Shown here: in pieces, positions 1 through 59,283 of the stretch
Numbering within the stretch: the first letter of the stretch is position 1
How the letters are laid out: the number at the start of each line of letters is the position of its first letter
Assembly (NCBI GenBank): GCA_903884235.1
Contig: CAISEB010000047.1
Location: 1-59,283, forward strand
DNA from: an uncultured Pseudomonadota bacterium
Lineage (GTDB): Bacteria > Pseudomonadota > Gammaproteobacteria > Steroidobacterales > Steroidobacteraceae
DNA length: 59,283 nucleotides
Direction: 5' to 3'
The notes under the pieces: generated by a model
Database searches by the model: none
What the model saw: only the letters and a program-made list of their open reading frames with translations
Told to the model about the DNA's origin: nothing
Program-made: the position numbers and the translations under genes

Positions 1-1
1 C

Positions 2-124
2 GAGATCGAGCGGCTGTTCCGAAGGCTCAAGGGCTTTCGCCGCATCTTCAGCCGCTTCGATAAGCTCGATACCATGTTCATGGCGTTCCTGTGCTTCGCC
101 CTCGTGGTCGAAGCACTTCGTTAG
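2..124 (+). mobile_element. IS5-family transposase, C-terminal end (partial)
   Basis: The last 40 codons of a transposase run into the window from the left and end at a TAG. The residues include the run RRLKGFRRIFSRFDKLD, typical of the C-terminus of IS5-family DDE transposases (the Y-2-R-3-E region lies upstream, outside the window). Directly after the stop, 124-136 reads GTGTGAACAGGCC, which fits the outer end of an IS5-type terminal inverted repeat. The rest of the element is not in the window, so activity cannot be judged. Confidence 0.8.
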
Positions 125-137
125 TGTGAACAGGCCC
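124..137. repeat. Probable right terminal inverted repeat of the IS5-type element
   Basis: GTGTGAACAGGCCC follows the transposase stop. Its reverse complement starts GGGCCTGTTCACAC, the usual form of many IS5-group ends. The left copy is off the window, so the exact end and the target duplication cannot be confirmed. It abuts the stop codon (137-139) of the neighbouring gene on the minus strand. Confidence 0.5.
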
Positions 138-1498
138 TAGAGCGCCCAGGGGCCGAGGCCTGCAAAGCCCCGGTCCTCGAATTGCACGTCGAACGCGCGC
201 CTTGCCGGATCGAACCGGAAGGGCCGGCCCGTCAGCGGGTCGCGGTACGCCTCGCCACCGGCCGCGACGAACGCGGCGACGCGGGCGTCGGGAATGGCCT
301 GGTCCCGGATCGCGACATGGAGCGCGACCAGGCGCTGCAGCTTGGCGAGCTCGCACAGGCGATGCGGGTACACGGCGTAGTCGAACGGGCGGTTGGCGAG
401 GAGGCCCTTCCCGATCGGGTTGTACGTCGCCTCGAGCACCGATGCCCCCGGCGACGGCGCCGGGCCAGGCCCGCCATGCACCTGCCGCTCGCACGCCATC
501 CCGGCGGCCGCCTGCATCGAGAGCGTCTGGCGCCACGCCAGGTTCAGCGTCGCGTTCGGCTGGTAGAAGTAGCGCGTGACGCGCCCGCCGAGGCCCGCCC
601 AGCGACGGTCCGCGCCGTTCGCCGACACGAACCGGTCGGCGTTCGCCGGTTGCGCGAGCGGCGCGAACGCGGCGGCGGCGATCTCGAACTCCCGCCCGTA
701 CGGGCCCGCCAACGAACGCTCGGCATCCGTCATCGGCGCGGCAAGCGCCGCGATCGCCTGCAGCGCCACGCGCGACAGCGTCGCTGCGCGGAGCAGCTCG
801 CCCGCCAGCTGCAGGTCCTGCCGGAACGCCACGGCGAGCACCATCTTGTCGATCAGGGTGATGTCCCGCTCGGCGAGCAGGCGACGCGTGAACAGCGCAT
901 CGTCGCGCAGCCGCAGCGCCGCGGCATCAGCCTGGCCGGCCACGGCGCCGAGCGCGATCTCCGACATCAGCAGGTGCTTGCCGGCCATGAACGACTGCCA
1001 TGCCGGCAGCGGCGAGTCGGGCGTCAGCGGCACCGGGTACTCGAGTCGATGATACGAGGCGACCCGCCTGTAGCGCTCGAGCAGCCGGCGATTGGCGTCG
1101 ACCAGATCCTGCAACTCCCGGGGATGAGCCGCGGCGCGCGCGAGGCAGGGCGTGCGGCTGGGGTCCGGCGAGCACAGGTCGAGCCGGTCGCCGGCGAACG
1201 GGGTGCGCGCGACGGCGGGGTCCAGGTTCCAGTCGTACGAGCCGCGCCGGGCCGCGCGGTAGCGCCCGACCATCGCCCGCCCGACCTCGGCGGGCACGGC
1301 GGCATCCCGGACGTCGAATGCAATCAGTTCGAAATAGAGATTGTCGGCCGGCGCGACGTCGGCATGGGGATTGGCGAGCGCGGTCGCCGCCGCCGGCTCC
1401 AGCACCTCGTCACGGGCGTTGCGCAGCACCACCCACAGCGCCAACACAACCACCACGCTCACCGCAAGCCCGAGGACGAGGAACAGCGCCCTGCGCAT
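137..1498 (-). CDS. Membrane-anchored protein of unknown function
   Basis: A 453-residue protein that I cannot assign to a named family. It starts with MRRAL followed by a long hydrophobic segment (about residues 4-25), so it is probably held in the inner membrane with a large periplasmic domain rich in alpha helix. Near the C-terminus is a segment reading YRDPLTGRPFRFD, which recurs in uncharacterised secreted proteins that end in a short beta region. The ATG at 1498 is divergent from the secreted protein at 1815. The stop codon lies exactly at the IS5-type end, so the natural C-terminus may have been altered by the insertion. Confidence 0.7.
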   Translation of the reverse strand: MRRALFLVLGLAVSVVVVLALWVVLRNARDEVLEPAAATALANPHADVAPADNLYFELIAFDVRDAAVPAEVGRAMVGRYRAARRGSYDWNLDPAVARTPFAGDRLDLCSPDPSRTPCLARAAAHPRELQDLVDANRRLLERYRRVASYHRLEYPVPLTPDSPLPAWQSFMAGKHLLMSEIALGAVAGQADAAALRLRDDALFTRRLLAERDITLIDKMVLAVAFRQDLQLAGELLRAATLSRVALQAIAALAAPMTDAERSLAGPYGREFEIAAAAFAPLAQPANADRFVSANGADRRWAGLGGRVTRYFYQPNATLNLAWRQTLSMQAAAGMACERQVHGGPGPAPSPGASVLEATYNPIGKGLLANRPFDYAVYPHRLCELAKLQRLVALHVAIRDQAIPDARVAAFVAAGGEAYRDPLTGRPFRFDPARRAFDVQFEDRGFAGLGPWAL

Positions 1499-1670
1499 CG
1501 CGGACCCTCGCGAATCACCGCGGGATTCTTCGTTCCCGCGCCTGCAGTCTACCCGGCCGCGCGGCGCACCCGGGACACGGAATGCAGGCCGCCGCGGCGC
1601 GTCACCGAGGTTTGATCAGGCGCTCCGCTACGAAGGCTCGCGGCGCGGCCAGCCCCGCATCCAAGCAACT

Positions 1671-1686
1671 GTTTCCCAAGGGAAAC
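1671..1686. promoter_or_regulatory. Perfect inverted repeat, possible operator
   Basis: GTTTCCC, AA, GGGAAAC: seven-base arms around a two-base centre, typical of a dimeric regulator site. It lies about 130 bases upstream of the plus-strand ATG at 1815. No regulator is identified. Confidence 0.35.
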
Positions 1687-1720
1687 CAATCCCATCCGCG
1701 CAACGGATACGGCCGATTGG
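1686..1720. promoter_or_regulatory. Nested stem-loop
   Basis: CCAATC (1686-1691) pairs with GATTGG (1715-1720), and inside it ATCCG (1694-1698) pairs with CGGAT (1704-1708) around the loop CGCAA. It could be RNA structure in the leader of the gene at 1815 or an overlapping protein site. Confidence 0.3.
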
Positions 1721-1744
1721 GAGCGAATCCCGCGCCCGACGCGG

Positions 1745-1765
1745 GTGGATTTGCCTAGAATCCAC
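1745..1765. promoter_or_regulatory. Inverted repeat upstream of secreted protein gene
   Basis: GTGGATT (1745-1751) and AATCCAC (1759-1765) are perfect 7-base arms around the 7-base loop TGCCTAG, ending 50 bases before the ATG at 1815. It is a hairpin or operator candidate. Confidence 0.3.
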
Positions 1766-1814
1766 ACGCCCGCGCACATCGCCGGGCCGCCACCCTGTCC
1801 GAGGTTCAGACGTC

Positions 1815-2861
1815 ATGCCGAGTCCCGCCCCCCTCGCCCGCAAGCTCGCCCGGCTGTGCGCGACGCTCGCACTCACGCTGCCGCTCGCGGCGCATGGCGA
1901 AGCCCCGAGCGGACGCAGCGCGGCACTCGAGAGCCTGGCGACGATCCAGTGCAAGAGCTTCGCTCAGCTCGAGGCGAGCTACCACAAGCAGTTCGCGACG
2001 CGCATGCGCGACTGGAGCCTCGCGCAGCTGGCGGACCTGCAGGGCCGGCCGGTGCTGTACCTGTTCTCGGGACCGGACATCGTCACGACGATGGCGCTGT
2101 TCCCGAATGCCTCGCACCTCGTCCTCGTCGCCGACCAGAAGCCCGAGTACGAGCTGCTCTCGCAGGCCGACAGCGATTCGCCCGAAAAGACCGAGCGCGA
2201 GTGCCGCATGCTGTCGTTCTTCTCGCACCTCGGCTACTACCGGACGGACGACCTGAACGGCAAGGTCGGGACCCGTCCCCGGTTCATGAAGCTGCTCGCC
2301 TACTCGATCGCGTTTGGCGGCGCGACGATCACGAACGCAGAACTGCTTGGCATCGGCGCCGGCGGGGAGCTGCAAGGATTTCCGCCCGGCACGGCCCGCA
2401 AGCCCCAGGGCGTGCGCTTCACGGCGCAGCGACGCGACGGCGGCACGCTGACGGTCGACTACCTCGTGATCGACCTCGCGAACCACGGCCTCAAGGCGGA
2501 TCCCGCCGCGCTCGCGTTCCTGCGTCACGCGGGTGGCGACGTGCTGTTCCTGAAGTCGGCCTCGCACCTGCTGCAGAGTCCGCACTTCTCGGTGCTGGCG
2601 GACCTGCTGATGTCGCCGCCGGCGCAGTTCGTCGTGCAGGACGAGACGGGCCTCGGCGTCGACCGGCTCAACAAGGCCTACCAGCTCACGCTGTACGGCA
2701 AGTTCACCGACCCGCAGGCGCTCTGGGCACACAACGCATCCGCGCACGCGTTCGCGGACGAATACGCGACGCACGAGGTCAAGGGCGCGCTGCCGTTCAC
2801 GATCGGCTACGAGAAGAAGGCGGGATCCGCGCTGATCGTCGGGCGCCGTTCGACGCCCTGA
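1815..2861 (+). CDS. Secreted protein of unknown function
   Basis: A 348-residue product with a clear signal peptide: charged start, hydrophobic core LCATLALTLPL and an AHGEA-like cleavage region near residue 25. I chose the ATG at 1815 because the signal peptide starts there; longer versions add arginine-rich sequence without coding character. The mature part carries PVLYLFSGPDIVTTMALFPN around residues 77-96, a pattern I associate with uncharacterised secreted proteins rather than any enzyme I can name. The gene is divergent from 137-1498 and ends 6 bases from the convergent M23 peptidase gene. Confidence 0.75.
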   Translation: MPSPAPLARKLARLCATLALTLPLAAHGEAPSGRSAALESLATIQCKSFAQLEASYHKQFATRMRDWSLAQLADLQGRPVLYLFSGPDIVTTMALFPNASHLVLVADQKPEYELLSQADSDSPEKTERECRMLSFFSHLGYYRTDDLNGKVGTRPRFMKLLAYSIAFGGATITNAELLGIGAGGELQGFPPGTARKPQGVRFTAQRRDGGTLTVDYLVIDLANHGLKADPAALAFLRHAGGDVLFLKSASHLLQSPHFSVLADLLMSPPAQFVVQDETGLGVDRLNKAYQLTLYGKFTDPQALWAHNASAHAFADEYATHEVKGALPFTIGYEKKAGSALIVGRRSTP

Positions 2862-2867
2862 GCGGAC

Positions 2868-4328
2868 TCAGCGGTAGCCGGCCAGGGCGTGGTCGGCGAC
2901 GGGCCGCGGCGTCAGGTCGGCGGCCGCGGGCGCCGCGAGCACCGGCCCGAGGCCGGTCCGTGCCAGGCGATCGGTCGCATCGGCGATCAGGGTCTGGCGC
3001 ATCATCGGCAGGTAGTCCACCGGCCGCATCGACCACAGCCCGAACGCGAGCCGTTCGTCGAGCGGATCGAAGTAGACGCCATCGCGCCTGATCTCGAAGT
3101 GCAGGTGCGGGCCGGTCGAGAACCCGGTCGAGCCGACGTAGCCGATCTCGGAGCCGCGACGGACCTCGCTGCCGACTTCGATGTCGGGCGCGAAGCCGCT
3201 CAGGTGCGCGTAGCGGGTCGTGTATCCGCCGGCGTGCTCGATCACGATCAGGTTGCCGTAGCCGCCGCGGGGGCCGACGTCGATCACCCGTCCATCCGCG
3301 ACGCTGATCACGGGCGCACCGGCCGGCGCCGCGAAATCCACGCCGACGTGCGTGCCGCGGCGCGTCGAACGCGCCATCACCAGGCGCGTCTTGTGGCCGG
3401 AGCGGCGGGTCACAGGATGCCGCACCGTCGTACGGAAGTTGCCGATCCCGCGGGAGATGCGCGTGAACGTGACCGGCGCGGTCCACAGCGCATGTTCGAA
3501 TGACGTGCCGTCCGGCGCGAAGTAGCCGCCCGGGAGACCCTCCCGATCGATCCACAGCGCCTCGCGGACGACGTCCCGGGTCCCGCCCTCGACCACCTCG
3601 ACGCTCAGCAGCCGGCCCGCATCGACACCGGATCCCGTGCCATAGGCGGCGCGCACCAGGAAGCCGTCGTCCGACGCATCCCCGCTCGGGGCATGCAGCA
3701 GCGGAACGAGGGCGGTCAGCGAATACAGCACCTCGGCGGGAACCGCCGCCTGCAGGTCCGGTTCGCGGGCGGAGACCTCGCGCAGCGGCATCGTCACCGT
3801 CGTGACGTCGCGGATCGTCGAGGATAGGTCCTCGACGCGCAGTTCGACCGCCGCGACCGGCGATTCCCGCCACAGCATCACGAGCCGGTCCGGCGCGCCA
3901 TCGGCACCCGGCACGTGCAGGCCGAGCGCACGAACAGTGCCGCTGCGCGTGACGGTCAGCGCATACGGCACGCAGTCGGTGACGGCATCCAGCGCATCGG
4001 GCGCACCCCGCTGGAGGGTCGCGACGACATCCGCGTCGTAGACGCCCACCGACGCGAGCAGGTCTTCCGCGCGACGGCTCGCTGCGGCGCAACCGTGTCG
4101 CACCGAACCACCGCTGAGATCGGCGTCGGCAACGACGTCCGGCTTCGCGCCGGGCTTCAGGTGCACGACCTTGTGCTTGGTGGCCTTGCCCGCCTTCGCG
4201 TGGTGGACGTGCGATGCGTGGTGGGGTTTGGCGGTCGTGTCGGCCAGCGCGTACCGGCAGGGCAATGCGCTCAGCACGAGCGCCCCTGCGCCGAGCACGA
4301 GGCGGGTCGCGACGCCGGGAACCCGCAT
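2868..4328 (-). CDS. M23-family metallopeptidase (murein endopeptidase-like), exported
   Basis: A 486-residue protein with an N-terminal signal peptide, a His/Lys-rich linker (about residues 34-58), a central region of unknown fold and a C-terminal peptidase M23 (LytM/DD-endopeptidase) domain at about 320-440. The zinc ligands are visible: HVGVD (H327, D331) and PHLHFE (H408, H410), with a further catalytic His in YAHLSG (H375). M23 enzymes with all ligands usually cut cell-wall cross-links in the periplasm. The stop of the upstream hydrolase lies 2 bases before this ATG, so the two are probably co-transcribed. Confidence 0.9.
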   Translation of the reverse strand: MRVPGVATRLVLGAGALVLSALPCRYALADTTAKPHHASHVHHAKAGKATKHKVVHLKPGAKPDVVADADLSGGSVRHGCAAASRRAEDLLASVGVYDADVVATLQRGAPDALDAVTDCVPYALTVTRSGTVRALGLHVPGADGAPDRLVMLWRESPVAAVELRVEDLSSTIRDVTTVTMPLREVSAREPDLQAAVPAEVLYSLTALVPLLHAPSGDASDDGFLVRAAYGTGSGVDAGRLLSVEVVEGGTRDVVREALWIDREGLPGGYFAPDGTSFEHALWTAPVTFTRISRGIGNFRTTVRHPVTRRSGHKTRLVMARSTRRGTHVGVDFAAPAGAPVISVADGRVIDVGPRGGYGNLIVIEHAGGYTTRYAHLSGFAPDIEVGSEVRRGSEIGYVGSTGFSTGPHLHFEIRRDGVYFDPLDERLAFGLWSMRPVDYLPMMRQTLIADATDRLARTGLGPVLAAPAAADLTPRPVADHALAGYR

Positions 4329-4330
4329 GC

Positions 4331-5194
4331 TCAGTGGACGTCCTCGAGGAAACGCTCGAGGTCGGCGTTGAACTCCGCCGCGGCGTCGACGAACAGCGCA
4401 TGCCCTGCAGAGGGGTATACGGTCACGCGGGCGCCCGGCAGGTGCGCGACGAGCGCTGCCCCCTGCTCGCGAAGCCGTGGCGTGATCGCGTACAGCACGG
4501 GGACCCCTTCCTTGTAAATGACGGTTTTATAGTATTCGCGCGGATAGGGTTTCGCCAGCAGTTCCTGTGCGATGTCATTCGGGACACGCAACACGGACTG
4601 GTCTATCAGGTCAATGAATTCAGGAGGTTGTGGCGTGTGGAACATGCTCCGCACGAACGCCCGCAACCGCTCCACACGCTCGGCTGCTGTCTCCGTTGCA
4701 CGACGCTTGGCGGGCGCGGCGCGCGGCGGCTGGGCCTCGCCGATCGAATTGTCGATCAGCACCATCGCCTTCAGGCCGTGGGGGTGGAAACGATGGACGT
4801 AGTCGAGGCCTTCCATGACGCCGAGCGACCAGCCCACCAGCACGAAGTCACCCGGCGCAACGTGCTCGACGAACTCGCTGATGTCACGCGCGCGCAGCTC
4901 CGGCGTATGCCGGCCGGCATACGCCGCGGATTGACCCTGCGACCGCGGGCTGAGGGCGAATACATGGTAGTGGCTGGAGAGCGCGCGCAGCTGTCCGTCG
5001 AAGATCTCCGCCGGCATCAGCCAGCCGGGTATGAACACGAGCGTCCGCCCGGTGGTCCCGGCCTCGCGGTAGTGCAGCCGGACGCCGTCACTCGTGTGAA
5101 AATATCCGTCCTGGATCTCGTCGGCGCACGCTGCGGCGCCGACCAGCAGCAGTGCGGCCACGCCCATCCACCACCGCTTCCGGATTCGACGCAA
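4331..5194 (-). CDS. Exported alpha/beta-hydrolase
   Basis: A 287-residue serine hydrolase. The nucleophile elbow is GWSLG (S123) and the catalytic His is in SAGHALFVD (about H265). The start appears to be TTG at 5194, because it gives a proper signal peptide (MRRIRKRWWMGVAALLLVG...); the first ATG, at 5167, would lose the charged part. The protein therefore acts in the periplasm or outside. The substrate is not clear from sequence. It lies head to head with the APC permease (26 bases between starts) and 2 bases upstream of the M23 gene. Confidence 0.85.
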   Translation of the reverse strand: MRRIRKRWWMGVAALLLVGAAACADEIQDGYFHTSDGVRLHYREAGTTGRTLVFIPGWLMPAEIFDGQLRALSSHYHVFALSPRSQGQSAAYAGRHTPELRARDISEFVEHVAPGDFVLVGWSLGVMEGLDYVHRFHPHGLKAMVLIDNSIGEAQPPRAAPAKRRATETAAERVERLRAFVRSMFHTPQPPEFIDLIDQSVLRVPNDIAQELLAKPYPREYYKTVIYKEGVPVLYAITPRLREQGAALVAHLPGARVTVYPSAGHALFVDAAAEFNADLERFLEDVH

Positions 5195-5220
5195 CGTTCG
5201 ATGCTCCCCGAGGACCGCAG

Positions 5221-6552
5221 ATGACGGCAGCGCAGCCCAAACCCGTGCTGAACACGATCGACATCATATCGTTGATCGTCGGCACCGTCGTCGGCGCGGG
5301 CATCTTCAAGGCGCCGGCACTCGTCGCCGGCCAGATCGGCGGCGACGCGGCACTGCTCGGGGTCTGGGCGCTCGGCGGCCTGGTCTCGATCATCGGCGCG
5401 CTGTGCTACGCGGAACTGGCGACGACATTCCCAAACGTGGGCGGCGAGTACCACTTCCTCGGCGAGGCCTACGGCAGGAAGGTCGCCTTCCTCTATGCAT
5501 GGGCGCGGTCCACCGTGATCGTGACCGGCTCGATCGCCATGCTCGCAGTGACGCTCGGCGACTACCTCACGCCGGTTGTGGCACTCGGAGCGTATTCGAC
5601 GACGTGGTGGGCTGTCATTGTCGTCGTCGTCCTCAGCGGATTGAATGCGCTGGGAATCCGCGAGGCGAAGACCGCCCAGAACCTGTTCACGGCGCTCGAG
5701 GTGATCGCGGTGCTGGCAGTCGTCGTCGCCGGGGTCATCGCGCACGGCACCCCGGTCGCCACCCCGCCCGCCGCTGTCGCGTCCAGCGCACCGCTCGGGG
5801 GCCGGCTCGGGCTCGCGATGGTCTTCGTGCTGCTGACCTACGGCGGCTGGAACGAGGCGGCGTACATCTCCGCGGAAGCGCGCGATCGGCGGCGCGGCGT
5901 GGCGAACGGCCTGCTGCTCGGTCTCGGTGCCGTCACGCTGCTGTACCTGCTGGTCAACGCCGCCTACCTGTACGGCCTCGGGCACGCCGCGGTCGCCGCG
6001 TCGACGACGCCCGCGGCAGACCTGTTCCGGCTCGCATTCGGCACGAATTCGGGGACCCTGCTCGGCGGCATGGTGGCGTTCTCATGCATGAAGTCGATCA
6101 ACGCGACGATCTTCTTCGGCGCGCGCAGCGGTTACGCGCTCGGGCGCGACTGGCGCGTGTTCCGCTGGCTCGGCCACTGGCATGAAGTCGGCGCGCCGCG
6201 CCGCGCGATCGCCCTGCAGGCCCTGGTCTCGCTTGCGCTGATTGGCCTCGCCGCGCTGACCCGCAACGGCTTCCAGTCGATCGTCGAGTTCACGGCACCG
6301 GTGTTCTGGCTGTTCATCCTGCTGGTCGCGCTGTCGCTGTTCGTCCTGCGGCATCGCCGCCCCGACCTGCCGCGCACCTTCCGCGTACCGCTCTACCCGC
6401 TCATCCCGGCCCTGTTCGCGCTGAACGCCGGCTGGCTGCTCTGGTCGAGCGTGTCCTACACCGGCTACGGCGCGCTGGTCGGCGTCGCGTTCCTGGCAGT
6501 CGGGATCATCCCCATGCTGCTCGAGCCGGGCGCGACGCCCGGCCGGGGATAG
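5221..6552 (+). CDS. APC-family amino acid/amine permease
   Basis: A 443-residue inner-membrane transporter with about 12 hydrophobic helices. TM1 contains GTVVGAGIFKAPA, the unwound-helix substrate-binding signature of the amino acid-polyamine-organocation family (GxGIF type). The ATG at 5221 is preceded by AGGA at 5211. The family imports amino acids or polyamines by H+ symport or exchange; the exact substrate cannot be read from sequence. Its neighbours (amidohydrolase, deacetylase, second APC permease) suggest amine or amino acid release and uptake. It is convergent with the amidohydrolase gene. Confidence 0.9.
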   Translation: MTAAQPKPVLNTIDIISLIVGTVVGAGIFKAPALVAGQIGGDAALLGVWALGGLVSIIGALCYAELATTFPNVGGEYHFLGEAYGRKVAFLYAWARSTVIVTGSIAMLAVTLGDYLTPVVALGAYSTTWWAVIVVVVLSGLNALGIREAKTAQNLFTALEVIAVLAVVVAGVIAHGTPVATPPAAVASSAPLGGRLGLAMVFVLLTYGGWNEAAYISAEARDRRRGVANGLLLGLGAVTLLYLLVNAAYLYGLGHAAVAASTTPAADLFRLAFGTNSGTLLGGMVAFSCMKSINATIFFGARSGYALGRDWRVFRWLGHWHEVGAPRRAIALQALVSLALIGLAALTRNGFQSIVEFTAPVFWLFILLVALSLFVLRHRRPDLPRTFRVPLYPLIPALFALNAGWLLWSSVSYTGYGALVGVAFLAVGIIPMLLEPGATPGRG

Positions 6553-6576
6553 GCGCCGCCGCGCGCGCGACCGTCG

Positions 6577-8583
6577 CTATTTCTGCGCGCGATAGACGCG
6601 CCTGCCCATGAACCACGTCTCCCGCACGCGCGTCGCTGCGATGTCGTCCGCATGGCCTGCAGCGGCCAGCCTCAGCAGGTCGCGGTCGACGACGACGAAG
6701 TCGGCGGACTTGCCCACTTCGAGAGACCCGGCCTCGTGGTCGATTCCCTGCCAACGCGCTCCGTTGATCGTGTAGGCCTGCAGCACGTCGTCGATGGTGA
6801 TCGCCTGCGCGGGGTTCAGCGCAGGAGACCCCGGCACGTGGCGCGTCAGCGCCCGCGAGATGTTGACGAAGGGTCGCGGATCGCGCGTCTCGACCGGGGC
6901 GTCGGAGCCCGCGGCCAGGATCGCCCCGGCATCGCGGGTCGCCCGCACCGGATAGGCATTCGCGTCGTAGAAACTGGCCGGCCCATGCAGCTGGTCGTAG
7001 CCATTGCCCGCCACTCTTTGCACGAACGGGATGACCGTCATGTCGTAGTCCGGGTCGACGTTCGCCCAGGCGTAGGTGTAGGCGATGTACAGGTGGTCGC
7101 GCCCGATCCTGGCGACGTCCTCCGGCCGCGCCAGCTGGATATGGGCCAGGCCGTCGCGGGTCGTGGTCACGCCGTCGGCCGCGCGCGCCGCCTCGATCGC
7201 ATCGACCGCGGTGCGCACGGCGCGATCGCCAATCACGTGGATGTGCAGGTTGAACCCCGCGAGGTGGAACTGCCTCGCGAACTCGAGGATCACCTCGCGC
7301 GGGTGCTGCAGCTGGCCGTTTGAAATCGCGCACTGCGCCGGGTGGTAGCCGTGCGCCCGGGTGAAGGCGGTCGCCGCCCCATCCGATGCGAAGCGGGCAG
7401 GGTCCGCGCGGACCTCGGCGCAGGCCGGCGAGCCGGTGTCGACGTAGCCCGTGACCGTCGCGCGGCCCGCGGCATCGGTGGCGAAGATCGGCTGCAGCAG
7501 GGGGGCGAGCAGCGCGCCGTTCGGCAGGGTCGGTGGCACCGCGAACGGATTGCCCTCGATGACGCCGTCCGCGAACAGCTTCACCATGTCCGCCCGGATC
7601 AGCGGATTGTCCTGGTACTTCTCGCGCACGGCGCGCGCCTTCGCGACCATGGCCGGGTAGTCGACCGTACCGTCATCGCGGCGGAAGCGGGACGGATCGT
7701 AGAACTGCGCCAGCGTCGTGCGCACCGTGAGTTGCCCGGCGCGTTGCAGCGTGTCCCACACCTCGTAGCCCGCGGGATCCGCCATCGCATCGGTCATCGC
7801 GGTGATCCCGACGCTGTTCATGCGCCGGGGGATCGCGGCCGGGTCCTTCAGCACGCGCTCGAGTTCGGGGTAGACCATGCTGCGCGGATTGATCGTGTAG
7901 CGCGCATCCTCGTTGACCGCGCCGTTCGGCTCGCCGCTGGCATCCACCCCGATGATCCGGGCATACGCGGCGAAATCGGTGCCGAGCGTCGCCTTGGTGA
8001 TGCCCACCACCGACCCGGCCGCGTTTCTCGCGCTGGACAGGGCGAGCGTGTTGAACGCCGAATGGTGAGCGTCATTGCCGAGCAACTGCACCTGGCGCGT
8101 GGTCGATGCCTTGTCCAGCGCCACGCGCAGCGTCGGATATTCAGGGTCCGGCTGATTGCCCGATGCGTAGTTCCACTGATGCACCAGCAGGCGGCTGCCG
8201 GGCGCGACGGGGTACTTCCGCAGGCATTCCCGCACGAACGCCGACATCTGGCGCAACGACACGACCTTGCTGTCGAGGTCGCAGACCTTCAGGTCGACGG
8301 TATCGATGGGGTGCAGGTGCGCATCCACGAGCCCGGGCAGCACGAATGCGCCCCGGAGGTTTCGAACCTGGGTCTTCGGCCCGACGAATTCGCGGGCACC
8401 CGCCGCGCTGCCCACGTACACGAGCCGGCCGCCCGTGACGGCAAAGGCCTCGGCGAGACCCGCCGGCCCGGAGGTATAGATTCGACCGCCCGTGACCACG
8501 AGATCGGCCGGACCCGCGGCGACCGCGGCGGACGCGCACAGGGTCATGACCACCGCCAAGACCGTTCCGAACTTCCGTCCCAT
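6577..8583 (-). CDS. Exported amidohydrolase (YtcJ-like, amidohydrolase family 3)
   Basis: A 668-residue metal-dependent hydrolase. After a signal peptide (MGRKFGTVLAVVMTLCASAA) comes the small beta-sandwich LVVTGGRIYT, then the TIM-barrel metal motif VDAHLHPID, later HIHVIGDRA and AGSDAPVE, and a closing ITIDDVLQAYTINGA segment. This is the layout of the YtcJ branch of the amidohydrolase superfamily, which hydrolyses amide or ester bonds in small molecules. I chose the internal ATG at 8583 because it starts the signal peptide; the longer form to 8643 would bury it. It is divergent from the TonB-dependent receptor, which may import the substrate. Confidence 0.88.
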   Translation of the reverse strand: MGRKFGTVLAVVMTLCASAAVAAGPADLVVTGGRIYTSGPAGLAEAFAVTGGRLVYVGSAAGAREFVGPKTQVRNLRGAFVLPGLVDAHLHPIDTVDLKVCDLDSKVVSLRQMSAFVRECLRKYPVAPGSRLLVHQWNYASGNQPDPEYPTLRVALDKASTTRQVQLLGNDAHHSAFNTLALSSARNAAGSVVGITKATLGTDFAAYARIIGVDASGEPNGAVNEDARYTINPRSMVYPELERVLKDPAAIPRRMNSVGITAMTDAMADPAGYEVWDTLQRAGQLTVRTTLAQFYDPSRFRRDDGTVDYPAMVAKARAVREKYQDNPLIRADMVKLFADGVIEGNPFAVPPTLPNGALLAPLLQPIFATDAAGRATVTGYVDTGSPACAEVRADPARFASDGAATAFTRAHGYHPAQCAISNGQLQHPREVILEFARQFHLAGFNLHIHVIGDRAVRTAVDAIEAARAADGVTTTRDGLAHIQLARPEDVARIGRDHLYIAYTYAWANVDPDYDMTVIPFVQRVAGNGYDQLHGPASFYDANAYPVRATRDAGAILAAGSDAPVETRDPRPFVNISRALTRHVPGSPALNPAQAITIDDVLQAYTINGARWQGIDHEAGSLEVGKSADFVVVDRDLLRLAAAGHADDIAATRVRETWFMGRRVYRAQK

Positions 8584-8897
8584 GCCCACTCCTCGCGCGG
8601 CGATGCCGCAGTGTCGATGAAGGCGTCGAGCCAACCGGCCCACGCCGGCGCGCCCCGGATCTTCGCATCGGCCCGGCCGTACGCAAAGTCGATCGCCAGT
8701 GTCGTATTATCGCTGGGCCTGACCGAAAATCCCGGGTAACGTACGGATAGGCCGGAGTGGCTCGCTTACAACAAGAAGAATGACAGGTTGCGGTCGAAAG
8801 ACCCGCGACCTTTTGGGGGAGCGGTACGACGCGATGGAATGCCGCATCGTGGGATGGAGCCTGTAGCCGATTTTTGCTAACGACAAGGGGACGAAGC
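8584..8897. other. Divergent intergenic region between amidohydrolase and TonB-dependent receptor
   Basis: A 314-base non-coding gap. Its main feature is a GAAA-capped hairpin followed by TTTT (8786-8814) inside the likely leader of the receptor gene. A clear ribosome-binding sequence (AAGGGG, 8885-8890) lies in front of the ATG at 8898. I found no convincing -35/-10 pair. Confidence 0.55.
8786..8814 (+). terminator. Terminator-like hairpin in the leader of the TonB-dependent receptor gene
   Basis: GGTTGCGG (8786-8793) pairs with CCGCGACC (8803-8810), with one G-U pair. A further TC/GA pair closes a GAAA tetraloop (one bulged C), and TTTT follows at 8811-8814. No plus-strand gene lies upstream, so it would act as an attenuator or as leader structure 83 bases before the start codon. 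Confidence 0.4.
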
Positions 8898-11357
<2,460 letters not shown>

Positions 11358-11370
11358 GGCGGTAGACTCG

Positions 11371-11405
11371 CGGGGCGGCGACCTCCGGGTTGCCGCCCCG
11401 TTTTC
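11371..11405 (+). terminator. Rho-independent terminator after the TonB-dependent receptor gene
   Basis: A 13-pair stem (11371-11383 with 11388-11400, including one G-U pair) closes a TCCG loop and is followed by TTTTC. It starts 13 bases after the receptor stop codon and separates it from the deacetylase gene, which has its own ribosome-binding site. Confidence 0.85.
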
Positions 11406-11420
11406 ATTTGAGGAGCGACC

Positions 11421-12536
11421 ATGCCGAAGCCGACCGGACTCGTCGCGCACGAGCGCTATTTCTGGCACGACGCAGGCAGCGGCGCCGGGTTCGGCGGCGC
11501 CAACCCGTTCGCCCAGCCCGACCGCCATCCAGAGTCCCCGGATTCGAAGCGACGCCTGCTGGCGCTGCTCGAGGTCAGCGGACTGGCGGAGCGGCTGGCC
11601 CGCATCGCCCCGCGACTCGCCGAGCGCCACGAACTCGAGTACTTCCACACGCCGCGCTACATCGACCTCGTCGAGCGGATGTCCGCGGGCGCCGGCGGCA
11701 CGATCGGCGACAGCGCGACGATAGGCCCCGGCAGCTTCGACATCGCGCGCCTGTCGGCGGGCGGCTGCATCGCCGCGGTCGACGCGGTCGTCACCGGTCG
11801 GGTCGCGAACGCCTATGCCCTGGTCCGCCCGCCAGGCCACCACGCGGAACCCGACCAGGGCCGCGGCTACTGCGTGTTCGGCAATGCCGTGATCGCGATC
11901 CGCCACGCGCAGCGCAGGCTCGGCGTCGGCCGCGTCGCGGTCGTCGACTGGGACGTGCACCACGGCAACGGCACGGAGACGGCCTTCATCGAGGATCCGT
12001 CGGTCCTGACGATCTCGGTCCACCAGGACCGCTGCTATCCGGTCGACGCCGGCGGCCTCGAGGTCACCGGCCGCGGCGCCGGGGCACGCACGAACCTGAA
12101 CATCCCGCTGCCACCGGGCAGCGGGCACGGCGCCTACACCAGCACCTTCGAACGCGCCGTCATCCCGGCGCTCGAGCGATTCCGGCCGGAACTCGTGATC
12201 ATCACCTCGGGACTCGACGCGAGCGCGATGGATCCGCTCGGTCGCATGCTGTGCACGAGCGCCACCTATCGCGACCTGACGCGCCAGGTGATGGCGGCCG
12301 CGTCCGTCTCGGCGGGCGGTCGCATCGTCGCCACCCACGAGGGTGGCTACTCGAATGCCTACGTGCCGTTCTGCGGCCTCGCGGTCATCGAGACGCTGTC
12401 AGGGATCGACAGCGGTGCCGGCGACCCGTACCTCGAGGAACTGATGCAGATGGCCGGCCAGGCGCTCGAGCCCCACCAGTCCGCCGTGATCGACGCGGTA
12501 GCGAGGCTGGCCACCGCCGTTCCCCTCGGCGCCTGA
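11421..12536 (+). CDS. Class II histone deacetylase-like / acetylpolyamine amidohydrolase-type deacetylase
   Basis: A 371-residue cytoplasmic zinc deacetylase of the arginase/HDAC fold. RPPGHHA (H140-H141) supplies the catalytic His pair, VVDWDVHHGNGT (D178, H180) two zinc ligands, and SGLDASAMDP (about 263-272) the third. Bacterial members remove acyl groups from small molecules such as acetylated polyamines, or from protein lysines; sequence alone does not decide which. AGGAG stands just upstream of the ATG. It is convergent with an APC permease, so a role in releasing an amine that the permease handles is plausible but inferred. Confidence 0.9.
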   Translation: MPKPTGLVAHERYFWHDAGSGAGFGGANPFAQPDRHPESPDSKRRLLALLEVSGLAERLARIAPRLAERHELEYFHTPRYIDLVERMSAGAGGTIGDSATIGPGSFDIARLSAGGCIAAVDAVVTGRVANAYALVRPPGHHAEPDQGRGYCVFGNAVIAIRHAQRRLGVGRVAVVDWDVHHGNGTETAFIEDPSVLTISVHQDRCYPVDAGGLEVTGRGAGARTNLNIPLPPGSGHGAYTSTFERAVIPALERFRPELVIITSGLDASAMDPLGRMLCTSATYRDLTRQVMAAASVSAGGRIVATHEGGYSNAYVPFCGLAVIETLSGIDSGAGDPYLEELMQMAGQALEPHQSAVIDAVARLATAVPLGA

Positions 12537-12554
12537 GCACCGGTCGCGGGCAGC

Positions 12555-13907
12555 CTAGAGCGAGGCGCTCAGCTCGTCGCGGTGCTTCACGTGGAGGATC
12601 GCGCCGTAGACGATGCCGACCCCCAGCCAGCACAGGCCGAGGGTCGTCGCCATGCCGGTCATGCCGTAGAACACGCCGAGCACCACGATGATCCCGAGGA
12701 CCGGGCTCGCCCAGTGGGCGAACCACTGGCGGGACTGCAGCCGCACGCCGAAATGCCGGATCACCGACACGTGCAGCAGCAGGAAGCCCGACAGGGCGCC
12801 GAAATTCACGATCGTCGCGAGCTCATCGAGCATGTTGCGCATTGCGATCGCGACCGCGAGCGAGATCACGGCGGTGACGATCATGCCCACGTAGGGCGTG
12901 TGGTAGCGCGGATGGATGCGCGCCAGTGCCTGCGGCAGCTGCCGGTCGCGGCCCATCGCGTAGAGGATGCGCGCGACACCGACCTGCATCGGTAGCGCGT
13001 TCGACAGCCCGATGAGCGTCGCGTAGCCCCATGCAAGAACGACGGCAGCCCACGGGCCGATCGAGGCGGCGGCGAGCTCGTACGCGGCCGCAGACGGGTC
13101 GTGGATCGCGAGCCCCGCCATCAGGTTGCCGAGAATCCAGCTCACCAGCACGAAGAAGGCCGCCGAGATCACCAGCACCGCGATGATCGCCCGGCCGACG
13201 ACCCGCCGATCGCCGCCCTCCACCTCCTCGGACAGCGTCGAGATCGCGTCGAACCCGAGGAACGAGTTGATGCAGATCGAGGTCGCCGCGAGGACCGCGG
13301 CGACCCGGAACCGACTCGATTCGTAGAACGGCTGCATCGTGAGGTGCCCGCTGCCCTTGCCGTGCAGCAGCGCCCAGGTCCCGAGCGCCAGCAAGCCGAG
13401 CAGCAGCAGCACCTGGAACCCGACGGCAACGAAGTTCACGCGGGTCGTCACGGTGACGCCGAACCAGTTGACGCCGAGCGTGAACGCCACCATGAGCACG
13501 ATCCAGACGGAGCGATCGACCCCCGGCACCAGCGTGCTCAACGCCACCGCGATCAGCACGTAGACGAGCGCGGGGATCAGCAGGTAGTCGAGCAGGATCA
13601 TCCAGCCCGCGATGAACCCCGGGAACGTCCCGAGCGCGTGGCGCGCGAAGCCGTACACGGATCCCGCGGTCGGCAGCGACTCGCTCATGATCGCGTAGCT
13701 CTTCGCGGTGAAGTACATGCAGATGCCGCCGAGCACGTAGGCCAGCGCGATGAGCCCGTTGGACTTGTCCCAGACGAATCCCAGCGTCGACAGGGGTGCA
13801 ATTGGCGCGATGTAGGCCAGGCCGTAGACGATCAGGTCCCAGAACCGGAGCGTGCGCTTCAGCTCGGGCCGCCCCGTGCCGGTGGCCGCATCAGGGGTCG
13901 CGCTCAT
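12555..13907 (-). CDS. APC-family permease (amino acid/polyamine type)
   Basis: A 450-residue transporter with about 12 transmembrane helices. It starts with LKRTLRFWDLIVYGLAYIAP, the form of TM1 in the PuuP/YeeF-like branch of the APC family, and contains the family segment SLPTAGSVYGFARHALG (TM2-3). Such proteins import putrescine or amino acids. It is convergent with the HDAC-like gene (18 bases between stops), and its start is only 6 bases from the stop of the flavoprotein gene upstream on the same strand, so the two may share a transcript. Confidence 0.88.
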   Translation of the reverse strand: MSATPDAATGTGRPELKRTLRFWDLIVYGLAYIAPIAPLSTLGFVWDKSNGLIALAYVLGGICMYFTAKSYAIMSESLPTAGSVYGFARHALGTFPGFIAGWMILLDYLLIPALVYVLIAVALSTLVPGVDRSVWIVLMVAFTLGVNWFGVTVTTRVNFVAVGFQVLLLLGLLALGTWALLHGKGSGHLTMQPFYESSRFRVAAVLAATSICINSFLGFDAISTLSEEVEGGDRRVVGRAIIAVLVISAAFFVLVSWILGNLMAGLAIHDPSAAAYELAAASIGPWAAVVLAWGYATLIGLSNALPMQVGVARILYAMGRDRQLPQALARIHPRYHTPYVGMIVTAVISLAVAIAMRNMLDELATIVNFGALSGFLLLHVSVIRHFGVRLQSRQWFAHWASPVLGIIVVLGVFYGMTGMATTLGLCWLGVGIVYGAILHVKHRDELSASL

Positions 13908-13914
13908 CGGGGGC

Positions 13915-14646
13915 TCACTTCGTCGTCGGCCGGCGCGCCGCGCGGCGCTTCGCCGTACGGGCGGGCGTCGCGCCCGGCGACGCCATCACGGGGTGGCGCA
14001 GGCCCGCCCGCAGGCCCTTCTCCGGCACCGGCCGGCCGAGTTCCTCATGGACCGGCACGACACCGGCCCACACCGGCCAGGACAGGTCCTTTTTCGGGTC
14101 CCCCGCACCGCCCTCGCGGACCTTCGCCGACGCCTCGTCGAGGGCCATCGACAGCACCAGGGTCGCGCCCAGCTCCTTGCGGGTCATGGGCCGGAGCGTC
14201 GCCCAGCGACCCGGGAAGCGCTGCTCCGTGAAGGCCTCGAGCAGCCGTTCCTTCGCGGCGGCGTCCACCACAACTTCAGGTCGACCAAAGCACAGGACCG
14301 AGCGATAGTTGGCCGTATGGTTGAACGCCGAACGCGCCAGGACCCAGCCGTCGAAGATCGTGACCGTGAGGCAGACCTCGCCGCCGGCCGCGTTCGTACG
14401 CAGCATCCGGCTGGCGACGCTGCCATGCCAGTAGACCCGGTCGCCGACGCGCCAGTGGAACGTCGGCGTCGCGACCGGGCGCCCTTCCACGACGTGGGCG
14501 ACGGTACACAGCGTGCCGGCGTCGAGGATGGCATCGATCGCCGCGCGGTCGTAGACGCCGCGATCCGCGAGGCGCCGGACACGGGTGAAGTTGCTCGGCG
14601 CGCGCGGGGTCGCGCGCCGACCACGCGCAGCTCGGGGTTCCGTCAT
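13915..14646 (-). CDS. Pyridoxamine 5'-phosphate oxidase-like flavin-binding protein
   Basis: A 243-residue protein with the split-barrel fold of the PPOX/Nim-like family: DAGTLCTVAHVVEGRPVATPTFHWR (first half in residues 40-64), then RVYWHGSVASRMLR and VCLTVTIFDGWVLARSAFNHTANYRSV. The family binds FMN or F420-type flavins and is often annotated as flavin-nucleotide-binding or 5-nitroimidazole resistance-like; the reaction is unknown. The C-terminus is a basic tail (residues 220-243) rich in Arg and Ala. I chose the ATG at 14646, which is divergent from the pseudouridine synthase; longer versions run antisense into that gene. Confidence 0.82.
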   Translation of the reverse strand: MTEPRAARGRRATPRAPSNFTRVRRLADRGVYDRAAIDAILDAGTLCTVAHVVEGRPVATPTFHWRVGDRVYWHGSVASRMLRTNAAGGEVCLTVTIFDGWVLARSAFNHTANYRSVLCFGRPEVVVDAAAKERLLEAFTEQRFPGRWATLRPMTRKELGATLVLSMALDEASAKVREGGAGDPKKDLSWPVWAGVVPVHEELGRPVPEKGLRAGLRHPVMASPGATPARTAKRRAARRPTTK

Positions 14647-14700
14647 GACGATAGGCCTCCGGGGCCGGACTCGGGTGCCCGAGTATGCCCGGATCCCGGC

Positions 14701-15426
14701 CTCGACGTCCTCTACGCCGACGAGGACATCGTCGCGATCAACAAGCCGGCGGGGCTGCTCGTGCATCGGACGAAGCTCGATTTCGGTGTGCGCACCTGCG
14801 CGATGCAACGGTTGCGGGACCAGCTCGGGGTCCGCGTCTACCCCGCACATCGACTGGACCGAGCGACCTCCGGGGTGCTGCTGTTCGCGCTGGATCCCGT
14901 CGCCCACGAGCGCCTGTCGACCGCGTTCGAATACGGCGGCATCGCCAAGCGATACCTCGCCATCGTCCGTGGCTGGCCCCCGGACGTGCTGACGATCGAC
15001 CATCCGTTGCGCCGCCTGTCGGACGACGGCGAGGTACTCGAGGCCGAGACCGCCCAGCAGGCCATCACCTCGCTGCGCACGCTCGCGCGGACCGAGCTGC
15101 CGGTTCCTATCGACCGCTACCCGGCCGCTCGGTACGCGCTCGTCGAGCTGCGTCCCACCACCGGTCGCCGCCACCAGTTGCGCCGCCACCTGAAGCACGC
15201 CAACCACCCGATCATCGGCGACACCACGTACGGCAAGGGCGCGCACAACCGGCTGTTTCGCGAGCGCTTCGGCTGCAAGCGGCTGTTGCTGCACGCCTCG
15301 CGCCTCGAGTTGACGCAGCCGACGAGCGGACAGCCGCTGGCGATCGACGCCGCGCCGCCACCTGACTTCGCCGCGGTCGTCGCGGCACTTCGCTGCAACG
15401 ACGGACCCCAGGAAGCACTCCCATGA
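14701..15426 (+). CDS. truC: RluA-family RNA pseudouridine synthase, TruC-like (start not resolved)
   Basis: About 241 residues from LDVLYADEDIV, matching the short TruC-like members that modify U65 of tRNA. The catalytic motif HRLDRATSGVLLFAL is intact, as are INKPAGLLVHR near the N-terminus and TTGRRHQLRRHLKHANHPIIGDT later. In this frame there is no ATG, GTG or TTG between GTG 14494 (inside the antisense flavoprotein gene) and GTG 14761 (inside the INKPAG region). ATG or GTG codons at 14645, 14675 and 14685 are out of frame. A one-base indel near the start or a non-standard start is likely. The stop overlaps the next ATG (ATGA). Confidence 0.8.
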   Translation, partial: LDVLYADEDIVAINKPAGLLVHRTKLDFGVRTCAMQRLRDQLGVRVYPAHRLDRATSGVLLFALDPVAHERLSTAFEYGGIAKRYLAIVRGWPPDVLTIDHPLRRLSDDGEVLEAETAQQAITSLRTLARTELPVPIDRYPAARYALVELRPTTGRRHQLRRHLKHANHPIIGDTTYGKGAHNRLFRERFGCKRLLLHASRLELTQPTSGQPLAIDAAPPPDFAAVVAALRCNDGPQEALP

Positions 15427-16337
15427 CCGAACCCTGGCTCGCGGTCATGAACCCCGTCGCTGGCCGCGGTAGGGCCGCGCGCGCCTGGCCGGCGCTCGCC
15501 GCCGCATTGGAATCGCTCGGTGTTGCGGTGGACCTGGTGACGACCCGGGCACCCGGCGAGGCGACGCGCCTCGTTGCCGAAGGCGTCGCGAACGGTCGCC
15601 GCCGCGTGCTCGCGGTCGGGGGCGATGGCACGCTCCACGAAGTGCTGAACGGCATGGTCGGCGCGCCGGGGCGCATGACGCTCGCGGTCGCCCCGTTCGG
15701 CACGGGCAACGACTGGGCCCGCGGCCACGGCATCCCGCGCGACGCGGGCGCCATCGCCGCGATGCTGTCCGCAGGGCGCACGATCGGTCACGACGTCGGC
15801 GAGATCGACTACCGGGTGGAGTCCCGCCGCGAGCGCCGCTACTTCATCAACCTGGCCGGCGTCGGCTACGACGCGTACGTGCTCGAGAACATGCCGACCC
15901 GAGGTCCGCGGTCCCTCGCCTACCTCGCTGGCGTCGTCGGGGGCCTGCTGAAGTACCGCCCTGCGCTGACCACGGTCGATGCCGGAGGGGTGCGCCGCAC
16001 CGGGCGCTACTTCGCCGCGTTCGCCGCGATCGGCCGCTACGCCGGCGGCGGGATGCAGTTCGCGCCCTGCGCGAAGCACGACGACGGGCTCGTCGACCTC
16101 GTGACGATCGACCATCTCGGGATCTTCGCGACGATCGCGCGCCTGCCGAAGATCTACAGCGGCCGACTGCTCGGCGACCCCGCGGTGTACTGGTGCGCCA
16201 CGGAATCGATCGTCATCGCCACGGACCCACCCGTTCGCGTCGAGGCGGACGGCCAGCTCCTCGGGACGACACCGGTTCGCATTCGCACCCTGCGACGCGC
16301 GATCGATGTCGTGGTCCCCGACATCGCCCGCCCGTAG
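15423..16337 (+). CDS. YegS/BmrU-type diacylglycerol/lipid kinase
   Basis: A 304-residue lipid kinase of the DAG-kinase catalytic family. It has NPVAGRGRA near the start, the nucleotide-binding GGDGTLHEV (G66-G67-D68-G69-T70) and GTGNDWARG. These enzymes phosphorylate diacylglycerol or related lipids at the inner membrane. The ATG overlaps the stop of the pseudouridine synthase gene by 4 bases, so translation is coupled. The patatin gene follows 54 bases later on the same strand, which puts two lipid-acting genes side by side. Confidence 0.9.
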   Translation: MTEPWLAVMNPVAGRGRAARAWPALAAALESLGVAVDLVTTRAPGEATRLVAEGVANGRRRVLAVGGDGTLHEVLNGMVGAPGRMTLAVAPFGTGNDWARGHGIPRDAGAIAAMLSAGRTIGHDVGEIDYRVESRRERRYFINLAGVGYDAYVLENMPTRGPRSLAYLAGVVGGLLKYRPALTTVDAGGVRRTGRYFAAFAAIGRYAGGGMQFAPCAKHDDGLVDLVTIDHLGIFATIARLPKIYSGRLLGDPAVYWCATESIVIATDPPVRVEADGQLLGTTPVRIRTLRRAIDVVVPDIARP

Positions 16338-16391
16338 CGATGGGGCGGGCTGCGTGTTAGCGTCCGAGCGCGACTGAAACGGACCGCGCGC

Positions 16392-18614
16392 ATGCCCCTT
16401 CTCCTTTGCCCCAGGCAGGCCACCCTGCCCCGCCCCGCATCGCGGCACCTCACCGCGCGGCTCCTTGCCGGCCTCGCCCTGCTCTGGCTGGCGGGCATGC
16501 CGGCGGCGGCCGATTCGCCGCGGCCGCGCACCTGCCTCGTGCTCTCCGGCGGCGGCGCGCGCGGCATCACGCACATCGGCGTGCTCAGGGTCCTCGAGGA
16601 ATTGCGCATTCCGGTCGACTGCATCGTCGGCACCAGCGCCGGCGCGATCATCGGCGGCGTCTACGCCTCGGGCGCATCGCCCGACGAGATCGAGCATGCG
16701 ATCCGCGGCGCCGACTGGGACCTGCTGCTCTCGGACCGGCCGAGCCGCGCCGAGCGCTCGGTGCATGCACGCGAACTCGACCGCGATCACCTCGGTGGCC
16801 CGGAGGTCGGCCAGCAGCGCGGCAGCGTGCTGCTGCCGCGTGCGGTGGTGTCGGGGCAGGCCCTGCAGGCGTTCCTGCACGAGCTTGTCTCGCCGACCGG
16901 CCGCGGGTCGTTCGATGCCCTGCCGATCCCCTACCGTGCGCTCGCGACGGACTTCGAGACGGGACAGCTGGTCGTGCTGTCGGACGGGGACCTGGCGGCC
17001 GCGATCCGCGCGAGCATGTCCGTCCCCGGCGCGTTCGCGCCGGTCGAGCGCGACGGTCGGATCCTGGTCGACGGCGGCCTGGTGCGCAACATCGGCGTGG
17101 ACATCGCGCGCGAGCTCGGCGCCGAACGGCTGATCGTCGTCAACGTCGGCACGCCGCTCTACCATCGCAAGGAGATCGACTCGATCCTCTCGGCGGCCGA
17201 GCAGATGGTCAACATCCTGGCCGAGCAGAACGTCGGGGCTTCGCTCGCGCAGCTGCGCCCGGGGGACGTGCTCATCGAGCCACAGCTGGGCAACTTCAGC
17301 GCCACGGACTTCGCCCACGGCGCGGAACACATCCTCGAAGGCGAACTCGCGACGCGCGCCCGTACCACCGCGCTGGCGAGGTTCGCGGTCAGCCCACCGG
17401 ACTACGAGGCCTGGCGGCAGCACCACCGCGTCGCCCGGACGGCGCCGCGCTACGAGCGCGTCGTGGTCGACACGTCGGGACTGAACCACGTCCCCGCGGC
17501 GGCAGTGGAACGCCTCGTTGGCCCGCCTCCACTCGACGCCGACGCCATCATTCGTCGCCTGCTCGCGACCGACGACTTCGAGACCATCAGTGCCCACCTC
17601 GAGCCCACCGAGGCCGGTGACGCCTTGCTGCTCCGCCCCATCGAGAAGCCGTGGGGACCGACCTACCTGCACGGCGGTGTCGTGCTGGCATCGGACCTGT
17701 CCGGCAGCAGTGACTTCACGCTGCTGCTCGACCAGCGCATGACCTGGCTGAACCAATCTGGACTCGAGTGGCGAAACAGGGGCTCCCTCGGACACCGCAA
17801 TTCGCTCGTCTCCGAGCTGCGCGAACCGCTCGACGGGCTGCGACAGTTCTACGTTGCTCCGCGCGTGCTCATCGACGAACGCGTGCGCAGCCTCTACACG
17901 GACGGCACGGCGATCGCGAGCTATCGCCTGCGCGACCTGCGTGGCGGGCTCGCCCTCGGGGCATTCGTCGGCGACGCGGGAGAACTCCGAATCGGCCTCG
18001 AGACCGGTCGCAGCGATGCGTCCCGGGTGATCGGCTCGCCCCTGCTGCCGGATCTTCACGAGCACGTCACGGCCTGGCGCGGCTCGCTGACCATCGATCG
18101 CCTGGACAACCTCGACTTCCCGCGCAGCGGGTTCCTGCTCGCGGCCGACGCCCAGATCGCGCGGCGCCTGCTCGGCGGCGACCAGCGCTATGACCGCACG
18201 ACGATCGAGGTGCAGCGGGCCTTTGGCGGCGCGCGCTGGAGCCTGCTCCTGGCGGGACGCGTGCAGACCGCATTCGGCAGCACGTTGCCGCCGAACGAGG
18301 CGTTTTCGCTCGGTGGTTTCCAGAACCTGTCGGGCTATCGCGAAGACCAACTGCTCGCGAACCGCGTGGAGTTCGTGAGGATGGTCTATCGCCACAAGCT
18401 GGCGAGCTTCTCGGCGCTCGTGCCTGCGCTCTACGGCGGGTTCTCCGTGGAGGGGGCGGACGTCTCCCGCCCGCTCGACACGAGCCGCGCCAACCGTGTG
18501 TTCGGAGGCTCCATTTTCGTCGCCGCCGACTCCGCGCTCGGACCGATCTACTTCGGAACCGGCATCGCGGAGGGCGGCTACGTCTCCGTCTACTTCTACG
18601 TCGGCCGCCCCTGA
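16392..18614 (+). CDS. Patatin-like phospholipase with outer-membrane barrel (PlpD-type, type Vd)
   Basis: A 740-residue protein. After a signal peptide (about 1-40) comes a patatin domain: oxyanion motif GGGARG (53-58), nucleophile GTSAG (S82) and DGG (D227), which together give the Ser-Asp dyad. From about residue 330 there is a POTRA-like stretch and then a 16-strand BamA/Omp85-type barrel ending in aromatic-hydrophobic strands. This is the layout of Pseudomonas PlpD, a type Vd autotransporter that displays or secretes a phospholipase A1. The barrel motif LGGFQNLSGY (about 639) supports it. Confidence 0.9.
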   Translation: MPLLLCPRQATLPRPASRHLTARLLAGLALLWLAGMPAAADSPRPRTCLVLSGGGARGITHIGVLRVLEELRIPVDCIVGTSAGAIIGGVYASGASPDEIEHAIRGADWDLLLSDRPSRAERSVHARELDRDHLGGPEVGQQRGSVLLPRAVVSGQALQAFLHELVSPTGRGSFDALPIPYRALATDFETGQLVVLSDGDLAAAIRASMSVPGAFAPVERDGRILVDGGLVRNIGVDIARELGAERLIVVNVGTPLYHRKEIDSILSAAEQMVNILAEQNVGASLAQLRPGDVLIEPQLGNFSATDFAHGAEHILEGELATRARTTALARFAVSPPDYEAWRQHHRVARTAPRYERVVVDTSGLNHVPAAAVERLVGPPPLDADAIIRRLLATDDFETISAHLEPTEAGDALLLRPIEKPWGPTYLHGGVVLASDLSGSSDFTLLLDQRMTWLNQSGLEWRNRGSLGHRNSLVSELREPLDGLRQFYVAPRVLIDERVRSLYTDGTAIASYRLRDLRGGLALGAFVGDAGELRIGLETGRSDASRVIGSPLLPDLHEHVTAWRGSLTIDRLDNLDFPRSGFLLAADAQIARRLLGGDQRYDRTTIEVQRAFGGARWSLLLAGRVQTAFGSTLPPNEAFSLGGFQNLSGYREDQLLANRVEFVRMVYRHKLASFSALVPALYGGFSVEGADVSRPLDTSRANRVFGGSIFVAADSALGPIYFGTGIAEGGYVSVYFYVGRP

Positions 18615-18636
18615 CGGCGGGCGCGCCGCGTACCGC

Positions 18637-19776
18637 CTAGTGGCGCGCCGGGACCGACGGACGCACCGGGGGCGCGGACATCAGCTCCACGAACTGGTGG
18701 GTGAACCGCGGCAGGTCCACATCGAGCTGGGCATGGACCTGGCGCACGGCGATCTCGGGCCGCACCTCATCGGTCCAGGTCAGCGTATTGCCGTAGGACG
18801 GGCCGTGGCTGATGTCGACGTCCATGTAGATCACCCGTTCCTTCGTGATGATCGCCGGATCGAGCCAGGCACACGCGGCCAGCTCATCCCACAGGTAGTA
18901 GCGCTCCGCGGAGTACTCGGCGATGTAGCGCGCTGCTGGATTGGTGGACCTGGAGATCGCGGCGACCATTTCGCCGGTGTACATCGCCTTGATCGAGACG
19001 TCGACCGTCGTCAGGTCCACGCGCGGCCAGTGCGCCCGCAGCACGATGTGCGCGGCCTCCGGATCGAACCAGAAGTTGAATTCGTGGCGCGGGCTCGAGG
19101 AGAACTCGGGATCGTCGGTATGCGGATTGAGGCTCCCGCCCATGATCACGATGCCGCTGGTGAGTTCGGCGAAGCGCGGATCGATCGACACCGCAAGCGC
19201 GATGTCCGTGAGCGGCCCGGCGGCGTAGATCGTCACCTCATGTGGATGGGCGTGGACCTGCCGGATCATGAAGTGGACGGCGTCCTCGGCGATCGGCTGG
19301 AGTTGCGGCTCCCCCTCGGGCAGCGGCGGCGTATCCCACGGACCCGGCATCACCGCGGGTCTCGGCGGTTCGACGAGGCCCGCCGGCGTCGTCTTGATCG
19401 AGGCCGGCTTCTGGCCCCAGGCGCCAAGCCAGCCGACCTGGCCAATGAGCGCCGTGCCGATGCGAGTCTCCTCCTGGGTGCGCACCAACGGAAAGACGGC
19501 GCCGAGGGCCACGGGCACGTCGCCACGCCCGATGCGCTCGAGCATCCGCAGGGTATGGCGCGCCTCGTCATCGCGCCAGCCGTTGCCGGTGACGATCGAG
19601 ATGCCGAGCACCTCAACGTCGGGCGCCTGGAGCAGCGCCATCATCGACATCATGTTCGAGCCCCCGGGCCCCGATCCGTCCTGGTCGATGAGCACCCGGC
19701 GTGATGCCGCCGCGGCCGGCAGCGAGGCCGCGACGGCCAGCGCGGTCACCAGAACTGTGCTCAGCATCCTTCTCAT
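18637..19776 (-). CDS. Exported nucleoside hydrolase (IUNH family), divergent metal motif
   Basis: A 379-residue enzyme of the inosine-uridine nucleoside N-ribohydrolase family, with a signal peptide (MRRMLSTVLVTALAVAASLPAAAA), hence periplasmic. Family features are VEVLGISIVTGNGWRDDEARHTLRMLE, YAAGPLTDIALAV, IVIMGGSLN and the FNFWFDPEAAHIVL segment. The usual N-terminal calcium motif DxDxGxDD is replaced by DQDGSGPGGSN, so either a variant site or altered substrate range is likely. The gene lies 47 bases after the ABC ATPase gene and is the last of that operon, which ties ribose release to ribose uptake. It is convergent with the patatin gene. Confidence 0.87.
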   Translation of the reverse strand: MRRMLSTVLVTALAVAASLPAAAASRRVLIDQDGSGPGGSNMMSMMALLQAPDVEVLGISIVTGNGWRDDEARHTLRMLERIGRGDVPVALGAVFPLVRTQEETRIGTALIGQVGWLGAWGQKPASIKTTPAGLVEPPRPAVMPGPWDTPPLPEGEPQLQPIAEDAVHFMIRQVHAHPHEVTIYAAGPLTDIALAVSIDPRFAELTSGIVIMGGSLNPHTDDPEFSSSPRHEFNFWFDPEAAHIVLRAHWPRVDLTTVDVSIKAMYTGEMVAAISRSTNPAARYIAEYSAERYYLWDELAACAWLDPAIITKERVIYMDVDISHGPSYGNTLTWTDEVRPEIAVRQVHAQLDVDLPRFTHQFVELMSAPPVRPSVPARH

Positions 19777-19823
19777 GGTCGATCCCCTGGTTATCGGCGC
19801 CGCCCAACGGCACGCCGTGGATT

Positions 19824-21350
19824 CTACGCGGCGTCGGGCCTGGCCAGCGGCGCGGCGAGCGCCGCCCGCATCAGCGCCTCGGGCGTCGCCTGCTCGCGCT
19901 CGAAAACGCCGGTCAGCCGCCCTCGGCTCAGGACCAGGATGCGATCGCTGAGGCCGATCAACTCCGGCAGCTCGCTCGAGACCAGCAGCACCGCGCAGCC
20001 CGCCGCCGTCAGGGCGTTGACGAGCGCGTAGAGCTCCATCTTCGCTCCGACGTCGATGCCACGCGTCGGCTCGTCGAGCATGATGACGCGGGGCAGCGTC
20101 ATCAGGGCCTTGCCGAGCACGACCTTCTGCTGGTTGCCGCCGGACAGCCGCCCGACGATCGCGGCGAGCCCGGCGGCACGGATCCCGAGCTTCTCGTACC
20201 ACTCGCGATTGCGCGCCGCCTCGGCGCCGCGCGCGAGGACGCCCGCGTGCGACAGGCGACCGAGCGATGACAAGGACAGGTTGAAGCCGACGGTCTGCTC
20301 GAGGCACAGGCCATAGCGACGTCGGTCCTCGGTCACGAATGCGAGTCCCGCACGGAGCCGCGCGGCGGGGCCGCCGGCATGCAGCGGCCGGCCGTCGAGC
20401 TGCACGCGACCGGAGATCCGATCGCCCCACGTTCCGTACAGGTGCGCGAGCAGCTCCGTACGCCCGGCCCCCATCAACCCACCGACGCCGAGCACCTCGC
20501 CGGCATGGAGGTCGAACGAGATGTCCGTCAGGCGCAGTCCGTCCCGCCCGGATGCCACGGCCAGGTCCCGAACCTCGAGCAGCGGCGTACCGAGGGGCGT
20601 GGAGCGGCGCGGGTAGAGATCGCGCACGTCGCGGCCGACCATGTGCCGGACCAGCGTCTCGGGATCCGCCGCGGCGATCGGCAGCGTCGCCACCGTGGCA
20701 CCGTCGCGCAGCACCGTCACGCGGTCGGCGAGCCTGGCCAATTCCTCGAGTCGGTGCGAGATGTAGATGAGGCCGATCCCGCGGGCGCGCAGGTCGCGGA
20801 GGATCGCGACCAGCACCTCGACCTCGTGTTCGGCAAGCGCCGCCGTCGGCTCGTCCAGGATCAGCACCCGGGATTCGCGCAACAGCGCCTTGACGATCTC
20901 GACCAGCTGCTTCTGCCCGATGCCGAGCGAGCGCATCGGCGCCGCCGGATCGAGGCCGACACCGAAGCGCGCGAGCGCCGCGGCCGCACGCCGTTCGGCC
21001 TCGGGCCGGTCGACGAAGATCCCGAGCCGCCGCGGCGGGCGACCGAGGAACAGGTTTTCGGCGACGCTCAGCTCGTCGATGCAGGACAGCTCCTGGTAGA
21101 TCACGGCAATGCCGGCATCTTGCGCATCGCGTATCGACGCGAAGCGCGCCTCCTGGCCGTCGAGGACGAGCTCTCCCTGGTAGCTGCCGAACGGATGCAC
21201 GCCGGACAGCAGCTTGATCAACGTGCTCTTGCCCGCGCCGTTCTCGCCACAGAGCGCGTGGATCTCGCCCGCCCGGAGATCGAAGCTGACATCGGCGAGC
21301 GCCGTGACGGCACCAAAGCGCTTGGTCAGGTGCCGCGCGCTGAGGATCAC
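19824..21350 (-). CDS. Ribose/nucleoside-type ABC transporter, double ATPase (RbsA-like)
   Basis: A 508-residue protein with two ABC ATPase domains. The first has Walker A GENGAGKST, signature LGIGQKQLVEI and Walker B LILDEPTAAL. The second has the degenerate Walker A GGLMGAGRTEL that is normal in RbsA/MglA proteins, the signature LSGGNQQKV and MLDEPTRGIDVGA. This fusion drives sugar (CUT2) importers. The start is GTG at 21350, overlapping the permease stop as GTGA. It works with the permease and lipoprotein encoded upstream. Confidence 0.93.
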   Translation of the reverse strand: MILSARHLTKRFGAVTALADVSFDLRAGEIHALCGENGAGKSTLIKLLSGVHPFGSYQGELVLDGQEARFASIRDAQDAGIAVIYQELSCIDELSVAENLFLGRPPRRLGIFVDRPEAERRAAAALARFGVGLDPAAPMRSLGIGQKQLVEIVKALLRESRVLILDEPTAALAEHEVEVLVAILRDLRARGIGLIYISHRLEELARLADRVTVLRDGATVATLPIAAADPETLVRHMVGRDVRDLYPRRSTPLGTPLLEVRDLAVASGRDGLRLTDISFDLHAGEVLGVGGLMGAGRTELLAHLYGTWGDRISGRVQLDGRPLHAGGPAARLRAGLAFVTEDRRRYGLCLEQTVGFNLSLSSLGRLSHAGVLARGAEAARNREWYEKLGIRAAGLAAIVGRLSGGNQQKVVLGKALMTLPRVIMLDEPTRGIDVGAKMELYALVNALTAAGCAVLLVSSELPELIGLSDRILVLSRGRLTGVFEREQATPEALMRAALAAPLARPDAA

Positions 21351-22288
21351 TCGCGCCGCCGCCAGGTATCGGCGAGGACCGCGACCACGATGACGATGCC
21401 GGTCACGACGCGCTTCAGCGGCTCCGATGCGCCCATCTGCACGAGGCCCGCCTCGAGCGTCGCGACGATCAGCACTCCGAGGAAGCTCTTCGCGACCGAG
21501 CCGCGCCCGCCAAGCAGGCTCGTTCCGCCCACGACGACGGCGGCAATCACGGATAGCTCGAAGCCGACGCCGGCGTTGGGATCGGCCGAACCGAGCCTGG
21601 AGCAGTTGAACACAGCGGCGAGCCCGGTCAGCGCGCCGAGCAATGCATGGGCCGCGATCCGCGGCCGGTCCACCGCGATGCCGGAAATCCGCGCGGCCTC
21701 GATGTTCGCGCCGACGGCGACCAGCTGGCGACCCAGCACGGTCAGCGAGAGCAGACCCTGGCCGAGCACCACGGCCACGACGGCGCACAGGAACGCGGGC
21801 GACACGACCAGGCCCGCGATCGGCGTCCCGATGCCCTCGACGGCATCGCCGATGTACTTCGTCCGGGAGTGGGCGGCGAGGAATGCGAGGCCGCGTGCGA
21901 TCTCGAGCATGCCGAGCGTCACGATGAACGACGGCAGGCGGAGCTTGACGCTGACGACGCCATTCGTGGCCCCGAGCGCGAGGCCAACGGCGATGCTGGC
22001 GACGATCGCCACGGGCAGGGACCAGCCCCAGTCGACCATCGTGACGCCGACCACCGTGCCGCAGAATCCGAGCACGGAACCGACCGACAGGTCGATGCCT
22101 CCCGTGACCATCAGCAGCGTCATCCCGGTCGCGACCAGGAGCAGGGCCGGGATCCGGTTCGCAACCGACCCCAGCGTCGCCGGGCTCAGGAACCCGGTCG
22201 AGAACTCGCCGAACAGGAGCACGAGCCCGGCCCACACCGCCAGCAGCACCAGCAGGTCGGCGATGGTTCCCCGCTTGAGAGCGAGCAT
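21347..22288 (-). CDS. Ribose/nucleoside-type ABC transporter permease (RbsC-like)
   Basis: A 313-residue inner-membrane permease of the CUT2/BPD_transp_2 family with 8-10 hydrophobic helices. Characteristic segments are TGGIDLSVGSVLGFCG, LPSFIVTLGMLEIARGLAF, VGANIEAARISGI and VVVGGTSLLGGRGSV. It forms the channel for the sugar delivered by the upstream lipoprotein. The gene starts 14 bases after that gene and overlaps the ATPase gene by 4 bases. Confidence 0.93.
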   Translation of the reverse strand: MLALKRGTIADLLVLLAVWAGLVLLFGEFSTGFLSPATLGSVANRIPALLLVATGMTLLMVTGGIDLSVGSVLGFCGTVVGVTMVDWGWSLPVAIVASIAVGLALGATNGVVSVKLRLPSFIVTLGMLEIARGLAFLAAHSRTKYIGDAVEGIGTPIAGLVVSPAFLCAVVAVVLGQGLLSLTVLGRQLVAVGANIEAARISGIAVDRPRIAAHALLGALTGLAAVFNCSRLGSADPNAGVGFELSVIAAVVVGGTSLLGGRGSVAKSFLGVLIVATLEAGLVQMGASEPLKRVVTGIVIVVAVLADTWRRRE

Positions 22289-22302
22289 GCGTCGCGGCGT
22301 CG

Positions 22303-23241
22303 CTAGCGGGTCACGACGTCGACCGGTGTCGCACGATCGACGCCCGGCTGGCCGGACTTCAGCGCCGCGAGCGCGAGTTCGATGCCGTCGACCGCGAGCT
22401 GGTCGGCGTGCTGGTCCGCCGTCGCGACGAGGCGCCCGTCAGCGAGCAGCGGCCTGACGGCGCCGATGTCATCGAAGCCCGCGACCAGCACCTCCCGCGA
22501 CTTGCCTGCGGCGGCGACGGCCGCGGCCGCGCCGATCGCCATGTTGTCGTTGCCGCACAGCAGCGCGCGCAGCTTCGGGTGCGACGTGAGCAGGTTGGCG
22601 GCGACCGCGTTCGCCTTGTCCATTTCCCACTCGGCGCTCTGCGTCGCGACCACGGTCATGCCCGCGGCCTTCATCGCGTCCTCGAATCCCGCCCGGCGCT
22701 GCTGGCCGTTGAACGCGGTGGTGACGCCCTCGATGATCGCGACCTCGTCACCCGCCTTCAGCTTGCCCGCGACGACTTCGCCGACGCGGCGCGCGCCATC
22801 CCGATTGTCGGGGCCCACGAATGCGGCCTTCAGTCCCGCCTGCCCGGCGACATCCGCGTCGAGGCGGTTGTCGATGTTCACGATCAGGACGCCCTGCAGC
22901 TCGGCGCGGTGCAATGCGGGGACGAGCGCCTTGGAGTCCGCCGGTGCGATCACGATTGCCTTCGCGCCCTGCGCGACCGCCTGCTCGACGAGATTGACCT
23001 GCTCGCCGATATCCGTCTCGTTCTTGATGCCGGACACGAGCAGCTCGTAGTCGCCCGCGTGGGCCGCCTGGTGGCGGCGCGCACCATCGGCCATCGTCGA
23101 GAAGAAATCATTGGCGAGCGACTTCATCACGAGCGCGACCTTCGGCCGCGCGCTGGGGTCGGTTCCCGGAGGATTCGCGGGCTTGCAGCCCGTCAGCGCC
23201 AGCAGCGTCCCCACAGCCAGTCCGACGACGATCGCACGCAT
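22303..23241 (-). CDS. Sugar ABC transporter substrate-binding lipoprotein (RbsB-like)
   Basis: A 312-residue periplasmic-binding-protein type 1 (RbsB family). The lipobox LTGC near residue 19 shows that it is a lipoprotein, not a free periplasmic protein. Family segments include LANDFFSTMADGARR, EQAVAQGAKAIVIAPADS, EGVTTAFNGQQRRAGFEDAM and ALLCGNDNMAIGA. RbsB-type proteins bind ribose and related furanoses; the context (nucleoside hydrolase in the same operon) favours ribose. It is the first gene of the operon, behind the promoter at 23286-23314. Confidence 0.92.
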   Translation of the reverse strand: MRAIVVGLAVGTLLALTGCKPANPPGTDPSARPKVALVMKSLANDFFSTMADGARRHQAAHAGDYELLVSGIKNETDIGEQVNLVEQAVAQGAKAIVIAPADSKALVPALHRAELQGVLIVNIDNRLDADVAGQAGLKAAFVGPDNRDGARRVGEVVAGKLKAGDEVAIIEGVTTAFNGQQRRAGFEDAMKAAGMTVVATQSAEWEMDKANAVAANLLTSHPKLRALLCGNDNMAIGAAAAVAAAGKSREVLVAGFDDIGAVRPLLADGRLVATADQHADQLAVDGIELALAALKSGQPGVDRATPVDVVTR

Positions 23242-23274
23242 GCCACGCCCCTGTATTCGAGTGTCGTTCTTGAA

Positions 23275-23294
23275 TTGCGCAAACGATTGTGCAA
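23275..23294. promoter_or_regulatory. LacI-type operator upstream of the ABC transporter operon
   Basis: TTGCGCAAACGATTGTGCAA is a 20-base near-palindrome (8 of 10 positions symmetric) with the central CG typical of LacI-family sites. It covers the -10 box of the transporter promoter and lies between the divergent lipoprotein and LacI genes, so repression by that LacI protein is the simplest reading. Confidence 0.7.
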
Positions 23295-23314
23295 CTCTGA
23301 TCCCAGAGCGTCAA
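23286..23314 (-). promoter_or_regulatory. Sigma70-type promoter of the ABC transporter operon
   Basis: On the minus strand: -35 TTGACG (23314-23309), a 17-base spacer and -10 CACAAT (23291-23286), 45 bases before the lipoprotein ATG. The -10 lies inside the LacI-type operator. Confidence 0.65.
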
Positions 23315-23350
23315 GCACCCCGCCAGGCCGCTGCGCAAGCTCGATTCCCC

Positions 23351-24463
23351 ATGCCGCACACGACCGCGCCCATGTCGCTGAAGTCCCTCGCCAGAGAGCT
23401 TGGCATCTCGGCGGCCACCGTGTCGCGGGTCCTGAGCGGCCAGGCCGAACGCCATCGGATTTCGATCGCGACGCGCGACCGGGTGCTCGGCGCCGCGCGC
23501 GCCTCGGGCCTGGTCGTCGACCAGCTCGCGCGCAGCCTGCGCCTGCGCCGCACGCAGTCGATCGGACTGCTGATTCCCGACATCTCGAACCCGTTCTTCG
23601 CGCAGCTCGCGCGCCAGATCGAGCGCCGCGCCCGTCATCATGGCTACTCGGTCCTGATCGCCGACAGCGAGGAAGATGCGGACGTCGAGGCTGCGGCGAT
23701 GACCCTCATGCTGAGCCGGCGCGTGGATGGCCTGATCGTTGCCCCCGTCGGCACGCCGGCCACGGACAACCCCCTGCGATCGCTCGGCGGCCGCCCGTGC
23801 GTGCTCGTCGACCGGCTGCTCGAGCAGCCGTCGCTCCCCGCGGTCACGAGCGACCATCGCCACGGTGCCGAGCTGGCGACCCAGCACCTCATCGCGCGCG
23901 GCCATCGACGCATCGGCTGCGTAGAGGGCAGTCCCGGGACATTCGCGAACGACGCGCGCATCGCAGGATGGCGCGCCGCGATGGCGAGCGCCGGCCTCGC
24001 CGCGGGCGACGACCTCGTCGCCGGCACCGGCTACTCGGTCGACGCCGGCGTCGCGGCGGCGCGCACCCTGCTGCGGCGGGCGGAACGGCCGACGGCGGTG
24101 CTGGCGCTCGGCAACGTGCTCGCGCTCGGCGTGCTGCAGGCCGCACGGGAAGAGCGGATCATCGTTCCGGACGACCTTTCGCTGGTGGCCTTCGATGACC
24201 AGCTCTGGGCCGCGGTCACGAGTCCAGCGCTGACGATCGTCGAACAGCCAATCGAGGCGCTCGGCCGCGAGGTCGTGGACCTGCTGCTGGAGCGCATCGC
24301 GGCGCCCTTGGACGACCCGCCCGCGCGCCGTATCCTGCCGGTGCGACTGATCGAGCGCGAATCGGTCCGCGACCTTGGCGCCGGGCGCGTCGTCCCTGCG
24401 CCTCCCGCGCAACGAACCCCCGACCCTCCCGCTCCGGCGCACGGCCGCGCCGGCGCCCGCTGA
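23351..24463 (+). CDS. LacI-family transcriptional regulator (of the ribose/nucleoside ABC operon)
   Basis: A 370-residue repressor. The helix-turn-helix is SLKSLARELGISAATVSRVL (start of protein), followed by the hinge region and a periplasmic-binding-like effector domain (SIGLLIPDISNPFFAQLARQ, then VDGLIVAPVG, and VAFDDQLWAAVTSPALTIV). The ATG at 23351 is used here; a second ATG at 23372 begins directly at the HTH. It is divergent from the transporter operon with one good operator between them. The likely effector is a ribose- or nucleoside-derived sugar (inference). The C-terminus carries a Pro/Arg-rich tail of about 30 residues. Confidence 0.92.
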   Translation: MPHTTAPMSLKSLARELGISAATVSRVLSGQAERHRISIATRDRVLGAARASGLVVDQLARSLRLRRTQSIGLLIPDISNPFFAQLARQIERRARHHGYSVLIADSEEDADVEAAAMTLMLSRRVDGLIVAPVGTPATDNPLRSLGGRPCVLVDRLLEQPSLPAVTSDHRHGAELATQHLIARGHRRIGCVEGSPGTFANDARIAGWRAAMASAGLAAGDDLVAGTGYSVDAGVAAARTLLRRAERPTAVLALGNVLALGVLQAAREERIIVPDDLSLVAFDDQLWAAVTSPALTIVEQPIEALGREVVDLLLERIAAPLDDPPARRILPVRLIERESVRDLGAGRVVPAPPAQRTPDPPAPAHGRAGAR

Positions 24464-24476
24464 CCCCGAGGCTTCC

Positions 24477-25070
24477 ATGTCCGACCCGACCTCCCCCGAA
24501 CGCCTGTACATTACCGCCGATGGCCTGCTCGCCGATTCCTACCGGCTGGCGCTCAAGGTCCTCGACAGTGGCTGCCGTCCGACGCACATCGCCGGGATCT
24601 GGCGCGGCGGCACGCCGGTCGGCATCGCCGTGCAGGAACTGCTGGATTTCTGGGGCATCAAGACCGATCACATCGCGATCCGCACGTCGCTGTACACCGG
24701 GATCGGCACGACCGCCGAAAGGGTCCGGGTACACGGCCTCGACTATCTGGTGCGCAAGCTCAATGCCGAGGACTCGCTGCTGATCGTCGACGACGTCTAC
24801 GACTCGGGTCGCAGCGTGCGGCAGGTCATCGACGACCTGCGCGCCAAGTGCCGACGCAACACGCCCGACATCCGCATCGCCACCATCTACTGCAAGCCGG
24901 CGAGCTGCGTCGCGCCCGGGGTCCCGCACTACTACCTGCACGACACCGATCGCTGGCTCGTGTTCCCGCACGAGCTGGCCGGGCTCAGCATCGACGAGAT
25001 CCTCGAGCGCAAGCCCGGCATCGAGGCGATCCGCGACCGCCTCGGCGAACTGCGGGATCGTCGATCCTAA
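24477..25070 (+). CDS. Purine (xanthine/hypoxanthine-type) phosphoribosyltransferase
   Basis: A 197-residue type I phosphoribosyltransferase. The PRPP-binding motif is LLIVDDVYDSGRSVRQV (V104-S113 core), preceded by GIWRGGTPVGIAVQELL and followed by DRWLVFPHEL, a pattern of hypoxanthine/xanthine phosphoribosyltransferase-like proteins. It would convert a free purine base plus PRPP to the nucleotide in the cytoplasm. It follows the LacI gene by 13 bases on the same strand and fits the locus as the base-salvage step after nucleoside cleavage. The base preference is not certain. Confidence 0.87.
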   Translation: MSDPTSPERLYITADGLLADSYRLALKVLDSGCRPTHIAGIWRGGTPVGIAVQELLDFWGIKTDHIAIRTSLYTGIGTTAERVRVHGLDYLVRKLNAEDSLLIVDDVYDSGRSVRQVIDDLRAKCRRNTPDIRIATIYCKPASCVAPGVPHYYLHDTDRWLVFPHELAGLSIDEILERKPGIEAIRDRLGELRDRRS

Positions 25071-25081
25071 CCGGCGACGCG

Positions 25082-26617
25082 TCAGCGTGCCTCGCCCCAG
25101 TAGCGCCCGGCGACATCGAGGGCGTCGTGACGGAACCCGGCGCCCGCATGCACCGGCTCCGCGAACTCGAGATAGGGATCCGCACGCGGGTCGTAGGCAG
25201 GCCAGTAAGGCAGGCCGGCGCCGTTCGGGTCGCCGCGCGTGGCGAAGCGCGCCCAGTAGCGGCGCATCGTGCGCGACAGGATGTGATCGCCGGCATCGGC
25301 GCCGACCCGCCACGGCACGAATCCGGGCGCGTCGAGAGTGCCGAACACGTAGCGGACGGACTCGGAATGCCACGGCGCGGGCGGCCGGTTGGCGAGGCTC
25401 TTCGTGAACAGGTAGGCGTACGTGCGCAGCCCCGCATTCGCTGCCGCACGCGCGACCATGCGGCCGGACTCATTGAACACCGCGTCGCCGAGCACGGCCG
25501 ACATCGCCCCCTGCGCCGCGGCGTCGTCAGCGACGGGAGTGGCGCGCAGCACCTCGGGCGCCAGCGTCCGGAAATGCCTCGCGACCCAGCCCTCGTAGCT
25601 CGCCTTGGTCTGCTTCTGGTCCGGGGGCATGAACATGCCTCCCTCGTCGGCGTTGTAGCCGACGACGACGACCGCCGGATTGATCGCACCCCGCGCAAAG
25701 GCGTCCCGTGGCTGCTCCGGGAGCAGGTCGCCGTCGAGCGTCGGCGACGGGAACTCCATGTCCATGAGCTCGTGCGATGTATGCGGGAAGAAGTCGAAAT
25801 TGTGGCTGAGCAGCTGCCCGGCCGGCAGCTTGCGCAACGCGCCGATGTCGGCGCCGAGTCGTGCTCCGGCCGCCTCGGCATCTGCCTGGGCACTGAGCCA
25901 CGGGACCGTCGTGCTCTGCAGGATCGCCGTCTGGAACAGTTCCTTCGCCCGCGGCGACACCAGCAGCATCGCCACCGAGACAGCGCCGGCGGATTCACCG
26001 AAGATCGTTACGCGCGCGGGATCGCCGCCGAAGGCCGCGATGTTCTCGTGGATCCACCGCAGTGCGGCGATCTGGTCCATCAGTCCATAGTTCCCGGAGG
26101 CATGGCGTGGCGACTCGGTCGCGAGCCCGGGGTGCGCGAGGAACCCGAGCACGCCCACCCGGTAGTTGAGGTTGACGACGACCACGCCCTCGCGCGCGAG
26201 CGCCGCGCCGTCGTAGAGCGCATACGCCCCGCTGCCACCGATGAATCCACCGCCGTAGAGGTACACGATGACCGGCCGACGCGCCGCCGCCCCGTGCGCC
26301 GGTGTCCAGATGTTCAGCGTCAAGCAGTCCTCGCTGAAGGGCACGCCGGAACTGACGATCCAGGGCGCCTGCATGCAGTCATTGCCGAACCGGGTCGCAT
26401 CGCGTACGCCGGCCCATGGCTTCACCGGCATCGGCGCGTGCCAGCGCAGCGGGCCGACGGGCGGCGCGGCGTAGGGAATGCCCCGGTACACCTCCGGGTA
26501 GCCACTGGAGCCGCGAACGGCGCCGGTACGAGTGACGACGACCGGCCCACCGGCCGCCCCCGCCGGCAGCGAGACGACCGTCAGGCTGACGAGCGCGGCG
26601 ATCCGCAGCCACTTCAC
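25082..26617 (-). CDS. Secreted type-B carboxylesterase
   Basis: A 511-residue esterase with a signal peptide (MKWLRIAALVSLTVVSLPAGAAG). Type-B carboxylesterase features are YRGIPYAAPPVGPLRW, SEDCLTLNIWTP, the oxyanion hole YGGGFIGGS and the nucleophile GESAG (S209). The start is GTG at 26617, with AGGAG 7 bases upstream. It overlaps the stop of the nucleoside hydrolase gene as GTGA, so the two are translationally coupled. That placement suggests removal of ester groups from nucleosides or a related substrate in the periplasm; this is inferred only from context. Confidence 0.9.
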   Translation of the reverse strand: MKWLRIAALVSLTVVSLPAGAAGGPVVVTRTGAVRGSSGYPEVYRGIPYAAPPVGPLRWHAPMPVKPWAGVRDATRFGNDCMQAPWIVSSGVPFSEDCLTLNIWTPAHGAAARRPVIVYLYGGGFIGGSGAYALYDGAALAREGVVVVNLNYRVGVLGFLAHPGLATESPRHASGNYGLMDQIAALRWIHENIAAFGGDPARVTIFGESAGAVSVAMLLVSPRAKELFQTAILQSTTVPWLSAQADAEAAGARLGADIGALRKLPAGQLLSHNFDFFPHTSHELMDMEFPSPTLDGDLLPEQPRDAFARGAINPAVVVVGYNADEGGMFMPPDQKQTKASYEGWVARHFRTLAPEVLRATPVADDAAAQGAMSAVLGDAVFNESGRMVARAAANAGLRTYAYLFTKSLANRPPAPWHSESVRYVFGTLDAPGFVPWRVGADAGDHILSRTMRRYWARFATRGDPNGAGLPYWPAYDPRADPYLEFAEPVHAGAGFRHDALDVAGRYWGEAR

Positions 26618-27600
26618 GGCGCACTCCTGGCTGGGACCCGGACGAGGTCGTCCATCATGCGCTCGAGGGCGACACCCTCGTCGATCGCGAGGCAGACGCC
26701 CGCGTTCGGCGCACCCGCCGCAGCCCGCGTGAACCCGCGCACGTCGACCTCGATGCGCATCGGCTCCAGCCTGCACAGCGCGGGGTCGAGGAGCCAGACG
26801 ACCGGCACCGCATCGAACAGAGTCGGGGTCAGCTGGCCCCAGGCATTGAGCAGGCGCCACTGGTGATAGAGCAGCGCGAGCGAATCGGACGCGCCCGACC
26901 CGAGCGCGAAGAGGCGATCCCGATGGACCTCGTCGAACTTCACCTGCGTGGAGTCGAGCGGGAACATCTCCACGGGCACGCCGGCCGCGAGCAGCACCGA
27001 GAATCCGGCCGGCGCCGAGGCAACGTTGTACTCGGCATGGGGCGTCCACTGCGGAATCGCGCCGCCGAGGTTGTAGCCGCGCCGCACGGACCCGGCCATG
27101 ATCGCAACGTCATGGAAGCGACGCAAGGCCCCGGAATCGCGCTCGGCGAGCGCCTGGATGTTCGTCAGCGGAGCCAGCGCGACGAGCGTGATCGCACCCG
27201 GGCGCCGTAGCGTTGCATCGCGTAGGAACTCGACGGCATCGGGCGCAGGGCCCTGATCCCGCGCCCCCAGCGCCCACTGCCGCTGCGTGAACGGCGTCGC
27301 ATTCGGGGTGGACGGACCCTCCGCGACCGGAATGTCCTCGCGACCCATCGCGGCGAGCAGCCGCCGCACCAGCAGCGCGCGGGCATGCGTGTCGCCCCAC
27401 GCGGTCGTGATCCCCACGACCTCGAGGCGCGGATCGTTGATCGCGACAACGATCGCGAACGCATCATCCACGTCGTCACCGACGTCGGTATCGATGATGA
27501 CCGGCTGGCGAGCGGCGCCGGCCGGCGCCGCCAGTATCGCGGCACTCCAGGCGAGCGACGCGACCGCAACGAGACCCGCGATGCGACGACGAGCGAACAT
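26614..27600 (-). CDS. Exported nucleoside hydrolase (IUNH family), canonical metal site
   Basis: A 328-residue nucleoside N-ribohydrolase. A signal peptide (MFARRRIAGLVAVASLAWSA) precedes VIIDTDVGDDVDDAFAIV, the calcium/ribose motif in the form usual for exported members. Further family segments are LVALAPLTNIQALAE, IMAGSVRRGYN, AEYNVASAPAGFSVLLAAGVPV and FPLDSTQVKF. It should split nucleosides into ribose and base in the periplasm. It starts 28 bases after the NCS2 permease stop and overlaps the esterase start by 4 bases. Confidence 0.92.
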   Translation of the reverse strand: MFARRRIAGLVAVASLAWSAAILAAPAGAARQPVIIDTDVGDDVDDAFAIVVAINDPRLEVVGITTAWGDTHARALLVRRLLAAMGREDIPVAEGPSTPNATPFTQRQWALGARDQGPAPDAVEFLRDATLRRPGAITLVALAPLTNIQALAERDSGALRRFHDVAIMAGSVRRGYNLGGAIPQWTPHAEYNVASAPAGFSVLLAAGVPVEMFPLDSTQVKFDEVHRDRLFALGSGASDSLALLYHQWRLLNAWGQLTPTLFDAVPVVWLLDPALCRLEPMRIEVDVRGFTRAAAGAPNAGVCLAIDEGVALERMMDDLVRVPARSAP

Positions 27601-27628
27601 CGGACCCCCAATGCTGCCGCCGGCGCGG

Positions 27629-28939
27629 CTAGGCGATATAGATGAACCGCGCCACGAACAGCGCCGCGAGCACGTAGACGAGCCAGTCACTGCGACGCGC
27701 CTCGCCATTGACGAGCTTGAGCAGGGCGTAGGTCGTGATCCCGAACGCGAGTCCATTCGCGATCGAGAAGCTGAGCGGGATCATGACCACCGTCACGAAC
27801 GCCGGAATCGCCGCCGCCGGCTCGTTCCAGTCCACCTCGGCCAGCGTGCCGAGCATCATCGCGCCGACAAGGATCAGGGCGGGCGCCGTGGCCGATGCCG
27901 GGATCGCCTGCACGAGCGGCGCAAAGAACAGCGTGACCAGGAACAGCAGGCCAACGACCACGGCCGTGAGCCCGGTACGCCCGCCCGCGGTCACGCCGGA
28001 GGCGCTCTCGATGTAACTCGTGACGGGGCTCGTACCGGCGATGGCGCCCGCCGCCATGGCCAGCGAATCGACGACCAGGATCCGGTTCAGCCGCGGCACG
28101 GAACCGTCCTTCGCCATGAGGCCCGCGTTGCGTGTCACCGCGACCAGCGTGCCGACGTTGTCGAACAGGTCGACGAACAGGAATACGAATACGATCTCGA
28201 GCAGCGACATGCCGATGCCGCCCTTGAGGTTGAGTGCGCCGCGGATATCGAGCTTGCCCATCGTCGCCGACAGGTCGGCGAGCGAGTGGCCGCCCGGCGC
28301 CATGTGGCCGAGCCCGACGGCCCAGCCGAGCGCGGCGGTCAGGAGGATGCCGAGCAGCATCGCTCCTTTGATCCGGCGCACCTGCAACGCCGCGATCAGC
28401 ACGATCCCGAACAGCGAAACGGCGGCGCCTGGCGCGGTCAGGCTGCCGAGCCCGACCATCGTGCCCGGCTTCGCGACGATGATCCCTGCATCCGCGAGGC
28501 CGATGAAGGCGATGAACAAGCCGACGCCGCCGCCGACGGCCGAGAACAGCCAGCGCGGCAGCGCGCCGATGATGAGCTGGCGGACGCCGACGGCCGTCAG
28601 CAATAGGAACGCGACGCCGGAGAGGAACACGCAGCCGAGCGCGGTCTCCCACGGCACGCCCATGCCCTTGACGACCGTGAAGGTGAAGTAGGCATTGAGT
28701 CCCATGCCGGGGGCCATCGCGAGCGGGTAGTTGGCGACGAGGCCCATCAGGATGCAGCCAAACGCCGCCGCGAGGCAGGTGGCGGCGGCGACGGCCGCGA
28801 CCGGCATTCCGGTGGTGCCGAGGATGGCGGGGTTGACGACGACGATGTAGGCCATCGTCAGGAAGGTCGTCAGGCCGGCGACCAGCTCGGTGCGGACATT
28901 GGTCCCACGCCCCGCAAGATCGAAGTAACGCTCCAGCAT
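27629..28939 (-). CDS. NCS2-family purine base permease (AzgA/PbuG-like)
   Basis: A 436-residue inner-membrane transporter. RTELVAGLTTFLTMAYIVVV, NPAILGTTGMP, LAMAPGMGLNAYFTFTVVKG and SYIESASGVTAGGRTGL are the signatures of the AzgA branch of NCS2, which carries adenine, guanine or hypoxanthine with H+. I chose the ATG at 28939 because it begins the conserved MLERYFDL; an in-frame ATG at 28975 adds 12 residues. In this locus it would import the base released by the exported nucleoside hydrolase encoded directly downstream. Confidence 0.92.
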   Translation of the reverse strand: MLERYFDLAGRGTNVRTELVAGLTTFLTMAYIVVVNPAILGTTGMPVAAVAAATCLAAAFGCILMGLVANYPLAMAPGMGLNAYFTFTVVKGMGVPWETALGCVFLSGVAFLLLTAVGVRQLIIGALPRWLFSAVGGGVGLFIAFIGLADAGIIVAKPGTMVGLGSLTAPGAAVSLFGIVLIAALQVRRIKGAMLLGILLTAALGWAVGLGHMAPGGHSLADLSATMGKLDIRGALNLKGGIGMSLLEIVFVFLFVDLFDNVGTLVAVTRNAGLMAKDGSVPRLNRILVVDSLAMAAGAIAGTSPVTSYIESASGVTAGGRTGLTAVVVGLLFLVTLFFAPLVQAIPASATAPALILVGAMMLGTLAEVDWNEPAAAIPAFVTVVMIPLSFSIANGLAFGITTYALLKLVNGEARRSDWLVYVLAALFVARFIYIA

Positions 28940-29020
28940 GAAGGCACCCCGTCGCCTGACCGCAAGAGGTCGCATTGAACCCCACCGGGAGGGCGACGGC
29001 TACCCTGCGCCGGCGGAAGG

Positions 29021-29050
29021 ACGGACGTGCCGCCGTCGCGGCACGTCCGT
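29021..29050 (-). terminator. Perfect 13-bp hairpin between receptor and permease genes
   Basis: ACGGACGTGCCGC (29021-29033) and its exact reverse complement (29038-29050) flank the loop CGTC. It lies 11 bases after the receptor stop on the minus strand. The run after the stem has few T residues, so it may reduce rather than stop transcription into the permease gene, or protect the receptor mRNA. Confidence 0.55.
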
Positions 29051-29061
29051 AAGGCCGCAGT

Positions 29062-31428
29062 TCAGAATTTCACGCTGACCTGGGCGCCGACGATGCGCGG
29101 ATCATTGATCATGCCGGTTGCGTTCTCGAAGTCAATCGCGCCGATCGCGCGGATCTGGTTCGTGCAGTTGCGGCAGAACGCGGCGACGTCGTACTTCTTG
29201 TCCGCCCAGGTGTAGCCGACGCGCAGGCCGCCCTGCGTCATCGCAGGACCGGTGAACTCGGTCGCCTCGTACAGGAAGAAGTTGATCTTGCTGCGGTACG
29301 ACCAGTCCGTGTACGCGTAGAACTCCCCGTCGCCCGCCCCGACCGGCACAGAATAGCGCAGCGACACGTCGGCAATGTACTTCGCCGCCTGCGGCAGCGG
29401 GTTGCCGTTGATCAGCACGTTGCCGTTGCTGTCGAGCGGATTGGTCACGTTGCAGTGCACGTCGGCGAGCGCCGGATTCGCGCTGGCGACGAACGACCAG
29501 TCGAAGCAATGACCCACCGCCAGGTTCTTGTCCTTGATCTTCGTGTCGTTGAGGCTGCCGCTGACATTCAGCGACAGCGTCGGGGTCAGCTGTGCCGAGA
29601 ACTCGAGTTCCGCACCCTGCCCGATCGAGTGCGCCGCATTGAGCAGCGTCGTCGTGTTCGCGAGGCCACCGACCGCCGTCAGCTGCTGGTGGCTGACGTC
29701 GTAGTAGAACACGTCGAATGCGACCCGGGCACGTCGGTTCCACAGGTCAGACTTCACGCCGGCTTCGTACGAGATATTGGTTTCGGACCTGGCGACGGCG
29801 ATATCCGTCGTGTTGTTCGGCGCGCCGAAGCTCGGCGCGCGGAAGCCCGTAGCGACGCGCGCATAGACGTTGGTGTCCGCAGCGACCTGGTAGGTCGCGC
29901 TCAGGTCCCAGCTGACGTTCGTCGCACTCGCGGCCTTGTAGTACGAGTACAGCGGGATCGGGGTCCCGTCGGCAAGCTCCGACACCGGCACGGAGAACGT
30001 CTTGTGGTCGTTCGTGAAGCGCACGCCGCCGCGTACCTTGAAGGCCGACGTCACCGCGTACTCGAGGGAACCGAAGACGGCCTGCGCATCGTTCTTCTGG
30101 CGCGAGTTCGTGGTGTCGAGGAACACGACGCCGGTCTGGCTGATGTTGTGCGAGCTGTCCTCGACATCCTCGTCGAAGAGGAACACGCCCGCCTGGGCGG
30201 TCAGCGCCGACGACACGTTCCACAATGCGCGAACTTCCTGCGTGATCTGGCGGTGATGCTTGATGCCACCGCCGCTCTCGACCGAGAACGGAATGAAGCC
30301 GGGGCCGGACGCGTCGGCGGGCGCGCAGCCGGTCGGGGCGAAGTTGCAGAACACGTTGCCGGACCCGTAGCCGCCGTCGATGTCGCCGATGGTGTTGTAG
30401 TGCAGGATCGACTCGTAACCGGTGATCGACTGGATCGTCACGCTCGGCAGGGTCCAGGTCAGGTGAACGTTGCCACCGGCCATGCTGTAGGACTGACCGT
30501 TGTAGCCGTCGGCGTAGAACTTCGCCGGGTCGAAGCCGGGCACCAGGCTGTTGGTGCCGAGCTGGATGATGTTCGCGCGGAACAGCCGGGCCGATCCGCC
30601 GAGGGTACGGCCGTGCACGTTGAACAGCGCGCTGAAGCTGTCGCTCGGCTTGTACAGCAGCTGGATGCGCGCCGCCCAGTCGTCGTAGCCCTCGAGACTG
30701 GTGTGGTTGATCGGGTCGTCGACCCAGTTGTCGCGATGCTGGCCCTGCGTCGAGAAGCGCATCGCGACCTGCTCGCTGAGCGGCAGGTTGACGACGCCCT
30801 CCATCACCGAGGTGTTGTAGGTGCCATCCGACAGACTGCCGTAGCCCGAGAACTGCCCGAGCACGGGCTTCGCGGACTCGAGCTTGACGACGCCGGCGGG
30901 CGAATTGCGCCCGAACAGCGTGCCCTGCGGGCCGCGCAGGACCTCGACGTCCGCCTGGTCGAAGATCGGGAAGCCCTTCAGCGCCGGGTTCTCCTGGACG
31001 ACGTCGTCGTACACCAGCGAGACCGGCTGCGAGGCGAACGAGGTGAAGTCCGTGTTGCCGTAGCCGCGGATGTAGAAGCGCGGGAACGTGCGGCCGTTCG
31101 AGGACTCGATATTGAGGCTCGGCACGCGGAACGCGAGCTGCCGGATGTCATCGCCCGCGCTGCCGATCGCGGCGAGCGGCTCGCCGGCGAGCACGGACGT
31201 CGAAACCGGCACGTCGAGCAGGCGTTCCTCGTGGCGAGTCGCCGTCACGATGATCTCGGAGAGCGTCGCGCCCTCGGACTCGGCCGCCTGGACGCCCGAC
31301 GGCAGCAGCACGGCGGCGGCCGACAGGCCCGCGACGACCGACACGAGATGGCGTGCACCGACCTGCTGCAGCTGGCTGGCAATGGCATTGCGCAGCGCGA
31401 GCGACGCGCGCGACTGGATCCTGTTCAT
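29062..31428 (-). CDS. TonB-dependent outer-membrane receptor (nucleoside locus)
   Basis: A 788-residue receptor with a long signal peptide ending near residue 48, TonB-box region LSEIIVTATRHEERL (about 56-70), plug motif ADVEVLRGPQGTLFGRNSPAG and a barrel ending in VSVKF with the required terminal Phe. The ATG at 31428 has GGAGGT 6 bases upstream. The location between the purine permease/nucleoside hydrolase genes and ribokinase suggests nucleosides, or oligonucleotide- or ester-linked nucleosides, as substrate (inference). It is preceded by a promoter with a LacI-type operator over the -10 box. Confidence 0.93.
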   Translation of the reverse strand: MNRIQSRASLALRNAIASQLQQVGARHLVSVVAGLSAAAVLLPSGVQAAESEGATLSEIIVTATRHEERLLDVPVSTSVLAGEPLAAIGSAGDDIRQLAFRVPSLNIESSNGRTFPRFYIRGYGNTDFTSFASQPVSLVYDDVVQENPALKGFPIFDQADVEVLRGPQGTLFGRNSPAGVVKLESAKPVLGQFSGYGSLSDGTYNTSVMEGVVNLPLSEQVAMRFSTQGQHRDNWVDDPINHTSLEGYDDWAARIQLLYKPSDSFSALFNVHGRTLGGSARLFRANIIQLGTNSLVPGFDPAKFYADGYNGQSYSMAGGNVHLTWTLPSVTIQSITGYESILHYNTIGDIDGGYGSGNVFCNFAPTGCAPADASGPGFIPFSVESGGGIKHHRQITQEVRALWNVSSALTAQAGVFLFDEDVEDSSHNISQTGVVFLDTTNSRQKNDAQAVFGSLEYAVTSAFKVRGGVRFTNDHKTFSVPVSELADGTPIPLYSYYKAASATNVSWDLSATYQVAADTNVYARVATGFRAPSFGAPNNTTDIAVARSETNISYEAGVKSDLWNRRARVAFDVFYYDVSHQQLTAVGGLANTTTLLNAAHSIGQGAELEFSAQLTPTLSLNVSGSLNDTKIKDKNLAVGHCFDWSFVASANPALADVHCNVTNPLDSNGNVLINGNPLPQAAKYIADVSLRYSVPVGAGDGEFYAYTDWSYRSKINFFLYEATEFTGPAMTQGGLRVGYTWADKKYDVAAFCRNCTNQIRAIGAIDFENATGMINDPRIVGAQVSVKF

Positions 31429-31590
31429 CGTGACCTCCGGTGTTGCTCGCAAGACACAGATCGGCCGCGCGAGCGAGTTGTACGTTCCCCTACCTGGTCG
31501 CATCGGCTCTCGTGGCCGGTCGGATCGATGTCGGGTAGACCCCGGACCGTGGCTGCGCCACCGGCCCCGCACCGTCCGTTGCTTATGCCA

Positions 31591-31606
31591 AGTGAAACGT
31601 TACACT
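31591..31606. promoter_or_regulatory. LacI-type operator upstream of the TonB-dependent receptor gene
   Basis: AGTGAAACGTTACACT is a 16-base near-palindrome (7 of 8 positions symmetric) with the AACGTT centre common to LacI/PurR-family sites. It overlaps the -10 box of the receptor promoter. The LacI protein encoded at 32826-33809 is the nearest candidate. Confidence 0.7.
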
Positions 31607-31630
31607 ACAGAGCGTTCTACAGGGTGTCAA
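31602..31630 (-). promoter_or_regulatory. Sigma70-type promoter of the TonB-dependent receptor gene
   Basis: On the minus strand: a consensus -35 TTGACA (31630-31625), a 17-base spacer and -10 TAGTGT (31607-31602). The -10 is inside the LacI-type operator. Confidence 0.65.
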
Positions 31631-31876
31631 AGCGCCACAGCCGTGCACTGCGCCGAGTCGGACGATGATTGCCGGATGCGCGACCTGATCAGGCCGGGCG
31701 CCGGGGCGCCGGCCGCCGCGCGATCGAAGCACGCTGTCAGGCGACACGCCGCGGGACTTCGGCAGCGCCGAATGTTGCGATAAACATACAATCGGTACCG
31801 AGCGTGATTTCATCAGTTTACGTTGCGTACCTCAGGCGCAGAACGATGTCGGCCGACGCCCGTCCGCGAGGCCACG

Positions 31877-32818
31877 ATGACCCGGCGTGACGTGCTCGTG
31901 ATCGGCAGCGCGAACGTCGACGTGTCGGTCACCACGGCGCGCCTGCCCCGTCCCGGCGAAACCGTCACCGGCCACAGTTCCCTGATCAGCGTCGGCGGCA
32001 AGGGCGCGAACCAGGCGGTGGCCGCCGCCCGCTGCGGCGCCACGACGCGCTTCGCGGCATGCGTCGGCGACGACGCCTTCGGTCGGATGGTGCTCGAGCG
32101 GCTCGATGACCGAGGCGTCGACCGCCGCGCTGTCCAGGTGCTGCACGGGCGCGCCACGGGACTCGCCACGATCCTCGTCGATGCGGCGGGCCAGAATTGC
32201 ATCGCCGTCGCCTCGGGCGCCAATGCCGAACTCACGCCGGAGCGCATCGACGCGCTTGCAGGCTCGATCGCCGCGGCTGGCGTGGTGGTCCTGCAATGCG
32301 AGATCCCGATGGCATCGGTCTACCGCGCGGTCGAGATCGCGGCGGCCGCCGGTGCGCGCGTGATCCTCAACCCGGCGCCCTTTCGCGGGCTCGATCTCGC
32401 TCGAATCCGCGGCCGCGTCGACGTGCTGGTCCCGAACGAGACCGAGGCGGCACAGATCCACCGCCACGCGGTGACGACATCCGCCGAGGCGGCGGCGGCC
32501 GCGCTGGCGCTGCACGCCGCCGGGATCGCCAACGTGATCATCACGCTCGGCGCGAACGGCTGCGTGCTCGCCGCAGCCGGCGAGGTACGCGCCTTCCCGC
32601 CCCACATCGTCGATGCGATTGACGCGACCGGCGCCGGCGACGCATTCGTCGGCTGCCTGGCCGCGAGCCTCGCTGCGGGGGATCCGCTGCCGCAGGCGAT
32701 CGAGCGGGCAACCGTGTACGCGGCGCTGTCCACGACGCGGCAGGGGGCGCAGGCGTCCTACGCGGACCTCGGTGATCTCGAGCGCGCCCTCGCGGCAGGC
32801 CGCCGCACGCATCCCTAG
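31877..32818 (+). CDS. rbsK: Ribokinase (PfkB family)
   Basis: A 313-residue sugar kinase. It has the N-terminal GSANVDVSV, the PfkB signature 1 core GGKGANQA (40-47) and signature 2 DATGAGDAF with the catalytic Asp at about 255, all in the form found in ribokinases. It would convert imported ribose to ribose 5-phosphate in the cytoplasm, feeding the pentose phosphate pathway and PRPP, the co-substrate of the phosphoribosyltransferase at 24477. I chose the ATG at 31877, which begins the core fold. The LacI gene follows 7 bases later, so the two are one operon. Confidence 0.92.
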   Translation: MTRRDVLVIGSANVDVSVTTARLPRPGETVTGHSSLISVGGKGANQAVAAARCGATTRFAACVGDDAFGRMVLERLDDRGVDRRAVQVLHGRATGLATILVDAAGQNCIAVASGANAELTPERIDALAGSIAAAGVVVLQCEIPMASVYRAVEIAAAAGARVILNPAPFRGLDLARIRGRVDVLVPNETEAAQIHRHAVTTSAEAAAAALALHAAGIANVIITLGANGCVLAAAGEVRAFPPHIVDAIDATGAGDAFVGCLAASLAAGDPLPQAIERATVYAALSTTRQGAQASYADLGDLERALAAGRRTHP

Positions 32819-32825
32819 ACCGACC

Positions 32826-33809
32826 ATGGCGACATTGCGTGACATCGCGCATGCCGTCGGGGTCTCGGTCACGACGGTATCCAACGTCGTCAACGGGCGA
32901 CCGAACGCCAGCCCCGAGCTGCGCGCCCGCGTCCTCGCCGCGGCGGAGGAGCTCGGCTATCGCCCCAATCGTGCCGCGCGCGCCATGCGCACCGGCCGCA
33001 CCAGCACCCTCGGACTCGTGCTCCCGGACCTGACGAACCCGTTCTTCCCGGAACTCGCACAGGCGGTCGAGAACACGGCGCGCAGCGCCGGCCTCCTGGT
33101 CTGCCTCATCGACAGCCAGAGCCGGCCCGAAGGGGAAGCGGACGGGTTCGCGCTGCTGATGCAGCACCGGGTCGACGGCGTGATCTGGTGCCCGCTCGGC
33201 GCCACCACGCCGCCCACGCTGAAGGACTTCGACAAGCCGATCGTGCTGATCGATCGCCCGCGCGCGGGCTACGACGTCGTGCAGTCGGACTATGCGATGG
33301 GCGGGCGCCTGCTGGCCGCGCACGCGCTCGCCACCGGCCACACGCGCATCGGCCTCCTGTCCGGGCCACACGGGGTCGAGAGCGCGCGCCAGCGCCGCGA
33401 CGGGTTCGTCGGTGCCCACCCGGACTCTCTCGAAATCGCCTGGGAGATCAATGTCGATTTCGACGGCACGCTGCCGCCCGAGGCGGTGACCGCCCTCACC
33501 CGCCGGCGCTCCGCGACCCTCGTCGTATGCGGCAACGACCTGATCGCGATCAGCGCGATCCGCTGCCTCGCCGAACGCGGCCTGCGAGTCCCGCACGACG
33601 TCTCGGTGACCGGCTTCGACAACATACGCTGGACCGATCTCGTCACCCCACGCCTGACCACGATCGCACAGCCGATCGGCGCGATCGGCGCGAAGGCGGT
33701 CGAGGTGATGCTGGAGCGCATGTCGGGCACGGCGCATGTCAGCCGCAGGACGATCTTCGACGTCGCGCTCGTCACGCGCGACTCGGTCCGGCCGCCGCGA
33801 CGCGGATAG
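32826..33809 (+). CDS. LacI-family transcriptional regulator (of the nucleoside locus)
   Basis: A 327-residue repressor with the HTH TLRDIAHAVGVSVTTVSNVV, hinge YRPNRAARAMRTGRT and an effector domain beginning STLGLVLPDLTNPFFPELAQ; later come VDGVIWCPLG and VTGFDNIRWTDLVTPRLTTI. It is co-transcribed with the ribokinase gene (7-base gap). The operator upstream of the divergent receptor gene is its likely target. The effector may be ribose, ribose 5-phosphate or a nucleoside (inference). Confidence 0.92.
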   Translation: MATLRDIAHAVGVSVTTVSNVVNGRPNASPELRARVLAAAEELGYRPNRAARAMRTGRTSTLGLVLPDLTNPFFPELAQAVENTARSAGLLVCLIDSQSRPEGEADGFALLMQHRVDGVIWCPLGATTPPTLKDFDKPIVLIDRPRAGYDVVQSDYAMGGRLLAAHALATGHTRIGLLSGPHGVESARQRRDGFVGAHPDSLEIAWEINVDFDGTLPPEAVTALTRRRSATLVVCGNDLIAISAIRCLAERGLRVPHDVSVTGFDNIRWTDLVTPRLTTIAQPIGAIGAKAVEVMLERMSGTAHVSRRTIFDVALVTRDSVRPPRRG

Positions 33810-33818
33810 TCCCCCGCA

Positions 33819-33839
33819 ACAACGGTCGGGGACCGTTGT
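33819..33839. repeat. 9-bp perfect inverted repeat after the LacI gene
   Basis: ACAACGGTC, GGG, GACCGTTGT: nine-base arms around a three-base loop, 10 bases after the LacI stop. No T run follows, so it may be a Rho-assisted or weak terminator, or a regulator site for the TPR gene that starts at 33880. Confidence 0.45.
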
Positions 33840-33879
33840 GGCATTCTCGGCCCATGTCCCAGCACAGACTGCACTACGG

Positions 33880-34728
33880 ATGAACGGCCCGATCCGCCAC
33901 CCGCGACGGCACCTGACGCGCTGGATCCTCGCGGCGCTCGTCCTCGTGCATCTCGTCGCGCTCGGTGCCTACACGCTGCATGAGCGCCAGGCCCACCTCG
34001 TCACCCTCTACCTGGATGCCCGCGACCAGTGGCGCGACGGACACCTCGACGCGGCGGCGGCCGAGTACACGGCATTCCTGGCGCGTCGGGCGGCGACCGC
34101 ATGGCCCGTCGTCCTGTACCGTCATTTCCCCGACGAAGCCACGGGCTGGTACCTGCTGGCACGCGTCGAGACGGACCGACACGACGTCGATGCGGCGGTC
34201 GCGGCATTCGAGCGCGCCATGGCCCTCGAGCCGATGCGCGGGCGCCGCGACTACCGCGACCTGCTGCTGCGCAGCGGCCGCAGTACCGCACTCGTCGCGT
34301 TCGCGCGCGAGGAGGCCCGCATCGACCCCGCCTCGCCGGTCGCTGCGAAGGACCTCGGGGCCGCGCTGCTGGCGTCGGGCCAGCCGGCCTTGGCGATCGA
34401 TGCCTACCAACGCGCCCTCGCGCTGCTGCCGGGATGGCGCGCCCGGTTCGACCCCGCCGCACCGGCGGGCCTCTCCGCAGAGGAAGCCGACATCCTCAAT
34501 CTCCTGTCGGTCGCGGCGCGACTTGCCGGAGACACGGCCCGGGCGGACGCCGCCTGCAGCCGCGCGGGCGCGACGCCGCCGGGCGCGACTCGACTGGATC
34601 GCCTGTGCCAGGCGTACCGGGAAGAAGCCGGTGGCAACCACGACGCGGCGGTGCGGACGCTTGGCGGCTACGCGCCGCCGGCACCGGAGCACGAGGCGCT
34701 GGTGGCCGCGATCGCGCCACAGCGCTGA
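33880..34728 (+). CDS. Membrane-anchored TPR-type protein of unknown function
   Basis: A 282-residue protein with one N-terminal transmembrane segment (WILAALVLVHLVALGAYTL, about residues 14-32) and helical pairs that read as tetratricopeptide repeats, for example WYLLARVETDRHDVDAAVAAFERAMALEP (in part) and KDLGAALLASGQPALAIDAYQRAL. TPR domains hold protein partners together; the partner is unknown. The C-terminal part has two Cys within about 20 residues (AACSRAG and LCQAYRE). It converges with the oxidoreductase gene, with 3 bases between stops. Confidence 0.75.
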   Translation: MNGPIRHPRRHLTRWILAALVLVHLVALGAYTLHERQAHLVTLYLDARDQWRDGHLDAAAAEYTAFLARRAATAWPVVLYRHFPDEATGWYLLARVETDRHDVDAAVAAFERAMALEPMRGRRDYRDLLLRSGRSTALVAFAREEARIDPASPVAAKDLGAALLASGQPALAIDAYQRALALLPGWRARFDPAAPAGLSAEEADILNLLSVAARLAGDTARADAACSRAGATPPGATRLDRLCQAYREEAGGNHDAAVRTLGGYAPPAPEHEALVAAIAPQR

Positions 34729-34731
34729 GGA

Positions 34732-35688
34732 TCAGCGGCGGCGCGCACTCGCGGCGACCAGGTCCGCGATCCGCGTTGCCGTTTCCAGCGCCGCGAGCCC
34801 TTCGGCGCCACCCACCAGCGGCGGGGTACCCGTGCGGATCGAGGACGCGAACGCCTCGATCTCGGCCTTCAGCGCGTCGCCCTGCTCGTAGGTGCGCTCG
34901 TCGATCGCGACCTGGGGCAGGTCCCCGTCCGCGGGCTGCGCACCCTTGCGGATCACGGTGAGGATCTTCTGCTGCAGGTCGATGGACAGGTAGGCCTCGT
35001 CCTCGAAGATGCGCATCTTGCGCTCGGCCCTGAGGCTGACCCGGCTCGCGGTCACGTTGGCGACGCAACCCGATGCGAAGCGGATGCGCGCATTGGCGAT
35101 GTCCAGGTCGTCGGAGAACACGGAAGTGCCGATCGCATCGATCGACTCGATCGGCGCCCGCACGATGCTCTGGATCAGGTCAATGTCGTGGATCATCAGG
35201 TCGAGCACGACGCTGACATCCGTGCCACGCTGCTTGAACGGCGCGAGCCGGGCCGATTCGATGAAGCGCGGCGCAGGGACCAGCCCCTCGATCGCGCGGA
35301 CCACTTCGTTGAAACGCTCGAGGTGGCCGACCTGCAGCACGCAATGGTGCGCGCGCGCCACCTCGATGAGATCCGCGGCCTCCGCGACGGTGGTGGTGAT
35401 CGGCTTTTCGACCAGCACATGCACGCCGGCATCGAGGAACGCGCGCGCGACCGGATGGTGCAGCGGCGTCGGCGTGACGATCGACACCGCCTCGACGCGC
35501 CCGAGCAGCGCCCGCCAGTCCGCGAGCGGCTCCACCCCGAGTTCGCGCGCCACCGCCTCGCGGGCCGCTGCCGCCGGGTCGACCACGGCCACGAGCCGGC
35601 AACCGTCGAGGGCCGCCCACTTCTGCGCGTGGAAGCGCCCGAGGTAGCCCGTGCCGATCACCGCCGCCCGAATCGTGCCATCGTGCAT
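34732..35688 (-). CDS. Gfo/Idh/MocA-family oxidoreductase (possible UDP-sugar 3-dehydrogenase)
   Basis: A 318-residue NAD(P)-dependent oxidoreductase. The Rossmann motif is AAVIGTGYLGRFHAQKW near the N-terminus and the catalytic-Lys segment is VLVEKPITTTVAEAADL. The middle reads LQVGHLERFNEVVRAI and DLMIHDIDLI, close to what I recall of GnnA-type UDP-GlcNAc 3-dehydrogenases used in lipid A variants. No GnnB aminotransferase lies beside it, so the substrate is uncertain. The ATG at 35688 starts the Rossmann fold. Confidence 0.82.
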   Translation of the reverse strand: MHDGTIRAAVIGTGYLGRFHAQKWAALDGCRLVAVVDPAAAAREAVARELGVEPLADWRALLGRVEAVSIVTPTPLHHPVARAFLDAGVHVLVEKPITTTVAEAADLIEVARAHHCVLQVGHLERFNEVVRAIEGLVPAPRFIESARLAPFKQRGTDVSVVLDLMIHDIDLIQSIVRAPIESIDAIGTSVFSDDLDIANARIRFASGCVANVTASRVSLRAERKMRIFEDEAYLSIDLQQKILTVIRKGAQPADGDLPQVAIDERTYEQGDALKAEIEAFASSIRTGTPPLVGGAEGLAALETATRIADLVAASARRR

Positions 35689-35795
35689 GACGCTTCCCCC
35701 CCCTCGCGAATGCATGCCTGCTTCCCGGCCGGACGGGTTGTCGCAACGGGACCGGCCCGCCATTATAGGCTCTGGCCCCACAGGACTCTGCCCCG

Positions 35796-36107
35796 ATGCC
35801 GCGCGAAGCCGAGGATGACCACGACGCCGATGACGGCGCCCAGGCGCGTTCGCCGGCACTCGGCCGCGAGCTGCGCTTCGCGCTCGGCGGCCTCGTGTTC
35901 GGCTTGCTCGCGCTGCCATTGCTGGTCTATGCCGGCGGCGCGGCGACGCTCGGGCCCTACGACGGGGGCCTGATGCCGTTCCTCAAGAAGCTCTACGCCG
36001 ACATCGCGCACGGCGTGCCGGGCGCGCTGGGCCTCGTCCTTGGGCCCTACGTGCTGCTGCAGCTCCTGCGGCTGACGACGAGACCGCTGCGCAAGCGACC
36101 GGACTGA
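35796..36107 (+). CDS. Small two-helix membrane protein of unknown function
   Basis: A 103-residue protein: an acidic N-terminus (about residues 3-15), a hydrophobic helix (LRFALGGLVFGLLALPLLVYA), a loop with GPYDGGLMPFLKKLYADI, a second helix and a basic tail (RPLRKRPD). The charge pattern suggests the C-terminus is cytoplasmic. I do not recognise a family. It is divergent from the oxidoreductase gene with a 107-base gap. Confidence 0.65.
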   Translation: MPREAEDDHDADDGAQARSPALGRELRFALGGLVFGLLALPLLVYAGGAATLGPYDGGLMPFLKKLYADIAHGVPGALGLVLGPYVLLQLLRLTTRPLRKRPD

Positions 36108-36249
36108 CGCCACGACTGTCTGCATGGAGCGACAGGCTCGCGTCGATTCACCTTAATTCCGCGAAGTTCCGCGCAACTGTGCGACCGGTCACACCCACCC
36201 CCTGCGCTCACCCTCACTCTGTCCGTAACACAGCCTGCGGCGGACCGTC

Positions 36250-36684
36250 ATGCGACTCCCTGGATGGACACCCCGACTCGCGCATCGCCTGGCCTTCGCC
36301 TGCGTGATGGTCGCGATCCATGCGACGGCGAGCGCCGAGTCCGCGCCGGGCCAGGACGCCGCCATCGCCGCCGAGGTCGCGTCCGCGCTGCCGCCCGCGC
36401 CCAGGGAGACCGGCTCCACCGTCGAGCCGCCAAGCCGCCCTCGGTTCTGGCTCGGGCGGTTCGTCGACCACCTCGACCTCGGCAACCGCCTCGCGCAGGT
36501 CCGGTCCCTGAAGCTGCTCCCGATCTTCGACGGACGCCATCTCTCGGTCTTCGTCGGCGTGAACCACCGCGGCATGCCCGGGTTGCACATCCAGCAGCAG
36601 GATCCGGGCTACGCCGCTCGCGTGGCGATGGAGCCACCCAGCGTCACGATGCCGTTGCGCGCCGTGCCGCTCAACGCCCTCTGA
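36250..36684 (+). CDS. Small secreted protein of unknown function
   Basis: A 144-residue product with a signal peptide (core HRLAFACVMVAIHATASAES, cleaved near residue 30) and a Pro-rich linker. The C-terminal part includes FVDHLDLGNRLAQVRSLKLL, then DGRHLSVFVGVNHRGMPGLH. I find no known domain. Codon composition and the signal peptide support a real gene. It converges with the M28 peptidase gene, with 7 bases between stops. Confidence 0.6.
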   Translation: MRLPGWTPRLAHRLAFACVMVAIHATASAESAPGQDAAIAAEVASALPPAPRETGSTVEPPSRPRFWLGRFVDHLDLGNRLAQVRSLKLLPIFDGRHLSVFVGVNHRGMPGLHIQQQDPGYAARVAMEPPSVTMPLRAVPLNAL

Positions 36685-36691
36685 GGGCGGA

Positions 36692-38368
36692 TCAGTGCGC
36701 GGCGGGCCTGCGGCTCGCCTCGCGCGCGGCGCGGAACTCACTGTCCGCATACCACTCGGGCCAGAGCCGCTCATCCGCGACGCGATGCCCGACCTCGAAC
36801 AGCAGTCGCAGGTCGTCGATTGATCCGGACACGTCCCAGGAAGCGGAGTACTCGTCGCTCGGCTTGTGGTAGCGATTGGCGACGTAGTCGTGCTGCCACT
36901 CCTCGACCCAGCCCGCCGGATGATCGATCGAATCGATGCCCGGCTTGATGTAGAGCGACGGCACGCCGACCTTCGACAGGTTGAAGTGGTCGGATCGGAA
37001 GAAGTATCCCTTCTCCGGCTGGCTGTCCGGGCGCAATACGCGATGCGTGCGTGCCGCCGCCTCCTTGAGGTAGTCCTCGAGCTGCGAGGCCCCGAAGCCC
37101 AGCACCTCCACGTCGCGCGTACGGCCGACCGGTGGCAGCGCGTCGATGTTGATCGCCGCGGCGGTCATCGCCAGCGGAAACACGGGATGCTGCGCGTAGT
37201 AGGCCGAGCCGAGCAGGCCCTGCTCCTCGGCGGTCACCGCGAGGAACACGACCGTGCGATCGGGCCGCTTGCCCGCGCGGAAGGCCTTCGCGATCTCGAG
37301 GATGCCGGCGACGCCGGTGGCGTTGTCGACCGCGCCGTTGTAGATGCCGTCGTTCTGGGGGCCGACGGCGAGTGACTTGCCGAAGTGGTCCCAATGCGCC
37401 ATGTAGACGACGTACTCCTCCGGGTGGCGGCTGCCGGGCAGCACGCCGACGACGTTCGCGGACGTGGCACGGCGCACGGCGTTGCGCACGGCGACGCTCG
37501 CGCTGACACCGAGCGGGACCGCGCGGAACCCCGGCTTGGTCGCGGCCTGCTCCATCTCGCCGAAGTCGAAGCCGGCGAGCGAGAAGATCCTGCGGGTCGT
37601 CTCCAGCGTCATCCAGCCCTCGATCGCGACGCGCCCGGCATGGCCGTCGGCCGAATCGGGCTCGAGCAGCGGCCCGGTGTTGCTGTTGCGCACGACGTCC
37701 CAGCCATAGGCCGCCGGTCCGGTCTGATGGACGAGGAGCGCCGCATCGGCGCCCTGGCGCATCGCTTCCTCGTACTTGTAGGTCCAGCGACCGTAGTAGG
37801 TCATCTTGCGACCCTTGAACAGCGACGCGTCGCGGTAGCCGGGGTCGTTGACGAGGATGACCGCCGTCTTGCCGTGCATGTCGATGCCAGCGTAGTCATT
37901 CCAGCCGAATTCCGGCGCATTGATGCCGTGGCCGACGAACACCATCGGGCTGTCGGCGACGGACACGGCCGGCTGTACGCGGCGAGTCCAGACGACCATG
38001 TCGTCCGCGTACGCGAACACCGCCCCACCGGCGGGCCCGCTCACCTTGAGCTCGGCCGTCGGCAACGCGGTGATCTCGACGAGCGGCACGTCCTGTCGGT
38101 AGCCGCCCGGGGCCGGCTTCAGGCCGATGCGCTGGAACTCGGCCTGCAGCCAGTCGAGCGTCTTCTGCTCGCCCGGCTGGCCCGGTTTGCGGCCTTCGAA
38201 GGCATCCGAGGCCAGGGTCGCGATCGAGGCCCGGTAGCCGGCCTCCGTGATCGCCGCGGCCGGATCGGGGGAGCCCGCCGCCAGCGCCCCGTCCGAGGGC
38301 AGCAGCAGGCACGCGGCCAGCATCGCAGTCGCGCGAATCGTGTCGTTCAAGTCGAATCCCCTGGCCAT
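36692..38368 (-). CDS. M28-family zinc aminopeptidase, exported
   Basis: A 558-residue peptidase with a signal peptide, a PA-domain insert (about 140-250) and the M28 catalytic domain (about 300-500). Two-zinc ligands and catalytic residues are visible: AHWDHFG (H325, D327), NGAVDNATG (D348), TAEEQG (E381, E382), NIDALPP (D409) and RSDHFN (H461). Such enzymes trim peptides from the N-terminus outside the cytoplasm. The ATG at 38368 is preferred; 38389 would add seven residues before the signal peptide. Confidence 0.92.
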   Translation of the reverse strand: MARGFDLNDTIRATAMLAACLLLPSDGALAAGSPDPAAAITEAGYRASIATLASDAFEGRKPGQPGEQKTLDWLQAEFQRIGLKPAPGGYRQDVPLVEITALPTAELKVSGPAGGAVFAYADDMVVWTRRVQPAVSVADSPMVFVGHGINAPEFGWNDYAGIDMHGKTAVILVNDPGYRDASLFKGRKMTYYGRWTYKYEEAMRQGADAALLVHQTGPAAYGWDVVRNSNTGPLLEPDSADGHAGRVAIEGWMTLETTRRIFSLAGFDFGEMEQAATKPGFRAVPLGVSASVAVRNAVRRATSANVVGVLPGSRHPEEYVVYMAHWDHFGKSLAVGPQNDGIYNGAVDNATGVAGILEIAKAFRAGKRPDRTVVFLAVTAEEQGLLGSAYYAQHPVFPLAMTAAAINIDALPPVGRTRDVEVLGFGASQLEDYLKEAAARTHRVLRPDSQPEKGYFFRSDHFNLSKVGVPSLYIKPGIDSIDHPAGWVEEWQHDYVANRYHKPSDEYSASWDVSGSIDDLRLLFEVGHRVADERLWPEWYADSEFRAAREASRRPAAH

Positions 38369-38485
38369 CTCGGGCGACGGTACGCGCACCGACTGGGTGG
38401 AGATTCTAGGCGCGATCAGTTTCGAAGCGAAATCGCGCCAGGCGGACCGCGGCGCGCGCCCCCGCGGTCGGCCTGGGGCGACGAC

Positions 38486-38644
38486 TCAGATCCGCCCGAG
38501 CAGCACGAGCACGATCAGGATCACCAGGATCACGCCGAGACCGCCGCTCGGCCCGTAGCCCCAATTCTGGCTGTGCGGCCACGTTGGGAAGACGCCGACG
38601 AGCAGCAGGATGACGACGATCAGCAGAATGGTACCGAGACTCAT
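38486..38644 (-). CDS. DUF3309 small hydrophobic protein
   Basis: A 52-residue protein: MSLGTILLIVVILLLVGVFP, then TWPHSQNWGYGPSGGLGV, then a second hydrophobic helix ending in LLGRI. This is the full pattern of DUF3309, a very small two-helix membrane family with no known function that is common in Proteobacteria. It stands alone between the M28 and PLA2-like genes. Confidence 0.88.
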   Translation of the reverse strand: MSLGTILLIVVILLLVGVFPTWPHSQNWGYGPSGGLGVILVILIVLVLLGRI

Positions 38645-38808
38645 GGCGATTCCTTCGAAGCTGTCGAATGCACGTTCTTCCAGCGCAAGCGTAGGAGCGC
38701 GGCGCGGCGTGCTCCGTGCGATGGCCCACCGAGCAGCGCCGAGCGCCACGGCCGGGCGAGCGCGCCGGGCGGTGCGACGCATCCGCTCCGCACGGTGTCC
38801 GGGGCCGG

Positions 38809-39384
38809 CTAGCGCCGCGGGGCCTGCGAACCGGAGGACCCTTCGCCGCCGCCCGGAACCTGGACCGACGTCGGGCGAGCGCGCAGCCACGGATACCCGT
38901 AGCCCCAGCGCCATGGGAACGGCAGCCAGCCACTGCCGCCGACGCGCACGGCCGCATAGACCACGCCCGCCACGAGCGGGCCGCGCCGCGCATCGACGCA
39001 GCGCCTGAGGCGCGCGTCGGCGACGACGCGCAGGCGCGCCGCGCCACCGCACCAGTACGCCGTGTCATGCTCGATGCAGCACTCGGTGATGCCGGCATCG
39101 GACGCGCCGGTGCAGCCATCCGTCGTGAACGGCACGGGCGGCAATTCCGCCGCGACCCGCCCCCCCGACAGGCAGCGCTGCACGGCCCGCGCGCCGAGCT
39201 CCGTCTCCGAATACGAGCGGCCATCGAGCAGATAGGGGGGCCGCAGCCGGCTGTGCACGGGGCTGCAGGCCACGACGGCCGGCCAGAGCATCGACACGCC
39301 GAGCACGAGCCGGTTTCGGACGAACGTCCCGTTGCTACCGCAGCGGGGCGTCGATGCAAGGCCGCGACACCGTTCGGCGGCCAT
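38809..39384 (-). CDS. Putative lipoprotein with phospholipase A2-like CCxxHD motif
   Basis: A 191-residue protein. Its core reads FTTDGCTGASDAGITECCIE then HDTAYWCGG. The CC-x-x-H-D-x-x-Y arrangement is the catalytic helix pattern of secreted phospholipase A2 (His-Asp dyad, Cys pair). An internal WPAVVAC (about residues 34-40) fits a lipobox, so it may be anchored in the outer membrane. The ATG at 39384 follows the PAP2 stop by 4 bases; a start nearer the lipobox is possible. Activity is not shown, and the usual calcium loop is not obvious. Confidence 0.7.
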   Translation of the reverse strand: MAAERCRGLASTPRCGSNGTFVRNRLVLGVSMLWPAVVACSPVHSRLRPPYLLDGRSYSETELGARAVQRCLSGGRVAAELPPVPFTTDGCTGASDAGITECCIEHDTAYWCGGAARLRVVADARLRRCVDARRGPLVAGVVYAAVRVGGSGWLPFPWRWGYGYPWLRARPTSVQVPGGGEGSSGSQAPRR

Positions 39385-39388
39385 GGGA

Positions 39389-39937
39389 TCAGAAGGAGCG
39401 CTGGAAGCGGATCCCCATCCAGTCCGGCCCGACGACGGGCGCGAGGTGCAGCGCGCCGAGCGGCGTCACGGTCAGGAACGAGACACCGTAGGCGAGACCG
39501 CCACCCGCGACCACGTCCCGCCAGTGATGCTTGTCCTCCCGCACCCGGATGTAGCTCACGCCCGACGCCACCAGGAATGCTGGCACGCCGTACTTCCAGC
39601 CGTAGCGCTCCTGCAGGAAAGCGGCCTGGGCGAACACGAAGCCCGCGTGGCCCGACGGGAAGCCGTATTGCGATCCGTCAGGGCGCCTGCCCCAGCTCGT
39701 GCTGTTGAAGGCCACGCGGACCGCGGTGTTGACGATCTCGTTGAATCCCACGGTCCGCGCCCACTCCTTCTCGCCCTCGGTGTCGTCCTTGAAATAGGCG
39801 ACGCCGAACGAGGCGAATGGCGAGAGCCCGGTGACGATGTCGCCCACCCGCAGCGTGGTCGAATCGGCCGCCAGCGCACCGATCGGCAGTGCAAGCAGCA
39901 GCCCACCCAACAGGATCCTGACTGACAATTTCTTCAT
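39389..39937 (-). CDS. PAP2-family phosphatase, exported
   Basis: A 182-residue phosphatase with a signal peptide (MKKLSVRILLGGLLLALPIG). The three PAP2 motifs are visible: WGRRPDG, YGFPSGHAGF and RVREDKHHWRDVVAGG, the last with the catalytic His and Asp. The lack of the usual six helices marks a short periplasmic or outer-membrane-associated type, which removes phosphate from lipids or other phosphoesters. It lies 71 bases after the DUF3943 gene and 4 bases before the PLA2-motif gene on the same strand. Confidence 0.88.
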   Translation of the reverse strand: MKKLSVRILLGGLLLALPIGALAADSTTLRVGDIVTGLSPFASFGVAYFKDDTEGEKEWARTVGFNEIVNTAVRVAFNSTSWGRRPDGSQYGFPSGHAGFVFAQAAFLQERYGWKYGVPAFLVASGVSYIRVREDKHHWRDVVAGGGLAYGVSFLTVTPLGALHLAPVVGPDWMGIRFQRSF

Positions 39938-40008
39938 GGACGGCTCGTTCTCGTGAAATCGCCAATGGACCTGCGCGCGCGGCTCCCGCCGGGAATGACG
40001 TTGACGGG

Positions 40009-41532
40009 CTACGGCCCGCCAGCCGACTTCGGCCGCCAGTCGACCGCGCCGAAGTGCGTCTGGCCCAGGTAGGTGTAGCCAATGCTCACCGTGCCGATCG
40101 TCTGGTGCGAGGTCGGAATGTTGTCGTACCGCCCATTGCGCCGCGATTCTGCGTAGCGCAACGTGATGCCGTGCAGGTTGAAGATCCGCGCGGTCAGGTA
40201 GATGTCGGCCCGGAAGATGTCCTCGGACCCGGTACTCTCGGTGGCCCCGAATCGACTGACGTAGTACTCGCGAGCCGTGCCGTCGATGGAGACCCGGTCA
40301 CCGAAGATCATCCGCAGCGCGAGGACGGCCTGCGGGGTCACGCCGTAGTGGTAGTCCCGCTGCCCGTCGCCTGCAGGCCCAGCCGTTGCGATGCCGGCTC
40401 CATGAATCACGCCGGCGCCGCCATATCCGAACCCGACCAGCCCGGTGCCCTGCAGCGCCACCGCCCGGGACAGCCACCACTGGCCGGTCGTGCCGAACGC
40501 GACGCCCGTGTTCGAGACACGGAACACCTGTGGCGCGACGTACGCATAGGTGCCGTAGAGCCCGAAGACGCCGCGATAGTTCGGCCCCAGCGTGTAGTCC
40601 GTCCCGAACAGCAGGCCCCGGCTGAAGACGGTTTCGAAGGCATTGCCCGTCGCCGCGACGAACTCGAAGTGGAAGTAGTCGAACGGCCTCAGGTACTCGT
40701 AGCCGGGCTTGCCGGGCAGGCCGTATGCCATCGTGAAGTCCGCGCTGGCCTGACGGCGCTGCAGCGACTAGCGCACGGCCAGGCCACCCGTCGCGGCACT
40801 CGCGTTGACGTCCGAATCGAAGTGCGTGTTCAGGCTGGCGCCGAGGTCAATCCGCGTGAACACCGCCGGCTCGTTGCTGCGAAAGACGCCGGCGAAGCGC
40901 TTCCCGAACGCAAGGCGGTTCAGCCCGGTGGCCGGCGAAATCGCCGCTGCCGCCCATTCGCGCCATCGCGCCGGCTCCGCCCCATCGCCGCTTTCGAGGA
41001 TGAGGCTGGCGATGCGGAACAGCGGCTCCCCGAGCAAGCTGCCACCGATGCCGCTCGCGACCTGGTCGTTGATCGAGGGCTTGGTGGTCTCGCCGGCCTC
41101 CTCCCAGAGCAGGCTCCCGGCCATCGTATAACCCAGCGACGGCCAGAAATCGACGCCGGCCGAACGCGCGAAGCCGTGGTACATCGCACCCTGGTACGGA
41201 TGCAGGAACTGGTTCGTGGCGAACGCATCGTTGTCGACGATCCACTTCCGATGCAGGTTCTCGCGCAGGTTCGAAACCGGGGACGCGTACACCTGGTCGT
41301 CGATCGCATAATGGTTGAAGCGATTGAGCACGAGCTCGAACCCGGCGATCTCAGCTGCGGGAATGGAGTAGCTGCGCCCCTCGCCCACGCCCCAGTGCAG
41401 CACCGGACGCGGATCGGCAGCGGCGAACGCGGTGGGCGCCTCCTTCTGGGCCGGCGTGTCGAGGGCCGGGTCTTCCGCCCATGCCGGCGTCGCGAACGAC
41501 GCGACGAGGACCCACCCTGACAGCAGGGTCAT
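40009..41532 (-). pseudogene. DUF3943 outer-membrane protein gene interrupted by an in-frame amber codon
   Basis: One reading frame runs from the ATG at 41532 to the stop at 40009, broken only by a TAG at 40770-40768. The first part (254 residues, signal peptide MTLLSGWVLVASFATPAWA) has the DUF3943 core: FATNQFLHPYQGAMYHGFAR, FWPSLGYTMAGSLLWEEAGE and PSINDQVASG. After the TAG the same frame continues without another stop through MAYGLPGKPG and about 240 residues of beta-barrel-like sequence. The intact family is one protein of about 500 residues. It is a nonsense mutation, a sequence error or, less likely, a read-through site. Confidence 0.8.
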
Positions 41533-41702
41533 CGCAGGGATCGTGGGTCGCGGTCGCGCCAAGTTCCATCCTCCGCGTCGCGCGCAGGAGGCGGCGACAG
41601 CACGTTGACCGCGACGTCCGTCGCCGCGGCGGACTCGGTCGGCGGAACTCAACGGCGAATCTGCATGGACGACCCCGGACCGCACCGCCCGGCCCGGCGT
41701 TC

Positions 41703-41906
41703 TCAGTGCGGACGATCCTCGTCAGAGTCCCCACGCCTGTCGCGGTGGTCGTCAGCGTGCGCATCGCCGCGACCGTCGTCGTGACGCTGCCCGGCGGAGT
41801 TGCGTCCCTCGTCGCGGCCATCCCGTCCACCGCGGAAGGCGCATCCCGCACTTCCCATCAGCCCGGCGACGAGCACACAGGTCATGATTCGATGAAAACG
41901 TGTCAT
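41703..41906 (-). CDS. Small Asp/His/Arg-rich putative lipoprotein
   Basis: A 67-residue product. MTRFHRIMTCVLVAGLMGSA is followed by GC, a possible lipidation Cys although the -3 residue (Ser) is not the usual Leu. The tail after it is almost entirely Asp, Arg, His and Gly. Such tails can bind metal, but low-complexity sequence in GC-rich DNA can also be chance. Function unknown. Confidence 0.45.
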   Translation of the reverse strand: MTRFHRIMTCVLVAGLMGSAGCAFRGGRDGRDEGRNSAGQRHDDGRGDAHADDHRDRRGDSDEDRPH

Positions 41907-42165
41907 GTTCAGGCTCCAGGAATGCGGGGGACCCGCGCGCAACGGCGCTGCTGCGCCGTCGACGGCCCCTCGACAGCTCACGACAGGTTGTTGTGAGCAA
42001 TTGATCAGTGCGCCTGCGCACTCACATCACGTGCACGGTGCGGATCCACCGGGCCTGCGTCGCGTGCGATCGCGATCCGGAACCCGCGCGGCCCGCGGGC
42101 CGGACCGGGAAGGAGGCTCTCGGCTGCACGTCGCTGGCGTGCCGCGCCGGGGCGAGGATCCCGGG

Positions 42166-42765
42166 TCACGCGCCGTGATGGTCGGCGCGCAGCTGGGCGA
42201 TGCGCGCGTCCAGGATCGGCGGCGCGCGTGGAATGGCGGACAGGCTCTGCGCCTGTGCTTCGAGCTTCGCGAGGATCGAGGCGAGCAATGCCGTGGAGAC
42301 GGGGTCGCTGCTGCCGATGCGTGCCGCCAGGCCCTCGTACGACCCGATCGCCGCCCTCGACGCGACGAGATTCTCGAAGATCATTTCATCGAGCGTCTCG
42401 CACTCCACGTATTCGCTGCAGCTCCGGTCGGCCAGGTTGCGCGGGTCGAGCTCCGGCTTTCCGCCCAGTTGCACGATCCGTCGCGCGATCTCGTCGGCAT
42501 GTGCCTGCTCGACGATCGCAAACGACAGGAATGCAGCGGCGACGGCCTCGGCGCCGGACCCGTACGCCATGAAGTGATGCCGTCGATAGCGCAGCATGCA
42601 GACGATCTGCGTCGCCAGCACGTCGTTCATCAGGTTCACGACCAACCTGCGGTCCGCGCCGCCGCGCGCGGCATCGGCGTCCTCGCCGACGCGCCGCTCC
42701 AGCCATGACCAGCGCAGCCCGACGGGGGCATGGTCGGAACGGGACGTGCCTCGAGCGTCGGTCAT
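42166..42765 (-). CDS. Ferritin-like (bacterioferritin-type) protein with degraded ferroxidase site
   Basis: A 199-residue four-helix protein clearly in the bacterioferritin group: VVNLMNDVLATQIVCMLRYR, FAIVEQAHADEIARRIVQLG, and CETLDEMIFENLVASRAAIG. Against E. coli Bfr, the six iron ligands read Q53 (for E18), E86 (E51), H89 (H54), S136 (E94), L168 (E127) and Q171 (H130), so only one His and one Glu remain. It is unlikely to oxidise iron in the usual way and may be a structural or regulatory subunit. The ligand mapping is by eye. Confidence 0.82.
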   Translation of the reverse strand: MTDARGTSRSDHAPVGLRWSWLERRVGEDADAARGGADRRLVVNLMNDVLATQIVCMLRYRRHHFMAYGSGAEAVAAAFLSFAIVEQAHADEIARRIVQLGGKPELDPRNLADRSCSEYVECETLDEMIFENLVASRAAIGSYEGLAARIGSSDPVSTALLASILAKLEAQAQSLSAIPRAPPILDARIAQLRADHHGA

Positions 42766-42842
42766 GCTACAGCGGCCTCTCCCGCATTCTGGTCATGGCA
42801 GCGAAGCCGCGCGCGAACCGCCGGCCGTGGCGCCGTGCCGGG

Positions 42843-43244
42843 CTAGGGCTTCGGGTCGGAGTCCGCGCGCACGATGTTGGCGCGCGCCTTCGCGAGTTCC
42901 AGCTCGGCGTCCGCATGCTTCTTGCAGAGCCGCTTCTCGTCGCCAGCGAGTGCACCGCAACGCTCGACGGCGACCTTGTACGCAGCTTCCGCCTCGGCAA
43001 CCGAGATGTTCTGGCGTGCCGCGGCGTCCTCGTGCGCGACCGCGGTTTCAGTCTTGTTGAGGTCCTGCTGCGCGCCCGCCATCGCGTCCGCGGCCTGCGC
43101 CTTCGTCGCTGCGATGTCCCTGGCGCCAGCCGCCTCGGCAGTCGCGACGTCGGTGCGGTTCTCGGCCGGGGTCTGCTTGCCGCAGCTCGCAAGGCCGATC
43201 GTCGCCGCCAAGAGCGCGACGGTCAGGAGATTCGGGTTCTTCAT
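42843..43244 (-). CDS. Small lipoprotein, helical, unknown function
   Basis: A 133-residue protein with signal peptide MKNPNLLTVALLAATIGLAS and lipobox LASC. The mature part is Ala/Glu/Lys-rich and mostly predicted helix or coiled coil (EAAGARDIAATKAQAADAMA and similar), with a Cys pair late in the chain (ERCGALAG, RLCKKHAD) that could form a disulfide. It resembles small envelope lipoproteins of unknown role. The ATG at 43244 starts the signal peptide. Confidence 0.78.
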   Translation of the reverse strand: MKNPNLLTVALLAATIGLASCGKQTPAENRTDVATAEAAGARDIAATKAQAADAMAGAQQDLNKTETAVAHEDAAARQNISVAEAEAAYKVAVERCGALAGDEKRLCKKHADAELELAKARANIVRADSDPKP

Positions 43245-43649
43245 CGGGGTAGTCCTCGTATTGCCTTCGCGCGGCTTCCGGCGGTCCATCGCGCCGGGGT
43301 CGGCGCGCGACCACGGAGCCGCCCTTGGAATATCGCCAGTCGTGACGGATCGATCTGTGCACAAGAACACCTAGCGCCGAATTCCGGCCTGAGTCGACGG
43401 GCGGCGCCAAGGCACGGGGCGCCGGCGCACGGGCGCTTGCGCGTCCGGCGCATCGCGGCCACGCAGAAGGGTCGGATCTGGGCCGAGGGCCGTGCGCGCC
43501 GATGGCTGCCGCGTGGCGCGGGAGGTGCCCGAAAGGAGCGGGTTCGCCGCAGCGCCACCGCTACGCGACCGACGCGCCCATGGCGCGTGGGCGAGGCCGG
43601 GCTGCGGCCCCGCGACCGCCCCGCGCGGACGCGCCGGGGCCCGCGCCCG
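43245..43649. other. Intergenic region without a recognised gene
   Basis: A 405-base gap between two minus-strand genes. Open frames exist on both strands, but they are Arg/Pro/Ala-rich without start signals or domain likeness, as expected by chance in such GC-rich DNA. It probably holds the promoter of the small lipoprotein gene. I see no strong repeat or terminator. Confidence 0.5.
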
Positions 43650-43946
43650 TCATTTGGGCCAGTAGTGCGCCGCCAGCACGGCGACCGTGAGCCAGGTCGC
43701 ACCCTGGGCGTACCAGCGCCACGGGGTGGTCCTGAGCACGCCCAGGAAGGCGGTGGAGGACACGAACGCGAGGGCCAGGAAGAGCAGGAAACTCGTCAAA
43801 AGAGCCCCGTATTCACGCGTGAGCGTCGGGTACTCCCGTCCCATCAGCAGGAAGACGACCAGAACCATCGCCAAACCGATGGAAATCGTCACCGCGGACC
43901 CCATAATGATGCCGGTCAGGACCGCGAGTGGGCTCACCGGAGCCAC
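43650..43946 (-). CDS. Small membrane protein, about three helices, unknown function
   Basis: A 98-residue protein of three hydrophobic segments: LTGIIMGSAVTISIGLAMVL, GALLTSFLLFLALAFVSSTA and YAQGATWLTVAVLAAHYW. The first codon of the frame is GTG at 43946. It is divergent from prc with 120 bases between starts. No family is recognised. Confidence 0.65.
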   Translation of the reverse strand: MAPVSPLAVLTGIIMGSAVTISIGLAMVLVVFLLMGREYPTLTREYGALLTSFLLFLALAFVSSTAFLGVLRTTPWRWYAQGATWLTVAVLAAHYWPK

Positions 43947-44066
43947 CCCCCCGTCCGCACCTTGATCCCCGCTCCACCGGACACTACGCTCGAATCCATG
44001 AAATACCTCGAAATCGGGACGCGCGACGCGCCCGCGGCGCCCCGGCGGCCGCTAGTCTAACCCCCC

Positions 44067-46226
44067 ATGAACGATACCTCGCATCCCTCGCCTCGGCGCC
44101 GGACGGGCTTTGGCCTGCGCCTCGCACTCCTGCTGCCCGTCCTCGCGGTCGTCGGCTTCCTGTTCACCGGCTCGGCGGGCAATCGGCCGGCCGCGGTTCC
44201 GACCACGCACGCAACCCCGGGCGGCATACCGCAGGCGACCGATCGCCACCGCAAGGTCGCCCGCCTGGTCGGCGAAGTCATCGAGCGCTACCACTACCGG
44301 CAGGCCGTCCTCGACGAGAAGATGTCCTCGCAGGTCTTCGACCGCTACCTCGAGTCGCTGGACGGAAGCCGCAGCTACCTGCTCGCGAGCGACCTCGCCG
44401 AGTTCGAGCAGTACCGCTACAAGCTGGGTGAAGCCCTGCGCACCGGCAACGTCGATCCCGCATTCGTGATCTTCGCGCGCTTCCAGGAGCGCAACCGGGC
44501 CGCGATCCGCCAGGCGATCAAGGAACTCGAGCGGGAACCCGATTTCACCCTCGACGAGAGCCTCGCGTTCGATCGCTCGAAGGCGCCGTGGCTGACGACC
44601 CAGGCGGAGGTCGACGACCTGTCGCGCAAGCGGGTCAAGAACGATGCCCTGTCGCTGATGCTCGCGAACAAGACCTGGGCCGAGGCCAAGGACGTGCTCC
44701 AGAAGCGCTACGAGCGCCTGCTCAAGCGCGTCGAGCAGGTCTCCGGCGACGACGTGTTCGAGAACTTCATGAATGCGTACGCCCACGTGTACGACCCGCA
44801 CTCGAACTACTTCTCGCCGCGCGCCAGCGAGGAATACAACATCGCGATGAAGCTGTCGTACGTCGGCATCGGAGCGACGCTGCAGCTGATCGACGACCAC
44901 GTGACGATCGTCAACGTGATTCCCGGTGGCCCGGCGGCCGTCGGCGGCCAGATCAAGGCCAACGACCGCATCACCGGCGTCGCCCAGGGCAAGGCCGAGT
45001 TCGTCGATGTCGTCGGCTGGCGCCTGGATGATGTCGTGCAGCTGATCCGCGGACCGGCCGGCACCACGGTCCGCCTGCAGGTCTTGCCCGCGGGCGCGGC
45101 ACCGGGCTCGAAGGAGCCGGTGATCGACTTCGTCCGCAACAAGGTCACGCTCGAGGCGCAGGCGGCCCAGAAGAAGCCGACCCGCACCGTCACGCGCGGC
45201 GACAAGACGTACAAGATCGGCGTCATCGAAGTGCCGAGCTTCTACCAGGACTACGATGCGAAGGTCGGCGGCGAGAAGGATTACCGCAGCACGACCCGCG
45301 ACGTGGCCCGACTGATCAGCGAACTCAAGGCCGAAAAGATCGACGGCCTGATCATGGACCTGCGTGGCAATGGCGGCGGCCACCTCTCCGAGGCCACCGG
45401 ACTCGTCGGCCTGTTCATCCACAAGGGCCCCGTCGTGCAGTTGCGCGAGGCGAGCGGCCGCATCGAGGTGCTCGACGATCCGGAGCCGGGCCAGGTGTGG
45501 GACGGTCCGCTCGTGGTGCTCGTCGACCGCTCGAGCGCATCGGCGTCCGAGATCTTCTCGGCGGCGATCCAGGACTACGGTCGCGGCCTCATCGTCGGCC
45601 AGCAGACCTATGGCAAGGGCACGGTCCAGAACCTGTACCCGCTCGACCGCTGGGCGCTTGGCGCGAACCCGGGCTATGGCCAGCTAACCGTGACGATGGG
45701 CAAGTACTACCGCGTCACGGGCGACAGCGTGCAGAACCGCGGCGTGATGCCCGAGATCGCCCTGCCCTCGCTGATCAGCCCGACCGAAGTGGGCGAGTCG
45801 AACCGCGACAGCGCCCTTCCCTGGGACCAGATCCGCTCGGCGGAATTCAGCGCCGACCACTATCTCAGCGCCGCGCTCGACCCCGTCGGCAAATCGCATG
45901 CGCAGCGCATGCAGACCGATCCTGACCTGCACGCGCTGGTCGGCGACGTGGATGCATTCGAGAAGCTGCGCCAGTCGAAGACGGTGTCGCTGAATCTCGT
46001 GGCGCGCAAGGCCGAGCGCGAGCGGCTCGATGCCGAGCGACTCGATCGCGTCAACGTGCGGCGTGCGGCCCACCAGCAGCCGGCGCTGAAGTCGCTCGAG
46101 GACCTGAAGCCGGACGACGAGCCCGATGCGAACCTGGAGGAGACGGCGCAGATCGTCGCGGATCTCGACCTCGCGCTTGGCGGTACGGCCGCGCGCGTCT
46201 CGCAGGCACACACCGCGCCGCGCTAG
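44067..46226 (+). CDS. prc: Carboxy-terminal processing (tail-specific) protease Prc
   Basis: A 719-residue S41 peptidase (E. coli Prc has 682). A signal anchor (residues 17-37) is followed by the N-terminal helical domain (DGSRSYLLASDLAEFEQYR), a PDZ domain (GATLQLIDDHVTIVNVIPGG) and the catalytic domain. SSASASE (about 489-495) supplies the Ser and TYGKGTVQ the Lys (K517) of the dyad. The C-terminal DUF3340 part follows. In other bacteria it degrades or matures periplasmic proteins, including cell-wall hydrolases. The extra length is in the C-terminal region. Confidence 0.95.
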   Translation: MNDTSHPSPRRRTGFGLRLALLLPVLAVVGFLFTGSAGNRPAAVPTTHATPGGIPQATDRHRKVARLVGEVIERYHYRQAVLDEKMSSQVFDRYLESLDGSRSYLLASDLAEFEQYRYKLGEALRTGNVDPAFVIFARFQERNRAAIRQAIKELEREPDFTLDESLAFDRSKAPWLTTQAEVDDLSRKRVKNDALSLMLANKTWAEAKDVLQKRYERLLKRVEQVSGDDVFENFMNAYAHVYDPHSNYFSPRASEEYNIAMKLSYVGIGATLQLIDDHVTIVNVIPGGPAAVGGQIKANDRITGVAQGKAEFVDVVGWRLDDVVQLIRGPAGTTVRLQVLPAGAAPGSKEPVIDFVRNKVTLEAQAAQKKPTRTVTRGDKTYKIGVIEVPSFYQDYDAKVGGEKDYRSTTRDVARLISELKAEKIDGLIMDLRGNGGGHLSEATGLVGLFIHKGPVVQLREASGRIEVLDDPEPGQVWDGPLVVLVDRSSASASEIFSAAIQDYGRGLIVGQQTYGKGTVQNLYPLDRWALGANPGYGQLTVTMGKYYRVTGDSVQNRGVMPEIALPSLISPTEVGESNRDSALPWDQIRSAEFSADHYLSAALDPVGKSHAQRMQTDPDLHALVGDVDAFEKLRQSKTVSLNLVARKAERERLDAERLDRVNVRRAAHQQPALKSLEDLKPDDEPDANLEETAQIVADLDLALGGTAARVSQAHTAPR

Positions 46227-46243
46227 TCGCGCGAGGCCGCGGA

Positions 46244-47290
46244 TCAGCCCAGCATCAGCTGCGTCAGGTCCCAGTAGTCGTCCGCGAGCACGTTGGCCTC
46301 GCGCACGGGGACGGCGCGCCCCTGGTAGGCATAGGCCGACGGCATCGAGCGGTCCTGCGGGACCGTGTCGGCAGGGTGGCGATAGACCGCCGATCCCTTG
46401 ATGAGGTCGGCACGGGCGCGCAGCTCATCGCGGATGTCGCGCGGCGCCTTGACTGCGGCGATCGCGACGGCGATCTCCGCCATCAGCGCCTCGCACTCGG
46501 CACGCGCGCCATAGTGCGATTCCTGGATCGAACCGAGGCGCGCGACACGCGCGCGCTGCGCGAGGCCGGACGCGGCGAGCTGCACGTACAGCAGTTGGGC
46601 ATAGCCGAGCACTGCGTTGTTGATGGCGCGCTGGCCCTCGAGCGAGAGGCCCGCGAACTCCGGCCAGGGCTCCTTCTCAATGGTTCGCTTCGCGGCGCCG
46701 AGGTCCTCGAGCACGCGGCGCGCCTCGGCGATCGGGCCGGATTGGCCGGCAAGCTGGTCCTCGAGCTTGCGCCGCCTGAAGTAGTGCCAGAAGCCTCCTG
46801 CCGCCGCGAGCTTCGCCCGCAGCGCGGCCTCGGCCCGCTCCAGCACCTCGAGCGTCGCGTTCGCCTCCTCGAGGCGACGCTCGGCGACCTCGAGACGGGC
46901 CTGGCGCTCCTCGTGGAATTGAACCAGCTCGCGCTTGCGCTCCCGATCCTCCTGCTGGCGGCGCAACTCGCCCGAGAACTGGGCGAGCTGCAGGTGGCAG
47001 GCGCGCCACAGGCCGCGCAGCTGGTAGTGCGCCAGTGCGCCGAAGCCAAGCTCGGGATTGCCGAGCAGCGTCTCGAGGGATTCGAGGTCGTCGCGGGCTC
47101 GCTGGGTCGCGGCCGTCTGCTGCTTGAGGCGGTCGTTCAGCTGGTACAGGTCGTCGTCGAGGTTCGCCAGCTCCTTCTTGAGCTCGGCGCGATTCCAGTA
47201 CAGCTTGAGCAGACGCTCCTGTTCGTCCGCCGGGCGCTTGGCGCCAAGCAGCGGTTGCGTGAGGGCCGAGATCCTGTCGCCGAGCGTCAT
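46244..47290 (-). CDS. Coiled-coil protein of unknown function
   Basis: A 348-residue protein with no signal peptide. Residues 25-75 and 105-165 are Glu/Lys/Arg/Leu-rich with heptad spacing (ELKKELANLDDDLYQLNDRL, RKRELVQFHEERQARLEVAE), so a long coiled coil is likely. A central GGFWHYFRRRKLEDQLAGQ links to a helical C-terminal half. It follows the DUF1249 gene by 25 bases on the same strand and converges with prc. Confidence 0.72.
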   Translation of the reverse strand: MTLGDRISALTQPLLGAKRPADEQERLLKLYWNRAELKKELANLDDDLYQLNDRLKQQTAATQRARDDLESLETLLGNPELGFGALAHYQLRGLWRACHLQLAQFSGELRRQQEDRERKRELVQFHEERQARLEVAERRLEEANATLEVLERAEAALRAKLAAAGGFWHYFRRRKLEDQLAGQSGPIAEARRVLEDLGAAKRTIEKEPWPEFAGLSLEGQRAINNAVLGYAQLLYVQLAASGLAQRARVARLGSIQESHYGARAECEALMAEIAVAIAAVKAPRDIRDELRARADLIKGSAVYRHPADTVPQDRSMPSAYAYQGRAVPVREANVLADDYWDLTQLMLG

Positions 47291-47315
47291 GCTGGCACCG
47301 GTTGCCGACGCCGGC

Positions 47316-47762
47316 TCAGGTTCCGGCCACGCCGAAGCGATGACCGCGCTCGACGCAGTACTCGAGCCACTTGTTCAGCATGACGTTGCGGGCCCAGCGG
47401 GCGGCGAGGCCTTCGCCATCGACGGGGCGCCGCTGCGACGGCACGCTGCCGACCGCGTGCGCCTCGGCGACGCTGGCGTCGTGGTAGATCCGCACGGCGA
47501 GATCGGGCGCGTCGAGCGCGCGGTCTGCGGCATCGAACGCATAGGTGAGCTGGAGCATCGTCGTGTAGGGGCCGCGCTCGAGCACGGCGAGGCGCAGCTC
47601 GCAGTCCGTGGCAGGACGCGAGGCATGCACTCCACTGAGCGCGCGCAGATCTCCGGCGAGCCAGCCGAGGCGGATGAAGTTGCTCTCGTAGAGCGTCATC
47701 AGCCCGACGAAACTACCGGGACGGGCGCGCCAGGACGCTGCGCAAAGTTGGTCACCGAGCAT
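47316..47762 (-). CDS. DUF1249 (YqiB-type) protein
   Basis: A 148-residue protein matching DUF1249: SFVGLMTLYESNFIRLGWL, then LAVLERGPYTTMLQLTYAF and DLAVRIYHDASVAEAHAV. In E. coli yqiB neighbours cpdA and nudF; the function is not established. I chose the ATG at 47762; a longer frame to 47858 lacks family sequence. Confidence 0.85.
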   Translation of the reverse strand: MLGDQLCAASWRARPGSFVGLMTLYESNFIRLGWLAGDLRALSGVHASRPATDCELRLAVLERGPYTTMLQLTYAFDAADRALDAPDLAVRIYHDASVAEAHAVGSVPSQRRPVDGEGLAARWARNVMLNKWLEYCVERGHRFGVAGT

Positions 47763-47876
47763 GGGCGGAATATAGCACAGCGAATCCCGCGTCCCGGACC
47801 GCGCGCCGCGATTGTGGAACGGCGCACGCCGCTCAGCGCAGACCGAGAACTCCGTCACGCACCGGTCGGGTCGTGG

Positions 47877-48701
47877 TCACGGATGCAGGCGGCGGTGGAT
47901 CCCGGCGGAGTGCACGATCCGACTGCCGATTTCCTCGACGGAGCAGTGCGTCGTGTCGAGGTAGGGGATCGCGAGTCGATGGAACAACGCCTCGGCCTGG
48001 CGCACCTCGAACGCGACCTGCTGCGCGGACGAGTAGCGGCTGTCCGGCCGGCGTTCGTTGCGGATCTGCTGCAGGCGGTCCGGTTCAATCGTCAGCCCGA
48101 ACAGCCTCGCGCGGTGGGATGCCAGCGCGGACGGCAGCCGGAGCGACTCGAGGTCGTCCTCGGTCAGCGGGTAGTTCGCCGCGTGGATGCCGTACTGCAA
48201 TGCCATGTACAGGCAGGTCGGCGTCTTGCCGGAGCGCGACACGCCGACGAGGATGACGTCCGCCGAGTCGTAGTCGCGGGTGTGGCCTCCGTCGTCGTTG
48301 GCAAGCGCGAAGTTCGTCGCATTGATGCGCGCCGCGTAGACCTCCGCGTTCGCCATGCCGTGCGCGCGCCCCGCCGCATGCGAACTCGCGACGCCGAGCG
48401 CCGCCTCGAGCGGCCCGAGGAATGCGTCGAAGAAGTCGAGGAACACCGCGTTCGCCGCCTTGACCTCGACCCTGAGGTCGTCCTGGATCAGCGTGCTGAA
48501 GACGATCGCCTGCAGGCCATCCGCCTCGCTCGCGGCGTTGATCCGCGCACGCGCCTCCGCCGCCTTGGTGACCGAGGCGACGAACGGCAACGTCACGGTG
48601 CGGAACGTCAGGCCCTCGAACTGCGTCAGCAGGCTGTGGCCCATGGTCTCGGCGGTGACGCCAGTCTGGTCCGACACGAAGAACACGGTTCGCTGGGACA
48701 C
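47877..48701 (-). CDS. ppsR: PEP synthetase regulatory protein (kinase/pyrophosphorylase)
   Basis: A 274-residue DUF299 protein. MSQRTVFFVSDQTGVTAETM is the family start and GVSRSGKTPT (G153-T160) is the P-loop. PpsR inactivates PEP synthase by ADP-dependent phosphorylation of a Thr and restores it by Pi-dependent removal. The first codon is GTG at 48701. It is divergent from its target gene ppsA, with 146 bases between, as in many Gammaproteobacteria. Confidence 0.95.
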   Translation of the reverse strand: MSQRTVFFVSDQTGVTAETMGHSLLTQFEGLTFRTVTLPFVASVTKAAEARARINAASEADGLQAIVFSTLIQDDLRVEVKAANAVFLDFFDAFLGPLEAALGVASSHAAGRAHGMANAEVYAARINATNFALANDDGGHTRDYDSADVILVGVSRSGKTPTCLYMALQYGIHAANYPLTEDDLESLRLPSALASHRARLFGLTIEPDRLQQIRNERRPDSRYSSAQQVAFEVRQAEALFHRLAIPYLDTTHCSVEEIGSRIVHSAGIHRRLHP

Positions 48702-48782
48702 TCGGCGCCTCGACGGATAACGACGGGAGACCCGCAGTCTACCGCTCGACGTCGTCCGCCGCGTCCGGACTATCCGAATAAG

Positions 48783-48798
48783 CCGTCAGACCTGACGG
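48783..48798. promoter_or_regulatory. Perfect inverted repeat over the ppsA -35 region
   Basis: CCGTCAG, AC, CTGACGG: seven-base arms with a two-base centre. The right arm contains the -35 hexamer of the proposed ppsA promoter, so a bound dimer would block or adjust ppsA transcription. Confidence 0.45.
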
Positions 48799-48820
48799 GC
48801 AGCGAAGGATCCGGCACAAT
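48792..48820 (+). promoter_or_regulatory. Candidate sigma70 promoter of ppsA
   Basis: -35 CTGACG (48792-48797), a 17-base spacer and -10 CACAAT (48815-48820), 27 bases before the GTG start. Each box matches the consensus at four of six positions. Confidence 0.45.
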
Positions 48821-48847
48821 TCGGGGACGCCAGACGAGGATCACGCC

Positions 48848-51217
48848 GTGACCACATACCTGCTCCCGTTCGAACAGCTCGGAATGCACGACGTCGAGCG
48901 AGTCGGCGGCAAGAACGCCTCGATTGGCGAGATGATCGGCAACCTGGCCCGGCTCGGCGTGCGGGTCCCGGGCGGCTTCGCCACGACCGCGGACGGCTAC
49001 CGGGAGTTCCTCGCGCAGGGCGGGCTCGCCGATCGCATCACCGCCGCCCTGTCCAGCCTCGACGTCGACGACATCGCCGCGCTGACCGCGACCGGCGCGA
49101 AGATCCGTGGCTGGGTCCTGTCGACGCCGTTCCCGAAGGCCCTCGAGGATGCCGTCGTCGCGGCCTGGACCGCGATGGGCGGCGATTCCATCGCCGTCGC
49201 CGTGCGTTCCTCCGCCACCGCCGAGGACCTTCCCGAGGCCTCGTTCGCCGGCCAGCAGGAGACCTTCCTCAATGTACGCGGCCGCGAGGCGCTGCTGCAG
49301 TCGATGCACGAGGTCTATGCGTCGCTATTCAACGATCGGGCGATCGCGTACCGGGTCCACCAGGGCTTCGACCATGCGCTGGTCGCGCTGTCCGTCGGCA
49401 TCCAGCACATGGTCCGCAGCGACCTCGGCGCAAGCGGCGTGATGTTCACGCTGGACACGGACTCGGGGTTCCGCGAGGTCGTGTTCATCACTGCGTCCTA
49501 CGGGCTTGGCGAGACCGTCGTGCAGGGCGCGGTGAATCCAGACGAGTTCTACGTCTACAAGACGGCACTGGCCGCCGGGCGCCCGGCCGTCGTGCGCCGC
49601 AACCTCGGCAGCAAGGCCATCAAGATGGTCTATGCGCCGGCCGACGAGGCCGCCCGCGGCCGCCGCGTCGAGACCATCGACGTTCCCGCGCCCGACCGCG
49701 CCCGCTTCTCGCTCGACGACGCGGACATCGAGGCCCTCGCCCGCCAGGCCCTGCTCATCGAGCGGCACTACGGCTGCCCGATGGACATCGAATGGGGCAA
49801 GGATGGCCAGGACGGCGCGCTCTACGTGCTGCAGGCGCGCCCCGAGACGGTCCAGAGTCGGACCGGCCGCTCCATCCAGCGCTTCACGCTCAAGGGCACC
49901 TCGAAGGTCCTGACCTCGGGCCGCGCGATCGGCAGCCGCATCGGCGCTGGCCCGGCACGCCTGATCAAGGACGTCCGCGAGATGTCCCGCGTGCAGGCCG
50001 GCGACGTCCTGGTCGCGGACATGACCGACCCCGACTGGGAGCCGGTGATGAAGCGCGCGTCGGCGATCGTCACCAATCGAGGCGGGCGCACCTGCCATGC
50101 GGCGATCATCGCCCGCGAACTCGGCATCCCCGCCGTGGTCGGTTGCGGCGATGCGACGCAGCGCATCGCCGAGGGCCGCGAGGTCACGGTGTCGTGCGCA
50201 GAAGGCGACACGGGCCACGTCTACGAGGGCCAGCTGGACTTCGACAAGCGGCAGATCGAACTCGACGCCCTGCCGCCCTCGCCGGTCAACATCATGATGA
50301 ACGTCGGCAATCCCGACCGGGCATTCGACTTCGCCGGTATCCCGAACAAGGGTGTCGGCCTCGCGAGGCTCGAGTTCATCATCAACCGCATGATCGGCGT
50401 GCATCCGCGCGCGCTGTTGGAATTCGACCGGCTCGATGATGCGCTGAAGGACACGATCCGCCGCCAGATGGCGGGCTACCGCGACCCGGTCTCGTTCTAC
50501 GTCGACAAGCTGACCGAGGGCATTGCCCAGATCGCGTGCGCCTTCTCGCCAGAGCCGGTCATCGTGCGACTCTCGGATTTCAAGTCGAACGAGTACGCGA
50601 ACCTGATCGGCGGCAAGCTCTACGAGCCCCACGAGGAGAACCCGATGCTCGGGTTCCGGGGCGCGGCGCGCTACGTCGACGAGGCATTCCGGCCTTGCTT
50701 CGAGCTCGAGTGCCGGGCACTCAAGTACGTGCGCAACGAGATGGGCCTGACGAATGTCCAGATCATGGTGCCGTTCGTGCGCACGGTGCGCGAGGCCGAG
50801 CAGGTCACGGGCCTGCTGGCTGCAAACGGACTCGCGCGCGGCGAGAACGGACTCAAGGTCATCATGATGTGCGAGCTGCCGACCAACGCGCTGCTTGCGG
50901 CCGAATACCTCCAGTACTTCGACGGCATGTCCATCGGCTCCAACGACATGACTCAGCTGGTGCTGGGCCTGGATCGCGATTCAGGCATCGTCGCCAAGCA
51001 CTTCGACGAGCGCGACCCCGCGGTCAAGAAGATCCTGTCGATGGCGATCCGCGCATGCCGCGACGCCGGCAAGTACATCGGCATCTGCGGCCAGGGACCG
51101 TCGGACCACCCGGAACTCGCGCGCTGGCTCGTGTCGGAGGGGATCTCGAGCATTTCCCTGAATCCCGACACCGTGCTCGAGACGTGGCTGTTCCTGGCCG
51201 ACCAGACCCGAGGATAG
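48848..51217 (+). CDS. ppsA: Phosphoenolpyruvate synthase (pyruvate, water dikinase)
   Basis: A 789-residue enzyme (E. coli 792) that makes PEP from pyruvate and ATP for gluconeogenesis. The N-terminal ATP-grasp domain has [11 protein letters not shown] and [20 protein letters not shown]. The swivelling domain carries the phospho-His in [17 protein letters not shown] (H417). The C-terminal PEP domain has [14 protein letters not shown] and [17 protein letters not shown]. The start is GTG. Control by PpsR is expected from the divergent ppsR gene. Confidence 0.97.
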
Positions 51218-51329
51218 CGCTGCATTCGGCAAGGTCGCGCTCCGCTCGACTGTCACATTCCGTTCATCGACCTCCGGTGCCGCGCTTGGTACCTTGGCGC
51301 CACTCTTCCGTGGATGCCGGACTCAGGCC

Positions 51330-52139
51330 ATGACCCTGCGCAGCGCGTTGTCTGTCGCCGCCAATCGCCTCCTGTGCAATGCCGGTGCATTCCTCACGCC
51401 GCAGAGCGATCCATCGGCGGTGCGATCGCTGGTCAGGTCCCTGTCCCCGCGCAGTACCGACCGGCCGCTCATCCGTCTCGGCCCCGACGGCGACGGCGGC
51501 TACCTCGTGCCCGATGACTTCGACGGCATCCGAGCGTGCTTTTCACCAGGGGTGAGCCTCGTGTCGGGGTTCGAGCGCGCATGCGCAGACCTCGGCATGC
51601 AGGTCTACTTGGCCGACGCATCCGTGGTTGGCCCTGCCGAGCACCATCAGAACTTCCACTTCACGCGCAAGTTCCTGGGGGTGACGTCCGACGCGACGTT
51701 CATGACCCTCGACAACTGGGTTTCGGCCTCAATGCCCGACCCGGAGGGTGACCTCATACTGCAAATAGACATCGAAGGCTTCGAGTACGAAGTGTTGCTC
51801 GCCATGTCGGACGGGCTGCAGCGCAGGCTGAGGATCATCGTCGTCGAATTCCACGCCCTCGAGGAGCTCTGGAACAGGCCCTGGTTCGGCATCGTCTCCC
51901 GCGTATTCGCCAAGCTCGCACAGACGCACGTATGCGTCCACATCCACCCGAACAACAGCCGCGGCGTCCTCGAACTGAACGGGCTCAGCATCCCGCGAGA
52001 TGCCGAATTCACTTTCCTGCGGCGCGACCGGATCTCACATTCCGAGGCCGCCAGGATATTTCCGCATCCACTGGACCACGACTGCACGTCGGTTCCGACA
52101 CCGCCGCTTCCAGCCTGCTGGATCGACGCGACCCCCTGA
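51330..52139 (+). CDS. FkbM-type SAM-dependent methyltransferase
   Basis: A 269-residue protein with segments typical of FkbM-like methyltransferases found in glycan or polysaccharide loci: IRLGPDGDGGYLVPDDFDGI, CFSPGVSLVSGFERACADLG, LILQIDIEGFEYEVLLAMSD and RIIVVEFHALEEL. The acceptor is likely a sugar or small metabolite. I chose the ATG at 51330. No glycan genes are beside it, and its base composition looks slightly less GC-extreme than its neighbours, so it may be a recent arrival. Confidence 0.8.
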   Translation: MTLRSALSVAANRLLCNAGAFLTPQSDPSAVRSLVRSLSPRSTDRPLIRLGPDGDGGYLVPDDFDGIRACFSPGVSLVSGFERACADLGMQVYLADASVVGPAEHHQNFHFTRKFLGVTSDATFMTLDNWVSASMPDPEGDLILQIDIEGFEYEVLLAMSDGLQRRLRIIVVEFHALEELWNRPWFGIVSRVFAKLAQTHVCVHIHPNNSRGVLELNGLSIPRDAEFTFLRRDRISHSEAARIFPHPLDHDCTSVPTPPLPACWIDATP

Positions 52140-52150
52140 GGCGGCCTGGT

Positions 52151-52540
52151 TCAGTCCGCGAGAGTGCCGCGCGCCGCCTCCCAGTTGGCGCCGTCGAAGG
52201 GTTTGACGTCGTAGCCCTCGAGCGTCGCCGGATCGAGGCAGCGCAGGTGCACGCTTATGCCGTCCGGATGGGAGCGCGGCACGTAGAACGACTTGATGCC
52301 GCAGCGGCCACAGAACAGGTGCCGCGCAGTGCCGGTCTTGAAGCGGTATTCGACGAGGTCGGCCTCCCCGCGCAGCAACCGGAACCGCTCCTTCGGCACG
52401 ATCAGGTGCAGGAAGCCCGTCATCCTGCAGATCGAACAGTTGCAGTCCGACACCTGCGGCCGGGCCGGCGCATCGACCTCGAATGCGACCGCTCCACAAT
52501 GGCAACCGCCGCGGTGGGTGACGAAACCGGAGCTGTGCAT
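52151..52540 (-). CDS. GFA-family (glutathione-dependent formaldehyde-activating-like / CENP-V) zinc protein
   Basis: A 129-residue zinc-binding protein with the family Cys pattern: GGCHCGAV near the N-terminus, CNCSICRMTGFLHLIVP in the middle and FCGRCGIKSFYVPRSHPDG later. The GFA fold uses these Cys residues to bind two zincs and glutathione-type thiols. Most members have no proven activity. The ATG at 52540 lies divergent from the protease gene (111 bases between starts). Confidence 0.9.
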   Translation of the reverse strand: MHSSGFVTHRGGCHCGAVAFEVDAPARPQVSDCNCSICRMTGFLHLIVPKERFRLLRGEADLVEYRFKTGTARHLFCGRCGIKSFYVPRSHPDGISVHLRCLDPATLEGYDVKPFDGANWEAARGTLAD

Positions 52541-52651
52541 CGTGTACCTCGGCCGGCCGTTTGGCGGTGCAACCCGTGGCGTGTATCGTAACCCGCGCGC
52601 CGACAATTCGGACCAGGCCGCGACGCGGCACGCCCCTACAGGACCCGAACC

Positions 52652-53443
52652 GTGCCGACCCCGCATCGCCTGCCTCGCACCGTGATCATCGCCGCCGCGA
52701 CCGTCGCCGCCCTCTGTGCTGCAGCCGGCACCCACGCCGGCAGCCGCTACCTGTGGGTGGACCCGAACGGCGTCGAGCACTTCTCGCGGGACGCGCCGTC
52801 CCTTGGCACGGTCTACACGCGCATCGACGTGCCCGACGACGTTCCCTGGCGCAACGCCCCGCCCCAGCCCGGCCCGGTGACGGCCGATGCACCGCCGTCG
52901 GCGGAGGAACTCTACCGGCAGATGTCGGGGTCGGTGTACTGGGTGCTGGCGCCGGCGCGGGGCGGCGGCACGATGCAGGGCTCGGCCGTCGCGATCTCGG
53001 AGGACGAGGCGCTGACGAACTGCCATGTCGTGCTCGGCGGGCTTGCGCCGATCACGCTCGGTGACGGCGCCTCCGGCGAGTCGGCCGAGGCCGAGGTGGT
53101 CGCCGCGGACGTCGAGGCGGATCGCTGCGTGCTGCGTGTCCGGCGCCTGACGCTGTCGCCGGTGCGCGGCATGCGCGCATGGGACGACGTGCAGATCGGC
53201 GAGATCGCCTACGCGATCGGCAATCCGCGCGCGCTGTCGCGCTCGCTGTCGAGCGGCCTGATTTCCGGCAAGCGCGAATTCGCCACCGTCCGGATGCTGC
53301 AGACGACGACGCCGATCTCGCCCGGATCGTCCGGTGGCGGGCTTTTCGACGCCTACGGCAACCTGCTCGGCATCACCTCGAGCTCGCTACGCGGCGCGCA
53401 GAGCGTGAACTTCGCGATCCCGGCCTCGGACTACTGGCGCTAG
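52652..53443 (+). CDS. Exported trypsin-like serine protease with DUF4124 domain
   Basis: A 263-residue protein: signal peptide (TVIIAAATVAALCAAAGTHA), a DUF4124-like stretch (RYLWVDPNGVEHFSRDAP, about 32-49) and a trypsin-like domain. The triad is visible: H125 (LTNCHVV), D157 (ADVEADRCVL) and S227 (PGSSGGGLF). The start is GTG at 52652, with AGGA 9 bases upstream. It acts in the periplasm; the target is unknown. Its stop codon overlaps that of the convergent glycosyltransferase gene in the shared sequence CTAG. Confidence 0.88.
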   Translation: MPTPHRLPRTVIIAAATVAALCAAAGTHAGSRYLWVDPNGVEHFSRDAPSLGTVYTRIDVPDDVPWRNAPPQPGPVTADAPPSAEELYRQMSGSVYWVLAPARGGGTMQGSAVAISEDEALTNCHVVLGGLAPITLGDGASGESAEAEVVAADVEADRCVLRVRRLTLSPVRGMRAWDDVQIGEIAYAIGNPRALSRSLSSGLISGKREFATVRMLQTTTPISPGSSGGGLFDAYGNLLGITSSSLRGAQSVNFAIPASDYWR

Positions 53444-55173
53444 CGAGCCTCGCAGCGCGCAGCGTCGTTCGTCGGTGAATCCGCCGCCGCGAAGATCGCG
53501 TAGGCTCGGCCGCCCGCCCGCTCGACGGCGCACTCGAGGCGCAGCGTGCCGAACCCGGCGGGCGGCGCGATGTCCGCCGGCGCGGGCGGGGCACCGCCGA
53601 GGCCGAGGAACGCACGCCAGCGCGCGCCATTCCAGCGGCCGGAACCCGGCGCCTGCCAGACAAGGCGCGCACCCGCCTGCAGGACCACCCGGACATCGTC
53701 GCGGCCGCGCGCGTCATCCTCGAGGAGCATGACGCGCGCGTGCGGCAGGTACAGGTCGGCGAGCGCGATCGTCGTCTCGTCCGGATGCAGGATCACGATC
53801 CGGGCGTCGCCCGCGGCGGCGCCGATCCGGGCGGCCGTTGCCTCGAGGCTGAGCCACCCGTTCAGTCGCAGGTAGAGGGGGCCGGCGACGAAGGTGAGCA
53901 CGCAGGCCGCGGCCAGCGCCTGGCGCGCGACGCGCGCCGCCGGCACGGCCGGGCGCAACCCGATCCACAGCGCCGCGATCGTGCCGCCGAGCGCCACCCC
54001 GCCGCCGGCGATCGAGGCGGCGCCGCGACCGGCGGGCGCCCAGCACGCCAGCACCGCGATCGCGCCGAGCAGGATCGCGAGCACGGCGACGGCGGCGGTG
54101 GTGAGGCGTGCGACGAGGCGGTCGTCGCGCGCGGCATCGGACCCCGCGTAGAGACCGATCAGCAGCGCGAAGCCGAGCAGCGGCGGCGTGTAGTACACCC
54201 CGCGCGCGGTGGCGGCCAGCGACAGCAGCACCGTCGCCGGCACGATCGCGCCGACGGCGAGCCGGATCGCGGTCGCACCGGGCGCGAGGATGGAGGGCAG
54301 CAGGCGGCGGCAGGCACCGATCGCGAGGAACGTCCAGGGCAGCAGGTACATCGGCAGCTCGACCAGGTACTTGCCCGGCGAATTCGCGTGGCCGCTCGCG
54401 TACGCATACGCCCGCGGCGCGTCGATGGCGACGGCACGGCCGACGAGGTTGTACCAGAACAGCACCCGCAGCGCCTCCGGCCCGCCGGGCCGCAGCGCGA
54501 CGGCCCACACCCACGCGAGGATCGCCGCCACGAGCAGCGGCAGGCCGGCCCAGAGTGCGGGGCGCATGAGTTCGCGCCAGCGGCCCTCCAGCACGATCAC
54601 CGTCGCCATCGCGAACACGGGCACCATCCAGCCGGCGAAGCCCTTGGCAAAGAAGGCCAGCGCGAGGCCCGCGTACATGGCGCCGTAGCCGATCAGCCGA
54701 TCGCGCCCCGCGCTCGCGACGAGTCCGCGATGCATGCCTGCGAGCGCGAGCGCGACACCGCCGATCAGCGGCGCGTCGGTCGCGAGCCAGATCAGCCCCT
54801 GGTACAGCTGCAGCATCGTCGCGACCACGGCGCCGGCCGCATAGCCCGCCGCCGGCCCGGCGGCGCGGCGCGCCAGCGCCGCGATCGACAGCACGGCGAG
54901 GAGTGCATAGCCGAGGTTCGGCAGGCGGGCGACGCCCGGCGCGGCGCCAAGCGCCGCGACCGCGCCGCCACCGAGCCAGTACAGCAGCGGTGGCTTCTCG
55001 GCGAATGGCTGGCCGGCGAGTTCGGGGAGGGACTTGTCCGCCTGCGCGGCCATGGCGACCACGAGGCTCGCCTCGCGCGGCTCGTCCGGCGTGTAGTAGA
55101 CGCGACCGAACAGGCCGACGCACAGCAGTGGCATGACCAGCCACAGCAGCCGCGCGACCGGCAGATCCTTCAC
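53440..55173 (-). CDS. ArnT/PMT-type membrane glycosyltransferase
   Basis: A 577-residue membrane protein with about 12 hydrophobic segments. The N-terminal periplasmic loop reads [17 protein letters not shown], with the DEPRE acid pair, followed by [13 protein letters not shown]: the two hallmarks of the ArnT/PMT (GT83-like) fold. Family members move a sugar from an undecaprenyl carrier to lipid A or protein. The start is GTG at 55173, overlapping the orn stop as GTGA. Sugar and acceptor are not known. Confidence 0.88.
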
Positions 55174-55721
55174 GGCGCCGGGCGGATGAACGTGGCGCGG
55201 TAGTGCTGCAACTCGCGGATCGAGTCGCGCACGTCGTCGAGCGCCTGGTGGCTGCCGCCCTTGACGACGCCGGCGAGCACGGCCGGCGCCCAGCGGCGGG
55301 CCAGTTCCTTGACGGTGCTGACATCGAGGTTGCGGTAGTGGAAATGCCGCTCGAGTCCCGGCATCCAGCGCGCGAGGAAGCGACGGTCCTGGCAGATGCT
55401 GTTGCCGCACATCGGCGAGACGCCTTTGGCGACCCATTGCGACAGGAACTCGATCGTCCGCGCCTCCGCCTGCGCCTCGTCGCTGCGGCTCGCCCTCACC
55501 CGTTCGGTCAGGCCGCTGGCACCGTGCGTGCGCACGTTCCAGTCGTCCATGCGGGCGAGCGCCTGCTCGTCCTGGTGGACCGCGATGACCGGCCCCTCCG
55601 CCAGCATATTGAGGTCGCGATCGGTGACGATCGTCGCGATCTCGATGATGCGATCCGAGTCCGGGTCGAGGCCGGTCATCTCGAGGTCGATCCAGGCCAG
55701 GTTGTCGGGGTGCTGGGGCAT
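55170..55721 (-). CDS. orn: Oligoribonuclease
   Basis: A 183-residue DEDDh 3'-5' exoribonuclease. Family residues are visible in [20 protein letters not shown] (D12, E14), [17 protein letters not shown] and [14 protein letters not shown]. It breaks down 2-5-mers of RNA and pGpG, completing RNA and c-di-GMP turnover. The ATG at 55721 is divergent from the Ste24 gene (59 bases), a pairing common in Gammaproteobacteria. Confidence 0.97.
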
Positions 55722-55780
55722 GGTTTGTTGCCGGGCATTCTAGCAGAGGCTAGAGTGCCGCCAGCTTCGCGAGGACCCGG

Positions 55781-57022
55781 ATGCCGCTGCTCACGATTTT
55801 CTTCCTCGGCGCCCTTGTGCTCATGGTCGCCGTGCGCTGGTGGCTGGCGACCCGCCAGCTCAGCGCCCTCGCCCGCCACCGGGGCGAGGTGCCGGCGGCG
55901 TTCGCCGCCGTCGTCACCCCGTCGGACCATGCCAAGGCCGCCGACTACACGGCGGCACGCCTCGGCGTCGCGCGCCTCGAACTCGTCGTCGACGCGCTGG
56001 TGCTGCTCGGCGTCACGCTCGGCGGCGGGCTGGCCTGGCTGGACGCCGCGCTCGGCCGGTTCGGACTCGGACCGGTGGCCCATGGTTGCGCCACCCTCGT
56101 CGCGCTCGCGCTCGGCATGTCGGCCGTGGGCCTGCCGCTCGACCTGTGGACCACGTTCCGCATCGAGGCCCGCTACGGCTTCAATCGCACGACCGCGGGC
56201 CTGTACGCCGCCGACCTCGCGCGCTCGACGGCGATCGGCTTGCTGCTCGGAGTGCCGCTCATCGCGCTGCTGCTGGTGCTGATGCGGGCGGCGGGCACGC
56301 TATGGTGGCTGTACGCCTGGTCCGCGTGGGTCGCGTTCGGCCTCGGACTCGCATTCCTGTGGCCGCGCTTCATCGCGCCGCTGTTCAACACGTTCCGCGC
56401 GCTGGAGCCCGGCCCTATGCGCGCGGCGGTCGAGCGCATCATGAATCGCTGCGGCTACTCGAGCGATGGCGTGTCGGTCATGGACGGCTCGCGCCGTTCC
56501 AGCCACGGCAACGCGTATTTCACGGGCTTCGGCCGGCACAAGCGCATCGTGCTGTTCGATACGCTGCTCGAGCGCCTGGACGAGGCCGAGGTCGAGGCCG
56601 TGCTCGCCCACGAGCTCGGTCACTACCGCCTGCACCACATCCGCCAGCGCCTCGCGACCTCCTTCGCCGGCGCGCTCGCGGGCTTCGCCGTACTTGGCGC
56701 CGCCGCCTCGAACCCGGCCAGCTATGCCGCGCTCGGCGTCGCCACGCCATCGGCGCACGCCGCGCTCGCGCTGTTCGCGCTCGTGGTCCCGGTGTTCACG
56801 TTCCCACTCACGCCGCTCGGCAGCTGGTGGTCGCGCCGGCACGAGTACCAGGCGGACCGCTTCGCGAGCAGCCACGCGAGCGCCGCGGCGCTGTCGAGCG
56901 CCCTGGTGAAGCTCTACCGCGACAACGCCTCGACGCTGACGCCGGACCGGCTCTATTCCGCGTGGCACGATTCCCACCCGCCGGCGCTCCTGCGCCTCGC
57001 CGCCCTCGCCGAGCACGCATGA
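55781..57022 (+). CDS. M48-family (Ste24/CAAX prenyl protease 1-like) membrane metallopeptidase
   Basis: A 413-residue inner-membrane protease with several helices before and after the zinc site. HELGH (H277-H281) is the metal motif, and RRHEYQADRFA (late in the chain) supplies the third ligand. Asn-Arg-Ser-type segments (SRRSSHGNAYFTGFG) are typical of Ste24 homologues. Bacterial members probably clear membrane proteins. GAGGA precedes the ATG. The rsgA start overlaps its stop as ATGA. Confidence 0.92.
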   Translation: MPLLTIFFLGALVLMVAVRWWLATRQLSALARHRGEVPAAFAAVVTPSDHAKAADYTAARLGVARLELVVDALVLLGVTLGGGLAWLDAALGRFGLGPVAHGCATLVALALGMSAVGLPLDLWTTFRIEARYGFNRTTAGLYAADLARSTAIGLLLGVPLIALLLVLMRAAGTLWWLYAWSAWVAFGLGLAFLWPRFIAPLFNTFRALEPGPMRAAVERIMNRCGYSSDGVSVMDGSRRSSHGNAYFTGFGRHKRIVLFDTLLERLDEAEVEAVLAHELGHYRLHHIRQRLATSFAGALAGFAVLGAAASNPASYAALGVATPSAHAALALFALVVPVFTFPLTPLGSWWSRRHEYQADRFASSHASAAALSSALVKLYRDNASTLTPDRLYSAWHDSHPPALLRLAALAEHA

Positions 57023-57984
57023 GCCGCCCGCGCCCGCCCCGCGACGTCCCGTCGGAACTCTCGACCGGGCGCGTCGTGGCGAGCCACGGGCGCGAATTGA
57101 AGGTCGCCGGCAGCGACGGGCTGCCCGTCGCGTGCCGGCTGCACGGCCGCAAGCTCGAGGCCGTCTGCGGCGACGAGGTGCGCTGGGCCCACCAGCCCGC
57201 CGGCGACGCGATCGCGATCGTCTACGAAGTGCTGCCCCGGCGCCGGACCCTGGAACGGCTCAACGGCCTCGGCCGCGGCGAGCCGGTGGTCGCGAACCTG
57301 ACGCAGCTCGTCGCCGTCGCCGCGGCGACCCCGACGCCGGACTGGTTCGTGGTCGACCGCTACCTCGCCGGCGCCGCGTGGGCGGCGATCGGGGCGGTCG
57401 TCGCCTTCAACAAGTGCGAACTCGGCGTCGCCGACGAGGCCGCGGCGGAACTCGCGGGCTACACCGCGCTCGGCTACCCCGTGGTGCGCTGCTCGACGCG
57501 CGGCGAGCCTGGCATCGGCGCACTGGTCGCGCACCTCGCCGGCGCGACCAGCGTGCTGGTTGGCCAGTCGGGCACGGGCAAGTCGAGCCTCCTGAACGCG
57601 CTGGCACCCGAGGCACGCGCGATCACCCAGGAGATCTCGGTCGCGACCGAGGAAGGCCGCCATACGACCACGCACGCGGCACTGCACCTGCTCTCCGGCG
57701 GCGGCGCGCTGATCGATTCGCCGGGCGTGCGCGACTACGCGCCGCCGCTGCCGCAGATCCGCGACATCGGCTCCGGTTTCGTCGAGATCGCGTCGATCGC
57801 GGCGGGCTGCCGCTTCCAGGACTGCCTGCACGACGCCGAGCCCGGCTGCGCCGTGCGTGGCGCGCTCGCCTCCGGGGAGATCCGCCGCCGCCGCTACGAC
57901 AGCTACCGGCGGCTGCTGGCGCTCGGTCGGGACTTCGACGCACGCTTTCCGGAACGCCGGCGACCGCCAGCCCGGGTGCGCTGA
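57019..57984 (+). CDS. rsgA: Ribosome small-subunit maturation GTPase
   Basis: A 321-residue circularly permuted GTPase. An N-terminal OB fold is followed by the G domain with motifs in permuted order: FNKCELG (G4), then GQSGTGKSS (P-loop, 182-190), HTTTHAAL (switch) and DSPGVRDY (G3). The zinc site is C264, C269, H271 and C277. RsgA assists late 30S assembly. The G4 motif reads NKCE instead of NKxD, an unusual but conservative change. It is coupled to the Ste24 gene by a 4-base overlap. Confidence 0.95.
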   Translation: MSRPRPPRDVPSELSTGRVVASHGRELKVAGSDGLPVACRLHGRKLEAVCGDEVRWAHQPAGDAIAIVYEVLPRRRTLERLNGLGRGEPVVANLTQLVAVAAATPTPDWFVVDRYLAGAAWAAIGAVVAFNKCELGVADEAAAELAGYTALGYPVVRCSTRGEPGIGALVAHLAGATSVLVGQSGTGKSSLLNALAPEARAITQEISVATEEGRHTTTHAALHLLSGGGALIDSPGVRDYAPPLPQIRDIGSGFVEIASIAAGCRFQDCLHDAEPGCAVRGALASGEIRRRRYDSYRRLLALGRDFDARFPERRRPPARVR

Positions 57985-57988
57985 CCGC

Positions 57989-58585
57989 TCAGAGGCTCTG
58001 GCGACCCGCGAGGGCGTGCGCGAGCGTGCCGCCGTCGACGTACTCGAGTTCGCCGCCGACCGGCACGCCATGGGCGATGCGGCTCGCCCGCACGCCGCGG
58101 CGGCCGGCGAGCTCCGCGAGGAAATGCGCCGTGGCGTCGCCCTCGACGGTCGGGTTGGTCGCGAGGATGAGCTCGCGCACGAGGCCTTCGGCGAGCAATT
58201 GGTCGAGCCGGTCGACGCCGAGTTCCGCGGGCCCGACGCCATCGAGCGGCGAGAGGTGCCCCATCAGCACGAAGTAGCGGCCGCGGAAGCCGCCGGACTG
58301 CTCGACGGCGACGACATCGGCGGGCGACTCGACCACGCAGACGAGCGACGGGTCGCGCTGCGGGCTCGCGCAGATCGGGCAGAGCTCCGCGTCCGACAAC
58401 ATCCGGCAGCGGCTGCACTGGCCGATCGTCGCGACCGCGGATGCGAGCGCACGGCTGATCTCGAGCGCGCCCTCGCGGTCACGCTCGAGCAGGTGGAATG
58501 CCATGCGCTGCGCGGTCTTCGGCCCCACGCCGGGCAGGCGGCGCAGCGCCGCGATCAGGTGCGCGAGGGCCGGGGAATAGTTCAC
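57989..58585 (-). CDS. recR: Recombination mediator protein RecR
   Basis: A 198-residue protein with the N-terminal helix-hairpin-helix ([20 protein letters not shown]), zinc finger C57-C60-C69-C72 and Toprim domain ([17 protein letters not shown], later [17 protein letters not shown]). It works with RecF/RecO to load RecA at gaps. The first codon is GTG at 58585, 3 bases after the ybaB stop, in the classic dnaX-ybaB-recR operon. Confidence 0.97.
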
Positions 58586-58588
58586 GCG

Positions 58589-58912
58589 TCAGAACGGCAG
58601 CTTCATGCCCGGTGGCAGCTGCATGCCACCCATCAGGCCGGAGAGCCGCTGCTGCGAGGTCGCCTCGATCTTGCGCACCGCGTCGTTGATCGCAGCCGTG
58701 ACGAGATCCTCGAGCAGCTCGCGATCGTCACCCGCGACGGAGGGATCGATCGTGACGCGGCTGACCTCGTGCTTGCCGTTCATCTCGACCTTGACCATGC
58801 CGCCGCCGGCCTCGCCGGTGACCTGCATGCGGGCCAGCTCTTCCTGCGCCTTGGCGAGGTTGGCCTGCATCTGCTGGGCCTGCCTCATCAGGTTGCCGAT
58901 TCCACCTTTCAT
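58589..58912 (-). CDS. ybaB: YbaB/EbfC-family nucleoid-associated protein
   Basis: A 107-residue DNA-binding protein. [20 protein letters not shown], then [20 protein letters not shown] and LPPGMKLPF at the C-terminus match the family along its whole length. It forms tweezer-like dimers on DNA. It sits between dnaX and recR as usual. Confidence 0.96.
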
Positions 58913-58928
58913 CTGCCGTTCCTCGCGT

Positions 58929-59283
58929 TCAACGATTGGGCTTGACGGTATCCGGGGCGACGGTGGCGCCGAAGCGCTCGCGCAACGCGCGCACGGTCGG
59001 CTCGGACTCGAGCGCGGCGCGGGCGCCGGCGAGTTCCGCCTCCGCTGCGCGCGCCTCGAGGCGCGCCGGCGTCTCGACGCCGGACGCGGCGACGGACTCC
59101 GGTCCCTCGTCGCGTTCGATGTCGACGCGGGTCGGCGTGCCACGCTGCTTGCTCAGCGCCTGCGCGACACGCTCCTCGATCTGCGGCGTGCGCAGCGGCT
59201 CGCTGCGCCGGTCGAGTCGCAGGCGGACCACCCCGCCCTCCTCGCCGAGCCACAGGCAGTTGGCGGCGAGCTGGCGCGCGGCG
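58929..59283 (-). CDS. dnaX: DNA polymerase III subunit gamma/tau, C-terminal end (partial)
   Basis: The last 117 codons of a gene that continues beyond the right edge. The segment [20 protein letters not shown] (partial lead-in) followed by [11 protein letters not shown] and [12 protein letters not shown] matches the tau C-terminal domain that contacts the polymerase core. It is the first gene of the dnaX-ybaB-recR operon. Confidence 0.88.

Follow-up and report, generated by a model that had tools for sequence, protein, structure and literature searches.

Ribose and nucleoside utilization loci of Bacteroides combine a TonB-linked receptor of the SusC/SusD type with ribose and nucleoside enzymes, and Tsx, another route for nucleosides, is a channel rather than a TonB-dependent receptor (TBDT). 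In P. aeruginosa, Nuh cleaves adenosine and inosine in the periplasm and the products are taken up separately; the same report states that neither the adenine transporter nor an outer-membrane protein, should one take part, had been identified (PMC5437708). In X. albilineans, the TBDTs XALc_0643 and XALc_0646 share a putative operon with a putative nucleoside hydrolase, and the authors suggest carbohydrate transport for the group, the passage on which mentions neither a purine permease nor an importer for ribose (PMC3542200).

We analyzed a 59,283-nucleotide stretch from an uncultured Steroidobacteraceae bacterium (hereafter, the window), in which 12 genes between positions 18637 and 33809 probably constitute a two-unit purine-nucleoside scavenging system. 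Open reading frames and family profile searches placed no foreign gene among them, and all genes named in a preceding sequence-only reading were located, uninterrupted, within these 15 kb. They comprise two pairs of divergent operons: rbsBCA-NH1 is paired with lacI1-PRT, and TBDT-NCS2-NH2-esterase is paired with rbsK-lacI2, gene starts being our reading of the junction sequences. The locus had been called self-contained; its gene set is contiguous, but it consists of two units, each with a separate operator. Compared with Nuh of P. aeruginosa, the locus itself encodes a candidate receptor and an AZG-type permease, and so offers candidates for the components stated to be unidentified there (PMC5437708). 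Open-licence literature on TonB-dependent receptors with nucleosides yielded, among the matches listed, no description of the whole gene set, in line with the sequence-only reading, which knew of no described proteobacterial locus with this set; however, the scheme has precedents in Nuh and X. albilineans, and the locus is therefore an unusually complete variant rather than an unprecedented one.

In the scheme that we favor, the first unit, controlled by LacI2, would begin with the TBDT carrying purine nucleosides into the periplasm, where NH2 would cleave them and from which the AZG-type NCS2 permease would import the base. In the second unit, controlled by LacI1, NH1, which is co-operonic with RbsBCA, would also cleave periplasmic nucleosides, and RbsBCA would import the ribose. 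In the cytoplasm, RbsK would produce ribose 5-phosphate, PRT would join hypoxanthine, guanine or xanthine to PRPP to yield a nucleotide, and the genome's Apt would do the same with adenine.

The TBDT (29062-31428, minus strand) contains plug and beta-barrel domains (PF07715, 1.3e-12; PF00593, 1.2e-24; both above cut-off) and matched none of the NCBIfam receptor models above cut-off. A SusC/SusD-type locus was rejected: the TBDT reached only 28 of 368 bits against TIGR04056, and no member of the SusD family was found among the locus proteins scanned with family profiles. The Bacteroides loci share the TonB-linked receptor with the window, but the window's locus genes include no SusD. We propose that the TBDT is a nucleoside receptor, a ligand suggested by the neighbors of its relatives, which we take to be Gammaproteobacteria. 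A TBDT from another order (G535) is 42% identical to that of the window and adjoins deoB, udk, nupC, deoC, tdk, upp, deoA and cdd. Within that order, nupC and deoC lie near receptor relatives at 8 of 24 places (G535 counted), the seven further TBDTs being 53-73% identical to that of G535. At a ninth place, in G790, a nucleoside hydrolase adjoins a receptor relative that is sister to the window-type receptors in our tree (support 100/100). These nupC/deo loci (G535 and seven other places) resemble the window in setting a related TBDT near nucleoside genes, but combine NupC with cytoplasmic-type phosphorylases or kinases where the window has exported hydrolases and separate import of base and sugar.

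Nucleoside linkage was clustered on the receptor tree, for which rows were trimmed to the last 820 residues, linkage labels were set by us and three truncated contigs (G795, G823 and G745) were scored as unlinked. The 16 linked rows required 3 label changes compared with 13.0 in shuffles, and with G042b counted as linked, 17 rows required 4 changes compared with 13.3 (0 of 500 shuffles as low in either case). The G042b receptor lies outside the clade, 2.5 kb from an RpiB-DeoC protein and ~17-22 kb from ribokinase-type, hydrolase, NupC and pyrimidine phosphorylase genes, so nucleoside linkage is not restricted to the receptor clade. With the limited set of query proteins used to seek linkage, no linked genes were detected for 14 of 30 receptors of the wider clade, including the nearest pair (G561a and G409). 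Through the tree, the same prediction can be made for receptors of complete genomes that carry nupC/deo genes, such as the single-contig G736 and G805. Tentatively, and with more doubt than confidence, we suggest that one branch of gammaproteobacterial TBDTs serves nucleosides in two forms, one with NupC and cytoplasmic phosphorylases and the other with exported hydrolases and distinct importers for base and sugar. The window's form, which includes the esterase and, in relatives, GH127, would then handle decorated purine ribosides, with an NH1 that is active despite a changed metal site.

The remaining transport and salvage genes point to purines as the likely substrates, with ribose as the candidate sugar. 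The NCS2 permease (27629-28939, minus strand) is the sole PF00860 match found in the genome, and among solved transporters only AZG1 and AZG2 chains matched it at E <= 0.01 (AZG1, 9.4e-75). PRT (24477-25070, plus strand) is closest to archaeal purine phosphoribosyltransferases; the other PF00156 proteins found in the genome are Prs, Apt, PyrE and PurF, leaving PRT as the sole hypoxanthine/guanine-type candidate found, while the single PF01048 match is an MTA phosphorylase. The sugar importer comprises an RbsB-type binding protein (22303-23241), likely a lipoprotein given its N-terminus with a TGC lipobox, an RbsC-type permease (21347-22288) and an RbsA-type ATPase with two ABC domains (19824-21350) whose start overlaps the rbsC stop (GTGA); all three, on the minus strand, belong to the wider sugar ABC family but scored below every cut-off shown for curated equivalog models. 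RbsK (31877-32818, plus strand; PF00294) exceeded the ribokinase cut-off (TIGR02152, 314.7 versus 299.65 bits). We infer purine use because the permease is AZG-like, no other hypoxanthine/guanine-type candidate than PRT was found, the locus of G005 contains an adenine deaminase (TIGR01178 above cut-off) between its GH127 and esterase genes, and NH1 has the purine-type Trp-Asp pair despite its altered metal fingerprint. A PF00962 deaminase and DeoC also occur near the locus of G147.

The conserved neighborhood anticipated by the sequence-only reading was recovered in relatives. Within the genus, G005, G006 (where it is split between two contigs) and G010 keep the whole set, and another genus shares the TBDT-side core (G147, G338 and G353), so the arrangement is not due to chance; chance clustering was ruled out by this synteny across two genera together with the operator survey described below. 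The receptor accompanies NH2 and the permease in all seven genomes whose contigs reach far enough, that of the window among them. Within the genus, NH2 is limited to 5 of 15 genomes; the 40 kb fetched from G001 contain the rbs genes, PRT, NCS2, RbsK and NH1, and within them we found no TBDT, NH2, lacI genes or close esterase. NH2-like proteins from a third genus (G024, G313 and G340; 35-38% identity) were rejected as representing the same locus, the core being absent nearby, and in G313 a distant TBDT (31%) lies ~6 kb from the NH2-like gene.

NH1 (18637-19776) and NH2 (26614-27600), both on the minus strand, are the sole PF01156 matches in the assembly searched (4.12 Mb, 95% complete). By 12-residue mean hydropathy, a simple measure used rather than SignalP, a hydrophobic N-terminal stretch is present in NH1, NH2, the esterase, RbsB and the TBDT (2.1-2.6) and absent from PRT (0.8) and RbsK (1.5), which is consistent with the signal peptides previously assigned to both hydrolases and with a periplasmic location. 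E. coli Rih belongs to the same IU-nucleoside hydrolase family, but the window's proteins all fell below the Rih cut-offs; moreover, the E. coli hydrolases are described as cytoplasmic (PMC5437708), in contrast to the signal-like N-termini of NH1 and NH2. NH2 matched PF01156 above cut-off and retains the fingerprint Asp residues (D37, D39, D45, D46 and D263, unchanged across 5 rows), although its fingerprint is longer by two residues, and has Phe-Asp at the position where the rule for purine-specific group II enzymes has Trp-Asp. In these enzymes, one Trp directly precedes the final metal-binding Asp and another lies in the beta3-alpha3 loop (PMC8910321). In NH1 (PF01156, 2.1e-55), a Trp-Asp pair ahead of the C-terminal part is invariant across 50 aligned rows (49 of 72 pattern-matched homologues plus the window's NH1), and two near-invariant Trp fall in the likely beta3-alpha3 loop, where the AlphaFold2 model is weak (mean pLDDT 67, residues 91-100). 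The NH1 fingerprint, DQDGSGPGGSN, departs from the canonical DxDxxxDD in being three residues longer and in ending with Ser-Asn where the canonical form has Asp-Asp. This loss of two Asp is what a degenerate, non-catalytic paralogue might display, but we regard such a fate for NH1 as quite improbable, since Ser-Asn is invariant in 4/4 genus rows, the last position is Asn in 57 and Asp in 15 of 72 homologues (those of 80 loci that fitted a text pattern, the other 8 left out), the remaining active-site residues vary little or not at all in the 50-row alignment, and the model predicts a confident hydrolase fold (pLDDT 86.5) whose best Foldseek match is a purine-specific hydrolase (3t8i, 3.0e-23). 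Conservation of the RHEFNFW and IDQDGSGP stretches is partly due to selection, because these peptides were the queries of the homologue search. Activity of NH1 would mean that nucleoside hydrolases tolerate more variation in their canonical metal fingerprint than has been described. Of 80 named loci with close NH1 homologues, 71 are titled Acidobacteriota, and in these the other genes of the locus are missing from the surroundings. They were rejected as guides to function: across 74 loci clustered by protein family (L034-L109 minus L035 and L040; three not titled Acidobacteriota), the common neighbors appeared housekeeping-like by eye, and queries with the window's genes returned nothing at these loci beyond matches of a generic kind to ABC ATPases, lipid kinases and oxidoreductases.

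The esterase (25082-26617, minus strand), a type-B carboxylesterase by family profile and predicted to be exported, overlaps the NH2 stop with its start codon (GTGA) and accompanies NH2 in all nine genomes with a strong NH2; it is adjoined by a GH127-family gene in 7/7 relatives with that side visible (G005, G006, G010, G012 (partial), G147, G338 (partial) and G353). Such close association would fit a receptor that imports a decorated nucleoside bearing an acyl or additional furanosyl group, which the esterase and GH127 would trim ahead of the hydrolases. We consider this unlikely, as the window has no GH127, with ~11 bp separating PRT from the esterase, yet keeps the rest of the locus, and no result implicates any decorated nucleoside. 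Within the favored scheme, trimming of an acylated substrate by the esterase is a guess. Relatives' GH127 genes, together with the ribose-type importer, the ribokinase and two regulators closest to RbsR (below its cut-off), could also indicate a chiefly ribose or furanoside system, its hydrolases acting as ribosidases and its permease and PRT being incidental. The purine permease lies within the receptor operon, however, the purine PRT is paired with lacI1, G005 carries an adenine deaminase and receptor relatives occur with NupC and phosphorylases, making this reading very unlikely. The purine-nucleoside scheme, as outlined by the sequence-only reading, is partly supported by the constant association of receptor, NH2 and permease (7/7), the nucleoside genes beside receptor relatives, the signal-like N-termini of both hydrolases, the NH1-rbsBCA operon, the permease and PRT, which look purine-type, and the G005 deaminase. 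Weighing against it are the incomplete canonical fingerprint of NH1, the NH1 homologues that stand apart from such a locus, the reduced set in G001, the restricted occurrence of NH2 in the genus, the clade receptors without detected linkage and the Rbs scores below curated ribose cut-offs; the esterase and GH127 have no place in the scheme and are unexplained.

Regulation probably follows the division into two units. LacI-family regulator 1 (23372-24463, plus strand; family profiles, with an in-frame ATG 21 bp upstream) is proposed for rbsBCA-NH1, and regulator 2 (32826-33809, plus strand; PF00356 above cut-off), from the rbsK-lacI2 operon divergent from an operator-bearing promoter, for the TBDT operon; RbsR was the best curated match of both. 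Two conserved palindromic operators each occur exactly once in the 4.12-Mb genome: AGTGTAACGTTTCACT upstream of the TBDT (31591-31606, minus strand) and TTGCGCAAACGATTGTGCAA between lacI1 and rbsB (23275-23294, plus strand). LacI2 would pair with the former and LacI1 with the latter. A survey of 150 genomes of the family recovered the TBDT-side operator in six, each of them carrying the locus, and the operator marks the regulon. It overlaps the -10 element of a promoter (TTGACA-17-TAGTGT) read by eye and absent from the consensus scan list, and the rbsB-side operator overlaps a promoter-like scan site (minus strand, 23314-23286). Overall, the consensus scan returned 2 promoter sites compared with 0.9 +/- 0.9 in shuffles, and the terminator scan 4 compared with 4.1. 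Directly past the TBDT stop codon, folding revealed a hairpin with a 13-bp perfect stem (29021-29050, minus strand), and strong folding occurs at the same position in G005, G006 and G010.

The locus (18637-33809) comprises twelve genes arranged as two divergent pairs. On the left, the ABC importer genes and a nucleoside hydrolase (rbsB-rbsC-rbsA-NH1, minus strand) oppose a LacI-family regulator and a purine phosphoribosyltransferase (lacI1-PRT, plus strand); on the right, the TonB-dependent receptor, purine-base permease, second hydrolase and esterase (TBDT-NCS2-NH2-esterase, minus strand) oppose the ribokinase and second regulator (rbsK-lacI2, plus strand). No foreign gene lies among them, as the sequence-only reading had claimed. 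GTGA overlaps occur at two junctions (rbsC/rbsA and NH2/esterase), and NH1 and NH2 are the only PF01156 matches in the 4.12-Mb assembly. The RbsB-type binding protein (22303-23241, minus strand) resembles a lipoprotein, judging from its TGC lipobox; its G005 counterpart has VGC at that position. Next to NH1, here and in G005 and G006, lies a gene (16392-18614, plus strand) encoding a patatin domain (PF01734) followed by an Omp85-type domain (PF01103).

Using the window proteins as queries within the genus, we found the whole gene set in G005, G006 and G010, split across two contigs in G006 and with lacI2 adjoining NH1 in G010. G012 carries NCS2-NH2-esterase on one 4-kb contig and lacI2-rbsK, operator and TBDT on another, and a named record (L040) has the order NCS2-TBDT-rbsK-lacI2-NH1. 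The G001 locus is smaller (rbs genes-PRT-NCS2-rbsK-NH1), with no TBDT, NH2 or lacI genes within 40 kb around it and a single weak esterase match (28%) elsewhere in the same 40 kb. NH2 occurs in 5 of 15 genomes of the genus, and NH2-like proteins (E ≤ 1e-40) in 12 of 396 genomes of the order. Nine of these, five from this genus and four from a second one in the family, score <1e-100; the other three, from a third genus, score 1e-59 to 6e-55. Three second-genus genomes (G147, G338 and G353) retain rbsK-lacI2 divergent from TBDT-NCS2-NH2-esterase; in G362 the contig ends, with NCS2-NH2-esterase visible. The proposed search for a conserved neighbourhood thus favored the association, with the TBDT staying with NH2 in all seven genomes (the window's counted) with sufficiently long contigs, across two genera, and not kept with the NH2-like protein in the third. 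Of ten more distantly related hydrolase loci elsewhere in the order (L008-L017), five have a ribokinase-like neighbor.

We think it quite probable that the locus works by a scheme in which the TBDT would import purine nucleosides, NH2 and NH1 would cleave them in the periplasm, NCS2 would bring in the base and RbsBCA, separately, the ribose, and RbsK and PRT or Apt would then act. In the excerpted account of the Pseudomonas aeruginosa periplasmic hydrolase Nuh, nucleosides are likewise split in the periplasm and the products taken up separately, with the outer-membrane route and adenine importer given as unidentified (PMC5437708). Xanthomonas albilineans, again in excerpt, shares with the window locus TBDTs accompanied by a putative nucleoside hydrolase, read by the authors as carbohydrate transport (PMC3542200). 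The earlier statement of knowing no described proteobacterial locus with the whole set holds among the matches listed in open-licence literature, but is tempered by these partial precedents; we therefore regard the locus as a known kind of system in a new form, yielding a testable claim about the receptor.

Among solved chains, NCS2 is closest to the AZG1 and AZG2 adenine/guanine permeases, and it is the sole PF00860 match in the genome. PRT is closest to archaeal purine phosphoribosyltransferases and, because the remaining four PF00156 matches in the genome are Prs, Apt, PyrE and PurF, is the one left as candidate for acting on hypoxanthine, guanine or xanthine. The one PF01048 match in the genome is an MTA phosphorylase. 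All 50 aligned NH1 rows have Trp directly before Asp, a pair that aligns with the His-Asp of protozoan enzymes; Trp at that position is described, in the excerpt of PMC8910321, as a mark of purine-specific group II nucleoside hydrolases. NH2 has Phe-Asp (5/5 rows), which makes its substrate preference harder to call.

NH1 departs from the DxDxxxDD metal-binding fingerprint, aligning as DQD-(GSG)-PG-GSN, with Ser-Asn replacing the last two Asp. This Asn probably stands for the last Asp, since 72 matched homologues carry either Asn (57) or Asp (15) there. The predicted structure has the hydrolase fold (pLDDT 86.5), with a Sulfolobus solfataricus purine-specific hydrolase as best solved match. 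Among 80 NH1-related loci retained of 174, 71 bear Acidobacteriota titles, with neighborhoods whose only matches to other locus genes are generic ones (ABC, lipid-kinase and oxidoreductase); transfer of NH1 between phyla appears likely. The subfamily (window NH1, 18637-19776, and L030-L109) has the fingerprint DQDGxGPGG(S/T)(N/D) and is common in Acidobacteriota-titled records.

Between PRT and the esterase, all seven relatives with that side visible carry a GH127-family gene (G005, G006, G010, G147 and G353, and partially G012 and G338). In G005 the same interval also contains an adenine deaminase gene (TIGR01178, 563 versus 472.5 bits), which counts for the proposed scheme. The window has neither gene in its gap of only ~11 bp (25070-25082), and PF00962 has no match in its genome. 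In the second genus, no rbsBCA matches were found within the stretches compared; G147 instead has a permease matching PF07168 (ureide permease; sugar-transport model below cut-off), with DeoC and an adenosine deaminase-family deaminase (each over the NCBIfam cut-off), an aldehyde dehydrogenase, a PRT and a diverged NH1 (39%). ORFs in G338 and G353 resemble these by eye. Such predicted partner genes point to deoxyribose and adenine handling in that genus.

A TBDT search across the class (274 genomes, E ≤ 1e-120) returned 7 positive genomes, the window's counted. The G535 receptor (42% versus the window TBDT) neighbors deoB, udk, nupC, deoC, tdk, upp, deoA and cdd; as query against 148 genomes of its order it gave 24 places in 23 genomes, chosen on receptor similarity alone. 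nupC and deoC lie near the TBDT at eight (G535, G831, G805a, G736, G818, G748, G782 and G728), and at a ninth, G790, an NH1-like hydrolase (39%) adjoins it on the same strand. In the tree, the seven window-type receptors have that of G790 as their sister (100/100), and the 16 rows labelled as linked to nucleoside genes all fall into a single 30-member clade (96/99). These labels, set by hand, need 3 changes versus a shuffled mean of 13.0 (0/500 shuffles as low). The picture is not clean, because linked genes went undetected for 14 of the 30 rows and one of nine other ingroup rows, G042b, is linked after all, with an RpiB-DeoC protein 2.5 kb from its TBDT, which counts against the scheme; counting it as linked requires 4 changes versus 13.3 (0/500 as low). 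Weighed together, this row and the G005 deaminase leave our estimate for the scheme unchanged. The G042 contig (L190:8672-13144, L146:5510-11610) also has ribokinase-type, hydrolase, NupC and pyrimidine phosphorylase genes ~17-22 kb from the TBDT. In G790, from another order, where receptor and hydrolase lie together at L181:7700-11163, the hydrolase has a signal-like start.

Each divergent promoter region contains a palindrome. AGTGTAACGTTTYACT lies in the TBDT-rbsK region in 7/7 genomes of the first comparison, and in L040 and G012; TTGCGCAAWCGATTGTGCAA (≤2 changes) lies upstream of rbsB in 5/5, including G001, which keeps it though no lacI1 was seen there. Both also read on the opposite strand with 2 or 3 mismatches. 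Each has one exact site in the window's genome, where backward-sequence controls gave one match at ≤2 mismatches for AGTGTAACGTTTYACT and none for TTGCGCAAWCGATTGTGCAA. Six of the 150 family genomes contain exact AGTGTAACGTTTYACT, one site per genome (backward control, 0), and NH2 is present in all six, its search covering the family except 17 of the 150 genomes (G669-G685). We infer that LacI2 would bind AGTGTAACGTTTYACT and LacI1, 34% identical to it, TTGCGCAAWCGATTGTGCAA. A hairpin follows the TBDT stop (29021-29050, minus strand), with strong folding in 4/4 genus genomes compared and differing sequences in G005, G006 and G010; the spacer is too short for one in three second-genus genomes. 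The hairpin may keep TBDT expression higher than that of the downstream genes.
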